A DNA stretch of 64,000 bases. Origin: Anadara kagoshimensis. Its lineage: Eukaryota; Mollusca; Bivalvia; Arcoida; Arcidae. Within the stretch, counting starts at the first letter, position 1; every line of letters begins with the position of its first letter. Below the pieces are notes generated by a model. The model saw nothing but the letters and a program-made list of their open reading frames with translations. It had not been told where the DNA came from and made no database searches. Location of the stretch: positions 6,559,058-6,623,057 of the forward strand of contig CM037870.1 in assembly GCA_021292105.1 (NCBI GenBank), in the 5' to 3' direction. This document shows, one piece after another, positions 1 through 64,000 of the stretch. A program made the translations under genes and the position numbers.

Positions 1-3000
1 ATGAACGACCTATCCCAGCCTTGAGAAAGTAAGCATAATTTATCATTAGTTAATTAAGAATAATATAGAAACAGGGCATGTAAAATTTTCCTTTATTTGT
101 TTAATGTATGTACACATATTTAAATGTTTTTCAAGTGTTGAAATGAACTAGTACTACCCTATTTAAATTTTTAAAAGCAAACCTGCCCAAATGGAATGAA
201 TTTAAGATGTTTAAATATGACAAGTATAGAATTCTTTGATTTGGGGGTTGAAACTAAAACAGACCTTTTAACTGTTGTTTTAATGTTGACTTAAACATGT
301 CATTAAAATGGACATGGAAAATAATTTCTGGAAATTGCCAGGATACCATATTTGTATTAAGGGACCCTCAGAGCCCTTCTGTTTTTCCCTGTGTAAATAT
401 GAGATAGAAAGTCTAAATGTATTTATCTACCAGTACATGTATTTAATTTTTGTTTATTAAGAACATATCTTGTACATTATACAACCTAATATCCAAATAT
501 ATATGAACACCCTCATTGTCTTTATATAGCCAAATTATTTTTTGTATATTGCTTCTAGTTTTAAATTTATAGAAAATTTTATATATTTTATATTTAAATC
601 CATTACTTTTTTTATAAATATTAAGCTTATTAGAACGAACATTTTTTGCATTAGCACTATGTATTTTGCCTATCATTTAGTAAAGATCCTGCCAAATTAG
701 ACTCCCCTCGTACAGTACGAACGCCGTATGATGAACGTCCTTTACCTGTCAACAGGTGAGTTGTGTGTAGACGCCAGATTATTCTACCTTGTATCCTACC
801 TTTTTCAGCACGCTAATAATCCAGTATAATCTCACTGTTTTGCATGTATTAAAAATGCCACATCACTTCACCTTAAACTCCCCTACTGGTAGCACGGATT
901 TGCATGCATTGTAAACACCACATTACTTTACCTAAACACACCCTTTTGATAGCACTGATCATTTGCATGTGTTATAAACACCACATTACTTCACCTTAAA
1001 CACCCTACTTGGAGCACTTATTTGCATGTACTTTAAACCAGATAATTCTGACAGCAGTTTTATTGTAATGCATTTTGCTGTCTAGCCTTTTCTGCTAAAA
1101 TAAGCGACTGTGTATGCAAACAAAAAGTTGGCATGCTGAACTATAACTTAACTTATTCATTAAATGTAAATTAAAATTGCTAAAATAAGTTTGTGCTATT
1201 ATAAAGTGGCTTACTGTATTATAAATGCCACATTATTTCACCTAATACACCCCTACTGGTAGCACTGATTTTCATGTATTATAAACACCAAATTATTTAC
1301 CCCTACTAGTGATTTGGAAGGGAATTTTCACTATGAACCATCTTCATAGATTTTTAGAATAGTAATGGGCCATTCCTTATATGATTCATGGAAGTTTTTA
1401 TCAATTAATGGTCCATCTCTAAAACTTTAACCAAAACATTTTAGCAGCAATTTATTGTAGGGCATTTTGCTGTCTAGCCTTTTCTGCTAAAATAAGTGAC
1501 TGTGAATGCACACAGAAAGTTTGTGCTAAAATAACATTTTTTTATTTTGTAAAGTAAAGTTTCTAAAATAAGTATGTAATAATATAAAGCAGCTTACAGC
1601 ATTACTAGCACCACATCAATTAACCTACCAGTAATATCAAAAGCATTTTCATATACATGTATTATAAAACACTATGTTTAAGTCTGAAAACTTGTATGCT
1701 GAGGTCAGGTTGCTGGTAAATACAAGTTACATGTACATGTACAGGGATTTATGAAAGGCCTATTTAGGGCCGAAGTTAGGCCCCATTCCCAATGGAAAAA
1801 CATTGATTTTTTCCCAAAATGGGCTGAACAAAATTCCCAATTAGAAAATCGTACCAGATACATAGCTGAAGTCTGGCCATAAATGTGGCTGCTTTTCTCA
1901 ATCTTCAATCAACTCAATACACTAAAAGCATCAGATTTAATCATTAATGGCATGAAAAATATGTCAAAGTTTTCCCAAAATGAGCAAAAAGTTGATAGTT
2001 TTTCCCAGTTTTTAGTTTAGGGCCTTTTCCCAAAAGACCCTGATAAATCCCTGATGTATCATAGGTGACACCACATTTGACACTATGCTCATTTCTGAAA
2101 ATATATATGTCAAAAGCCAGGTTATTTTACATCTTATCTGATGCTTATCTCTATATATATTCAGCTGCCATTTCTGCTAATGTTTTACTTATATTCAGGT
2201 TTTGGTATTTTAATGTGCTAGCTCACTACTGGTATATGTATATATCTATATATGTATCATTGGTTTTTTTATATATTCGAAATATTTCTGAAAGGATTTT
2301 TAAAAACATGACAATTAAGTTTAGTTTTAGCTCACCTGTACAAAGTGTAAAATAGCCAATGTCATAAGAAAGGTGATATGAAATTCCATCTTTCTATCAG
2401 TCAGTTCAGACACTTCTTGTCCAAAATAATTTCCAAAATTATGGAGCACTATTTTAAGAAACTTGGTGCAAAGCATCAACATTTGCAACCCAAGTTAGTT
2501 TGTTCTTTTTCCTGGGAGTTATTGACCTTTGAACATAAGTGGAAAATAGAAAATACAAAAAAAAATCTACCGGAGGGAAATCCTTATTCACCAAATTTGC
2601 TTGTTTTCACATGTTACCAGCACAAAATTTTACAATGATCCTTTATCCTTTATTAAGCTCTATATGTTGTTGCACTTTTGGACATGGCTTTAATAAAGAT
2701 ATATTTTCTCTTTGACATAGCATTTTTCAATATTTTATCTCACACAATCTGTCCACTTTTGTACTATCACTAATTTTACATGTATGTATGTATTATGTAT
2801 AAATAACCATGTTTACTTTTGTTTATTTAAGGAATAGTTTTTATTGCAGCATTTTCTTTCCTCACAAATACTATGCACCTTTTCCCCCTGCCTTTTCAAG
2901 AAAGAAGGGGCATTAAATTTGAAATTTGATCCATTTTTCATCTTTCCATCCACCCAGACACTTGTTCAGAGTAATCTCCAAAATCTATGAAGCACTATTT

Positions 3001-6000
3001 TACAAAACTTTGTGCAAAGCATCAACATTGATGGGAGATGTGCATATTATTCATTTTCCTGAGAGTTATAGCCCTTTGACTGAAAAGCATCTACTGTCAG
3101 GAGATCATTATTTACTAGATTTGCTTTATATAATATTATTCAAGATTCTTCAGACTACTGTATATAGATAACACTGGACTGTGATATGATAAATGATCCA
3201 TGTTTTATATTAAGCTATTTATTACAGTATCACATATAATTTTATTATAACTACCAGTGTTAACAGTTAATATACTGAAATATTGAAGAGAGTTTTAGGA
3301 AGCTAGCTAGTATCTGCAAAGCTTGTAAATAAATGATTTGCCACCAATAATTATTCATTTTTGTCTTGTGAAGAAGTAGTGAGGCGGATGATGAATAGTA
3401 ATTCATGTTATTACATTATGGCAAAAATCCTAATTATGCATGATCAAAACCAGATAACTTTATTTATACAGAGAGTATATTTTAATTTTTGATATGAATG
3501 CAAAGCATGACTACTTTATTTTCACACCATATAATGCATGTTATATCTTCGTCAATTAGTTTGTATGTATACACATGTCACAACTTAATATTATATGCAT
3601 CAATGCATGTCACTACATTTCTTGTGATAGTCATGTGATTATGCATGTCACTACATCTACATGTCATGTGATTATGTATTCACTACATGTCATGTGATTA
3701 TGCATGTCACTACATGTCATGTGATTATGCATGACATAAAATCTAGGTGTCATGTGATTATGCATGTTACTAGATGTCATGTGATAGACATGTGACTACA
3801 GTACATGTACATGTCATGTGATTATGCATGCCACTAAAATGTCATGTGATAATGCATGTCACCACACATGTCATGTGATAATACACATCACTTCACCGGT
3901 CATGTGTGTATGTCACTACATGTGATGTGATAATGCATGTCACTACACACTTGCCATGTGATTATTTATTTGTGTTGTTTATTATGTTTCACTATATTTA
4001 CAAGCTTTCCTAAAAAATACACAAAGTCATCTGAAGTGGTCCGTGATTTTATGTACGTAGATCAAATTAAAACACTTCTTCTCTAGTTACAGGATATATC
4101 TTATTCCTTTGTTGTAATATATTTTCATGTATATTTACATCTTATTATTTTACTTTATATTTCCTGCTTGAATTGCTTATTTTATGCCTTAAATTCTAGC
4201 TTAAATTTGTCCAAAATTTGTACAGAAGAGATGGTGTTAGTATTAGTAACAATGCTGGCCTCCGTTATTTACAGTAAAGCTAATCTTGGTGTGATGGTTA
4301 ATGTTGCCCTCAAATAATTAAGTTTTAATGGAAAAATGTGCAGACAAGCTACAATTTCTACTTTCAGCTTTTATGACTGGGCCTAAGTGGCTGAGTGGTC
4401 CAAAGCACTGGTGGCTTATGGATCACAGTTCCTTTCACCACTCATGTTGAAATCCTATTCTGGCAAATGTTACTCCATTCTTAACTCTTATGACTGTTTT
4501 CCTCCAATTTTCAAGGGTTCAGACTTGATTAGATGTGTTTTTTCTATAAACAGAAATTATATTGATAAATCATCTTTGCAGTATTTACCAAATTTTTATT
4601 TACAGTCCCAAGTTTTATTTGAAGGCTTGTAACCCTCCATGATTTATGTTGACGGTTGATTTTATCATCCTCTCCTGTTTATGTTTTGTAATGCTTTAGT
4701 TAGTTCTCCATGTTCTTTTTTCTGTTGTAGATATGTCTAATGTCTGTGATACATATTTGTCTGTCATGTACAAAAGATTAAAATACTGTATACAATATCG
4801 AAATCAATAATGTGAAAATTTGGTTCGCTGCTGTACCACGTAATACCCATGTAAGTTTGTGCAGAACAGTTATTTCCAATGGATATGGAATTGCAATGAC
4901 GTTTTCCCATAAAAATTGCGTTATTCCAGGAATTTAAGATGTTAACATTTTCCAAAACATTCTGCACAAATGTTAATGGGTATTGATCACTTGGTACAGC
5001 TGCAACCCCCATTAATGTTGAGGGTTATAAGTAAATGATATACTAAAAGATATTAAGGTTTAAGTAATACATGTATCTGATGAAATGTCAGTATCAAAAA
5101 ATTAAATTTTGACAAGGCACTGTGTCCTCAAAGTGTCTTTTGAGGAAGTTTCATTCACCAATAAGCAATAATCATCAGTGTTTTATTCTAATAACAGAAA
5201 TAATGAGGAAAAAGCATTTCAAAGATCTTTACACTGTTACAATACATAAATACTAATAATATTTCAGCATTTGTTTTGCAATGACAAGGGAGTGGTGCAG
5301 TGTTTTGTTGATAGATTGTGTGGTAAGTTTACTTCATCTTATAATTTCAGACCATCAGCGGTTCCAGAGGAGGATGAGATCCAACCACCACCAGCTGATC
5401 AGGCAGGAGGTAAGCTAATTATACTTTGAAATTTATTTAAAATTAGATATATATATATAAGTATATAATGGACATAAAGTATTTTTTTAAAAATGTTGAA
5501 TTTCCGTTAGTTATAGTCAAGCATGTCTATAAAGACCACCTAAGGGAACCAGTAAAAGTGACATTTATAGACAGGTGGCCTTTTCATACAGGTTCAAATA
5601 ATATGAATAAAGAACAATTGGAATACAGTTTTACTGGTATTTATAAGCAGGTGACCCTTATATAGAGGTGGCCTTTAAGGCAGGTTTGACTGTACACAAT
5701 TTTTCTTTCTTTTTCTTTTTTTCTTTTTTATGTAATGTGACTGAGGGCCTCTTAAAGTCACAATATCATGCTCTAATACTAAATTAGTAGGAACAACTAC
5801 TGTTTTTAGATATCTTTTACTTCAAGATTAATTTACAGTCGACATCTAAAATAATGAAGATCTGAAATACAATCATAAACATAAAAGGAAACTAAATAAT
5901 ATGGATAATAACACTTATATTACACATAATTCTCTAAATGTAAAAGTAGATCAGAAACATGAGATAACAAAGATATATTTAATGTGTATTTTATATATTA

Positions 6001-9000
6001 TCTTTGTATTACAGGTATTACAGAAGGACCAGAACCAATGACAGAGAAAGATCTTAGAGAAGCTTCATCAGCCATTGATGTTTTTGGTGAACCCCTGGTC
6101 AGTCTAGTTTACTTAAATATATTGTCATCAAGATTTACTTAGAAACCTACAGTTTCCCACCTAACAGTTTTAGGGCAAAAATGTAAATGGGGTATCTTGT
6201 TCCTCTAGCCTCTAGCAGTGTTCTTGTTAAAATGTCAGATCAAAATGTAATTCTGTCATGGAATGTGGTAATCAATTTTATAATGTGTTTTTCATATCTC
6301 TACTGTTATTGTATTATTGCTAATGTACATAAATGATTTTAATGATGTATATGTTATATTTTAGGTATCTAAAGCATACAGTAAAACATGGTCCTACAGA
6401 GAAGATGCTTTACTAGCTGTTTATAAAGAGATGCAAGACTTACAGCCGGCAACAAAAGACGAAGCCAAAACCATGCTTAGAGCTGCTGTGTTCCTTATCA
6501 AGAAGGCTATTGATGATAAAGTTTATGCAGTAAGTATGCATATACACACATATCTGTTACATATAGCAGGTTATTTTTCCTGTAGTGCAAGTTTTGGCAT
6601 ATTTTGGCAGTGGAGTTAAAATTACCAAAATAAAAATTACTAAAATTTGTGGTCTGCTGTAATTCTCAATTTAAAAAAAAATTACTTAATAAGAACAAAT
6701 TATTCATTTCAGGTGTTCAAAGCAGGTTTACATCTATTAAAGATGGCTCTGACAGAATACATTCCAAAACACAAGTAAGTAAATGACAATTATATATAAG
6801 ATAGTTTACTTATTAATAAAGTACATATATCTAATTTTGTCTGGTTCTGACCAAAGACTCAAAAATGTACATTGTCTGTCCTTGGATAAGGTGGTATGGT
6901 TATCTTTAAAAACATGAGATTTTGGTCTTTATGTTAAGTTAAGGTCAAGGTTAAGTATGACACAATAGAAACCAACAATATACATGACTATTAGCACATA
7001 GCATAGATATGAATTTCTGTTACTTTACTTATTCTCAATATAAATGACTATGTTTCAGTCATAATATGAATATGTAATATCTTTAAATCAATTCTAAACA
7101 AAAATAAAATTTTGTAATTTATAAATTGAAGTAAATGTGACAATCACGGATATATATCTTTGTAATTTACCATGTTGAAGATTAGGAATTCACCTATTCA
7201 TGAATGAACCCTCAATATCTTTAGTGTGTAATTTTTTACTCACAAAAATGACATAATCTATACAGTATTTATGTTATAAACTTATGATATTTGCTAAACA
7301 ATTATTCATAATCTTTTACACGTGCTTACTTTTAGAATTCCTCGGTCAGATACATCATATGCTGTTGAAAGAACTTTAGTCAATTTACTTCACAAAACTG
7401 GAGATACAGTAAGTTATTACATGTACTTGTAACCATCTTAACTTATATAAAGCCGTATTTATTCAAACACTTGATTTCTTGAATGAAAATAAAACCATAA
7501 AAATATTGTTATATTAGTATTCAATATTCTTTGTTGTCCAAACTATGATTTTTTCAGAAGAGGCCATATTCAAAAACTTTCACTAAAACACCATAACATC
7601 AGTATTTTTGCATTTATGTAATTTTGAATGAGACCTTAACAATGGGAACATTTGGCAAAATAAGAGATTAATGGTCCCATTGTCCCTTCTAGAATGAACA
7701 CTGATTCTTGAATATACATTTATACAAATATATGATTAAATCATTTATTCAATCACCTTTATTTATGAATGAAAACAAATGTAACATATTATATTCAGCA
7801 TTCTTATACAAATGTAAAATTTATATAATAGTTACAGAGCCCTAGATAAGAGGCCCATCTGTGTACATATGCTATTTTGTTAAAATACGCTTAAAATTTA
7901 TTTAAAGGCATACCAAAACGCTTTGAAATTGCTTACTATGCTTTACATTTCCAGTACAACGGGTAACCAAGTATCACTCGCCGGCATGCTTTCATACAAG
8001 CTTACATTTGTTAAACGTTATAATATGATCAAGATCAATTAACAAATTGAAAACAATGGAGACAATTTCAGTCCGGAATTGTACTATAAAATGACAGTCC
8101 AGATCAGTTCCGGTCTCGAATCTTACTCTATATCATTTTCTTTTCACCTTTTATGTTGATCTACATATCACAAAATGCCGTCTGCTGTGAAAAAAGGCTA
8201 TTATGTGCGCAAACAGTCAGACAGCAGTAGCAACAGTATAAATACGCTTTAGATTTTACAGCATATGCTTTAGAAAAAAAGTAGGGGGTAATGACCCTTT
8301 ATGTCCAATTATTATCTGGAGCTCTGGAGTTTAATTTTAATTACATATATCATGTACATGCATTTCAATTTGCATCATAAATATTCTTCATTTTCAGGCT
8401 GCCAGAAATCGGGACGATGCAAAGAAATATATTGTAGAAGAAGCACAGTTTCAAGAAGTTAAGGTAATTTATATACATCATACTAACAATATTTTAATCA
8501 TACTACCTTTAGACCATAGAGATGTTTTAATTCTGCCAATTAACACAATGATAAATCATCAGTGAAGATGGTCATATAATGAAATTTATACATCTACATG
8601 TACATGTACTTTGACATCCTGAAATTTATGCACCAGCATTAATATTATAACCCCGAATTATGAAAATCCACAAAATGTATTTTTTTGTTGAGATTTGTAC
8701 TTCAACTATATGTATTTAGTGTTCTTGAGATCTATAAATTCAATGTATTTTGTTAAAATGTTTACAAAAATGTTTAAGTCTATTTTTTACATGGTAATTT
8801 TACAATAATTTTCTCTATTTGTAGCCTACAAACATTATACCACATGAATGTGTGAAACCTTTAAAACAGAACTTAGCTCCTAGACTAGCCCAGAGTCGGG
8901 CAGAGTTAGTAGAAATGTTGTATAAAGAACTTGGTATCAATAATAACAGGTAAGTTACCATGGTTACTGAGTTTATTCTACCTTGACTAGCCCAGAGTCA

Positions 9001-12000
9001 GGCAGAGTTAGTAGAGATGTTGTATAAAGAACTTGGTATCAAAATAACAGGTAAGTCAGTGTGGTTACTGGAATTTTTTCCAATCAGGTCAGATCATTCC
9101 TTAGCGAGACCAACAAAAGCAATCTTGTATGCATAATCTTGATGCTGGATATTTGTGTGACTTAAGTAAAAGGGGTTAACATTTATATGCTCCTGTTTCT
9201 ACAAATAGACATATTATGGCAAGGTGTTGCTCAGCCTGCTCCTCCAACATTGTTGAAGATATTTTTACTAAACTTGATATACATGATAACCAGGATATGA
9301 CTGTTTATTACCACTTTGGTAAAATACTTACAATCTGATTGGTTAAAATCTTATTTATACTATCCCATATATTTAATTTTCTAAGGCAATACGGTCGCCT
9401 GAACGGGTAATACGGATACCATGTGATCGGGTAATACGGAGCTTCAACCCTGTCGGGTTATGGCCGCCCCCATGGTCCGCTTCAAGTATTGCAGTATATT
9501 TTTAACCTGTTGGTTTTCTAAAAAGTATTAAAAGTAACATACGATTTTTAATTTTATAAATTACAGAATTAAAAATGAGATTCAAAATTCTAGAGTTAAA
9601 AGTTCGTATCTGCGGCTAAAGGGGAACAACTCGCATAGAAACGTCATTTGCAAAATGCAGATAGATCAGTGATGACGATTTAGGGAAATTATATTCTAGC
9701 ATTCACATGAATCCAAATACGCCCACGGGACTGTTAAATAAAGTACATTTTGAATAACGTTTATATTTCTGTCGTCGGGGTGGTGAAAACATTTCTGAAA
9801 TGTCGAAATCTACTTTTTCTGTGGCTACAGATCCCTCTACAGGGGCCAAATTTGTGAAGAAAACTGTAGATGAGTTAACAAAAAATCGTCACGAAAATGA
9901 AAAGGAGAGATACACAGGAATAATGCCTGCTGACAACACGCCAATGTCAATGTGTCCTGTAGCTTCCTACATGTCCGTTTACTCTGCTCGAGAGAAAGGA
10001 ACAACGCTAATATTTTAAAGATTTGAATGACACGGTTAAAAATCAATTAATCATTTACTTACATGAGGCGAGTCGTTGCAAACAATCCTAATTCCGATCT
10101 AGTCCATACATTATAACTCCTTTAATACACCAAAGCGTATTTTGGATGGGTGTTTACAATGGTAAAAATTTTGACAAAATGGCGGTGTCTTTCGTGTGAC
10201 GTAATGATGACGGAAGAATTTTTTTTTGTGCGCAAGGGGTACAATGAAGGGTAGCTCCAGTTTGAAGAGTTATAATTTTTAATAGGATAAATGACATTTT
10301 TTAAAACTTACTTATCTCAGAAATGTAAATTTAATATTTCCGTATTTTCAATTAATTAAAATTTGATAGAAAAGATTAACTTGTTGAGTTGTTCCAATTT
10401 AATTATCTTATACTAATATTTTAAACCACATTACAATAATTCCAGTAAATGTAGCATAAGCTAAAATTTTCAAATGTTGATCGAGATCAGACCAAAGTGG
10501 TAATAAATTCGTTATTCGAGATTTTCCCGGGGTATACGGGATGGTATGACCGTCTTGGGTTTAGTATTTCCTGAGTGCGCCTCAGGAAATACTAAACCCA
10601 AGACGGTCATACCATCCCGTATACCCCGGGAAAATCTCGAATAACTAATAGTATTAGGTGAGGATATCTCTTAAGAGTTGTACCCCTTTGAAATTTTAAT
10701 CATGTTTTTTTGTGATCTTTACCAACAGTTTAATGACAAAAATGTAAACGTGTGTACCTTGCTGCATCTAACTCTCGTTATCTAAACATTATTATATTGC
10801 ATTTCACACTGAACTTATGTTATCATCTATTGCAGTGGTTTAACGACAGATAACATGATGGTGTTTTGTGTGTCTGCTCTTGGTCACAATGCCAGTGAAG
10901 TCAGAAATATCTCGGAGCGGATTATAAAATCCCTGTATAAAGAAGTCGGATCACAAGTCAAAGACTATCTACCTCCTGATGATGACAAAACACGGAAAAT
11001 AACACTTTATCGACAACTGTTTGAATTCTTTGATAAAGTGGACGGAAAACCAAGTAAAAGTGATATAAAGGTAACTATCATTTGATGAGACATTGTTTAA
11101 TACTTCTTATGTTTCTTAACAGATATAAAATCAAAAACAAACATACTAATCCATGTCTGAATCACAATCCAAAAGCAAAGTAAAAACTTTGGAACTGACA
11201 AGTTAGGTTAGACACGTGAACTTCCACCAGAGAAGTGAGGTCAGGTGCTCTGGAAGGTTAAGCACCTCCTGTTTAGCTAGCTACACCTGCGCCATGTCTG
11301 TAATCAAAATTGTGTGAAAGGAACATGGAGTTATGGGACTTTAAATATATCCAGGGCAATCCTGGGCACAGAGACATCAAACTTAACAATAGTGTGATGA
11401 CGGCAAAATATAAGAGAAAATGTCATTTTAGAACATGTAGAAAGGAAATTGATTTTCTTTTTACCAGATTTAAACTACATATATTCATAAGAAAATATTC
11501 ATTTTAGAAAAAAGAATGGGAGATATTCTTAAATGTTGTTGATTGCAATGTGGGTTAAAAAACTTTTAATTTTGCTCATAAAATTATAAAATTTTGAGAA
11601 TTCGTCTTTCTTACATTTATGATAGATAATTACATACATGAACCTGCAAACAAAGCATTTAAAAAAAAAGTTGAAAATTTTATGTCAATTAGAAGAAATA
11701 AATTTACAGCCAAAAAAGCAACAGTCAGTACCACCAAAACATACTTGGCACCAGCCAATACAATAAAGAATGTGAATCAATCAAACAAAAGATTTTGCAC
11801 CACTGATTATAAAAGTTTTTATTTTAAATGCTTCAAAATTTTGCTTAGAGATGGAATAAATCAGAATTTTTATTTTACAGAAACAGAAAAATGAACAAGA
11901 AGCAAAGAAACAGGCAGAAATAGACGCATTACAAAAACAACTACAGACACTGAAAGACATAACTGGTGGAGCTGGTGGTGGCAGTGGTGGTAAAGCGGTA

Positions 12001-14724
12001 AGTATATTATATATACTATTATATATATATTGTATATACTATTATATATATATTGTATATATTGGGATATAATTCTTCGACAGGGCACATGTCCCGGGAC
12101 AGGGCAGGTATATGTTCCCTTCAAAATACTTGTCATCGTTTAAAGCAACACTAGTTTGGCCTTTTTTAACTTTGATTTCATATTTTGTCATGTTTGTGAC
12201 TTGCGTACCTTGACACCATGTCTGATCACAGCGTCAAGGAAGTGTTTAAAATGATGTACTAGTTTTTAACACATTTGACCAAGTCATTGATGTATGGTAC
12301 ACATGTATGGTGGTTCATCAAAAATATTATTATGGTTAAATAAGTTTAGAATGAAGTAATGTTGTTCTAAACCCCAGTCAAGATTTTTTCACTGACATTT
12401 AGACATTCATTTCAGAGATTCTGGAGGAAAAAAACTTCAGAAAGTTAACCTTCAATTTTAAGAATTGTCTTGACAGGGTCTTGATAGGGATTTGAATCTA
12501 GACAATGTTTTTTTACATGTGCATGGAAATGGAAATTTGTCACAAGATATTGTGTTGTTACATAATGATTACTGAAGAACAGATATAAAGTTACATATTC
12601 TTTACATATAAAATCTATTTTATTTTTAGGTGGATGAACCAAAGAGGAAGGTAAGTCGAGATACAACTATAATAACCACCCATTTGATCGAGAATGAATT
12701 TTTCTAAAATGTACTGTATAAAATTTGTTTTTCTATTTTCTTATTCAAACTTATTGGAACACCCACAATTTTTCACAACAAAACTGTCATAAGAAACAGT
12801 TTGCACCTATTAAATTTTAATTTGTCAAGTAAAAACCAATTTTATTTTGCATACCCTTAGTTTTTTCCTAATTTTTTTTATTTTTATATCATGTAAGTTA
12901 CCGGGATTCAGAAATACATTTGTATTGTAATAGAATCAACCTATTTTTAAACATTGTTTCAAAAACAACAGACCTGATAGTTTTGTCAGTTTCTTTATAA
13001 TTCAAACACCACAACTTTGAGGAAACTCTATTTCTTAATAATTAGAGCAAAAATTGAAATAATTATTTTTTACTTTTCAAACTATTAAGACATTTTAATA
13101 TTGTAACTTAAAGCATTATATTAAGTAATCTTATTTATGAGATTTTGCTTAAATGTTGTAAGCATATGCATATTTTTATATACATTTGGCGAAACTTGGC
13201 AATATCATTTACTAGTTCTTGGTAGTAGTAGTAGTAAAACCCTTGTAGAGCACTTATATGGAATTCTTATTTCAAAACATTAAGACTCGAAGTTAAATCT
13301 GTGTGTCAAAATTTGCCACATATACATAGGGAGATAACTTTTGATTTGTGTTCTAGGAAGCCCAGAAAAAGCCTGATTTGAAGAAACCTAAGACAAAGCA
13401 AACAAAGGGTGAAGAAGGAGATGATGCCTCTATGTATAACATGGATAAGTAAGTGTTATCAACTTAAAGGTCACCGGTCACCAAATTTATCAATTTTGTA
13501 TTTTGCATTCCTATGGGTGGAATAGTCAATATTGATGTGTCTGACGGTTTCCCACGCCTTATATTTACCTGTAATACACTAAAACCTTACCTTAACAAAC
13601 TGCTAATACTCGGTAGTTTCCGACACCGCTCGTAACTTTCCGGCGACCTAATTGATGACGTACATGGTGTTAAGCTGCTGAGGAAAGACACATTACCTAT
13701 ATATGTATACATATAATACATGTGGGTTTGTGTGGCGTTTTGAAGGGTTTTAAAGTTTGATTTCAAGTCAAAATGATATATTTTGTGAAGTTTGGATATA
13801 ATAAAATCACAATGACCGATGAACATGTTTTTTTCCACAAATTTCAGAAGAAATTAAAGCCAAATTTACACAAATCCTTCATGCAGCTTTTTAACTTGTT
13901 TTGACTGTATTTAGATTAAACATTACGAGATAATAAAAGTCAGGGAAATAAGAGTGGTATAATTCTAATTTTTATGAATGAATTCAGTCAAATATATAGA
14001 TTTTAAACAATTTTAATTTTCAAAATTAATTTAATTCCGTTATTCAATCAGTTCACCCATTCAAACGTTCAAACAGAGACGTGTGTCTTGTTCAAATTAA
14101 CTTATCTAATTTAACTTTCAGAATCCATCAAAAATGACAAATAACATTTACCAGGTATATCAGAAAGATATACGCACGTGTCAATTAATGTTGCATATTG
14201 TAAGGTAAACCCTGTTGATTACAGGTGGTAGATGTCTACCTCTAAACAGGATGTTTCCCAATGTAGCATATTGATAATCTCTTAATTACTGGTATGTGAG
14301 AGGGTGTAAATCACACTTTGAACGATATTAATTTATTGTGAATAAATTAAAGTTTCACTGAGTTTTGAGTCCTTAGTCGAGCATAATCCCACTGGTATCA
14401 CATTTTGATGACGTTCTTTTCATTCCATTAAAATTAAGCGTAATAAAGTTATAATATGAATTTTTTTATGTTATCATGGAAGCAGTAATGGTGATGATTT
14501 TTATTACACGTGTATTATTGAACTTACTGCAAATAACTGAATAAGGAATAGGAGGCTATTGAATTGAAATTGTTTTCATATTTAAGTAATACGGGGGTTA
14601 AATATTTTAATTGAGAGACAATAAGATTTCTTTAAACATGTATTTTGATATTTTCGTTGTACAAGAAACTACTTGGACCCAGATTCTACCTGAAAACGTG
14701 TCTTTTTTATTCATTACATGGGTA

Positions 14725-14758
<34 letters not shown>

Positions 14759-15063
14759 TCCTTGATTTTAATCTAAAAAGGAATTAAAACTGGACACGTT
14801 CGAAAACAAATATGAATTAAAATCAATTGGGGGTCATAATATAGTTGTACTAGAGAGAAGAAAAGATTTTTTAAATAAAAAACACATATTTGGATTCTTT
14901 TTATTATTTCTTATGATAAATAGATAAAAATGAATAAATAAATAAATAACTTAGAGATATGTAAAGATAATTAAAATGATATTAAATATTAATGAAATTA
15001 AAATGAACAATATTTTTAAAAAAAAAAAACCCGGAATTTGGGTTCTTTTATTATTTGTTGTGA

Positions 15064-15103
<40 letters not shown>

Positions 15104-18100
15104 AAATAAATAATTTTATAAATAAATAAATAATTTAATAAATAAATAATTCAAAGAGATTTGTAAAGATAATTAAAATGATATTACATATTAATGAAAA
15201 TTAAGATGAACAATATTTTAAATAAAAAACGGAAATTTGGGTTCTTTTATTATTTGTTGTGATAAATATAAATAAATAAATAAATAAATAAATTTCAAAA
15301 GAAATGTAAAATTATGTTTTGTAAAAGTATTAATAATAGTATATCATACTTAGAGCAAACACAAATATAGTTATTTTTTCTTTCTTTATTTCTTATTATT
15401 ATGTTTATTTTTTATTTATTTTTTTTCTGCTGAAGGAAACTGAAATACCCAATGCTAAAAAATAAATAAATATATAAAAACACTAGAAGTTATTTCTGAT
15501 AAATCTGGGTAATAATGCAGTTCACTATACAAGCTTCATTAACTAAATAGCTGGGATAACACCTTCTGCGTCACTTCCGGTTTTGTGCCGTTTACTACCA
15601 AAGGGAGATAATACTGTGTTTCAACCGTTTCAGGACTTTAATTTACGCTGTAGAAAGGGACAGAAATGATTAAAGAATGTTATTTGTGGATAAATCGACT
15701 TTTTATGATGCAATCTTTCAGAAAATAGTACTAAAAAAAATTCGGTTTTTGGTGACCGGTGACCTTTAAGTGAAAATTGACATCTTTACTCTTTATTACA
15801 TTTTAGTATAAACATGTGTACGTATGTGTTTAATTTTATGTAATTCTTTATTATTGTTCAGGGCCCTCAAAAAGTTTTATGACCACCATCACAGTATTGT
15901 TGGTTTGAATCCTGGCTTGGTCTGACTAAGACTTAAAAACAGATACTGATTGTTCTTTTGCCAAGTAGGCTGCATTACAAAATGAAAGTTGCAAGGTCCT
16001 TCGGAAGAGATCGTAAAAACCGTGGGCATGAAATGCTAAACACCCTCCCTGCGGATAAGCCCGAGTGCATTACAAAGATGAAAATCTCTGTCACTTCACC
16101 TATAGCTGGTGATGTCTCGATACATGTATAAGTAAAATATATATATTCTTGACTGGTTTTAGCATAAGAGTGACCCATGACCTTGCCAGTTTCTAATAAA
16201 TTGTCACAAGAATTAATGTCATTTATTATATGGTGAGAGAAATAAACATTTTCTGTTTTATTTTTTTATTTCAGTATATGTATATTCTGCGGTGAGAGAA
16301 ATGAGAGTTTTACAGAGGAAGGTTTAGATCTTCATTACTGGAAGAACTGCCCAATGTTGAAACGATGTACAAACTGTAAACAGGTATGTTATCATATTTA
16401 TTTTTCCATTCTTGGAAGTCAAAATTGCCATTGGCTACTAATTTCTGAGAATTTTTTTTTTTTAAAAAGTACCGGTAACCTCCTTTAGCAAATTTGTGCA
16501 AAAAATACATGTGTACTTTCAAATGGATTATATTTTCACAAAATTTGTAAACTTAGCTACATCGAAAACTAGTCATATGTATGTGTTTAACAATTTCCAA
16601 ATTATCTAGTGGAGGTCAAAATTCTTCAGAAACTAGAAATTAAACACAAATACAGGTCCATGTCCAAATCACAATTCCAAAAGCAATGTAATAACTGGCA
16701 AATTAAGTCAACGATGTGAATATCCACCAGTGAAGTGAGGCTTAGTGCCTATAGCATTAAATTGAAACAGGTAATGATAATTAAAGATCACATATATAAA
16801 AATTTTGATGACAATTCATAGAATTTAATAAAAAAAAATTCACTTTTGCTTAAATTGTAGCTTAATTTGCATAGCTAGGAGTGTTTAGTCACATGAAATA
16901 TACATGTACAGTCCAGCCTCCCTTAAAGAACACCTCATATAAAGGGCCACCTGCTTATAATGGCCAGTAGAATTGTATCCCAATTGTTCTGCCCATAAAT
17001 GATACTTTTACTGGTTCTCTTGGTGGTCTTTATAGACAGGTTTGACTGTATTTCAGTACCACAGTAAGTAACTTTATCATACATAGGACTGAGACATTTA
17101 AAACCTCTTGATTTTTACAGGTGGTTGAGATAGCCAGTTAGTTATACTGACCATTTATTTTGATTTTTACAGGTGGTTGAGATATCCAGTTATACTGACC
17201 ATTTATTTTGATTTTTACAGGTGGTTGAGATATCCAATTATACTGACCATTTATTTTGATTTTTACAGGTGGTTGAGATAGCCAGTTATACTGATCATTT
17301 ATTGTCCGAGTGTGAAGCCAAGGCTAACTATGCAAAATGTCCGCGCTGCAGTGAAGCAATACATAAGTCAGAATATGACCAGCATGTCGCTGAAAAAACT
17401 TGTAATCGTAAGTATTTATAAATTTATATATCTGTTTTCTTTAATTTTGTATTCTGTATATCATCTATAATCTTACAAAGCATTAAGTATATATTGTAAA
17501 TATTATTATCCCCACTTTTCAGAGAAAGAGGGGATATTAAATTCCAAGTTTCCGTCCGTCTGAAATTCTTGTCTACAGTAATTCTCAAAAACTATGTAGC
17601 ACTATTTCACAAAACTGGGTGCAAGGTATCAATAAAGATAGAAGATGTGCATATAGTTAACCCAAGTTGGTTAACTCGTTTTCCTTAAAGTTATAGCCCC
17701 TTAAACATAAGTGCAAATCTCCTGTTGGTGGGGGATCCTTATTCACTGAATTTGCTTGTAGCATTTGTGTTATACAGTCAAACCTACCTTAAAGGTCACA
17801 GCAGTAAAAAGGTCTCCTGGCTGTCAAAAAGTATAAAATCAATGGTGTTAAACAGTGAAAACTAAACAGCAGTCATAAGGTCCCTGGCTGCCATGGTCGA
17901 GAACAGTACCAAGTCATTTGTGTATACAGTGTAACCTACACTGTGGTAAAAAGGTCCACCATGACTGTGAAGCCAAGAAAAGTAACAGATTATTATATGT
18001 ATTAAAGTCAAACCTACCTAAACAGGTTACAGGTAACAACAGTAAAAAGGCTCAACATGGTCAATGATAGATAAGATTTTCAAGAGGCTATGTTGTACTC

Positions 18101-18583
18101 CTGACACCAGTTGTTGCTACAGTTTTTTTCTTCAAGTCAGCATAAAATTTTGAAAAAAATAACCTACTATCTTTAATATATCATATTTTAGTCTTTACAA
18201 TAAATGCTTATTTTTCTATTCTCTTTGTTTCATAACAATATTGATGAATTCAGAAAAATGTGGAATATTTTTTATATTGTAGCTTCAAAATCAGGAACAA
18301 ATCACTGCCCATTATGTCATCAGAACATAGACTCTGGAGAAGAGGGTTGGAAGAAACATTTGATGGGCAAAGATGGATGTAAACAAAACCCTCGGAGATT
18401 GTTAGCTCTTAATAAACCCACAGGTAAGATAACATTCTTAACAAAAAATGCACTGAAGGATTGAAAAAAAAACTGCCTGGTAAAATGACAGAACCTTTAC
18501 CTGACTTTTGTTCAAGGCAGATTCTAATCTGAGAAATTTGTCAGTTTGCTTTCTGAAGTGAAGGCCAGCATTTTTTGTTGTTT

Positions 18584-18614
<31 letters not shown>

Positions 18615-19085
18615 GGACTTTGGTTTCCTCCACCATCCCTGAACTGACTGCCTCAATATATTTAATAGAATCTTGAGTTGCGTGTAAAACATCATTGCTT
18701 CACCCACTGTCCATTTTTTAATGTTATTCTGAAACATTTTGTTTTGAAGGTGTCTAAGAGGTGTTCATCTTTCTTTCACCATAGATTAGGGAACATGAAA
18801 GTGCCTTGGACCAAGGGCTAGAGGAATTTTTTCTCAATGAATGTTTGTCACATGTTTCTCCTGTTTGATAGGAAATTACAAATTGAAAAAGTAATATCAA
18901 ACAATTAAGGTTCAGTTTACCATTTATTTATTTATTTATTATTATTATTATTTTTTTTTTTTTATATAATCTCCCAAAAATAAAATACAACTTACAACAT
19001 AATTTGAAAAATCTGATTATAATGAATCATTTTCATTATAGGTGGCAAAGGTGTAAAGGGAACAACAGGTGCAAAGAAGAAATAA
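1..19085 (+). CDS. CEP104: CEP104, centrosomal/ciliary-tip protein of 104 kDa (C-terminal ~543 residues; 5' part outside window)
   Basis: Coding exons, each with AG/GT borders and matching phase: 1-28 (partial), 681-755, 5351-5409, 6015-6097, 6365-6529, 6713-6774, 7336-7408, 8398-8463, 8825-8949, 10836-11070, 11881-11997, 12630-12650, 13357-13448, 16275-16383, 17269-17407, 18283-18423, 19042-19085 (stop TAA 19083-19085). The product aligns by eye with vertebrate CEP104: a linker with two ERP(I/L)P motifs, a TOG domain (about residues 57-325 of the visible part), a Lys/Glu-rich helix and a Cys/His zinc-finger block (about 400-515). Known role: CEP104 sits at centriole distal ends and ciliary tips, binds tubulin through TOG and CP110 through the zinc fingers, and is a Joubert-syndrome gene (JBTS25). 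The N-terminal jelly-roll domain must lie upstream of position 1. Unlike human CEP104, the C-terminal tail is short and shows no SxIP motif. No transcript evidence is available; the final exon is the least certain. Confidence 0.95.
836..1620. repeat. Degenerate ~62-bp tandem repeat inside a higher-order duplication
   Basis: Units containing TTGCATGTATTATAAACACC, then CACATTACTTCACCT, then a CCCCTACTGGTAGCACTGA-like end recur from about 836 to 1310. A second level is visible: the segment with GCATTTTGCTGTCTAGCC occurs at about 1070 and again at about 1460, with similar flanks. A block of roughly 390 bp was therefore duplicated. Confidence 0.7.
1742..2053. mobile_element. Non-autonomous element with CAGGGATTTAT terminal inverted repeats (hAT-like)
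   Basis: The left end CAGGGATTTAT (1742-1752) is matched in inverse by ATAAATCCCTG (2043-2053). The 5'-CAGGG terminus is typical of hAT superfamily elements. The inside carries GGGCC and TTTTCCCA motifs in opposite orientations near the two ends (AATTCCCAAT, TTTTCCCAAAA), giving a partly palindromic layout. No transposase is present. The flanks share only ATGTA, so an 8-bp target duplication is not secure. Confidence 0.6.
2325..3150 (-). repeat. Two copies of a dispersed repeat family with a terminal hairpin (Helitron-like candidate)
   Basis: Copies at about 2325-2640 and 2880-3150 share CACTATTTTA(A/C)(A/G)AAACTT, GTGCAAAGCATCAACATT and a GGAAATCC/GGAGATCATTATT ending. The second copy starts with a GC-rich hairpin (CCCCCTGCCTTTTC against GAAAGAAGGGG, about 2884-2911). 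Further copies lie at 17508-17765 and, in opposite orientation, 44938-45191. Read in the 44938 orientation the hairpin is at the 3' end, as in Helitrons. No Rep/helicase ORF is present, so the class is tentative. Confidence 0.5.
3630..3965. repeat. Tandem array carrying repeated TCATGTGAT
   Basis: The array is an irregular alternation of GTCATGTGATTATGCATG and TCACTACA units, about 25-40 bp each. Nine exact TCATGTGAT copies can be counted, plus degenerate ones. It lies within the large CEP104 intron. TCATGTGA is the extended E-box (M-box) bound by MITF/TFE-family bHLH-Zip factors; any function here is conjecture. Confidence 0.75.
4378..4460 (+). mobile_element. Degenerate tRNA-like SINE head
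   Basis: An A-box-like TGGCTGAGTGG (about 4389-4399) is followed about 45 bases later by a B-box-like GTTGAAATCC. This spacing is tRNA-like, but the segment lacks a complete cloverleaf, so it is most likely a decayed SINE promoter rather than a functional tRNA. An 81-residue open frame over it is incidental. Confidence 0.4.
5512..5695. mobile_element. MITE with TACAGTCAAACCTG-type ends
   Basis: The left end TATAGTCAAGCATGTCTATA and the right end GGCAGGTTTGACTGTACA are imperfect inverted repeats. Internal GACCACCT/AGGTGGCC motifs extend the symmetry. Relatives lie at 16907-17050, 17771-18060 (rearranged) and 29110-29222. The 65-residue open frame over it is a by-product of the repeat. Confidence 0.65.
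6015..11070 (+). CDS. CEP104: CEP104 exons encoding the TOG domain
   Basis: Eight exons (6015-6097 through 10836-11070) encode the helical TOG array. It opens with MTEKDLREASSAIDVFGEPL, continues with WSYREDALLAVYKEM (the Trp-x-x-Arg-Glu pattern of HEAT repeat A in TOG domains) and ends with ITLYRQLFEFFDKVDGKPS. In CEP104 this single TOG binds tubulin dimers. The intron after 8949 is 1.9 kb. It contains a duplicated exon end, a TIR element with a recombinase-like ORF fragment and a perfect hairpin. Confidence 0.93.
7834..8328. mobile_element. Non-autonomous TIR element in a CEP104 intron (possibly hAT-like)
   Basis: The left end CAGAGCCCTAGATAA (from 7835) and the right end TTATCTGGAGCTCTG are imperfect inverted repeats. 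The roughly 500-bp body is more GC-balanced than the intron around it. No transposase frame exists. Target-site duplication is unclear. Confidence 0.45.
8985..9071 (+). repeat. Tandem duplicate of a CEP104 exon end with its splice donor
   Basis: About 87 bases repeat the 3' end of the upstream exon and its donor (original 8883-8972, offset 102). The copy has a few substitutions and lacks one base before the donor, so it is out of frame. Its donor AACAG/GTAAGT is intact. Extending the real exon into the copy meets TAA at once (AACAGGTAA), so the copy is not coding. Confidence 0.85.
9304..10507. mobile_element. 1.2-kb TIR element carrying a Crypton-like ORF fragment
   Basis: Perfect 17-bp terminal inverted repeats lie at 9304-9320 (TTTATTACCACTTTGGT) and 10491-10507. 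The inside contains a DUF3504-like open frame (9800-10018) and a module found again near 24040-24310. Classical Cryptons lack TIRs, so the coding fragment may have been picked up, or the TIRs may belong to a non-autonomous carrier. The element sits in the CEP104 intron 8950-10835. Confidence 0.65.
9800..10018 (+). pseudogene. Crypton/DUF3504 (KIAA1958/ZMYM-like) tyrosine-recombinase fragment
   Basis: The 72-residue frame reads ATDPSTGAKFVKKTVDELTKN, then a charged stretch, then MCPVASYMSVYSA. The order DELTKN, then a short linker, then (L/M)CPV-S(F/Y) matches the DUF3504 domain of Crypton-derived recombinases (KCTD1/ZMYM/QRICH1-type). Only this part is present. The frame ends shortly after, with no catalytic Arg-His-Arg-Tyr core, so it is a relic or captured fragment. 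An unrelated short protein is possible. Confidence 0.55.
10511..10645. repeat. Perfect 65-bp inverted repeat with 5-nt loop
   Basis: The arm 10511-10575 starts with GTTATTCGAGATTTTCCC and is exactly repeated in reverse complement at 10581-10645. The loop is TGCGC. It begins three bases after the right TIR of the preceding element. In CEP104 pre-mRNA it would form a long stem. It could be the fused terminal repeats of a deleted transposon. Confidence 0.95.
11140..11300 (+). repeat. Dispersed repeat family with relatives at 16640-16750 and 46985-47115
   Basis: Shared blocks include CCAAAAGCAAAGTAAAAACTT, GTGAGGTCAGGTGCTCTGG and TAGCTAGCT. The copy in the ARMC9 intron (46985-47115) is in the opposite orientation, and the 16640 copy is partial. 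There is no coding capacity, and the class is unknown. Confidence 0.55.
11881..11997 (+). CDS. CEP104: CEP104 exon: charged coiled-coil and Gly-rich linker
   Basis: This 39-codon exon encodes a Lys/Gln/Glu-rich helix with heptad-like leucines (ALQKQLQTLKDI), followed by a glycine-rich segment (GGAGGGSGGKA). It joins the TOG domain to the zinc-finger block. Both borders are phase 0. The following exon (12630-12650) is a 21-nt micro-exon. Confidence 0.9.
12630..12650 (+). CDS. CEP104: CEP104 21-nt micro-exon
   Basis: A 21-base exon encodes VDEPKRK, preceded by a pyrimidine-rich tract ending TTTTTAG and followed by GTAAGT. Both borders are phase 0, so skipping would keep the frame. It lies in the charged linker, where cassette use would change only a basic patch. 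Confidence 0.75.
13462..15771. mobile_element. 2.3-kb element with 24-bp perfect terminal inverted repeats and TTAA ends
   Basis: The 24-base left end 13462-13485 (ACTTAAAGGTCACCGGTCAC...) is the exact reverse complement of 15748-15771. Each terminus contains TTAA followed by the 15-bp AGGTCACCGGTCACC. This fits a TTAA target duplication, as made by piggyBac-type transposases. No long ORF lies inside, so it is non-autonomous. It makes up most of the CEP104 intron 13449-16274. Its interior contains TAAA-rich tandem repeats (14725-15480). Confidence 0.7.
14725..15480. repeat. TAA/TAAA microsatellites within a ~175-bp tandem triplication
   Basis: Three copies of a block with TTTGGGTTCTTTTATTATTT, TGTGATAAATAAATAAAT and GTAAAGATAATTAAAATGATA occur at about 14885, 15040 and 15235. 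Each has a TAAA run of different length. The array is internal to the TTAA-flanked element. Confidence 0.8.
15880..16150 (+). mobile_element. Degenerate SINE, same family as 57435-57780
   Basis: Shared segments with the full-length SINE: TTTGAATCCTGGCTTGGTCT, GACTAAGACTTAAA, CACCCTCCCTGC, GAGTGCATTACAAAG and CTATAGCTG. The tRNA-like head is truncated. It lies just before the first CEP104 zinc-finger exon. Confidence 0.65.
16275..18423 (+). CDS. CEP104: CEP104 exons encoding the C-terminal zinc-finger block
   Basis: Three exons (16275-16383, 17269-17407, 18283-18423) encode consecutive Cys/His units. CIFC is followed by HYWKNC. CTNC is followed by HLLSEC. CPRC is followed by HVAEKTC. CPLC is followed by HLMGKDGC. 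The FCGERNESFTEEGLDLHYW stretch is close to the human CEP104 sequence, and this is the strongest diagnostic part of the gene. In the human protein this region contacts CP110 and NEK1. The acceptor of the middle exon is preceded by three near-copies of itself. Confidence 0.95.
16907..17050. mobile_element. MITE copy, TACAGTC family
   Basis: Left end TACAGTCCAGCCTCCCTTAA; right end CTTTATAGACAGGTTTGACTGTA. It is inserted in the CEP104 intron before the duplicated acceptor array. Related copies lie at 5512-5695 and 29110-29222. Confidence 0.65.
17101..17300 (+). repeat. Tandem array of four CEP104 splice-acceptor copies
   Basis: A 48-52-bp unit of GATTTTTACAG plus the first exon bases GTGGTTGAGATA occurs four times. 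The AG borders lie at 17120, 17172, 17220 and 17268. Only the last leads into an open exon. The first copy meets TAG after seven codons, and copies two and three meet TGA after about 13 codons. The real acceptor is therefore taken to be 17268/17269. Confidence 0.9.
17508..17765 (-). repeat. Hairpin-ended dispersed repeat copy
   Basis: It starts with a TATCCCCACTTTTC...GAAAGAGGGGATA hairpin (about 17508-17536). The body is shared with 2880-3150 and 44938-45191: GCACTATTTCACAAAACT, AGATGTGCATAT, GGGGATCCTTATTCACTGAA. Immediately downstream (17771-18060) is a rearranged cluster of TACAGTCAAACCTACCTTAA motifs. Confidence 0.6.
18581..18616 (+). repeat. T13-G23 homopolymer tract
   Basis: An uninterrupted run of 13 T is followed by 23 G (18594-18616) in the last CEP104 intron, transcribed in the G-rich sense. 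The tract can form G-quadruplexes and is prone to length error. Its exact length in an assembly is unreliable. Confidence 0.85.
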
Positions 19086-19350
19086 AGTCTGATGAAGTAA
19101 ATCTGTTTTAATATTAGAGAAATAAAGTCTGTTTCAACGTTTGAGAATTAAAGGGTGTTAAGATATTGGATAAAATTTAACAGTTTTGGAAAAAATAAGA
19201 TCTGTTTTGTTGTTGGAAAATAAAGATTGTTTAGATATTGGATAAAATTTAAGTTTTGGAAAAAATAAGATCTGTTTTGTTGTTGGAAAATAAAGATTGT
19301 TTAGATATTGGATAAAATTTAACAGTTTTGGAAAAGATAAGATCTGTTTC
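19081..19350 (+). terminator. CEP104 3' UTR with four AATAAA poly(A) signals in tandem repeats
   Basis: AATAAA occurs at 19081-19086 (overlapping the stop codon), 19121-19126, 19219-19224 and 19289-19294. The last two lie in a 70-bp tandem repeat (about 19150-19350; units with GATATTGGATAAAATTTAA and GGAAAATAAAGATTG). The first signal may be too close to the stop to be preferred. The cleavage site cannot be read from sequence. Confidence 0.6.
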
Positions 19351-19965
19351 ATAATTGTATTATAGTCTGTTTTTTCACTGGAGAAATGTTATATACAGAT
19401 GTATATATATGTAAAATATTTCATACTTTGGTAGATTTCTTCATGAGCCACTTGGTGAACATTGATGGAAATTGAGTAGTTTATCATAGGGCATTTGAGG
19501 ATAAACATTCCAATTGCTAGGAGTTAAAAAATTACAGATGTAAAGTGCTAGGGTTTAGCCCATTTTGCTTATAGGAGGTGTATCTGTTAGCATTCTCAAA
19601 CATACATCATATACACGTAGAGCTAGTCGCGGAATACGGTAGTTCAAAAGGGAGAACTTTTACTCAAATTAATGACTGCATTAAAAGTTTGAACTGAAAC
19701 AGTAAATTTATAAGATGTCAGTAAAAGGGAAACTATTGATATAAATATGTGATATCAATTCTGGGTAAGAAAAAAAAATCAAAATTTTCTTTACAATGAT
19801 GTTGTTAATTGTATGTGTATTTGTGAATTTTTGCAAAGTTTACACTATGCACATCAAGAACTTGTATAAATACACAACACATGTGATATTCTGTATGCCA
19901 TAAACATTATAAATATACCACTTTATGAGTGGATTGTATGCAAATATAATACACTGCTGTAGAAG

Positions 19966-20215
19966 TTTAGGCAAACAACATTGACTTGTACACTTGACCT
20001 TTAACGTAGATGTTTATTATAGACCAGTACATTGATGTATGGTGAACACAGGTGATTATTTCACCTACATAATGGGAAAGAATAAATAAGTATGTTGTGT
20101 ATGTATTAATTACCAATCTAACACAACCCATGTATTGGGTGGATTGTCATATATGAATATTCCTAATAGAAGGTCAATCAGACAGGTCAATGCTGTTTGC
20201 CTATATGTAACAATA
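19966..20215. mobile_element. TIR element with AGGCAAACAACATTGAC ends
   Basis: The left end reads AGGCAAACAACATTGACTTG. The right end reads GGTCAATGCTGTTTGCCT, an inverted match. Internal CCAGTACATTGATGTATGGTG and AACCCATGTATTGGGTGGAT resemble parts of the element at 22936-23670, which has the same termini with an expanded repeat at its left end. Confidence 0.65.
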
Positions 20216-21838
20216 ATCCAATTGTTATAATGTGTATGTAACTGTCAGTGCCTCAGTACTTTGATTTGTGTAAAAAAAATCTAAGCTGCTGCATCTTGAA
20301 GCAATAAATGTTTTAGTGGATTAAAAAAAATTACTGCTGTCATTTCATTTATATCAATACAATGCAAAATATAATCTATCTTGGAGTATATTTTAAGCTC
20401 AATGCTGTTTTAATACAGCAAGCAATTCTAATAAGGTTGTTGTTGCAGGTCATGTTGCTTTTTTACATGCATTGCAACATTTGTTGGAAAATTTAATTTA
20501 TTTTCTGATTCAACTTTTGTTTGTAAAATTTACATTTTTAACAAAAAATCTTAAACCAGTTTTAGAACTTTAGTCTAGAGTTAGCATTAAGTTGTACTCT
20601 TTTGGCTCGAGAATCTAAAAATTGGGTCCTCTGTAACATTTGAAAACATTCCAAGCGATCTAGATCTAAATTGGGACCAATTCATGATGTTTGTTTTTAT
20701 ATATGTAGAAAGACAATCTTGAGTTGTCTATGTTATATTTTAGTCATTCCAGATGCTTCTAAAATAACATTCCAAAATTTATATGTAAACTTGTGTCAAA
20801 TTACATATATTTCAATTTTTTTTATTTGTGTCAATTTCAGTACATGCTTGTTCATTGACACAATCCTATTTTAACATAAATGCTTTAATGTTATTTTTAC
20901 ACAACATTTTGGATCCATTTTAGTAATTATCCTATTTTATGTCTCATTATATTTCTTTACAGTGACAATGTTTTACTATGTAAATGTCTATGGACCTTGT
21001 CTTGGCAAACCTTTAAGTATCACAAAAAGTATTGATGTCATAGCTAGACATCAAGTCCCAAAGAGTCAGTTTTTATACAAAGCTCAGGTGGTTTTATATG
21101 AAATCCTTTACAAATAAGTGTATTTATAAATTCCAGTGTTAGTGATTTAGACGGACTTTATGGTGTATGATACTTTATAATGCCACTTCTATTATTTTAC
21201 TGTATAGGATTAAAGTACTTGACAATGTTACTTCTGTTATTTTACTTTGTATATTCTGTTTTTTATTTATTTTTGGTAAATCTTCTTGCCATTATTTTAG
21301 TTTTTTATGCTAGATAACTTAATAAGTAAAATGTCTTATAAAATATAGAACAATTTTGTATTGTAGTTAAATTGTCTGAATTTTATCATTCTACGATAGA
21401 ATTTTTATATTAAGGCATTCAGACACATCAAAACACATCTCAGGAATAGGAATATCAACGAATGTGTGGTTCATATCGCCACATTTTATCAATTTTCTGA
21501 AGTCAGTTATGTCTAGTTAAGCCATTTGGCATGTAGAAGAACATCCATGAGTCACACTGGTATTTGAGTCTGTTAATACTTTTTGACTTGCTACTGTAAA
21601 AAAGCTTTTTAATAAAAAATTTTATTTTCAGTAGAAAAGATAAACTTGCCTAGAACAATGATGAACATGACCGTTCTCTTTGAAAGGGGTTTTCTTGTTT
21701 ATTTTCTTCATCTGTTTTGACAGTTTGATGGTTTCAAATAGTGAGGCATTTGTAGACATGACAAAATTTACAAATAATTTGTGATAATTTAACTTCATTA
21801 ATTATTGTACCACATGTTAATTTTTCACATTTAATTAT

Positions 21839-21985
21839 TCTGGAGGAGTCATCTCCCTTTTTTATTGATAATGGAGGAGTTATCTCCCCATGTTCATTGA
21901 TAATGGAGGAGTTATCTCCCTTGTTCATTGATAATGGTGGAGTTATCTCCCTTGTTCACTAATAATGGAGGAGTTATCTCCCATT
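21839..21985. repeat. 31-bp tandem repeat of GGAGTTATCTCCC
   Basis: Five units of GGAGGAGTTATCTCCC followed by TTGTTCATTGATAAT lie head to tail. The core GGGAGATAACTCC is also scattered singly in the window (for example 13329, 15600, 53310, 56837). Confidence 0.85.
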
Positions 21986-22195
21986 AAATTTTATATCATT
22001 ATTATTATTATAAATATATGTATATTACAAACATTATTATTATTACAGTTAGAGAATAATGCTCATATTTTGTTAGATATCAATGATGTATGTCAAATTT
22101 ATACTACAAATAAATTGTGGTAAATTAAATTAATATGAGTCTGTTATTATTTCACTTGGAATTGTCAGACTGCTAGTCATTCCTCTACATTTAAA

Positions 22196-22810
22196 TCATG
22201 GTTGCTTCACTGGTTTAACGATAGAATGTCCACTGCAATAGGAGGAGGTTATGAGTTCAAACTTCTGCCAGATCATACACAAGACTTTGAGACAATTGTT
22301 TCCTTAATTACGGAAATAAGAAGAAAGATTCAATAGTTGCAAGAATAATATGACATGGGGAGTGGTATACTTTTCTTGAGTTGAAGAGCTACCACCTTAA
22401 AGTCACCTAGAGTGTGCACTAGTACAAAACAGACCACAAAACATTCACATCTCGTGCATACATACTGGTTTGAGAATCTGTAGAGATAATTAAGCTTGCC
22501 AACATAATTAAATTTTGCTGAGAATTTGATGAATGCATGTGTGTTTTACACCGTAGTCAACTTTAAGATTATTTCACTTATACTGAGGTGGTCAGTTGGT
22601 GAAGGAAACTGGAAAAAACATTAACCTATGCAAGCAAAACGATATACTCTCTCACACTAAGATCTGTCCCAAGTGGATTCTTAAATACAAAAGTAGTTTT
22701 GCATGGAATGTAAAACTAACAAGCACTACTTGATGGAGCATGGCTATACAGAATTTCCTTCCAAGTCCAATGACCCAGTCTAAATTCACTCATACTGTGG
22801 TGGTCAATAC
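22196..22810. mobile_element. Degenerate SINE-like relics
   Basis: 22196-22330 shows a tRNA-like pattern (GGTTGCTTCACTGGTTTAAC, then GTTATGAGTTCAAACTT). 22555-22810 contains GAAGGAAACTGGAAAAAACA, matching the reverse complement of the SINE-like copy at 27775-28010. Both are too decayed for exact ends. Confidence 0.35.
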
Positions 22811-22935
22811 AGGAAAGTCGGGGAAACTTCAGAATTATAGTTGGTACACAGGCTGATTATCACACCATAGAAGTAAAAAGCAAAGAAACAAACTTCATTC
22901 TGATAAATCTGAAAAAATAGCTGAAAATGGAAAAA

Positions 22936-23670
22936 TCCTAGTGGGCAAACAACATTGACCTGTCTATTTGTAAATATCCTAGTGGGCAAACAACATTGAC
23001 CTGTCTATTTGTAAATATCCTAGCAGGCAAACAACATTGACCTGTCTATTTGTAAATATCCTAGTGGGCAAACAGCATTGACCTGTCTATTTGTAAATAT
23101 CCTAGTGGGCAAACAACATTGACCTGTCTATTTGTAAATATCCTAGCAGGCAAACAACATTGACCTGTCTATTTGTAAATATCCTAGTGGGCAAACAACA
23201 TTGACCTGTCTATTTGTAAATATCCTAGTGGGCAAACAGCATTGACCTGTCTATTTGTAAATATCCTAGCAGGCAAACAACATTGACCTGTCTATTTGTA
23301 AATATCCTAGTGGGCAAACAGCATTGACCTGTCTATTTGTAAATATCCTAGTGGGCAAACAGCATTGACCTGTCTATTTGTAAATATCCTAGCAGGCAAA
23401 CAACATTGACCTGTCTATTTGTAAATATCCTAGTGGGCAAACAGCATTGACCTGTCTATTTGTAAATATCCTAGCAGGCAAACAACATTGACCTGTCTAT
23501 TTGACCTTAATTCTAAATATTTATCATGTGCTCGTACATTTATGTATAGGGTACAAACTACGAAGGTATTTATTTCAACTGCATCATGGGTTACATATGT
23601 TGTTACATGATATTAACTGCGAATCCTTATCCAACCCATGCATTGGATGGATCAGTGTTGTTTGCCTATA
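22936..23670. mobile_element. TIR element with an internal 41-bp tandem array (~14 copies)
   Basis: From about 22936 to 23503 a 41-bp unit (GGCAAACA(A/G)CATTGACCTG, then TCTATTTGTAAATATCCTAG) repeats about 14 times. Units alternate between AGTGGG and AGCAGG starts, showing blockwise amplification. The unit contains the element's left terminus. The inverse terminus TCAGTGTTGTTTGCCT closes the element near 23668. The shorter relative at 19966-20215 has the same ends with a single unit. Confidence 0.75.
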
Positions 23671-24039
23671 AAATGAAATATCAAAAATAACAACAATCAA
23701 TGTATTTTAAATAATAATTTTATTTTGACCTACATTTACCCTTTGTTACAGATTTTAAATGTAAGTAAGTTGTAAATAGGTCAGTAGTCAAGAACTAGGT
23801 CACTAATCACTAACCATGTAAACAAAATAACCTAAAACATTAGCATTTTAAAAATAGACTTAAAAATTTTAATTAATGGTAGTTTCTCTGAACTTTAACA
23901 TCTCTTTGATTTATAATCAGACAGTAGTTAGAGCAAGTGTAGTAAATTTAAATTAACAGTTTAATACAATATATGTGCTACACACCATTGAAATGTAATG
24001 TAGATAAGAAAATGTTGGCATCACTTCATTTTCGCTACT

Positions 24040-24670
24040 GTCCATTTACTCTGCTGGAGAGAAAGGAATAACGCTAATATTTCAAAGATTTGAATGGCAC
24101 AGTTAAAAATCAATTAATCATTTACTTACATGAGCTGAGTCGTTGCTAATAATCCTTATTTCGATCTAATCTGTGCATTATAACTCCTTTAATACACCAA
24201 AACGTGTTTTGGATAGGTGTTTACAATGGTAAAAAATTTGACAAAATGGCAGAGTCTTTTGTGTGACGTAATGATGACGGAACAATTTAATTTTTACGTA
24301 GGTTCGCGAGGGGTACAATGAAGGGTAGTTCAAAGGTCGGATGGAGTTTAAAAGTTTGAATTTACGTCAATTTTTTTCAAAAGTTTGAACATGCAGAAAG
24401 GTAGTTCACTTTATTACTTTATTAAATCGATTTTGGTCATCCCGGTTACACAAAAATCAATCCATTCTTGAGCTGCACTAACCTACGTAAATAGTCGACT
24501 CTTTCGTCATGACTACGTAACATAAAGAACCCCGCCATTTCGTAAAAGAGATTACCATTGTAAACACCCACCCAGGTTATATTTTGTCGCATAAAATGAT
24601 ATATTAAGCAAGGATGGAACCGAAACAGAAATTTTCAGTTATGACTCGGCTCATGTAAGTAAAAGAATCA
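24040..24670. repeat. Inverted pair of Crypton-associated modules
   Basis: 24040-24310 is closely similar to 9975-10250 (AGAAAGGAATAACGCTAATA, CTTTAATACACCAAA, TGTTTACAATGGTAAAAA, GTGTGACGTAATGATGACGG). About 170 bases further, 24480-24670 carries a diverged reverse-complement version (TTACCATTGTAAACACCC, TACTTACATGAGCCGAGTC on the other strand). The arms are roughly 200 bp. Confidence 0.65.
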
Positions 24671-24984
24671 TTGATTTGTACCCGTCGTATTGAAATTTAT
24701 AGCGTATTTTGCGATCTTGCTTTCTCCGAAATAGGCTAAATAAATAGTAGAGAAATATTTTCATCATCATGAAATAAATTTATGTTAATGTTTTTCTATG
24801 GAACTTAGGCAAATATTTCCTTGTTTTCAGTAATTGGAGGGATCTTCTATGTTTCACAAATTTTAGTATTCATTCAACAAAGTTTTTATCCTGATATTTG
24901 TGCAAAATAAATCATAATATGTTAAGTATTTAATCTCGGAATTCATAAAATATAAAATAGAAATGATATAATTCTAAACACTGA

Positions 24985-25135
24985 CTAGTTAATTTCATGT
25001 ACAAAATCATGTGATACTACATACATGAAATCATGTGATACAGTTAATTACAGCGAGTCAAGTTCATTTACAAAATCATGTGATACCATTAATCACAGCG
25101 AGTCACATGTACAAAATCATGTGATACTATTAATT
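24985..25135. repeat. ~53-bp tandem repeat with AAATCATGTGATAC
   Basis: Four exact ATCATGTGATAC cores alternate with TTAATCACAGCGAGTCA-like segments. The core is the same TCATGTGA octamer as in the CEP104 intron array at 3630-3965, but the unit around it differs. Confidence 0.7.
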
Positions 25136-25839
25136 ACAGAGACTGCTAAATTGTAAAATCTTGTATTATAAAAAGTGTATACAAAGGCACAATATGTTTT
25201 CATCAACCATAAATTTCCTTATAATAATGATATACACATGTAGATCATTACATGTGGAGTTTCATCTAGAGATTCAGGCACAAAAAAATCAGGTTTTTCA
25301 TTTTTCAATGTAATAATACAGATCATAACATGCAGAAATTATTTATCAAGAGATTCAGGCACACTATTTTCTTCATCTATTTTGACTTTATCCTTACAAC
25401 ACAAATCATTAACATGTGGAAATTATTTAATCAAGAGATTCATTGTTTATCATACAAATAATGCTGGTAGATTTTAATATCACTTAAACTTCTTCAATGT
25501 ATAGATTTGTGGAGATATGTAGTGTTGAAAACATTAACTAACATGAAAATATTCACTCTTTCCATACTTTTTTTAACCCTTCAAGTCATTGTCTTCTAAA
25601 GATTGCTAACAGTAACAACTTATAAAAGGACCACATTTTTTTTGTCTTGAACATCATCATGGTTCTGACACAGAACAAGAGTCATGATATAAAATCTGGC
25701 ACTAAACAAAAGCCATCATACATGTATAAAATCCCTGTATATGCTAAGACACAATTACTATCTATGTATACATGAAATAAAATTCAGTCATTTATATACT
25801 GGAATGTTAGTTTGCACAGTGTACATGGTACACACATGT

Positions 25840-26000
25840 GTGCATATATATGTAGATATATCACACATGGGCATGTGTATATATGTAGAGATATCACACA
25901 TGTGCATATATATATATGTGTAGAGATATCACACATGGGTATGTGTATATATGTGGAGATATCACACATGGGCATGTGGTATATATGAAGAGATATCACA
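25840..26000. repeat. ~31-bp tandem repeat GTATATATGTAGAGATATCA
   Basis: Five units of TATATGTAGAGATATCACAC plus ATGGGCATGTG lie head to tail. Open frames on both strands here are artefacts of the repeat. Confidence 0.8.
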
Positions 26001-27495
26001 TTTTTTCTCTCCTTCTTTTATGCGATCTTGGACGGATCAAATGATATGTATTACCGGTAATCCAAAAGTAGATTTTCATACAATATTATCATCAATAAGA
26101 TGTACCGTACAAGTCATGTAAAAATATAATAAGTTGAGACTGAAAATCATCCTTTATAAGTATATATTGAAATAAATATATCATAATTATCCTGTGACCT
26201 TTATATTTTAACTAACAGTACTAGTAAATATATAATAATTATCTAGATTACAAAATGCAGAACAGAAAAAAGATTTTATTATTCAGTACACACTTATTTC
26301 AGAATTTAAAAAAACAACCTTACATTCTGTGAGTTACTTTAAATAATAAGTTAAAAATTATTCAATACATAATCACAGTTCTGATATACAATAAAACCTT
26401 GTTTTAATGCCGCTCAATAATTTTGCCATCTCACTTGTTGCCAAAGTATTTTGAATTCCTGAAGGCTATTTCTTTTAGTTTATATATTAGCCTCAATTTA
26501 TTACCAAACCAATGAGGTTCACTGCTGTACCACATGATCAATACCTCTTAACATTTGTATAGAACGCTTTTGGAAAACATTAACATTACAAAATCCCCCA
26601 ATAACATTACGGGAAAAAGTCTTCTTATATGATTCCATATCCATTTATTTGGCATAAATGTTAGGGGAAAGCATGTTGTACAACAGCAAATTCTATTTAA
26701 AATTCAAAATCTGATAGACAAAATGGTGGCAATGAATCTTAGTCTTGTTGTACTTTGTCAAACCCCTTTATAATATCAAAATATAGAGGTGATGAATCTA
26801 TCTTCTGTATTGCAGAAGTACATACATATAGAAAGTACAAAAAGTTACAGAAATGAAATTACTCAAGCATTTAAATATAATGTAATTCATATATAATGCC
26901 CAATATGTGTAATATGAAATGATTTTTAAAATCCTTTTAACAATATTTTTAAATAATTTTGATTCACAAACATAATGAGACATCAAAGTTAGTTTGTACA
27001 AATATACGGAGTAACACTGTAACACTAGCACTAGTTATTCAACAACCACAATGTATAAATAGATCTAAATATCAAAAGTCAAACTTTTGTATGAATACAG
27101 GGTACTGTAATCCAATTTTTTTCAGGAATTACCGAAAGAAAAATTAATAACAAGTTATAACTGAAATATGATGCCATTTCATAAGTGTTCTCCAAGGGAA
27201 CCACTTTGTTTTACCATTTAAATAATAATAATAATAATAAGCTTCATCAGTTAATACACAAGAGAATACATTTCTTCAGTCAATCCAAACTTGAGGGTTT
27301 TGTAATAAATCTAAGAGATCTCTTCAGGTTACAAATATGTCACTTTATAAATGTTTAATTCACATTCATGTGTATAAATTAGAATAAGTTACTATGTCAG
27401 TATTAAATATTAAAATCTCTAACAATTAAAATATAATGATGTAGAGCAATAGAAGGTAAATATTACAAAGTACTTTGTTATCAAACATAAGAAAT

Positions 27496-27632
27496 TTATG
27501 ATGGTGTTTGTTGTTGTTGTTGCTGTTGCTGTGACAACGGTGTTGTTGTTGGTTGCTGTGACGATGGTGTTATTGGTTGTTGATCTCCTCTTTGACTGCT
27601 AGCTGACCCTCTCCTAGAACCCGATATTGAAG
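27496..27632 (-). CDS. ARMC9: ARMC9 terminal exon with polyglutamine
   Basis: The final exon encodes [34 protein letters not shown] and then a run of eight Gln before TPS and the stop (TAA on the minus strand, 27496-27498). It is separated from exon 22 by an 8.5-kb intron. It fits in phase, but an alternative 3' end inside that intron cannot be excluded. A candidate poly(A) signal ATTAAA lies at 27354-27359 on the minus strand. Confidence 0.8.
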
Positions 27633-30600
27633 CTGCAAATGAAAAACAAGAATAACATGTAATAATTTTTGTCACAACATCCCGCCCCCACCATTGATGA
27701 AATCTGAAAACTTGGAATAAATGTTGCTTTATGATGACACTCATCTTTATCTTGCTCCCACCCCTTTCTCACAGCTATGGTAACCAAGTTCTCTAAATCC
27801 CTTGGTTATGGATCATGGCGACTCTCACAGTCTAGGTTCAATTCCCACTAAGGAGAGATCCTTGTGTGAGATAGTGTGTTAGTTCACTTGGCATAGGCTG
27901 TCAATGTTCTCTGGGCACTCCAGTTTCCTCCCAATATCCATAAACTAACAACCCAATTTAAGTCAAAAAGCTTGACTGGGTGTAAAACTCTATTATTCCA
28001 CTTAATTCTCCACTCGCTACAATAATAATCTTGTGACCTGTGTTTTTCTATTTTCAAAATTCAGGTACCCTTCAATTGATCTCAATAAATGTTATATGTG
28101 ACTCTACAGTTAATTTGGATTTATAACGAGTGCAGATGCTCCTGAAAATACATGCAAACTTAACAAACAGTTGATAAACCCATAAAACAAGTAACAGAAT
28201 AAAAACAGGTATTGAGTTATCAATATTTTTGAAGAGCACAGAAAGATGGTTTTCAGAATATCAATACGAATCTCGTGGAAGTTTGACACATTTTTCAATA
28301 AACCTGCAACAGTTGATATAATCTTAAACAAAGTAACTAAATGCAACCAGATATTAAGTTTTCATTATTTTTGTACAACTAGATTGTTTGATTTATGATG
28401 ACAGAAACATGAAGGAATAAGAACATCATATAAGTTTAACATTTTCCAATAAGTTTCTTATAAAAAAAAATTATCAAAAAGATGTTTTTATTTTTAGAAG
28501 GAAAGAGATAGAGTTGTGACAAACACATGCATCCTGAAGATTAGATATTCAATAGTGATATAACATGCTTCAACTTATCCAAAACCAGTAATATATGACA
28601 TACATGCTCTGAAGTACCAATTACAACATAGACAAACATTGACAAAAGTACCATATCATTTCAGAGTACAGAAAATGTATCAAGTTGACAAAATAATTTG
28701 CCTCAAATTGACAAACTAGCTTGCTTGAAATTGACAAACTAGCTTGTTTCAAGCTGACAAACTAATATCTTTCAAGTTGATAAATAAGCTAGTTTCAAGT
28801 TCACATGCAAACAAGCATTTACAAGTTGGCACACTAGCATGTTTAATGTTTCTGCCAGCATGCTATCAATAGGTGGAAGTCACAGAAAGGTAAAGAAACT
28901 CTTCAGTTTCCCTTAACCCTTTAGTTTGAGTAGATATGTACATGCAATGATTAGATGCTTATGTTAGTTGTGTTAAAACTTTAAAACCGGCCCCAGTGTT
29001 TGAAAGTTAAAAGTATTCATATCCAAAGGTAGAAAATGGCATGGCATGTATAGTAGATTTAGCTAGCATCTTTTAAATTGAATGTTTTTGTAGGTCAATA
29101 TAGTGTCTTTACAATCAAACCTGCCTAAAAGACCACCTCTATATAAGGGCTACCTGCCCATAAAGGCCACCTTTTCTGGTTCCCTTAGGTTCGGGTAGTC
29201 TTTATAGACAGGTCTGACAGTATTTAGCACTTGTATGATCCTATTTCATCTTTATAACACACACACACACACACGCACACACACACACACACACACGCAC
29301 ACACACACACACACAACACACACTTTTTTGATGATTGATAAAACCATCTATTTAATGATGATAAAATTTAACAAAAATTTTCATACTCTGTTTATAAGTA
29401 TAAGTAAATCTGGTGTCAAACATATATATTTACCATTACAACTGCATGCAGGAAATCATTTCTCAACCAGAAGAATTTAACAATTATCAATATCCATGTA
29501 GGATAGGGACATCTCGCTAAAGAGGTTGAATATTTCAGTCAGAAACCAGGCTTACTAAGACTTTGATAGAAATGTTCAACTCCGAGGGTGAGATTTCCCT
29601 ATCTTACATGAATTAATTATAATGGATTCTTTTTTTTTTCAATTTTAATGTCAATTTTTTGCTTCAGTTGTGATTTACATAGACATCGACACCATGTTTG
29701 TAAAATCTAACTTTGTTATCCAACTTTAAACATGACCATCGGAAAGAATGTACCGGTACCATATTTTGGTTTACACAGAATACGGTATATGAACCAGAAA
29801 ACGAAGTTATTTCTTCTAAACTCCCTTTATTAACATTTGGAGCATCTTGACAATTTCCAAATTTTGGAGACTCAGTCGTCGTTTCCCCACAAGAAGACTG
29901 TTTAATAGGGTACATGGGGTGGTCTAACCTGCCAAAAAGCTGTATATTGTTAACGTTTCAACATAGTTCCATGTTCCTTGGAAAGTTAACCAATCACTAT
30001 TCAAGAAATTTTTTTGAAAGGTTTAATGTTTAAATGATATAAATGTCCATGTAATATTTGTAAATTGTCACCATGATTGTCTAACAACCAAATATTTCAT
30101 CTTATCTGATGAGATTTGTTTATTAATTCTATTCAAATGTTCCTCAAATATATAATATCTAGGATTCCTAGAATTATGAAAATTTGGTCCTTTTTAAAGT
30201 ATCTTATCACAAATTTGCTAAAATAGATTATTTTCCGAAAAAATTCTCAGCAATTTTGGCTATCAGGAATGAAAACATGGCAATATATATAGAAATGATT
30301 TCCAATTCCAGATTAAACACAGCAAACACATGTTAACAATATAAACAACAACCAACAACATTATAATATGTACATCATATTAGTAAAATTGTTACCTGTC
30401 TGGAGTTATGTCCCTTTATCAATCAACAAAATTCACATTTTAAAATTAAAACCAATTAAAGAATACATTCCTTCTTTTTGTTTGTTTCACTAACTAAGAC
30501 TATACTTATTTTTCTAACTCATGCATGATGTTAAGTTAGCATTCACACAACAACTTCAACCTAACAATCCATTTTGTAAGCCACAATGAACATAAAAACC

Positions 30601-33170
30601 CATGCTCAGACTTTCAGAAGTGTTAATGCTCGTTAATGAGTTCCTTTTCTGGAAATAGCATCATGAATGAACCTTTGAAACTATTAACCACAAGACCACA
30701 CCAAATTAATGTTTGGTCAGTCAGATGTTTTGGAAAAGAAATAGAGGCAAGAAGAAGGCAATTAAAAATCAAATGTTTTTTTTTTTTTTTTTTTTTTTTC
30801 CCCAGGTACACAAAATTTGAATCAGACAGGCAAGAGGAATAATACAGACTAGCGGGTCCAACAAACTACAAATTTATTTGGAATGGCCTAAAAACTAACC
30901 CACACCTCATACTCATATTGAAATGATATAGAGGACAGATATGTCATCATAGTTGGACAGGATTATTTCTTACAAAATGTAATAGTCTCTCATCATCATT
31001 TCAGGATACTGTAAACGTATTTAATTTCGCATGTATTTAATTTTGCGGTATTGAAAATTAAGACATATTTGCGTAGTTAAATTTTTACTTTTTTTGAAAT
31101 ATGCACTATTACACAATAAGCACAATTTAGTTTTTGCTCGGTATTGATTTTCGCGCAAAATAAACAACCGCGAAATAAGCAAAAATAAGTACACCGCGAA
31201 AATAAATATGTTTACAGTACAATGTTCAATTGATAATGTAGCCCACTTGACTGTTGAATATCCAGCCAAAACAAAATAAATTTTGCATAAAAAATCCTTA
31301 ACAACAGACAAATATTAATGCAAAGGATAAACACATCTATATCATATCATGATTTTTTTTTAATTTCCGTATTTTGGATCAACACTTATCATTTTGTGTA
31401 TTTATAAAGTACAAAATGCAAATACAAGAGCATATCTTATTATTTTTATAATTTAACCTCATAAAATATGTATTAGAAATCTACAAAGTCACAGCTACAA
31501 AATTTATATTGTTTTTCCAACAACTTTCTTAAAACTCAAATGTAACAGAAATGTGAACACTGTCAGGAAAGCATGTTAAAATAAAACTAGAAAAACTGTG
31601 AGCCACAAGCTCACAAAAATACCCCCGCTCCCCCCACATAAAAAAAACCCATCTGATCAAATTTTAAATAGGAGGTGCACATCTACATTATATCACAAAG
31701 ATTGTGTGAAAGTTTCATGAAAATCCATTGAAGGGTTTAGGAGGAGTTGCAGATAAGAGATAGGTACCCTATGGTGTAACGGAAGGACGGACACACGGAC
31801 GGACACCTCTATCACTATATACCCCCACTTTTTAAGCGGGGGTATAATAAACTGGTTTATATAACAGTAAACTTTAGATTTTTTTCAATTCAACATTTAA
31901 AACTTAAAACTTAACCTCAATACAATAATTAATAATAATTTGGTTTATATGAACCAAACATAATCAATGAACTGAACCATGCACAAATTCCAAAACAAGA
32001 AATAGAACAAAATTCTGAACAATGGATGCAAGTTTGACCTTGACCTTTGACATTTAACCTCTGCAGTCTTAAAGCTTTCTTTATTTGTCTTGGTGAACAT
32101 GGATTTCTAATCCGACAACAATCTAATGAATAAAATATTAAAACTTTTGATGAAAACAATTTTAACCAAAAATCAAAGCACTGATAGTGCTGAACGTAGG
32201 AAAGTAGTGATGATGATGGTTATGGTTCTGCTGTTGCCTATGATGATGATGATTATGATTATGATGATGGTGATGGGAATGTGACATGAGTAGTTACTGA
32301 TGAAGATGGTGATGATGAATATGATTTCATTTTTTGATGTTGATGTGACATGAGAAGTTCTGTTGAAGACGATGAATCATGCTGCTGCTGCTGCTGCTGA
32401 TGATGATGATAACAGTGTTGGTGACATGAATTCTACTACTGATGGTTATGATGATAAAGAAGATGATATGACATGAATAGTGATGATGATGGTGGTGATG
32501 ATGATGATTATGCTGCTGCTGCTGATGATGATACAAAACCTTGTTATCTGAAAATATACAATGATTTTGTAGTAGCAACAGCAGAGTTATGTTGTTGTTT
32601 TGGGTCTAATTTCAGTCAGTAATCATAACCAACATCTTTTACATTAGAACTCTCAATGACAATTTATCAGCATAATCATCATCATCATCGTCACTCCTCC
32701 TCATCATCACTCCTCATATTACATTATCATCAACATGAAGACATCATCATCATCACCATGCATCATCATTACCATCATCATTGGCAGCAGCAGTAGAACC
32801 CATGTCACCACTATCAGCGCCATCATCATCATAATCATTATCAGAAATCCTCATGTCACCGTCATCATCATCATAATCATTATCAGAAATCCTCATGTCA
32901 CATCATTAATGTGGTAACAACATCATCATTGTCATCATCATCATAGCTCTTAATGTCACATAATCATCATGGTGACATCATCATCAGCAGCAGCAGAAGT
33001 AATAAATGTCAAAACCACCACCATAAGCATAATCATCTTCATCAGATCATCATCATTAGAAATCTTCTTGTCACATCATCATCAACATGAAGACGGTGTC
33101 TTTATCATCATCACCATCATGAGTTATTAACATCATAATCAGCTTCAGCAGAACTGAATGTCATCACCAC

Positions 33171-33202
<32 letters not shown>

Positions 33203-36067
33203 CCATCTTCATCAGATGATCATTATCATCATCACCACCATCATCACGATGATCATAATGATTATTATTACAGTGTTCATGATAATATGACATGAATAGT
33301 TCTGATGGTGATGATGACCACGATGATGATAATGATGATGATGATGATGATGATGAAAACAGCAGGGTTATGTTGTTGAACAATATCTTTAACAGAACTC
33401 CAAATGGCAATTCAACACCACCACCACCATCATCATATCATCATCATCATCATCATCATCAAAACTCCACCTGTTACATTATCATCAACATGAAGACATC
33501 ATCATCATCATCGTCATCACAATGATCATCATCATCAGCAGCAGCAGCAGAACTCATGTCACCATAATCATCATGTCACATTATAAACATGGTTACATCA
33601 TCATCATCATCATCATCATCATCATGGGCAGCAACAGAACTCATGTCACCATAATCATCATCATCATTATAGCTCCTCATGTCACATCGTCATCATCATC
33701 ATCATCATTGGCAGCATCAGAACTTAATGTCATCATCACCATCATTATCATCATCTTCATCACAATCATCAATATCATCATCATTGGCATCAACAGAACT
33801 CATATCATCATCATCATCATCATCATTGTGATCGTCGTCAGCAGCAGAACTCAATGTCACCACTATTATCATCATCTTCATCAGATCATCATGTCACATC
33901 ATCATCAATATAGTGTCATCATCACATTAAACACCTTCACCATGACCAGCTACTTCCTTTGATTTGCATTTGACACATTAACTTAAGTGATTGAATACAC
34001 AATTAATTTGAAAAAATAAAATAAAATGAAAATAAAAAAAAATCATTTAAATGTAGTTAAAATTATTGTTGAATAAATATAAATTGACCAAGTGAGCTTC
34101 AAAAGCCTGAATTGATATAATTCTGACACAACCTATATATAGCCCCTAAGCTAACAATTTGCATCTCCAATTACAGAAGTTGTCCAGGCAACTGTCTCTT
34201 TCAGAAGTTTGTTGACAAGAATGGTGTACAAAAGAGGGCAATATTTCTTAATAATTAATTGATTATTATTTGGATAACTGAAATTCCAATAATCCTCTGC
34301 TACAATAGAATTAGATCTACTTTGAATTTAAGTATTATTAGGTGGTCAGATAATTTTATTTTACCAATTTTAAATGTCCAGGTAATTTACACCCGCTGTG
34401 AGGCCCACTGAATAAATAGTCTAAAGAACCAGACATCGTTCTATTTATAGTTGACAGTGTCTACCTGAACTTTACAGAGTTGTTATTCTTTCAGGATTTT
34501 ATTTTTATCAGCTTCTATTTAACGGATTAATTATCAAGTGGCCACCAGGACTTTTATGAATGAAATATAAGGTAAGAATAACACAATCTCGGACTTTGCC
34601 TTTTTTTCTATGCAAGTTTATTATACACGTGGAATTTTTTGATGACTTTTTTGTTCCCGAAGATGGCATTTAAAAGAGAATGTCTGTTGTAGACACGGGT
34701 GGTCGCTAATATAAAATTTGCATTCAGACTGAACTGTCTATACTAGTTATATATTTTATTATGACGTTAATTAACAGTTATATAATGCTGATGCACGTTA
34801 ATTTTGCTTCTCATAAAGTGGTGAAAATTCTGTCACAATATCCCCGATTGTCCCGGTTAAAAGTAACATGTACGTTTAAAAACTGAAATCCCGATAATGA
34901 TGCTCAACTCGGTCGTAAATTTTCGATGTGAAAGAAAAAAAATTCTATATTTAGATCGCTGATGTAAAATATTTGTTTACATACGGGCTACTGTAGTTTA
35001 ACATGCGTAAGATCTTCTAGATCTACTCAATATTTTCTAAACGGACGACGTGAAATAAATTTTATTTAACCACGAAAAAAATTGTTTTTATTTATTACAT
35101 CAGTAGCCAAAATATTGTTTGAATGTGTCATTTTAGCGTGTAGTATAAAATGAATCTGAAAGTGAAAGTTCTGCCCACTGACCAATCAAATCCATTGCCT
35201 AATTATATATGCAAATCTGACTTCACAGACGGGACTAGGTTCGAAATTCCTACTCGCTGTATCAGTGTGTGGATTGTTGTTTGTTTGTTTTATTTTCATT
35301 GAAGTTGTTTTAAAATACTTGCCTGAAATTTGGCATTCAAAAACCAAATACAAATACCCAGAAATGCATTTGTAAAATTAAGATCGGGCTCTTCTATATG
35401 GGTCTATTTCTTGTAACAGTAGTGTTTTGGTTAAGGGAAGATTTTGTTTACATCGATACGCCGTTAGTAACCAAACGACGACAATACTCTGAAAAGTCTT
35501 CGACTTTCCTACGTAAAAATTACAGTTGGATGCAAATGTTTTTTGAACCAGATCCATTACTACCTCAAATTTTTAAAAAGTTTTCATGCATCAATTTTGA
35601 AGACAGTCTATTAAATGTAAAATAAAATACCTAAATATAAAAATTTTAATGAAATACTTCTAGATACTACTGGATATTGACAGTCACGACCTTTAGCACA
35701 GGATAGAGACAACCTTGACCATAAAACTGGATAGAAACAATCCTAACTTTACCAATGAATGAAGATGACTTGAACCTTAAACAGACTGTTCTTTTAACAC
35801 TACTACAATAGCTATATGTTTGGTCTGAAAAAAATCCTCTTTTCCAATTTTATTACATTCATTCAATTCCATATTTGAACTTATCTCTACAACAGTAGAA
35901 TAATATAATCAGTAGATTAATATTTAACCTGCATACTGTCCCTCCTTTATATTTCTATATCACACTGATTACAACTGATTAAAATTACATGTACTGTGTC
36001 CTATTGACAACTGAAATCAAAGAAATACTCACCATAGTTTCTATCTGAGTTTGTCTAAGACTGAATA

Positions 36068-36101
<34 letters not shown>

Positions 36102-39100
36102 CTATATTTACTCACCAGATTTCCCTGATGAGCTTGGTCTTGGACCAGACTCCGAGTACTGAGGGGATGGAGGGGGCATGCTTCCAATAGATCCACGACT
36201 TGTTGGTCGTTTTCCGTTATCTGGAGTACGGGCCACCTTGGAGTTTTGTCGACTCAAGTTAGAGACTTCTGGGGTTCTAGGAATCTTTGGTCTAGATCCA
36301 AATGCTTGGTTATATTCTGGGTGCCTGTTCAATGAAAACAACAAGCTGTTAGTAAATCAGTAAAAAAATCAAAGTAGCTTACCATATATCTAATCAAGCA
36401 AAACTAATCAACCAAAAAGGGCTTTGTTTCATTGATTTTGAGCTAAAAATAGCTGAAAGATTATTTGACATGTGAAAAAATCTTATGCATTCAAATTTAG
36501 ATAAAAAATGTTTTACCAAGGGAGTATATGTATGTATATTGTCGCTAAAAAGTATAAATGTGTGTACAAGATAAGGGTCCTTTTTGGAACCAAAGTATGA
36601 AAGATTTCAAAATAAATTGAAATATGAACTGCAATAGCACTAACACTTTCTGAAAGAGAAAAAAAATTGTAAAAATTTTACCAAAAATGGATGTTAAATG
36701 ATAAAATTTGTTATCAGTCATCTCATGATTAAACTTATATTGGTCATTTTGAAACTGTATTTTAGATTTACTTTTGGTAGAAAGTTGATTTTATTATGGA
36801 TCATTGACAATTGCTGATGTGACATGAAATATATGCAGTCAGCCAACCAACTAACTTTATATGTTACCGTGGTAACCTATAAACTTACAGTGCCTGGTTT
36901 GATCCTGTTGATTTCTGACTAGTTTGACTTGTCGGTCTCTGGTTTGTGCCTTCTATAAAAAAGAAAACATTAATTCTTTAATAAACTTGCATTTGTTCAG
37001 TATAACCTCAACGTATCTACTGTAAATGTTATAATAATTTGAGCATCTTTTCAATTTGAATGCCTATTTTGATCGCGAATATTTTTTTTAAAAATGTACT
37101 ATATAATTATTCAAACATCCTGGTTCCTCTATTTTATTTATCAAATAATTTGAGCACCAACAACTTCTCACGATAAATCTATTTTAAGGATGCTTTCACT
37201 TATATAATGGATGTAGTTAATTTCAAACTGGTGTTTTGGCATTTCCTGCAGACTATAGCTATGCAGTTACTCCCAGTGAAAAAAGTTTTTTACTGTTTGA
37301 ATTATTTTGACTCTAAGAAAACACGAAACCTACTTGATCCAGTTCTTTCTCCCTCCTGTGTATTAGGTCTACTTCCACTTCTAGTTGGAGGTCGGTCTAT
37401 AGATGATGTCGGGGGACGTGATAGGTTAGAAGGTGGACGTGATAAATTGGAAGATGGCCGGTTCCTACAAAAGAGAAATGTAACTATTATATCAAACTAA
37501 ATTCTTCTTTTCTCTGACTGGTTTAATGATGAATACTACAGCCAGATAAATGTATTGTCAACCTCCTGATAAACAGACAGTAAAGCCTCGATTCATCACC
37601 ACTATTTGTAAAGTCAAATATTGGCTACTACAGCCAGATAAATGTATTGTCAATCTCCTGATAAACAGACAGTAAAGCCTCGATTCATCACCACTATTTG
37701 TAAAGTCAAATATTGGCTACTACAGCCAGATAAATGTATTGTCAACCTCCTGATAAACAGACAGTAAAGCCTCGATTCATCACCACTATTTGTAAAGTCA
37801 AATATTGGCTACTACAGCCAGATAAATGTATTGTCAACCTCCTGATAAACAGACAGTAAAGCCTCGATTCATCACCACTATTTGTAAAGTTAAATATTGG
37901 CTACTACAGCCAGATAAATGTATTGTCAACCTCCTGATAAACAGACAGTAAAGCCTCGATTCATCACCACTATTTGTAAAGTCATATATTGGCTACTACA
38001 GCCAAATAAATGTATTGTCAACCTCCTGATAAACAGACAGTAAAGCCTCGATTCATCACCACTATTTGTAAAGTCAAATATTGGCTACTACAGCCAGATA
38101 AATGTATTGTCAACCTCCTGATAAACAGACAGTAAAGCCTCGATTCATCACCACTATTTGTAAAGTCAAATATTGGCTACTACAGCCAGATAAATGTATT
38201 GTCAACCTCCTGATAAATAGACAGTAAAGCCTCGATTCATCACCACTATTTGTAAAGTCAAATATTGGCATTAAAAAAAAGGTTAAGTGGTTATTAAAAG
38301 CGAAGTTTATAAAGGAAAATATAGAAGACATTTTGGGACTTCAAGTTAGTGTGGTGATGAGTGAGGTGGAAAAGTCATTGAGGGGCATTTTAATAAGGTT
38401 TACTGATGAATACTGCAGCCTGATGGATATCAATACTTTGAATGGAGTCTATAATAGTTTTATATATACATGTACTTACGTCAACAGAGGGTTTGCACTG
38501 GGATGATCTGATGCACGTCTTTGACTTGGAGTTATGGGCCTTTGTAATGGCTCATGCATTGCCAACACTGTATCTGTATGCTGCAATAGTGTAAATGATA
38601 CAAAATGTCACAATAAATATAATAAGTAGGGAAGACAAGTTTGGTCTATAATCACTTACCCCTTAATCTCTGAATAATGAAATATTATTCACTATGTATC
38701 TTAGAAGTCAAAGGTAGAAAAGTCTCTCAAGTAAACAAGAGAATCAGTTAATTGTTGCTATCACTAGTAATAAGTAATGAATGATAATTTGCCAACCAAA
38801 TTACACACACAAGTGTTTAAGAGTCAGATTTCTTTCAGATTATGTGAAACAATCTGCACCAATGAAATTGAAGTACATTAACATTAGTCAGCATGTAACA
38901 ATAATATTCATTACAGCTTTGTATATTATCATGACAATATACAACATTAAATGAATATGACTACTCCGAACACTCTATAGAGTGTTTGATCCCTATGTGA
39001 AAGGCAGGGATTCAAATCTCGTATGAGTCTGACCAAGACTTGAAAATAGGTAGTGTCCATTCTTTTATCATTGTCTTTGACAACATTAAGTTGTTTAGCA

Positions 39101-42100
39101 ATCTCTTTTCCAGTGACAGGATAATCAGTTAGCATATTTATTACAGCTTTGTACACGTATATTGCCATGGCAATCCATCACTTTGACAACATGAGTTTAC
39201 CTTTTTCTTTGGTTTAGCTGCTGTTCCTTTACCCGTGGCAGGATAATCAGTAAGTAGAAGTTTCTCTCCTGTGTCTTCACTGTCCTGAGCCTGTACAGCA
39301 TCATCTTTGTCCAGATCCAGTTCCATGGCATCCTGGTCGTCCTCTTCCTCCTCCTCATCCTCATCATCTGATTCATATTCTTCTACTGATTCAGCTAAAA
39401 TAGAATTATTTATTTTTATTTATTTTGTATATACTTCAATTTCATAAATATTATCAAAATTTGCATTTTTGTTATTCTACATGTATACAAATAGACATTT
39501 TGAGTTTTGCAAGTCTCTACTAAAATACAACCCTTTCTACATGTACTTTCTTCAATTTAAGAGATTTTTATTATTTTTAGATTTAGATAAGTTGTAATGA
39601 TAATAATGCATATATGCAATTTCTTCAATAAGAAAATTACTTTGCACTATAATCAATGCCAACTTTCCAGGCAAAAATATTTAACTTTATATTTTTACTT
39701 ATTTCTTACATTAATTAACAAGAGATCACAAACCTCACTAGAAAAACAGGTGTGTTTAAAAACTGTTTTTTTTTTGTCTACATGTGGAATGGCTTCCAAT
39801 GTGGGGGGCCAAACTGTTTTAAACACGACATGACAGGGAATCATAACAACAGTGACCTTTGACTCCTGAACTGTATGTATCATGTGTTTCAGACAAAATA
39901 TTTTTATGTACATGTATTTATTAACTTACTAGAATTAAGTTGTTTAATTATAAATTCTATTTGTCGGTTCATGTCAGGTTGATCATCTTTGATAAAGCAT
40001 CTTAATATTTCTTCCATTCCCTTAAATAGAAATCATGCAATACTGTATGTTTACAATGATTCATAAAACAGTGGTTACAAGAAATATTGAATGATGAACT
40101 TTTTTCCAAAAATCTTTTATGTAACAGATAAAGTGTTAAAATAAGAATGAGAAACTTTCAAACACTAATATCTGCACAGGTGGGATTTGAGCCCAAACAC
40201 TGAGAGTGAATGTGCTCCATATTAAAATAAAGAAATTAAAGTCTTAGCAGTAACATAGAATTTTTTTTACATTATGCATTGATGTGATAAAATAAAAGCC
40301 AAATGACAAACTTTTTCTGACACTAAGATCTGTCAGATTGATGGTGTAAAACAAAAGTATATCAAAGTAAACTCCTCACCATGGCTTTAGCTTCTTCTCG
40401 TATAGATGGTATAGCCAATATACTATATAATGCACCATTTACATATGGACGAATCTGTAACAAATAAGTATATAATAGATATAAGAGAGTCATGTCAGAA
40501 AAACAACACAACTTATCTGCCACGCAACTAGACCCTCAAAAAAACTTTGTCATTGATAAAATTTTAGTCCAATTTTTTTTAAAATGTATACTACAAGATT
40601 CATACTGGAAAATGACATACATGTATGTTCTTTCATACTGTCAACAGTTGAGCTGAAAAAGCATATGTTTTATATATACATTTGAATAAAAGCAAGTTAC
40701 AAGCGAAATGGGATGCCATATCAAAAGTGTCCCCCAAATGAACCCAAACTGGAAAATACATGTTTTCCCAACCATGTGCATGATCAAATACAAATATCTA
40801 AAGGTACATCTACTCCATCCAAAGATTGTTCTGATGTTATACATATCTGTTAAATAGTTTTCAAAAAAAGTGGCAGACAAATGACAGCGGGAGAATATGG
40901 AATAAATACTACCGGTATATGCCCCCTCCCTTTGTTGGTGAGACTAGATAAATAATTCGATCTGAATGCCCATATTTGTGTGAAATTTTTTTTATATCCC
41001 TGTAAAATTTATGACATCATGTCACCTTGCTGTGATCATTAGCATCCAGTCATGTAAAATGACATACACAAACTATTTTGAAGACAGAAATAGAAGTTCT
41101 TTTTTTTTGTCTGTGTTATCACGAATTTGAAATAAACATGTACCTCTTGATTCTCATGTCCTAACAGATCACTTAACACTTTCAATGTCTGATGAGCACT
41201 GTTCACACATCTCTTCTTTCCTGTTAATGATACATTTATGACTTAAAACATTGATCAAAATGTAACATAAGGTTATATAATGGTTAGGTTTCAGACTTTT
41301 AAAATATTATTTATATAATGATTTTGCTAAAATCAAGATATTGATACGCTTATAACAATATTGATATTTTTTTCTTTCCTAATCTTTACAGTACTCTCAG
41401 CGAAATGTAGGGAGGGTTTGTTTTATTGTATCACACCTACCATGGTAAAGGACATCAGTTTTTGTTGTCTCTTCATTAAGGTTTATGTGACTTTCGTTTT
41501 CTAAATGCAAAGTGATCGATGAAAGCACAGTCCCTGCCTATTTTCAAGTCTTAGTTACCGGCAGGTTGTTAAGAGTTCAAACCCACAACTTTCTGCATAT
41601 GGAGCAAGTACTCTACCAGCTGAGCTACTTTAGTGGTTATAAAGGTCAAACTTGTTACCTACCTGATGTTCTAAGACACAAGTTCATTAACAATGCCACA
41701 GAGTACTCTAGTGTATAATCAGACAAGGCATCATTATCCTCCAATACTTTCACCAACCACTCTATAAGTCCAGCATCTATCATGGCACTCTGTAAATTTC
41801 TCCTGTAAAATCAAAACAAAAATTAAACTTTAGAACTGTCTCTTGAGATCCAAATAACCCCATCCAACAATATTTGACCCTGTGACCTCAACCTTGGGCC
41901 TACACACCTAAATGTGGTATGCATCACATACTGTAAACATATTTAATTTCATGTGTACATGTATTTATTTTCGCGGTATTAGAAGTTTAGACATATCCAC
42001 GTAGTTAAATTTTCGCGTTTTTGAAATATGCACTAAAACACCATGAGTAAAATATAATTTTCGCTTGGTATTAATTTTCGCGTAAAACAAGCGATCGTGA

Positions 42101-45100
42101 AATAAGCTAAAATTAGTACACCGCGAAAATAAATATGTTTATAGTAATCAGATGTTAGTATATATTTCTGCAAAGTTTGGTTGAAATTGACATGAATACT
42201 GTGATTTCTATATACCACCTCCTTCAAACTAAGTTTGCAGGGGTCATCAAAATGTGTTGTATAACATCATAAATGACTACAATTCACAATACCATCTTAA
42301 ATAAACTCACCTCAAACTTAGTTTCTGTAAAGCTCCAAGAACCATTTCCCTGGTAATAGATTCCTTTTCTTCACTATGTAAATTATCTAACAGTGACTTA
42401 AACAAGTCTTGATTCTGTGCTAGGTATGTTCTTCCTAGAAATACAGAACCATGCATTTATGCAAGGTTAACTGTTATAGATAAACCAACAGGAAAAAGTG
42501 AACAAGCTCACATATACCCTGCTCAGTGAGAATGGATAGAACAAGGCGCTATGGGAAGTCAAATGATAAATTTGGATATAAAGACATCATACTTAACAAT
42601 ATCAAAGAAAGAAATCAGAAATATGAAAAAAAATTACCATAGTAAAATTGTTTTGTTGAACTGTGTCAACAAAGAAACAAGCACACTTCACAAGTTCTCA
42701 TAAAAAGTTTCACTGATAAAACCAAGCTATTGCTTTCTTTTTATCTTACCTGCACAAAGTGAAGCAAAGGCATTAAATAATCTAGCAGAACTTTGTTTGA
42801 CTTGTTCATCGGGTGATGTTAACAAACTCAGAACAGCAGTCTGGAAATATAGATATACATGTATGAAAGTAATAAACAAAACAATATTGTTCACAACACT
42901 TGTTATTGTGATACTTATGTACAGTAAAAATGTTCCTTTATAACTTTGCCATCTCACTTATGCCACCCTATTTTGTAATCCCAAAATCCATTTCTAGTAT
43001 GTTTTACCATAAGAAGTCGCTTTCAATTTATCACCAAACACCTTTATAATTCCAAAATTTGACCGAACAAATAATGAAAATAAATTAGGAGATACATGTA
43101 ACTGTTTTCTATGTTAAGAGTTCTGAACCTAAAACATGGATTTTAATGTCACAAATTAAGGTCTACCTTGTGACACTTGGGGAGCTTAGTAACCAGTATT
43201 TGGGAAAATTATGGTTTTTTTTAATTTTTTTTCATACAAAATCAACCAAGAAAATAACTGATAACTTACTCTATGTGGTCCTGCTGTAGCACATCCAAGT
43301 AGATCATTATCTCTGTAAGTTGTCATTGTCGAGTCCCTCTGCTGGGGATTGGACTGTGTAAGTCTCTGAAATATTTACAGAACACCACTTATACATGTTT
43401 TACTGTTTAATCATTCTTAACTCACTTATACATGTTTTACTGTTTAATCATTCTTAACTCACTTATACATGTTTTACTGTTTAATCATTCTTAACTCAAA
43501 TAATTCATCATTGCCTTGTAAATTTTATTTGAATTTGTTTTTCATTTTTGCATGAGGGTATATTTAATAAATATGAAACTCATCAAAATTTGATTTTGCC
43601 TCGTAAATGAAGTTCTCCAGTAACCCATGTGATGAATACTGCTTTATGTTTGCAAGGAAAGTTTTTGAAAACAATTACATAGAAAATTGCAGGAATAATG
43701 TAGGTTTTTACAGGAAAATGTTGTCTAATGTGATTTCATGTCCAATGGATATAACTGTTCCAAACAAAAACTAATTTTTCTTTCAAACCTGTGGTTTATT
43801 ATGTTTAACATAAGTTTCTTATTATCAAGACTAGAAAATTTGAAAATCAAAAAAGGCAAGAGATAACCTCAATACAAAATGAAGTTTATTTGTCTTTGAT
43901 AGGACTTAAATTGTAAAATTTTGGAAAAACTATTTTCACAGAAATGTGTAAAATGGCTAAAATCTGTCTTTTTTTACTTTATCAGACAAAATTAAAATAT
44001 TTGAAGCAGTCATACAAATGAAAGTCTTTCCCATTTTTACTATAAGATAGACTCAAAAATTTAAGAACCAAAACATGATCTTACTAACCCATCTGAGAGC
44101 CTGCAGTAGTAGAGCTTGTCGTCTGTGTTCTGCACTGTCTAGATCTTGTTTAATCTTTGGATAATCTATGGCTGGATAGGATTCTGGTTCATGTGTAGCA
44201 TTCCTGTGAAGTAAAGATTAACAAATCATACAGATAGCCAAGTAGTACTATTGTTGACTTTCAAAGTCGAGAGTTATGGGTTTGAATCTCACTCAAGACT
44301 TGGAAATTTTCCAAAATGGTTTTCATTTGTGGGAAGACATAGCCAAGTGGTACTGTCACTGGCTTTCAAAGTCAAGGGTTATAGGTTTGAATCTCACTCG
44401 AAAATTTCCAGAGATGGTTTCCATCTGTGGGTAGACATAGCCAAGTGGTACCTGCTTTCAAAGACAAGGACTGTGGGTCTCAATTTCACTTGATACTTGA
44501 AAATTTCCTGAGACGATTTTCATCTTCTGCCCATACTTGAGTTGTGCTAAAAAGAAGCCTTTCAAACAAAACAATTTTAAAATTGCGCAACTGCATCATC
44601 AAAAAATTGCAAGTACATTGTTAAAATATGTTATCAGTAGTCACAAAATAAATTCAAATCTCTTATATTTTAAGTTAAAATCAATGCATACATATACATT
44701 TACATACAAAATCAAAATGCTTATGTATAAATACATAATACACATTATACTTACTTTTGTGGAGCGATTGACTGGCGTAAAAACTGACTAGCTGTACCTG
44801 GACGTGTAAAATCTACTGACTGCTGCATGTGCTGACTAAATAATCTATGACATATCTCTTGTAGATATTCTGGAGAAATCTGTAAAATGGAAATGTTGGT
44901 CTTTGAGACTTGGGTAAAATACAGAAACAACAAGCAAAGTCGGCGAATAAGGATCCCCTGCCAGTAGGTATTTTTTTGTGATTTTAACTTTGTTCAAAGA
45001 GCGAGGAAAATAAGAAAACCAACTCTGGTTAATGATATGTGCATTTTCTATCAATGTTGATGTTTTGCACCAAATTTCCTAAAATAGTGCCCCATAGTTT

Positions 45101-46733
45101 ATGAGAAATACTATGGACTAGAAATGTGAAGATGGAAGGATGGACTGAAGTTTGAATTTAATACCCTCTACCTTCGGAAGGCTGAGGATAATAACATTTC
45201 AAGTATTTAATTCAAACTGATTTTATGTTTTATTATGATAATTCAAACAACAAAGAGAATCAATGTTAAACACAATGTAGCGGTATTTATCGATTTGGGT
45301 AAATTCACATGGACTTGAATTTAAATGTAAAACTCATGGATCTCTTTTTTCATTATGATCATATTAAATTTAGTGGAGAATTTAAATTAGCCAAGAAAAT
45401 TGCTAAAATTAATACAATTACATTACATGTATATTCATCAGATATATGCATGATATACATATTTTCGTTTAAACAGATGTTTCCAGAAACAATGACACGA
45501 GCCTGTGTGTTTTATTATAAATAACATACTACCGTTTTTCCCTGTATTGTGTTTTCCAGAGCATCCACTAAGTCCGCTGTTATCCCAATTAAATTATGAT
45601 AATCAGCCTACAAAGAAAAAGAAAACAAAATCGGTCTTAAATTTCAGACAACTGAATTGCTCCCCTGTTTGTTTAAAGTACATGATGCAAGTTTAAGTTA
45701 TTTTCAAGTTATTAAAACAATAAAATATTAAATAATTTATAATAATAAATTTCTCTTATTTCAATTTTCATTATCTTAATTTACAGTTATAGTTTATAGT
45801 TACAAAATACATCAGGTTTTAAATTATGCAACTTCCAAGATGTATCCTCGAACTCCATTAAAAATTAACTAATGTAAAATGAAAAGATGAATAAGGCCTG
45901 CCTGTTTACAACATACTTTCAGAGCCTGGAGAAAACCATCATCCTTAGGCAAGGGAAATGTCATGCTTTTGTCTCTCTAAAGTAGGATTAAAACCTATGT
46001 GGTGAGAGACTGAGAGATGGTCTGTAAGCAGGCACATTAGACCACTCTGTCTTCAAGGGTCTCTTTAACAATGGACAATGATGCTTACACCAAGGTCACC
46101 TATGGTATAAGATGTTTAACACTTTGTGCAGGCTAGCCACCACATGATCAAGTCTGCATATATTATAACACATTATCATGCATGCTATGTATTAAGTTAA
46201 CCTTAGGTTGAGGTAGAATTATCTTTTTTTTATTTGTGATTTCATTGTTGGATTTTAAAATATACCCAAAATATTTCTTTAACATATGAAAGGTAAAGGC
46301 TCAACCTCTTGCTGTCTATCTTATATTGACCATAAGTCATAATGACTGGATTAATGTCAAATAATAAGGATCAATACCTGAAAGCCAGTTTATACTTAAA
46401 TCAGGAAATTTAAAACTAAAAAAGTTTCAGCTGTTGCAGATTCTTAAAAGGTAAAATACATTCAAGTTTCCCAGCCAAAGTTGTTATGAAAAATGGTGTC
46501 CAGCAGTATTGTGTGCCATGTAAATGTAAGTACTTTTGAGGACCTGAATCACTATACTTATTGTATGACTAGTGATTTATAAATAAACAGAGTCAAAATC
46601 CAATCATACATATATTTTTTTACTGCAAAACCCTCCCTTTTAACCCCAAAGAAATGTTCTAAATGACAGGTGTAGTTTTGAAAATCAAAATTTGACTGTG
46701 ATTTAAATACTTTTTGAAAATATTAAACAAAAA

Positions 46734-46792
<59 letters not shown>

Positions 46793-49700
46793 ACTATGAC
46801 AAAAACAGTTTCAACTACTAATAAAATTGAAATGAATACAACAGAACATTTATTTCTATGCTGGCAAAACTAAGTAACACATAAACACAATCCTGTTGCC
46901 ATAGCAATGACTTTATTTATTACAACTAGATAGTAGCTTCATTCACAAGAACTGGCAACCAGCTGCTCAATTCTCTTAAATCTATTTCACATGTGATAGT
47001 TTTAGCTAGCTAGACAGGAAGTGCTTACCCTTCCAGAGCACCCAGTCTCACTTCCTTATAGAAGTTCATATTGCTATTTTCAAAGTTTTCACTTTGCTTT
47101 TGAGATTATTATTTACATTTGTAGATATCGACTGGTATGTTTCTGTGTTTGATATATTTTTAAAATATCATGAACTGGCAACCATATGACCAATTCTCTG
47201 TAGTGCAACAAACTTTAACCTTTAAGGTTATTCTACCTATCAAAGTAAGTCATATAACATTATAAACGGTCTGTGATATCAACTGGAAATTAACATTAAG
47301 TCAGCAGAATGCTACTCTATCCTTTGATAACTTTTTGGACAGACACTGCTATTGATTTCATTTGATATTAGGTTTCTTGAACTATTGCATATGTTTAACA
47401 TATTGTTCTAAATGATATGGTTTGATTAAAAATACAATGATGATAGCTAATAGGTTTTCAAACAACAAGTACCAAATAAATGCTGTGTACCAGTTATGGG
47501 GGAAGAATACCACACAGCATTCTGAAATAGCTTTTAAATGACATAGCAAGCTGGGGTTGAACCTTTGACCTTTCACATCTATAGGACATACTAGCTATCC
47601 ACAAATTTAAAATCATTAGTAGCCAAATCTCCAAACTGTGTGAAAATATAGTCTTTTTTAAAGTATTTTTTTTTTATAAATTTGGTAATACAGGAACTGA
47701 AACATTAGGTATCACAGATCTGTGCTATACTTAAAATCTAAAAGATGTCCTAAATTTTGAAATGACACAGAAATAGGAATCCACCTTAATTGATAATTCA
47801 AAATTCACAGGAGTTTGATAAAATACATATTTATATAAATTGTGCATCAATGAAAGAAATATCGAGATAATTCTACAACAACACATATTTTATAAATGTT
47901 TTTTTCTAGGGTGAGCTAACATACATTTTTGGCTTGTAACTAAAAACAATGTCCAATATATAATAAAATTATCAACAAATGAAAATCAACAATCACTATC
48001 ATAATCATAATGTATTCAAGACACATAATCTTAACTAAAATGTGTAAAACATGTGAAGCAACACATTAACCAACCAAATCTCCGTATCTGGAAAAAATTG
48101 TAGTATAAAAGCTGGACTAAAGTCTGAAATTTTATTTGCCTCTGAGTAAAGACTAAAAAAGTCTGAAATCAGACAGGATTATCTTTTGTTTAAAAGGCAT
48201 GAATTGCCTCATTTCTTGTAAAGGGTAGACTAACTTAGTTTGTAATACTCCTTAAAATGTGTAACAGTTAAAAAATATTCAACTACGAATAAACTAATTT
48301 GGCAAATAAATAGACTGCAATGCAAAAATTTTAGACTGTTGCTAGGTTTCCACAAATTTAAATTGTCAGTAGCCAAATTTCCAAAATTTTAAAAAATATT
48401 TTTTTTCTCTCAAATTTGCTAAAATAGTTTTACTTTTTTTTATAAAATTGCTCAGAAGACAGTGTCCAATGGTGATTTTGGCTAACAAGACTTGAAACAT
48501 TATAGACTGTACATTTCTAAGGATTTTAGATACGAAAGTTCTTGAATTTAAAATATTATGATAGTGATAACAAATAAACAAATAATAAAACTTATTTTTT
48601 TACTCACCAGAAAAGAAACTGGGACAAATGAATTACAAAATACTGATTAGTTCATCAAACAATCATTTCAGTTTTTGTTATCAATAAACACTTCCATAAA
48701 TAAATGTTAGTGACAGTTGTTTCATAATCACAAAATATAAAACTTGTACAACAGATACTTATGGAAGAGTTTTTTACAAGCGTGTAAGACATGCATGCCA
48801 ACATGTATTTGGGAAGTGGGTCATATGAAATGAGCCTTATTAGGTCATATCCCCTCCATCATTACAAAGGGATATAACTTAAATAAAAGGTTTATGCATA
48901 TCATTTCATAACATGCTGTGCAGGACGTCCACAATTTAATTACTGCAGAAAATTCTGAAGAAATAGTTAACAAAGTTATTCAATTAATTAATGTAGCACC
49001 AGTTTCAATTTTTTTTAAAAATCAACTAAATGGTTTCTTCTTATGAATATGATACAAAACTTCCAATAATAACAATGATTCTAGAATATTCATCAATCAA
49101 TATGTTTACCATATACCGGTAAACAGTAACTAAAGTCGTCTTATTAAGTGAGACTACTCTCTCATTAGCAGCCAAATTTTCAAAAATTGTGAAAATATAA
49201 TCCTTTTTAAAGAAATTTTCCTCAAACTTGGTAAAATAAGATATTTTTTCAATCAATTTTTTCACAAATGGTTATTTTGGGCTACCAGGAATGGAAACAG
49301 TGTTTATCAAGAGAGATTACTGTCATAATTTTTGTGCGAAACATTTGCTCCAGTTCTATGCAGTAGTTAAATTGTGGTGGCTGGATAGTATGTTTTGTGT
49401 GTAAGTACCTGGACTCTATTGTGTCTTTTAATATAGGACATGGTTTTACGTTCAGAATCTACTAACTGTTGCTGTAGTCGGTGTATGTGTTGGTATTGTT
49501 CTGGTACACAAACAAAACAAAATAATCATTTACATACATTCTTATAACATGTTGTACACATAGAATCTTAATGACTGGCCTCAATAAAAAAAGATGTGAA
49601 GTTTCATTCATCACAGTCATGAAATCCTAAAGTTTACTCACATTTACATGTAGTTAGATTAAACTGTAGTTAGGTATAACATAAGTTGGTGAAATCAAGC

Positions 49701-52700
49701 ACCTGTTGAAACATGCCACCTGTGGCCATACTTTTAGACCTTGACATTGGGTCAGAGGTCAACAAGATGGATAACATGTAGTACATATTGATTTTCTATA
49801 TCAAATAGTTTATTTATGCCACAAGAAGTAAATCCCATTAAGCATTCAAAAAATAAAGACTAAAATTAAGTTTTTGATAAAAAGGCAATACAAACTTGAT
49901 CCTTATTGCAATAATTACCAAATGCAATCTATATGTACAGACTATCCTTAAAATATAATCTTGACTATGTATAAATAAATGTTCATGTTGTTTATTATTC
50001 ATGCTATGTTGTGATCCGAGCTCCACAACAGTTTGAAGCTATATACAGATTCATGGTTTACAAAAAGCAATCTTTTTTCCATACGTTAAAATAAGCAAAA
50101 TTATTCTCAACTTGAGATTAAAACACCATTTCCCTGTACTTATTGTGGTTTTTTTCTTTTCTCATACATTGAAATTATCAAAATATTCTCGACTTGAGAT
50201 TAAAACATTTCACTGTACTTATTGTTCATTAAATTTGACAATTATAAAGAGATGACTATTATAATGTACATACCATTTTCATCACCATCTCTGTTACCTC
50301 TCTGCACATAGTGTTAAGGTAAATAATTATCTCGTAACAACTCAAAACTAAGTGATCATTTTTAGAATAATGTTACCAGGGCCTCAGATAAACCCCTTAA
50401 CTAATCATCCAGACACGAGTTGTTGAAACAGCCAAGATGAAAAAAGAAAATCTGGCTATAACAAAACTAAATTTAGACTATAGGTCCTTCATGATGTGAA
50501 GGCAGTGTTTATAAACATGGATGAATCCATATTATATAATAATAATAATAGTGTATAACTATGTATACATTCATATCCACCTACCCACCCCCACCCCATG
50601 GTCTATTTGTTCCTTCCACCGTAAGATTAAATTTGAGATGTTGTAAATTTTGCCATTAGATCGCAGATCGTGAACGATCTATACCATAAGACTTGTTTTC
50701 AATAAGATGGTTTTGTATGTAAAAGTATAATTATAGACATTTCTTGCAAGAAAAATACCCCATCCGGAATTAGGCCTTGTGACCTTTGACCTTTGACCTA
50801 TGGTTCAAGTATATAAAAGGATACATATAAATCAAACAGTTTGGGTTGTGGTGTTGATTTTAATGTCAAAGTCAGAAACTTCTCCAAACGGATTTCTAAA
50901 TCTTTAAACCAGACATCCTGAAAAACAAAATTAAAAATATCATTCACATGTTACTATAACAACCTGATGCTGATGCTCTAGGCATGAAAATAAATTCTCT
51001 TACCCTTCATGTAGACCAAATGAAAATGCAGACTTAGCAGTTTTATTGTTTTCATATCTTGTTTTGAGATTCATTTAAAATGAAATATAGTTATTTGCAG
51101 CCCTATATAAAAAGGAAAAGAAGCAACAAATATGAAAAAAGCAAGGAAATAAATCAAAACAAATACATGTACCGTATATTTCCATAGATACGTCGCAACT
51201 TTTTCACAAAATTTTAATATTTTAAAATGCAATGCGACTTAACTAGCCGACATTAAAGTATTTTGATAATCTGTCTCGAATTTTCAAGACATTTTAGAAG
51301 ATCGACAAACCGGAAGTTAAAGTAATTTTCTAGTTGAAAGTAAATTTTGCTCTTTATTGTATTTTTGTTATTATTATTATATGTGATACATTTTTTATTA
51401 TTAAATTTGACCAATAAAGTCTTTGAAATAAACAAATAATTAATTAATTAATTAAGGTAAGTTTGAGTCTCATTTTTAAGTTGTCACGTGTAACAGAATA
51501 GCCGTCGGCAAAGAAGTAAATACCTGGTCACCTGTAATTAACTTTAAATAACCAAGTCCTCCCGGTAACACCTCGCGTGTGTCTTGTTTGTTTAATGATT
51601 GAAGCCAATCCCGATAACTTATCCATTGATATAATCGTCCATGTTTACCGGTACCCATGTTTACATATTGAAGAAACGCCGCCATTACAAACACTAATTA
51701 TATATTCCTATGTCAGAGGTCATACGGCACTTTGGTATCTGTCGGCTTGAGTAAAAAGTGTCAGGATTTGATAATCGCTGATTGGGATATTAGTAAAATT
51801 TATTAAAATTTAATTTGCAATTCCAACGACATGTTTAGATTTTAAACGCAACAAAAAATGAATACAAATTATTGTTTCACAAAAGTTCAAACAACCGGAG
51901 GTCGTCCTAGTTATCGACCAATACTCTCGAATGCAAAACCACATGTCATTCTGAACAATATAAAATGGCGATATTTACCCCCTGGTAAGCAATAGATCAT
52001 CAACTTTAACATAATATCGACGATCCAGTATTATAAAATCTGAAACATAAGTCTAATAACGCTATAAGCGACCCTCTTGTTTAAACAAATCATGCAATAC
52101 ATATCACAACCTCTGCGCATGATCAAACTTTGACTTCCTTTGTCGGTGACAACAACATGTGAATTAACCGATCTCATGATCGGGAGCCAAAAAGTACATG
52201 TTTTATTCAAGTAATGTACATCGTTTGTATCCATACATGTAAAAAATAATATCTACATACATGTTTAATTTACACAAGCTATTCAAACGATATTTATTAA
52301 GAAGAAAAATAATAAATAACACCGGTAAAAACTTTTGTTTCTTTTTTCATGGAATTGAAAATCAATGGCTCTTGCTGAGCAAATCTCGAATTTTCTCTTG
52401 CAAATTTTTGGCTGCGACGTATGTAGACGACCTTTCGAAAATACTGGGATTGCTGGCCTGGGGTGGGGGTGCGACGTATCTACTGGGGCGACGTATATAC
52501 GGAAATATATGGCATATATATACCACTGACTCTGGACAAACATTCCATATTATGAAAAACTGATGTCCAGTAGTGTGGTTAATGTATTTTTACAATCAAT
52601 GGTCCCAAAAACAAAATCATTTAAAAGGTTCAATTGCCTATTGTTCCAAACAAAGGACAAACAACCCTTTTTTAATATGTGTTATCCATGAAAATTATAT

Positions 52701-55227
52701 GTAAACACAAAACAACAGCCTTTATGGTCAGGTACAAAAAGGTATTGTATGATAAGTGACTTTTGACCTTTATGACTACTTACAGTAAACAATTCTTTAT
52801 ATGACGGATGACCTTTAGGGTTAGGTACGAAAGGTAAGGCATAGTACGGTAAGAATTCTGTGGTCTGACTAAGTGTAGCACCTCTTGTCTCTAAATATTT
52901 CTTAAAGTCGTTCATACATCTATCCATTTCTCTCTGAACAAATTATAAACACAACATAAGTCATAATCAAATTTGCATCAAAATGAAACATTAAATTATT
53001 GTAAACATATAAAGAATTAAAATTAATAATATACTGTACAATATACTGATAAAATGTATAGTATATTGGTATATATTATATATTACTTGTTATACCAGTG
53101 TTTTACAGCACCAGATGGACGTTTTGGAATACAATTCCTCATCAGTAGTGCCTGGACCAAAATTGTGAAACAATTTTTTTTTGAAGGGGTTGAATTAATA
53201 TCTAAAGGACCAAAATATATTTGAGCATTGCTAAAAATACAATGTATGCATTTCATCAGCCAAAGCTCTAAATAATTTGAATAATGCAAAAAGTATATGC
53301 TTGTAACTAAGGGAGATAATTTTAATTTCCATAAAAAGAATTCTAAAAATTCAAAGAAAAATTACAACAAATTTTTATCTAAGGTCAAATTTAAATATCT
53401 AACACTAATGAAAATCTATAACTATATCTTGAAGGAAAAGGAGATTAAATTATTTTCATGAGAAAGCTCCAATGACCAACTCAGAAAACATTTCCATGTA
53501 TATATTTACAATGTACATGCATCTACTTTTGGTAAAAAGTACAGCAAGAGTGAAGTTTTATAAATAATTACCTGTCCTTTAGCAAACTTTATAGGATATA
53601 TAGCAAAGTAAATGTTCAGATAAAATTCTAATTTCTTAGATACAGCGTCTCCATCTTTAACAGTCGGTGATAAATTGTCGTTCCAAAGTTTGAAATATTT
53701 GTCTCTTCTCCCCTTGTGAAACATCTGCATCATCTCATTCTAAAACAAACAAAATTGACTTAATAAATATGAGTGGAGTGCTTAATGGATTTTATGTCCA
53801 GTCAAGATTCTTTAATTTATATGGAGGCAGTCAGTTTAGGGATGGTAGAGGAAATCAGAGTGCCTGGAGCATGTGAGCTGACTAACTTTCTCAAACTAGG
53901 GTATCTCCAGATTGGGATTCAAACCCAGGTAACAAGAGGCATTGTGGTTTGTAAGTGTGTGCTTTAGACCTCTAAAACATCAAGCCCCCCCCTCCCCCGC
54001 ATGAAGTAAGTGCTAAAAGCAGGTCACTCACTCTTTATGATGTTAAAACATGTGCATTGTATCATACTGGAATACAAATGAACAAATAACTATGGTAACT
54101 GATGATATATGATTTATATAAATAAATTACTCTTTCTTTATTTGTTAATTTTTGATCAAAGTTTTTCTTGGTTTCTGTGCAAGACTTGACAGAGAATTTG
54201 TTAGGCCTGTATAGAGATGGACATTTTTTAATGAATCTTGATTTGAAATTTTGTATTGCTATTGGAGATTACTTTACCTGTAGAGCTAGAATCTTTTGAT
54301 TGGATCTTGACTTGTTATTTTGTGTTGCTACTGGTTTGGCTTTTTGTTCACATTCTTTCTGGTACGTTGTCAAAGTTCTTTCAAATCCAGCGAAGTCCAA
54401 ATACTGAAACAAAGAATAGAAATTTAATGTGTTCGTGCATTCGCCTTGTATGTATTTTGGTGCAATAAATAAAGGGAAATTTCATATTTTCACCAATTGG
54501 ATTCACCTCATTATGTGTTTAATATGAATTATGGTGTACATGTCAATGTGTAGGCAAATATTATTAAAACTGATTACGCCTCAAAATCCTAGAATAATGT
54601 TTGATGGACAATGATCTTCTCATGCGATTCCATATCAGTGCCACATGAATGTGATGGTGTATCACATGGTATATCTGGTAAACCCCATTACTTAAGCTGA
54701 AGAATACCACTTCCTTTATGGTGAAAAACCCAGTGAGTTATCATAATTATTAGGATCCATACTAGAACTACTGGCAGCAATCATTCTGTGGTATATTATA
54801 ATGAACATGCTAAAATTTAGGCAAATGTAGAATGGTACAACACCATATTTGAAAAAAGAAAAGAAAAGGCACAGTTAAACCAATCCCCTAGTATTCTTAT
54901 TTCAACAAAGTCTTATTGACCATGTCTGATAAAAGTTTTAGACAAGGGTTGAATCAGAATAAGAATTTGGAACACAGCAAAACCAATGTGCCCAATGAAG
55001 TATGACAGGTGACCTTGCCTACTTTCATTGATGAAAAATCATCAGTTAAAAAAGTCAAACATACATTTTCATAGACGTATGAAGCAAATTTACGATAATG
55101 TTCAGAAATAGCTTTCATAGATGGAAAATGGGTGCTATTGAAAATATAATTATGTATTTACCTCCTGAACAATAGCATTTAGTTCTCCTTCAAAGGATAC
55201 AACGGATAGTGACCCAGACATTGTCAT
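27496..55227 (-). CDS. ARMC9: ARMC9, LisH and armadillo-repeat ciliary protein (complete coding region, 855 aa)
   Basis: Exons in transcript order: 55162-55227, 54278-54403, 53572-53739, 52784-52933, 50825-50917, 50274-50301, 49409-49500, 45533-45607, 44755-44879, 44089-44203, 43270-43365, 42750-42840, 42311-42434, 41663-41802, 41144-41220, 40380-40454, 39930-40020, 39201-39394, 38480-38580, 37334-37464, 36889-36952, 36116-36324, 27496-27632. The total is 2568 nt, with the frame kept at all 22 junctions. Domains: LisH (about residues 14-50), conserved helical region (65-200), coiled coil (205-265), armadillo repeats (about 320-580), an acidic stretch (about 580-615) and a disordered Ser/Pro/Gln tail. 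Diagnostic stretches include [20 protein letters not shown] and [15 protein letters not shown]9 acts at the basal body and ciliary tip and is a Joubert-syndrome gene (JBTS30). The start is ATG at 55227, with an in-frame TAA directly upstream; a second ATG lies at 55221. Confidence 0.96.
27775..28010 (+). mobile_element. SINE-like element
   Basis: A B-box-like GGTTCAATTCCC lies at about 27835. The body (GGGCACTCCAGTTTCCTCCC) and the 3' segment GACTGGGTGTAAAACTCTAT resemble 18600-18690 and 56975-57045. The 3' segment also resembles the end of the SINE at 57435-57780. Confidence 0.5.
29110..29222. mobile_element. MITE copy, TACAGTC family
   Basis: TACAATCAAACCTGCCTAAA at the left end is inverse to TTTATAGACAGGTCTGACAGTA at the right end (shown here in parts: TTTATAGACAGG and TCTGACAGTA). 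The internal GGCCACCTTTTCTGG matches the family member at 5512-5695 in opposite orientation. Confidence 0.65.
29260..29325. repeat. CA dinucleotide microsatellite
   Basis: This is a near-pure (CA)n run of about 33 units with a few CG and AA interruptions, in the last ARMC9 intron. It explains a spurious His/Thr open frame. Confidence 0.95.
31007..31219. mobile_element. MITE with TACTGTAAACRTATTTA ends, copy 1
   Basis: The left end TACTGTAAACGTATTTAATT is inverse to AAATAAATATGTTTACAGTA at the right end. The interior is symmetric around TTCGCG/CGCGAA motifs. A second copy lies at 41929-42146. The TA at both ends is consistent with a TA target duplication (Tc1/mariner-type). Confidence 0.8.
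31570..31848 (+). repeat. Dispersed repeat ending in a GC-rich hairpin
   Basis: It ends with TATACCCCCACTTTTTAAGC followed by GGGGGTATA, a hairpin (31818-31846), preceded by repeated ACGGACGGACAC. ACCCCCGCT near 31621 pairs with the end too. It resembles the hairpin family at 17508 and 44938, so a Helitron-like origin is possible but unproven. Confidence 0.5.
32196..33960. repeat. 1.8-kb ATC/GAT trinucleotide satellite with strand switches
   Basis: From 32196 to about 32535 the + strand is ATGATG-rich. From 32670 it is CATCAT-rich, with an internal return to GATGAT at about 33295-33358. Interspersed islands (CAGCAGCAGCAGAACTCATG, GTCACATCATCATC, CTCATGTCACC) recur every 60-100 bp, so it is a higher-order repeat rather than a pure microsatellite. 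Long open frames of Ile, His or Ser here are artefacts. Confidence 0.9.
35398..35625 (+). other. Unrecognised 75-codon open frame antisense within the ARMC9 intron
   Basis: An ATG-started frame encodes a hydrophobic N-terminus ([16 protein letters not shown]) and then a basic/aromatic body ending FEDSLLNVK. Its composition is less AT-driven than surrounding frames and it includes several CG dinucleotides. I do not recognise the family. There is no clear promoter, splice site or homologue. It may be a relic exon or chance. Confidence 0.2.
36062..36102. repeat. (TC)n(TG)n microsatellite next to the ARMC9 exon 22 donor
   Basis: On the transcribed minus strand this reads (CA)n then (GA)n, beginning about 13 bases inside the intron after the donor GTGAGT of exon 22. 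CA-rich intronic runs near donors are known hnRNP L binding sites in vertebrates. Confidence 0.85.
36116..38580 (-). CDS. ARMC9: ARMC9 exons 19-22: Ser/Pro-rich tail
   Basis: Exons 38480-38580, 37334-37464, 36889-36952 and 36116-36324 encode [13 protein letters not shown] (matching the human EPLQRPVTP segment) and then low-complexity Ser/Pro/Arg sequence ([30 protein letters not shown]). NLSRPPS is repeated in tandem. The tail is predicted to be disordered; the TPEV and RTP sites could be proline-directed kinase targets, which is inference. Confidence 0.9.
36863..36876. promoter_or_regulatory. Palindromic X-box-like motif (RFX site) in an ARMC9 intron
   Basis: GTTACCGTGGTAAC fits the X-box consensus GTNRCC-N(0-3)-RGYAAC on both strands. 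RFX factors drive ciliary genes through such sites. It lies 13 bases downstream of the exon 21 donor, not at a known promoter, so function is speculative. Confidence 0.4.
37527..38271. repeat. 92-bp tandem repeat, ~8 copies, nearly identical
   Basis: Units start GGCTACTACAGCCAGATAAA and end ATTTGTAAAGTCAAATATT. Spacing is exactly 92 bases (for example 37623 to 37715). Only a handful of substitutions separate units. The array fills most of the ARMC9 intron 37465-38479. Confidence 0.95.
38908..39136 (-). pseudogene. Decayed duplicate of the ARMC9 exon 18 end, interrupted by a SINE fragment
   Basis: On the minus strand CTAACTGATTATCCTGTCAC repeats exon 18 CTTACTGATTATCCTGCCAC. ATGTTGTCAAAG and ATATACAAAGCTGTAAT repeat the following intron. 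The donor is lost (no GTAAAC at the corresponding place). A SINE fragment (about 38985-39062, with GATTCAAATCTCG and CCAAGACTTGAAAATAGG) lies inside the copy. Confidence 0.65.
39201..39394 (-). CDS. ARMC9: ARMC9 exon 18: acidic linker
   Basis: This exon encodes a run of Asp/Glu ([20 protein letters not shown]), then [12 protein letters not shown], then [14 protein letters not shown] and a terminal KPKKK. Human ARMC9 has an equivalent acidic stretch in the same place. The downstream intron contains a decayed duplicate of the 3' end of this exon (38908-39136). Confidence 0.92.
39930..44203 (-). CDS. ARMC9: ARMC9 exons 10-17: armadillo-type repeat region
   Basis: Eight exons encode the helical repeat region. 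Readable anchors are [96 protein letters not shown] and [12 protein letters not shown]. Lengths and phases match a full-length domain with no internal stop. Exon boundaries fall at all three phases. Confidence 0.95.
41500..41640 (-). mobile_element. tRNA-like SINE head in an ARMC9 intron
   Basis: On the minus strand an A box TAGCTCAGCTGGTAGAG is followed by GGTTTGAACTC (B box) and the SINE body CTAAGACTTGAAAATAGGCA. It is the 5' part of the same family as 57435-57780, truncated at its 3' end. An open frame over it is incidental. Confidence 0.65.
41929..42146. mobile_element. MITE with TACTGTAAACRTATTTA ends, copy 2
   Basis: Same termini and internal TTTTCGCG/CGCGAAAA symmetry as 31007-31219. 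It lies in the ARMC9 intron between exons 13 and 14. Confidence 0.8.
43385..43500. repeat. 39-bp tandem triplicate
   Basis: Three near-identical copies of ACTTATACATGTTTTACTGT plus TTAATCATTCTTAACTC lie immediately upstream (on the minus strand) of the ARMC9 exon 11 acceptor. Confidence 0.9.
44230..44510 (+). repeat. Three tandem tRNA-like SINE heads
   Basis: ATAGCCAAGTGGTAC (A-box-like) followed by GGCTTTCAAAGTCAAGGG and GGTTTGAATCTCACTC (B-box-like) occurs three times at about 80-110-bp spacing, the last copy degenerate. It lies in an ARMC9 intron, antisense to the gene. Confidence 0.65.
44938..45191 (+). repeat. Hairpin-ended dispersed repeat copy (opposite orientation)
   Basis: GGCGAATAAGGATCCCCTGCC, GATATGTGCATTTTCTATC and TTGCACCAAATTTCC mirror 17508-17765 in reverse complement. 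It ends with TACCCTCTACCTTC/GAAGGCTGAGG, an imperfect hairpin. It is antisense to ARMC9. Confidence 0.6.
45533..49500 (-). CDS. ARMC9: ARMC9 exons 7-8: coiled coil
   Basis: Exons 49409-49500 and 45533-45607 encode [19 protein letters not shown], then KRHNRVQ, then [19 protein letters not shown], a continuous amphipathic helix. The human ARMC9 counterpart reads closely (ADYHNLIG is shared). The intron between them is 3.8 kb. It carries an AAAT microsatellite (46732-46795), a dispersed-repeat copy (46985-47115) and otherwise AT-rich sequence with nothing recognised. Confidence 0.9.
46732..46795. repeat. (AAAT)n microsatellite
   Basis: About 16 units of AAAT/TAAA in the 3.8-kb ARMC9 intron. Similar runs lie at 61291-61327 and, as TTTA, near 61560-61585. 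Confidence 0.95.
50050..50230. repeat. ~107-bp tandem duplicate
   Basis: AATTATTCTCAACTTGAGAT, then TAAAACA, then CTGTACTTATTG occurs twice (from about 50098 and about 50177), with similar upstream TTTTTTCCATACGTT/CTCATACATTG segments. It lies in an ARMC9 intron. Confidence 0.7.
50274..50301 (-). CDS. ARMC9: ARMC9 28-nt micro-exon
   Basis: A 28-base exon encodes RGNRDGDEN plus one base, bounded by GTGCAG and GTATGT. It enters in phase 0 and leaves in phase 1. The next exon (49409-49500) needs that one base, so skipping would break the frame unless other exons change too. It sits between the conserved N-terminal region and the coiled coil. Confidence 0.7.
51171..52509. mobile_element. Candidate 1.3-kb TIR element containing an exon-like segment
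   Basis: The left end CCGTATATTTCCATAGATAC followed by GTCGC (from 51173) is an imperfect inverse of GCGACGTATATACGG then AAATATATGG at 52491-52515. GCGACGTAT motifs recur near the right end (52412, 52470). The interior is richer in CpG than its surroundings and contains the open frame at 51524-51685. Two unrelated solo ends are an alternative explanation. Confidence 0.45.
51524..51685 (-). CDS. Possible alternative first exon of ARMC9, or captured gene fragment
   Basis: On the minus strand ATGGCGGCG opens a 54-codon frame ([20 protein letters not shown], then [20 protein letters not shown], then [14 protein letters not shown]) ending at CAG/GTATTT. Phase 0 would splice in frame into ARMC9 exon 5 (50825-50917). 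A second donor (ACAG/GTGACC) would be out of frame. The composition looks coding. I do not recognise the sequence. It lies in ARMC9 intron 4 inside a candidate TIR element, so it may be an alternative promoter or a transposon-captured exon. Confidence 0.4.
52784..53739 (-). CDS. ARMC9: ARMC9 exons 3-4: conserved N-terminal helical region
   Basis: Exon 3 (53572-53739) encodes [15 protein letters not shown] followed by [15 protein letters not shown]. Exon 4 (52784-52933) encodes [19 protein letters not shown] followed by [18 protein letters not shown]. These segments are the most conserved part of the ARMC9 family and fix the identification. Confidence 0.95.
54278..55227 (-). CDS. ARMC9: ARMC9 exons 1-2: start and LisH motif
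   Basis: Exon 1 encodes [22 protein letters not shown]; exon 2 continues with [18 protein letters not shown]. Together they give the LisH pattern (L-x2-IV-x-EYL-x4-FE-x-TL-x3-x-x-E), a dimerisation motif. An acceptor (TTTTTCAG) lies a few bases upstream of the first ATG, so the 5' UTR probably has an upstream non-coding exon that was not located. Confidence 0.9.
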
Positions 55228-55647
55228 TTAAAAAACTGAAAAATAAAAACAAAACAGACATTAACACACATATCAAGAATGTGCATACCTGTAATATGAA
55301 TAATATAAAGTATAATAATCTCTTTGTAGTGCACTAGCTTACAATCTGAGCAAATCTGAGATGCCAGCTCACAGAGACACCAATTGCAGAGGTTGCCACT
55401 TCATCAAGAAGTATGCATTGCGAAAGGAAATATATGGTTGATATCATTTCCTTGACACGAGGATTAAACGAGGAGTCGAATCCAGTTCAATCCACAAACT
55501 TTTGTAAAAGACTTTAGTAAATGTTCAATACATAAATTGTATAAAATAATGTTATGGATCGTAATTATGGCTGCCACTGAACAAGGGGTAAAAGGTCATC
55601 ATAAACTATTTTGATTGATTGAATGGGGTCAAGAATATTTCACTTAT

Positions 55648-55850
55648 ATCAAGATGTCACCAGCTATAAATGAAGTGGCAGACATTTTCACCTTTGCAAT
55701 GCATTCAGGGCAATCTTAAGCACAGAGGGTTCTTTAATATGCCACTGATCTCTAACAAAGGACCCCATGACTTTCATTCTAAATGCCGAGTGCTTGCTGA
55801 AAGACGTCAATACCTATTTTCAAATCTTTTTCAGACCCTCCCAGCACAAC
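55648..55850 (-). mobile_element. Degenerate SINE, family of 57435-57780
   Basis: ATCAAGATGTCACCAGCTAT, CACCTTTGCAATGCATTCAG and GGGTTCTTTAATATGC match the reverse complement of the full-length SINE at 57540-57720. This explains the start of the 123-codon open frame at 55670-56041. Confidence 0.75.
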
Positions 55851-57045
55851 CTTCCACATCATATATTTATCAATCAAACCACAACTGTTCAAAAACTGTT
55901 AAATTACAATACATTTTCCCTCGAAGTGTGTTAAACATAGCTACTTTTGTCGAATTAACTGTACATGGCATGTCTACACTCACAAAACTTAGAACAGTAG
56001 TTCTAATCGAAACAAGAAAAGGAATGTGGGTTGACAAATAAGTGACCTGTATGACCTGGTCATTCACTCACTCTTCTGGAAAAAAATTTTGCCATAAAAA
56101 CATAAATTTTGCAATTAATTTGTTAGCAGTGGTAATAAAATGACCATTCACTGCCAGCATACCTCTACAGAAGACTGGAAATTGTGCAAAATGCGGGAAA
56201 ATTTCCCGAGTAAGTTTTAGTTGGTGGTCATTTTTGTTTTCCTTGGTATGGGGTAAACAATACTCATGGTTAATAGAGTGCTTGAATTATTTTATAACCC
56301 TAATGACTCACGTTTAAGAATGTTTATTTTTTACATTAATGAAGGGCGACAATTCAAATTATAAGTTTTTCAAAGATTAAGATCGAGCACCTGTCTTTTC
56401 TCAAATAGTTGAATTACACTTAGAATTATAATAACACTGTTTCAAAATATTAGAAATTGATAAAAATAAACAAATATAGAATATCAGACAAAAAAAATCA
56501 TATCGATTAAAACGTACCCTATGTAAAAGACCCAAACCAAATATACCTCATATTGGTCAAAACAAAAGAATGGCATACTCATAAACGTACCCATTAAAAC
56601 TTACCCAATAATCCTATGTTTACCAGTGTTATAAAAGATAGAAACGGACTAATGAAAAAAGAATAAACTATTGCATACTTAAAATAGAAGAGAGGAATTT
56701 GTACCTAAAAAAATTTAATTGGCTTAATTGGCAATGTTCTCAAAAACACCAAAAACATGGAACGAAAACAAAAACAATTTAATAATAAATTTATTAACCA
56801 ATAATGGGTCCATGAAAGACATACAATCATTGGGAGATAACTCCCAGTTTACATTGATCATAATTGCTTTGTATTACCTGTATAAGGAAAAAGATGTTCT
56901 GAAGTCATTAAACCTAAAGGGAGACAACTCGAAGAAAAGACAAATGCAATTTAAAAATCTTGTGACATCCCAAAACTGACTGTCTCAATATAAGTGACAG
57001 AATCTTGACTGGGGAGTAAAACACCATTACTCCATTATACTCCTA

Positions 57046-57361
57046 GCTTTGGATGGTTAAGTTAAAGTTAAAGTCTGTCCCGAGCCATTAGGCCCATCAG
57101 GCCGGAGCTTATCCCGGTTTCGGTGGCGTTAAGCGACTGAGAGTACAAGACTCTCCCCTGAATGGGACGCCGGTCCATCGCAGGGTTAACCCCCAGCATT
57201 TTTGCTGGTACTCATTTATTTTTCAGCTGAGTGAACTGGAACAACATGAAATTAAGTGTCTTGCTCCAGAACACAACACATCGCCCAGTCCAGGGATCGA
57301 ACCCACGACCTTCGAATCATGAGTCCAATGCCTTAACCACTAGGCCACGCGCTTTGGATGG
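57046..57361 (-). mobile_element. Full-length tRNA-derived SINE with 11-bp target-site duplication
   Basis: The target duplication GCTTTGGATGG lies at 57046-57056 and 57351-57361. Read on the minus strand, the head GTGGCCTAGTGGTTAAGGC (A box) and GTGGGTTCGATCCC (B box) is tRNA-like. The body follows (GTCTTGCTCCAGAACAC on the + strand), and the tail is a short (GTTAAA)n. It is inserted into an older SINE-like remnant. The intact promoter boxes and exact duplication indicate a comparatively recent insertion. Confidence 0.9.
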
Positions 57362-57425
57362 GCACTAGAGTTAATCAAGTGGTGTGATTACAGTGCTTAA
57401 GTGCATCACATATGTAAAAACTCCC

Positions 57426-57789
57426 AGCAAAAATGAAACCACTAGTGGCTCAGTGGTAGAGTGCTCGCTTGGCATGTGGGAGGTTGTGGGTTTGATCCCC
57501 AGCTGGGTCTAACCAAGACTTAAAGATAAGTAGTGACTGTTCTTTCTTCAAGCACTCTGGAAATAATAGTCACTGGGTCCTTCAGCAGAGACCTTAAAAA
57601 CTAATGCCCCGAGTCATTGCAGGCATAGCATGTTAAAGAACCCTCCCTGCATATTGCCCTGAGTGCACTGCAAAGGTAAAACTTTCAGACACTGCATCTA
57701 TAGCTGTTGACATCTTGGTATGAGTGAAATTTTTTGACTTGGACGTAAAACTCTATTCAACCAATCAATCAATCAATCTAAGCAAAAAT
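57426..57789 (+). mobile_element. Full-length tRNA-derived SINE with 9-bp target-site duplication
   Basis: AGCAAAAAT flanks the element (57426-57434, 57781-57789). The A box TGGCTCAGTGGTAGAGTGC and B box GGGTTTGATCCCC form a tRNA-like head. The body has AAGACTTAAAGATAAGTAG and ACCCTCCCTGCATATTGCCC, and the tail is (CAAT)n. Decayed copies in this window: 15880-16150, 38985-39062, 41500-41640, 55648-55850. Confidence 0.92.
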
Positions 57790-57845
57790 TGTTCGAGACT
57801 CTAAATGCTATCGAACTCCATGTATTTTAAGTAATTTGATCAAGA

Positions 57846-59443
57846 ACAAGAGGCCCATGGGCCTGATACGCTCACCTGATAACTAATGGCTAGCTGATAG
57901 ATTTAAAGAAAACATAAATACTAACCCCAATGACTTTTTTTTTTACATCATGATAACCGTTGTATTAATACCTACAACATTCTAGTATACATGCCTATAC
58001 AAAAAGTTAATAGTTTTCAAGATAATTAACCATTTCAGTGTTGTTTCACATCTGTGACCTTGACCTTTGAACCCATGACCTTTTTCTATACATCAAAATG
58101 ATCATTGTATCAATACCTACAACATTCTAATATACATGCCTATACAAAATGTTTATAATTTTCGAGATAATTAACCATTTCGGTATTGTTTCGCGTCTGT
58201 GACCTTGACCTTTGAACCCATGACCTTTTTCTATACATCAAAATGATCGTTGTATCAATACTTACAACATTCTAATATACATGCCTATACAAAAAGTTTA
58301 TAGTTTTCGAGATAATTAACCATTTCAGTATTGTTTCACATCTGTGACCTTGACCTTTGAACCCATGACCTTTTTCTATACATCAAAATGATCGTTGTAT
58401 CAATACCTACAACATTCTAATATACATGCCTATACAAAAAGTTTAAAGTTTTCGAGATAATTAACCATTTCAGTATTGTTTCACATCTGTGACCTTGACC
58501 TTTGAACCCATGGCCTTTTTCTATACATCAAAATGATCGTTGTATTGATACCTACAACATTCTAATATACATGCCTATACAAAAAGTTTATAGTTTTCGA
58601 GATAATTAACAATTTCGATATTGTTTCGCATTTGTGACCTTGACCTTTGAACCCATGACCTTTTTCTATACATCAAAATGATCGTTGTATCAATACCTAC
58701 AACATTCTAATATATATGCCTATACAAAAAGTTTATAGTTTTCGAGATAATTAACCATTTCGGTATTGTTTCACATCTGTGACCTTGACCTTTAAACCCA
58801 TGACCTTTTTCTATACATCAAAATGATCGTTGTATCAATACCTACAACATTCTAATATATATGCCTATACAAAAAGTTTATAGTTTTCGAGATAATAATT
58901 ATAATCAGAGGTAAAAAAAATTAGGTCACGACCTTCACAATTGACCTTGACCTCATTTTGAAGATACTAACAAGAAGATGTCAAAACTGAAAACCCCATG
59001 TCATTATCTGGTCAAATAGTCAAGTTATAACAATTTGAAGCTATTTTACGATTTTTTCAAAATTAAACGCAAAAACGCGTAACCTATTTTTTATCCGATT
59101 TTTACAAAATGAACAAACTATAGGCTTAAGACCCTAGAGAAGCCAAATATCACATCAGATTTTTTCTCCAATCAGTACTTTCAGAGAAGAAGATTTTTTA
59201 AGATTTTTGCACCCCTAGGTCACCTTGACCTAGTTATGGTAGCCATGGCAACGCCATGAACAAATCTGAATTGCACCGGCCCATATATACTTCTGACAAA
59301 GTTTCATTAAAAACTGTCCAGTAGTTTCTGAGGAGAAGTCGAAAATAGGTGTTAACGACGCACACACGCACACACGCACACACGCACATACACACGCTGC
59401 GCTATGCCATAAGCTCACATGACCTTCGGTCAGGTGAGCTAAA
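57846..59443. mobile_element. Element bounded by AGCTCACCTGA-type inverted ends with a 145-bp internal array
   Basis: It starts with ACAAGAGGCCCATGGGCC and GCTCACCTGA, and ends with TCAGGTGAGCT preceded by a CACACG run. About 6.6 copies of a 145-bp unit (GACCTTGACCTTTGAACCCA, then TGACCTTTTTCTATACATC...) fill 57930-58893, with starts exactly 145 apart (58056, 58201, 58346, 58491, 58636, 58781). No transposase is present. The short 5' AGCTCACCTG also occurs at 2330. Confidence 0.75.
59239..59252. promoter_or_regulatory. X-box-like RFX motif inside the AGCTCACCTGA element
   Basis: GTAGCCATGGCAAC fits GTNRCC-N2-RGYAAC. It is about 4 kb upstream of the ARMC9 start codon and carried by a repeat element, so it may be incidental. 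Confidence 0.35.
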
Positions 59444-62400
59444 AATGAGTTAATTCTATATCCATGCACTGGTATACTTTGTAAAACAAATGGAATCTGA
59501 AGAATTTTAAGTGGCAAGAATGAGCCAATCAAAATTTTGTTAAGTTTATTTGTGACTCAGCGAGTTCATGGTTTATTTCATTTTATAACCACCATAATTT
59601 ACTTTAATTACATCTATGCAGTGTAGAAAGATATATAGAATAAACATCTCCTATTGCACATTGAATTTTGTATTTTTTTTATTCACCACTTCCAGATTGG
59701 TTAGTTGAATGTTGTTTATGTCACATCAGTAATTTTTCAGCTGTTCACCATGGTACAATTTTATCTCAAGGATTAATATAAACACAACTTTATGTAGTGC
59801 ATGTGGTCTGTACACATTTAGAGTGCATGCTAGTACACTTGTCAGCAAAGTCACAAATGAACAGAGTATGTTACATGTCCTCAGTCTATTATACTGGTAT
59901 GTACAAAACTTAATACAAACAAAGGCCTACAACAAGAACATTTTTATTTCTTACTTGTAAGCTTGTCGGTAATGTCACAAATGAACAGTGTGTGCATTAT
60001 ATTGGGACACTCAGAGCTTACAAACTAAGGTTAATGCTAATGCTAAGGGCTAATAACCACTTGGATACTGCAGGCCAACCACTTTTAGGAAAATGTGATA
60101 TATTTCATTGCACAGCATATTTTGTCATTTAATTACAAAGTAACAATGTATGTCTAAATGAGTTTGGACAAGCATAAACACTGCCTGATGTTGTTGATAG
60201 TTCTTTGAACACCTCCTATATCACTGGTGCCAGAATGTCATGGAATCTTCAAATTTAAAATTGAAAAAATAACCTCAAAAATCTATAATTTTTTAACAAA
60301 ATTTTATTTCCCTCCAGTTTATAACTGTCTACACCTTACATGTATATAAAATAATAAAAATTTCTTTATATAAATAACATATTTGTCGTGGAAAACTGAA
60401 CAAAATAATTTTTAATAAAGACATTCAAATAAATATATAAACATATCAAATATCAAATATGAAATATGTTTCAACATTTCTTTAGATAACATTCATTAGA
60501 TGCCAAAATAAAAAGTTTACATTTAGTTGAATACTGTTAGACCGATTTATCTGCCTTATTGATGGTATGTTATTTTTTTATATTGCTTAAGATGGTAGCA
60601 ATATAACAAAAAAAAACATAACATTTTTAAGACAGACAGTATATAATAAGGTAATAAACACCAACATTTAAAAGACAACTGCTTTATTCCATGTTTTTGG
60701 TGGTCTGGTCAAGCTTTCGGCCTGGGGTGGCCTTATACCTATTACTAGCTTATTTTTAAGACAGGTAATTCCACCTAGAATATTGTAAATCAGGTAAAAT
60801 TCAAATCAGTTAATATTTGTGAGAAGTCTTTTCTAGATTTTCAAGTACAGGTACTTTTATTTTTGTGCTGTAATATGATGGTCAGTGTACCCATAAATAC
60901 AAGAGACTAATATCAAAATAAAATTTTCGTGAAAATGGGAGTATTTATACTTAAACATTTGATATTCTTGAAAAAATGGCAAAATTTATGGTATGTGCAC
61001 ACTGACATAGACTGATTTAAAACAAAACATATTTTTTCCACTTAGGTCTCCCTGTTCTGTGCTGAAATATAATGAAAATTTTAACAAACAATCAGAATAG
61101 GGGAGTTTAACAATTTTATCTCCCTTGATTACTCTCTATGGTTAGAGGTAAAAAAGTGTACCGTCTGCAAGCCAGGGGGCATTCCCCTATTACCTACATT
61201 TATACATGTGCTAGTGTGAAACTTAGTATATGTAATACACATAAATGTATCTATATTATATTTTATTTTCTTAAAGTGTTTCGTCTGAAAATAAATAAAT
61301 AAATAAATAAATAAATAAACAAATAAGACTGAAAGTAATCTTGACCCAATAAGTACCCACTATGTAATTGAATAATTATTTGATGCAAGGTTGAATTATA
61401 GTATTTAAATAAATAAATAAATAAATTTTGAAACATGACTTTGAATGCCGCATCAATATACACTTTAAATATTTTAAATCTTTATTTTATTTTTTATTTT
61501 TATTTATTCTTTTTTTTTCATTGACACACAGTGAAAAAAAATCATGTCATGTCTATTAATTAATTTATTTATTTATTTATTTATTTTAAATTTTATTTTT
61601 GAAAGTAACTTTATAAGGGAATGGTTGGTTACTTTAGTTAAAACGTTTGAAATAAATAGAGATTTTTTCTAAAAAGTAATGAATCGTTTACCATTTCATA
61701 TGCCATTTTTATGAAATCATGAAATACAGATGCATTTTATAAATAAAACAAAAAAATATGACAACCAAAAAAAAAAAAAAAAACAGATAAAATTATTGAA
61801 ACCATACAGATATTTAATGTTAAAGTTTATTTTATTTTATTTTTTTTATTCACATTCTAAATACTTTTACAATATTCTCTGACATTCATACATTTCATTT
61901 ATCAGTTTATAAGTTTGATATTATTTTGTATATTGAATAAGTTTGATGAAGTTTGTGTAATTGATAAAAACTATACTTGTAAATTCTTAAATAATGTTAT
62001 CGATGGATGCTGACCATAAAGGGGTTCATTTGTCGTTTGTCGGTACGTGTCATGTATTGAGTCATCCGGTAATGTTGACAGGTGTGCGGAGGTATGTGAA
62101 TTACGGATACTAATTAACAGATTAAGACTTCAACACCATAATCTTGGTAATACAATTCATCAATGAGAAACTTTTTAATAAACAGCAATGTAACATGTAC
62201 ATATGAAGAGCATCATATTTCTTGGAGCAAATATTGGGTAAGGGAAAGAATAAAATGTAATTGTAATCGCCATAAGTACATCATAACTTTGGGTTTGTTT
62301 AATTAATTAAAATTAGTTAAATTTAATTCTGTCAAAGGCAATTATATACATGCATACATAATAAATCGATTCAATTCTCCCACATCGGCGTAAACTTTAC

Positions 62401-62814
62401 AAGTTTTGATACTATTTCAAGGAAAGAACAACTGATAAAGTTCTTCCACAAACTTGTATGTATTTAAGATTGTTTTTCTAGCTATAGACTACCTATTATT
62501 AGTATCATATCTTTGTCCTCATAGCAAACATAACCATTTTATTTTATTTTTAAAGTTTAAAATGCTAAACAAAATATATTGATTATACTTCTTTAATTTG
62601 GTTTATTCATTTTTATCATCTTTTAATTTTAACTGGTTTTTTTAATTCTTGATAGTTTCAATTTCTAAAATATTAAATAATTAACATATTTGACTTAAAG
62701 AAAATATAAATTTATTAGTAAGAAAAAGTTTTATCACATTAAATGTATATTTATTCATGAATTAATGTAAATATATCCCATTTACGGCAATGTTTAACCA
62801 TTTAAAAGCGTTAC

Positions 62815-62920
62815 CAGCCTTAGACCTTTATTACGACTGCCCCCTCGATTGCAAATCACGTTCAATCGCGTCCAATCTCGTAAGGTCACGGGCCTTGCGC
62901 ATGCGTAATAAACAATGTTA
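62815..62920. promoter_or_regulatory. Promoter-like CpG segment with an NRF1-like site
   Basis: This short island of CG dinucleotides in very AT-rich DNA includes CGTCCAATCTCG (CCAAT box), GGTCACGGGCC and TTGCGCATGCGTAA (one mismatch from the NRF1 palindrome). It could serve a gene beyond the window or an upstream ARMC9 start. No adjacent exon is recognised. Confidence 0.3.
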
Positions 62921-63618
62921 AACTCCTCTATTAAAAAAATAATCCCAATATATGCATGTTCAAATAGTCTTTATGCACAGTAGCTGTCTGCTCTAATACT
63001 AGTAGGAGGTAAACAAGGTATATGTAAAAGCATATATAGTCCATCCATCCGTCCGTCTGTGATATTCTGGCAGAGTGTTTATAACACAGGCGAGTTAATT
63101 CTACACAATTAGTTATTGATACAATGTTACTGTATGCATATATTCACAGTTCAATGCATTCATTTGTCAAAATCACCTATTTACATTATATATAGACTCT
63201 TCAATGTGTATAAACTCTGCCAAAATATTGTGGATAGACTTTACAAAATTCAGATTTCTTAGTACAACTTGTTTGGACAAATAATTTAATTAAAATTTGT
63301 TTATACAACAGAACACAATACAAAACAATGGAGACCACGTGACCAATTTTTTTTCTTTATACCTCAATAAAAAAAATTTAGATTAGCTCCGCCCACTTGC
63401 CCCATTTTGGCGGATTTAACTGGAACTTCTTCATTGTTTACATCTGCAATATACATCACTATGAATGAGATCACGATTATAAAAAAAAAACAATCGGGTC
63501 ATATTCATCCGCCTCATGATGACTATCGACGTAGATATTATTAAACTTGATTTAAATGTTTCAGATTTTTTTTTTTTTTAATTTCTTGAATAATTAAAGA
63601 ATGTCTAAATTAAATTAT

Positions 63619-63772
63619 AAGGAATAACTGTGGCATTATTTTTTTTTTATTGGTGTATAAAAGAAAAAACGATTTGCACACTTTTGAATAATGCCCTACA
63701 CGCATTATCCAGTGTGCAAATCGTTTTTTTTTTATACACCAATAAAAAAAATAATATCACAGTTATTCCTTA
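63619..63772. mobile_element. Foldback element (palindromic MITE)
   Basis: AAGGAATAACTGTG with ATTGGTGTATAAAA and AACGATTTGCACAC on the left is repeated in reverse complement on the right (GTGTGCAAATCGTTTT, TATACACCAAT, CACAGTTATTCCTT). The arms are about 60 bp, with small length differences in the T/A runs. The central loop is about 30 bases and itself shows GAATAATGC/GCATTATCC symmetry. Confidence 0.85.
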
Positions 63773-64000
63773 AATAAAAAGTCAATAACCAAAGAACTTT
63801 GTTCTAATATCTACTCAATAAGACTAATAAGGTACATCTGCTAGATTATATTTTAAAGTTTTAAGATATAATATGTATAAAAAAAATATCACAGTTGTGA
63901 TGCAAGATGTGTGTAGTGACTTTTATTTATTTATATTTAAATTGTGGATGAACTTTTTAAAATTCAAAGATCTCATCTCTTTGAAGACATATATATTGAT

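Follow-up and report, generated by a model that had tools for sequence, protein, structure and literature searches.

A tail-to-tail pair of CEP104 and ARMC9

The window analyzed here is a stretch of 64,000 bases (6,559,058-6,623,057) of contig C14, which is 72.7 Mb long in an assembly of 1.115 Gb and 36 contigs. CEP104 (+, -8890 to 19085; negative positions lie upstream of the window) and ARMC9 (-, 55227 to 27496) were found tail to tail on this contig (Table 1). Both 3' ends given in an earlier note on this DNA were confirmed by direct reading of the stop codons (19083-19085 for CEP104, 27496-27498 for ARMC9), and its gene identities also stood, with Pfam and PDB in agreement for CEP104 and Pfam for ARMC9. 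The adjacency is real in this genome. Nothing was found to favor an assembly error that joined two unlinked stretches, and such an error is highly improbable given 0 N across the 344 kb surrounding the pair and the presence on C14 of other markers of both regions (see below). Among the literature matches listed, no title or abstract opening reported CEP104 and ARMC9 as neighbors.

Table 1 Coordinates of genes, exons and repeats in the window
Feature	Position	Strand	Evidence or remarks
CEP104, middle and 3' part	1..19085	+	tblastn, spliced alignment, Pfam PF21039, PDB 5lpi/5lph/5jo8
CEP104 exon, end of TOG domain	10834..11070	+	44% identity to human sequence; 5lph_A
CEP104 zinc-finger exons (n = 3)	16273..18423	+	Pfam, PDB, spliced alignment, genome profile search
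Tail-to-tail intergenic gap, 8410 bases	19086..27495	.	minisatellites, fold-back repeats; no protein-coding gene recognized
41-base tandem array, 14 copies	22931..23503	.	
Fold-back element	24088..24696	.	217-base arms, 71% complementary
ARMC9	27496..55227	-	start ATG at 55227, stop 27496-27498; Pfam PF23138, PF21050
ARMC9 LisH exon	54278..54403	-	aligned to human sequence only

Sequences of human CEP104 and ARMC9 were used as tblastn queries against the window and 40 kb on each side, followed by spliced alignment, which recovered exons collinear with human CEP104 over the whole span on the + strand. CEP104 is incomplete within the window, a correction to the initial finding: about one third of its span lies upstream, where 13 exons of the spliced model were placed (several of them weakly aligned), and one more exon straddles the window start. 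The zinc finger was recognized as CEP104_ZnF (PF21039) with an E-value of 1.4e-38 (132 bits vs. a cut-off of 27.4), and the C14 locus was the sole genomic match of this family among 18 candidates scored. The terminal segment of the TOG domain, in a partial query, scored slightly below the Pfam cut-off (PF21040, 23.6 vs. 24.3 bits) and matched PDB entries 5lph at 2e-15 and 5jo8 at 8e-13, which together with 5lpi are the CEP104 chains matched by this gene. A zinc finger and a TOG domain, the latter by its PDB matches, are thus both present in the gene. The spliced model contains one asterisk (stop sign) in a weakly aligned linker near human residue ~190.

ARMC9 matched the Pfam families CTLH_Armc9 (PF23138, 2.5e-41) and ARMC9_ARM (PF21050, 3.4e-39), both above cut-off, and had no PDB relative at E 0.001. 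The gene combines LisH, CTLH-like and ARM-repeat regions, the LisH being placed by alignment to the human sequence only. A pseudogene was considered and rejected, as the single asterisk in the ARMC9 model came from the script refusing a splice acceptor preceded by A, where the sequence has a clean phase-0 junction. The ARMC9 CTLH family also produced weaker matches at C1:14298289-14300442 (31.1 and 30.7 bits vs. a cut-off of 27), perhaps from another CTLH-domain gene. Two further minisatellites were noted, one in an ARMC9 intron (37534-38269, a 92-base unit repeated 8 times with 98% matches) and one upstream of the gene (57930-58896, a 145-base unit repeated 6.7 times with 94% matches). Also upstream, the one match to an RNA family, a weak tRNA-like one at 57442-57506 (Rfam, 32.1 bits vs. 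a gathering threshold of 29) was not called by ARAGORN and is perhaps a tRNA-derived SINE.

The interval between the stop codons

The earlier note described only repeats between the two genes; no protein-coding gene was recognized there, and a small one may be present. Thirty-four open reading frames of at least 50 aa lie wholly inside the gap, and Pfam was searched with 30 of them. Not included were two frames from the repeats immediately downstream of CEP104, two that overlap the minisatellite of 25.8-26.0 kb, and three additional ones that straddle the gap edges. A hidden gene was rejected as a candidate on this basis, with 0 of the 30 scanned frames reaching the Pfam cut-off; one sub-threshold match was to a phage holin (E 0.0072, 16.8 vs. 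25.4 bits).

Codon usage gave a similar picture. When the scan was trained on both genes, no gap segment scored above 6, and when it was trained on either gene alone, two gap segments did so, compared to 211 or 169 in 344 kb. Lowering the threshold to 4 produced eight gap segments with either training set, compared to 872 and 727 in 344 kb. By codon usage, the gap is without an excess of coding-like segments. Sensitivity was assessed with 19 of the 30 CEP104 and 19 of the 26 ARMC9 model exons, leaving out weakly aligned or very short ones: when trained on the other gene, the scan recovered 6/19 ARMC9 and 9/19 CEP104 exons at threshold 6, and 14/19 and 13/19, respectively, at threshold 4. Because the scan is this weak, a small or fast-evolving gene may lie in the gap. 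Among the repeats, the flank of the 41-base array recurs in diverged form and direct orientation at 19969-20048, and a unit of the array lies inverted at 20170-20202, as if the array had expanded within a mobile element bearing inverted termini.

Gene neighbors and linkage on C14

Upstream of CEP104 on the - strand, DFFB was identified from a CIDE-N exon (-14108..-14013; PF02017, 33.2 vs. 23.5 bits) and a DFF40 exon (-23925..-23653; PF09230, 100.8 vs. 25 bits) with a match to PDB 1v0d, and so carries both the CIDE-N and the DFF40 nuclease domains expected of this gene. CEP104 and DFFB are head to head, with starts ~5.1 kb apart (-14108 to -8890), and sharing of a promoter is only putative. A virtual wallaby map interpolated from human markers gives the order TP73, CCDC27, LRRC47, KIAA0562, DFFB (PMC3170641), where KIAA0562 is another name for CEP104 (centrosomal protein 104 kDa; PMC3891868). 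The mammalian pair thus resembles the one described here in that the two genes are adjacent; the map lists them side by side, and the divergent arrangement is that of the present locus. As CEP104 stands beside DFFB both here and in the printed mammalian map, the neighbor shared with mammals is DFFB, an apoptotic nuclease gene, and not ARMC9. We take the orientation in mammals to be divergent as well, and CEP104-DFFB is likely an old divergent gene pair.

Farther out than DFFB, DDI1/DDI2-like exons were found at -35058..-30294 on the + strand; DDI2 lies at human 1p36. A search for LRRC47 via PF03483 was uninformative, since its single match was an intronless frame on contig C22. This frame (C22:718355-718786) is 711 aa long, matches the B3_4 domain, is PheT-like by our reading and looks bacterial, and C22 may be a symbiont or a contaminant. 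Between the DFFB exons, on the same strand, lies a peptide (-21557 to -21432) with a putative resemblance to a mariner-type transposase. Past ARMC9, the 240 kb that follow the window were scanned with a procedure that misses many exons, and an XPG-like piece (87 kb, below Pfam cut-offs), a DUF842 exon (128 kb, presumably FAM136A-like), and an SH2 exon and a further exon (154 and 162 kb, PTPN11-like by our reading) were found. With the same procedure, and its many missed exons, no 2q37 neighbor of ARMC9 was recognized in these 240 kb.

For linkage at the scale of chromosomes, eight marker families were searched in this genome, three from human 1p36 and five from human 2q37.1. All three 1p36 markers (p53/p73, Rer1 and DNAJC11) were on C14, as were two of the five 2q37.1 markers (PDE6D and COPS7), and the other three (Mo25/CAB39, ATG16 and PSMD1) were on C13. 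Within the PDE6D family, the C14 match was PDE6D-like and a C10 match UNC119-like by reading of residues. C14 constitutes 6.5% of the assembly, and as a rough guide the binomial tail is 5.6e-5 for five of eight markers and 0.037 for the two of five alone. PDE6D, CAB39, PSMD1, RER1, DNAJC11 and p53 were chosen before any results (CAMTA, via CG-1, was on the same list and left out); ATG16 joined the set at a later point, and COPS7 only once CAB39 and ATG16 had turned out to map to C13. In human, RER1 and DNAJC11, like DDI2, lie at 1p36, ATG16L1 lies at 2q37, and CEP104 is on chromosome 1. The p53, COPS7, Mo25 and ATG16 families are presumably each co-orthologous to more than one human gene, which makes them weaker markers. 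Mo25 was present twice on C13 (55.90 and 57.05 Mb) and DNAJC11 twice on C14 (47.96 and 49.82 Mb), each with near-equal scores exon by exon, and these doubled copies may be recent segmental duplications or uncollapsed haplotypes.

Genes from both mammalian home regions are therefore present on C14, and linkage of CEP104 and ARMC9 is by itself expected from macrosynteny. As in the bilaterian ancestral linkage groups, genes of two mammalian segments share a chromosome in a distantly related animal; unlike those groups, the pattern here is known from this one invertebrate and from eight marker families only. The position of ARMC9 is the less certain part. PMC3420870 gives the mouse order as Cab39, Itm2c, Gpr55, Spata3, Psmd1, Htr2b, Armc9, B3gnt7, Ncl, Nmur1, Ptma, Pde6d, Cops7b (Rik/LOC entries omitted), in which Psmd1 is next to Armc9 save for Htr2b, itself located within the Psmd1 interval, and one human 2q36.3-q37.1 deletion contains ARMC9, PDE6D, PSMD1 and NCL according to PMC7261772. 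In the printed order, mammalian Armc9 sits at the boundary between C13-mapping and C14-mapping genes, with its nearest tested neighbor, Psmd1, on the C13 side. With three of the five 2q37.1 markers on C13, including this nearest one, the ancestral group of ARMC9 is uncertain. The location of PSMD1, CAB39 and ATG16 on C13, and the closeness of Psmd1 to Armc9 in the mouse, would fit a translocation in this lineage, by which ARMC9 moved from the chromosome ancestral to C13 to a site beside CEP104; we consider this unlikely, as C14 carries PDE6D and COPS7, whose mouse counterparts lie on the opposite side of Armc9.

The ciliary module and the origin of the adjacency

Membership of both proteins in one ciliary tip module, as the earlier note had it, agrees with statements in PMC12170345 and PMC9280682. 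In the former, the module was reconstituted, with ARMC9 tied in via TOGARAM1, CSPP1 and CCDC66; the latter assigns ARMC9 and TOGARAM1 to a module that they share with CSPP1 and CEP104. According to PMC12170345 (2025), a direct interaction between ARMC9 and CEP104 has not been described, and a weak co-precipitation from previous work did not find confirmation. Judged by their domains, both genes described here encode members of this CEP104/CSPP1/TOGARAM1/ARMC9/CCDC66 module, which is a network of proteins, and any relevance of gene order to it is only conjectural here.

Shared control was considered at the level of promoters and regulatory sites. CEP104 and ARMC9 are tail to tail and 8.4 kb apart, and so have no promoter in common. 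RFX X-box-like sites, searched by consensus, were not enriched around the two gene starts or within the gap, with 1, 0, 0 and 0 hits in the four stretches covered compared to 1.0, 0.2, 0.6 and 1.3 expected.

These observations bear on the functional or ancestral cluster that the earlier note had raised. Under that proposal, CEP104 and ARMC9 were early bilaterian neighbors, kept together by shared chromatin or ciliated-cell co-expression and broken up in vertebrates. The tail-to-tail arrangement with no recognized gene between, the presence on C14 of genes from both mammalian home regions and the module membership in print (PMC12170345, PMC9280682) are all compatible with it. However, the neighbor common to mammals is DFFB, the arrangement provides no common promoter, X-box-like sites are not in excess, and PMC12170345 states that no direct interaction is described, the weak co-precipitation being unconfirmed. 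Nothing here lends positive support to a functional cluster, which may nonetheless exist; as an ancestral animal feature we regard it as quite unlikely. Still less likely, in our estimate, is the more far-reaching version in which the adjacency is old, common to many invertebrates, selected as a chromatin domain of ciliary-tip genes and lost when the vertebrate 1p36 and 2q37 regions split. Recurrence of the adjacency in different phyla would make it a rare animal case of selection on the linkage of partner genes.

Chance, one of the options in the earlier note, is favored here: one ancestral linkage group combined with local shuffling of gene order probably explains the adjacency. As ordinary unrelated genes, CEP104 and ARMC9 would have shared one ancestral chromosome, as we infer from the markers; CEP104 would have kept its old head-to-head neighbor DFFB, and local shuffling would have brought ARMC9 to the 3' side of CEP104, with the mammalian near-neighbors of ARMC9, PDE6D and COPS7B, also represented on this chromosome. 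Most likely each gene is driven by a separate promoter, one at either end of the block, and as in vertebrates the two proteins would function within the ciliary tip module. The finding would then be one more likely case of macrosynteny together with an old CEP104-DFFB pair, and it cautions that a single adjacency is poor ground for inferring function.

The weight of coincidence was estimated by simple arithmetic, assuming 30,000 genes and sets of 40 Joubert and 600 ciliary genes. Two given genes are adjacent with a probability of ~7e-5, or ~1e-3 if both are on C14; against the shuffling explanation, therefore, adjacency of this particular pair on one chromosome is still about one in a thousand, and the two genes may have become neighbors earlier than assumed. 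The expected number of adjacent pairs is ~0.05 among the 40 Joubert genes and ~12 among the 600 ciliary genes, and a whole-genome scan for any telling pair should turn up some.
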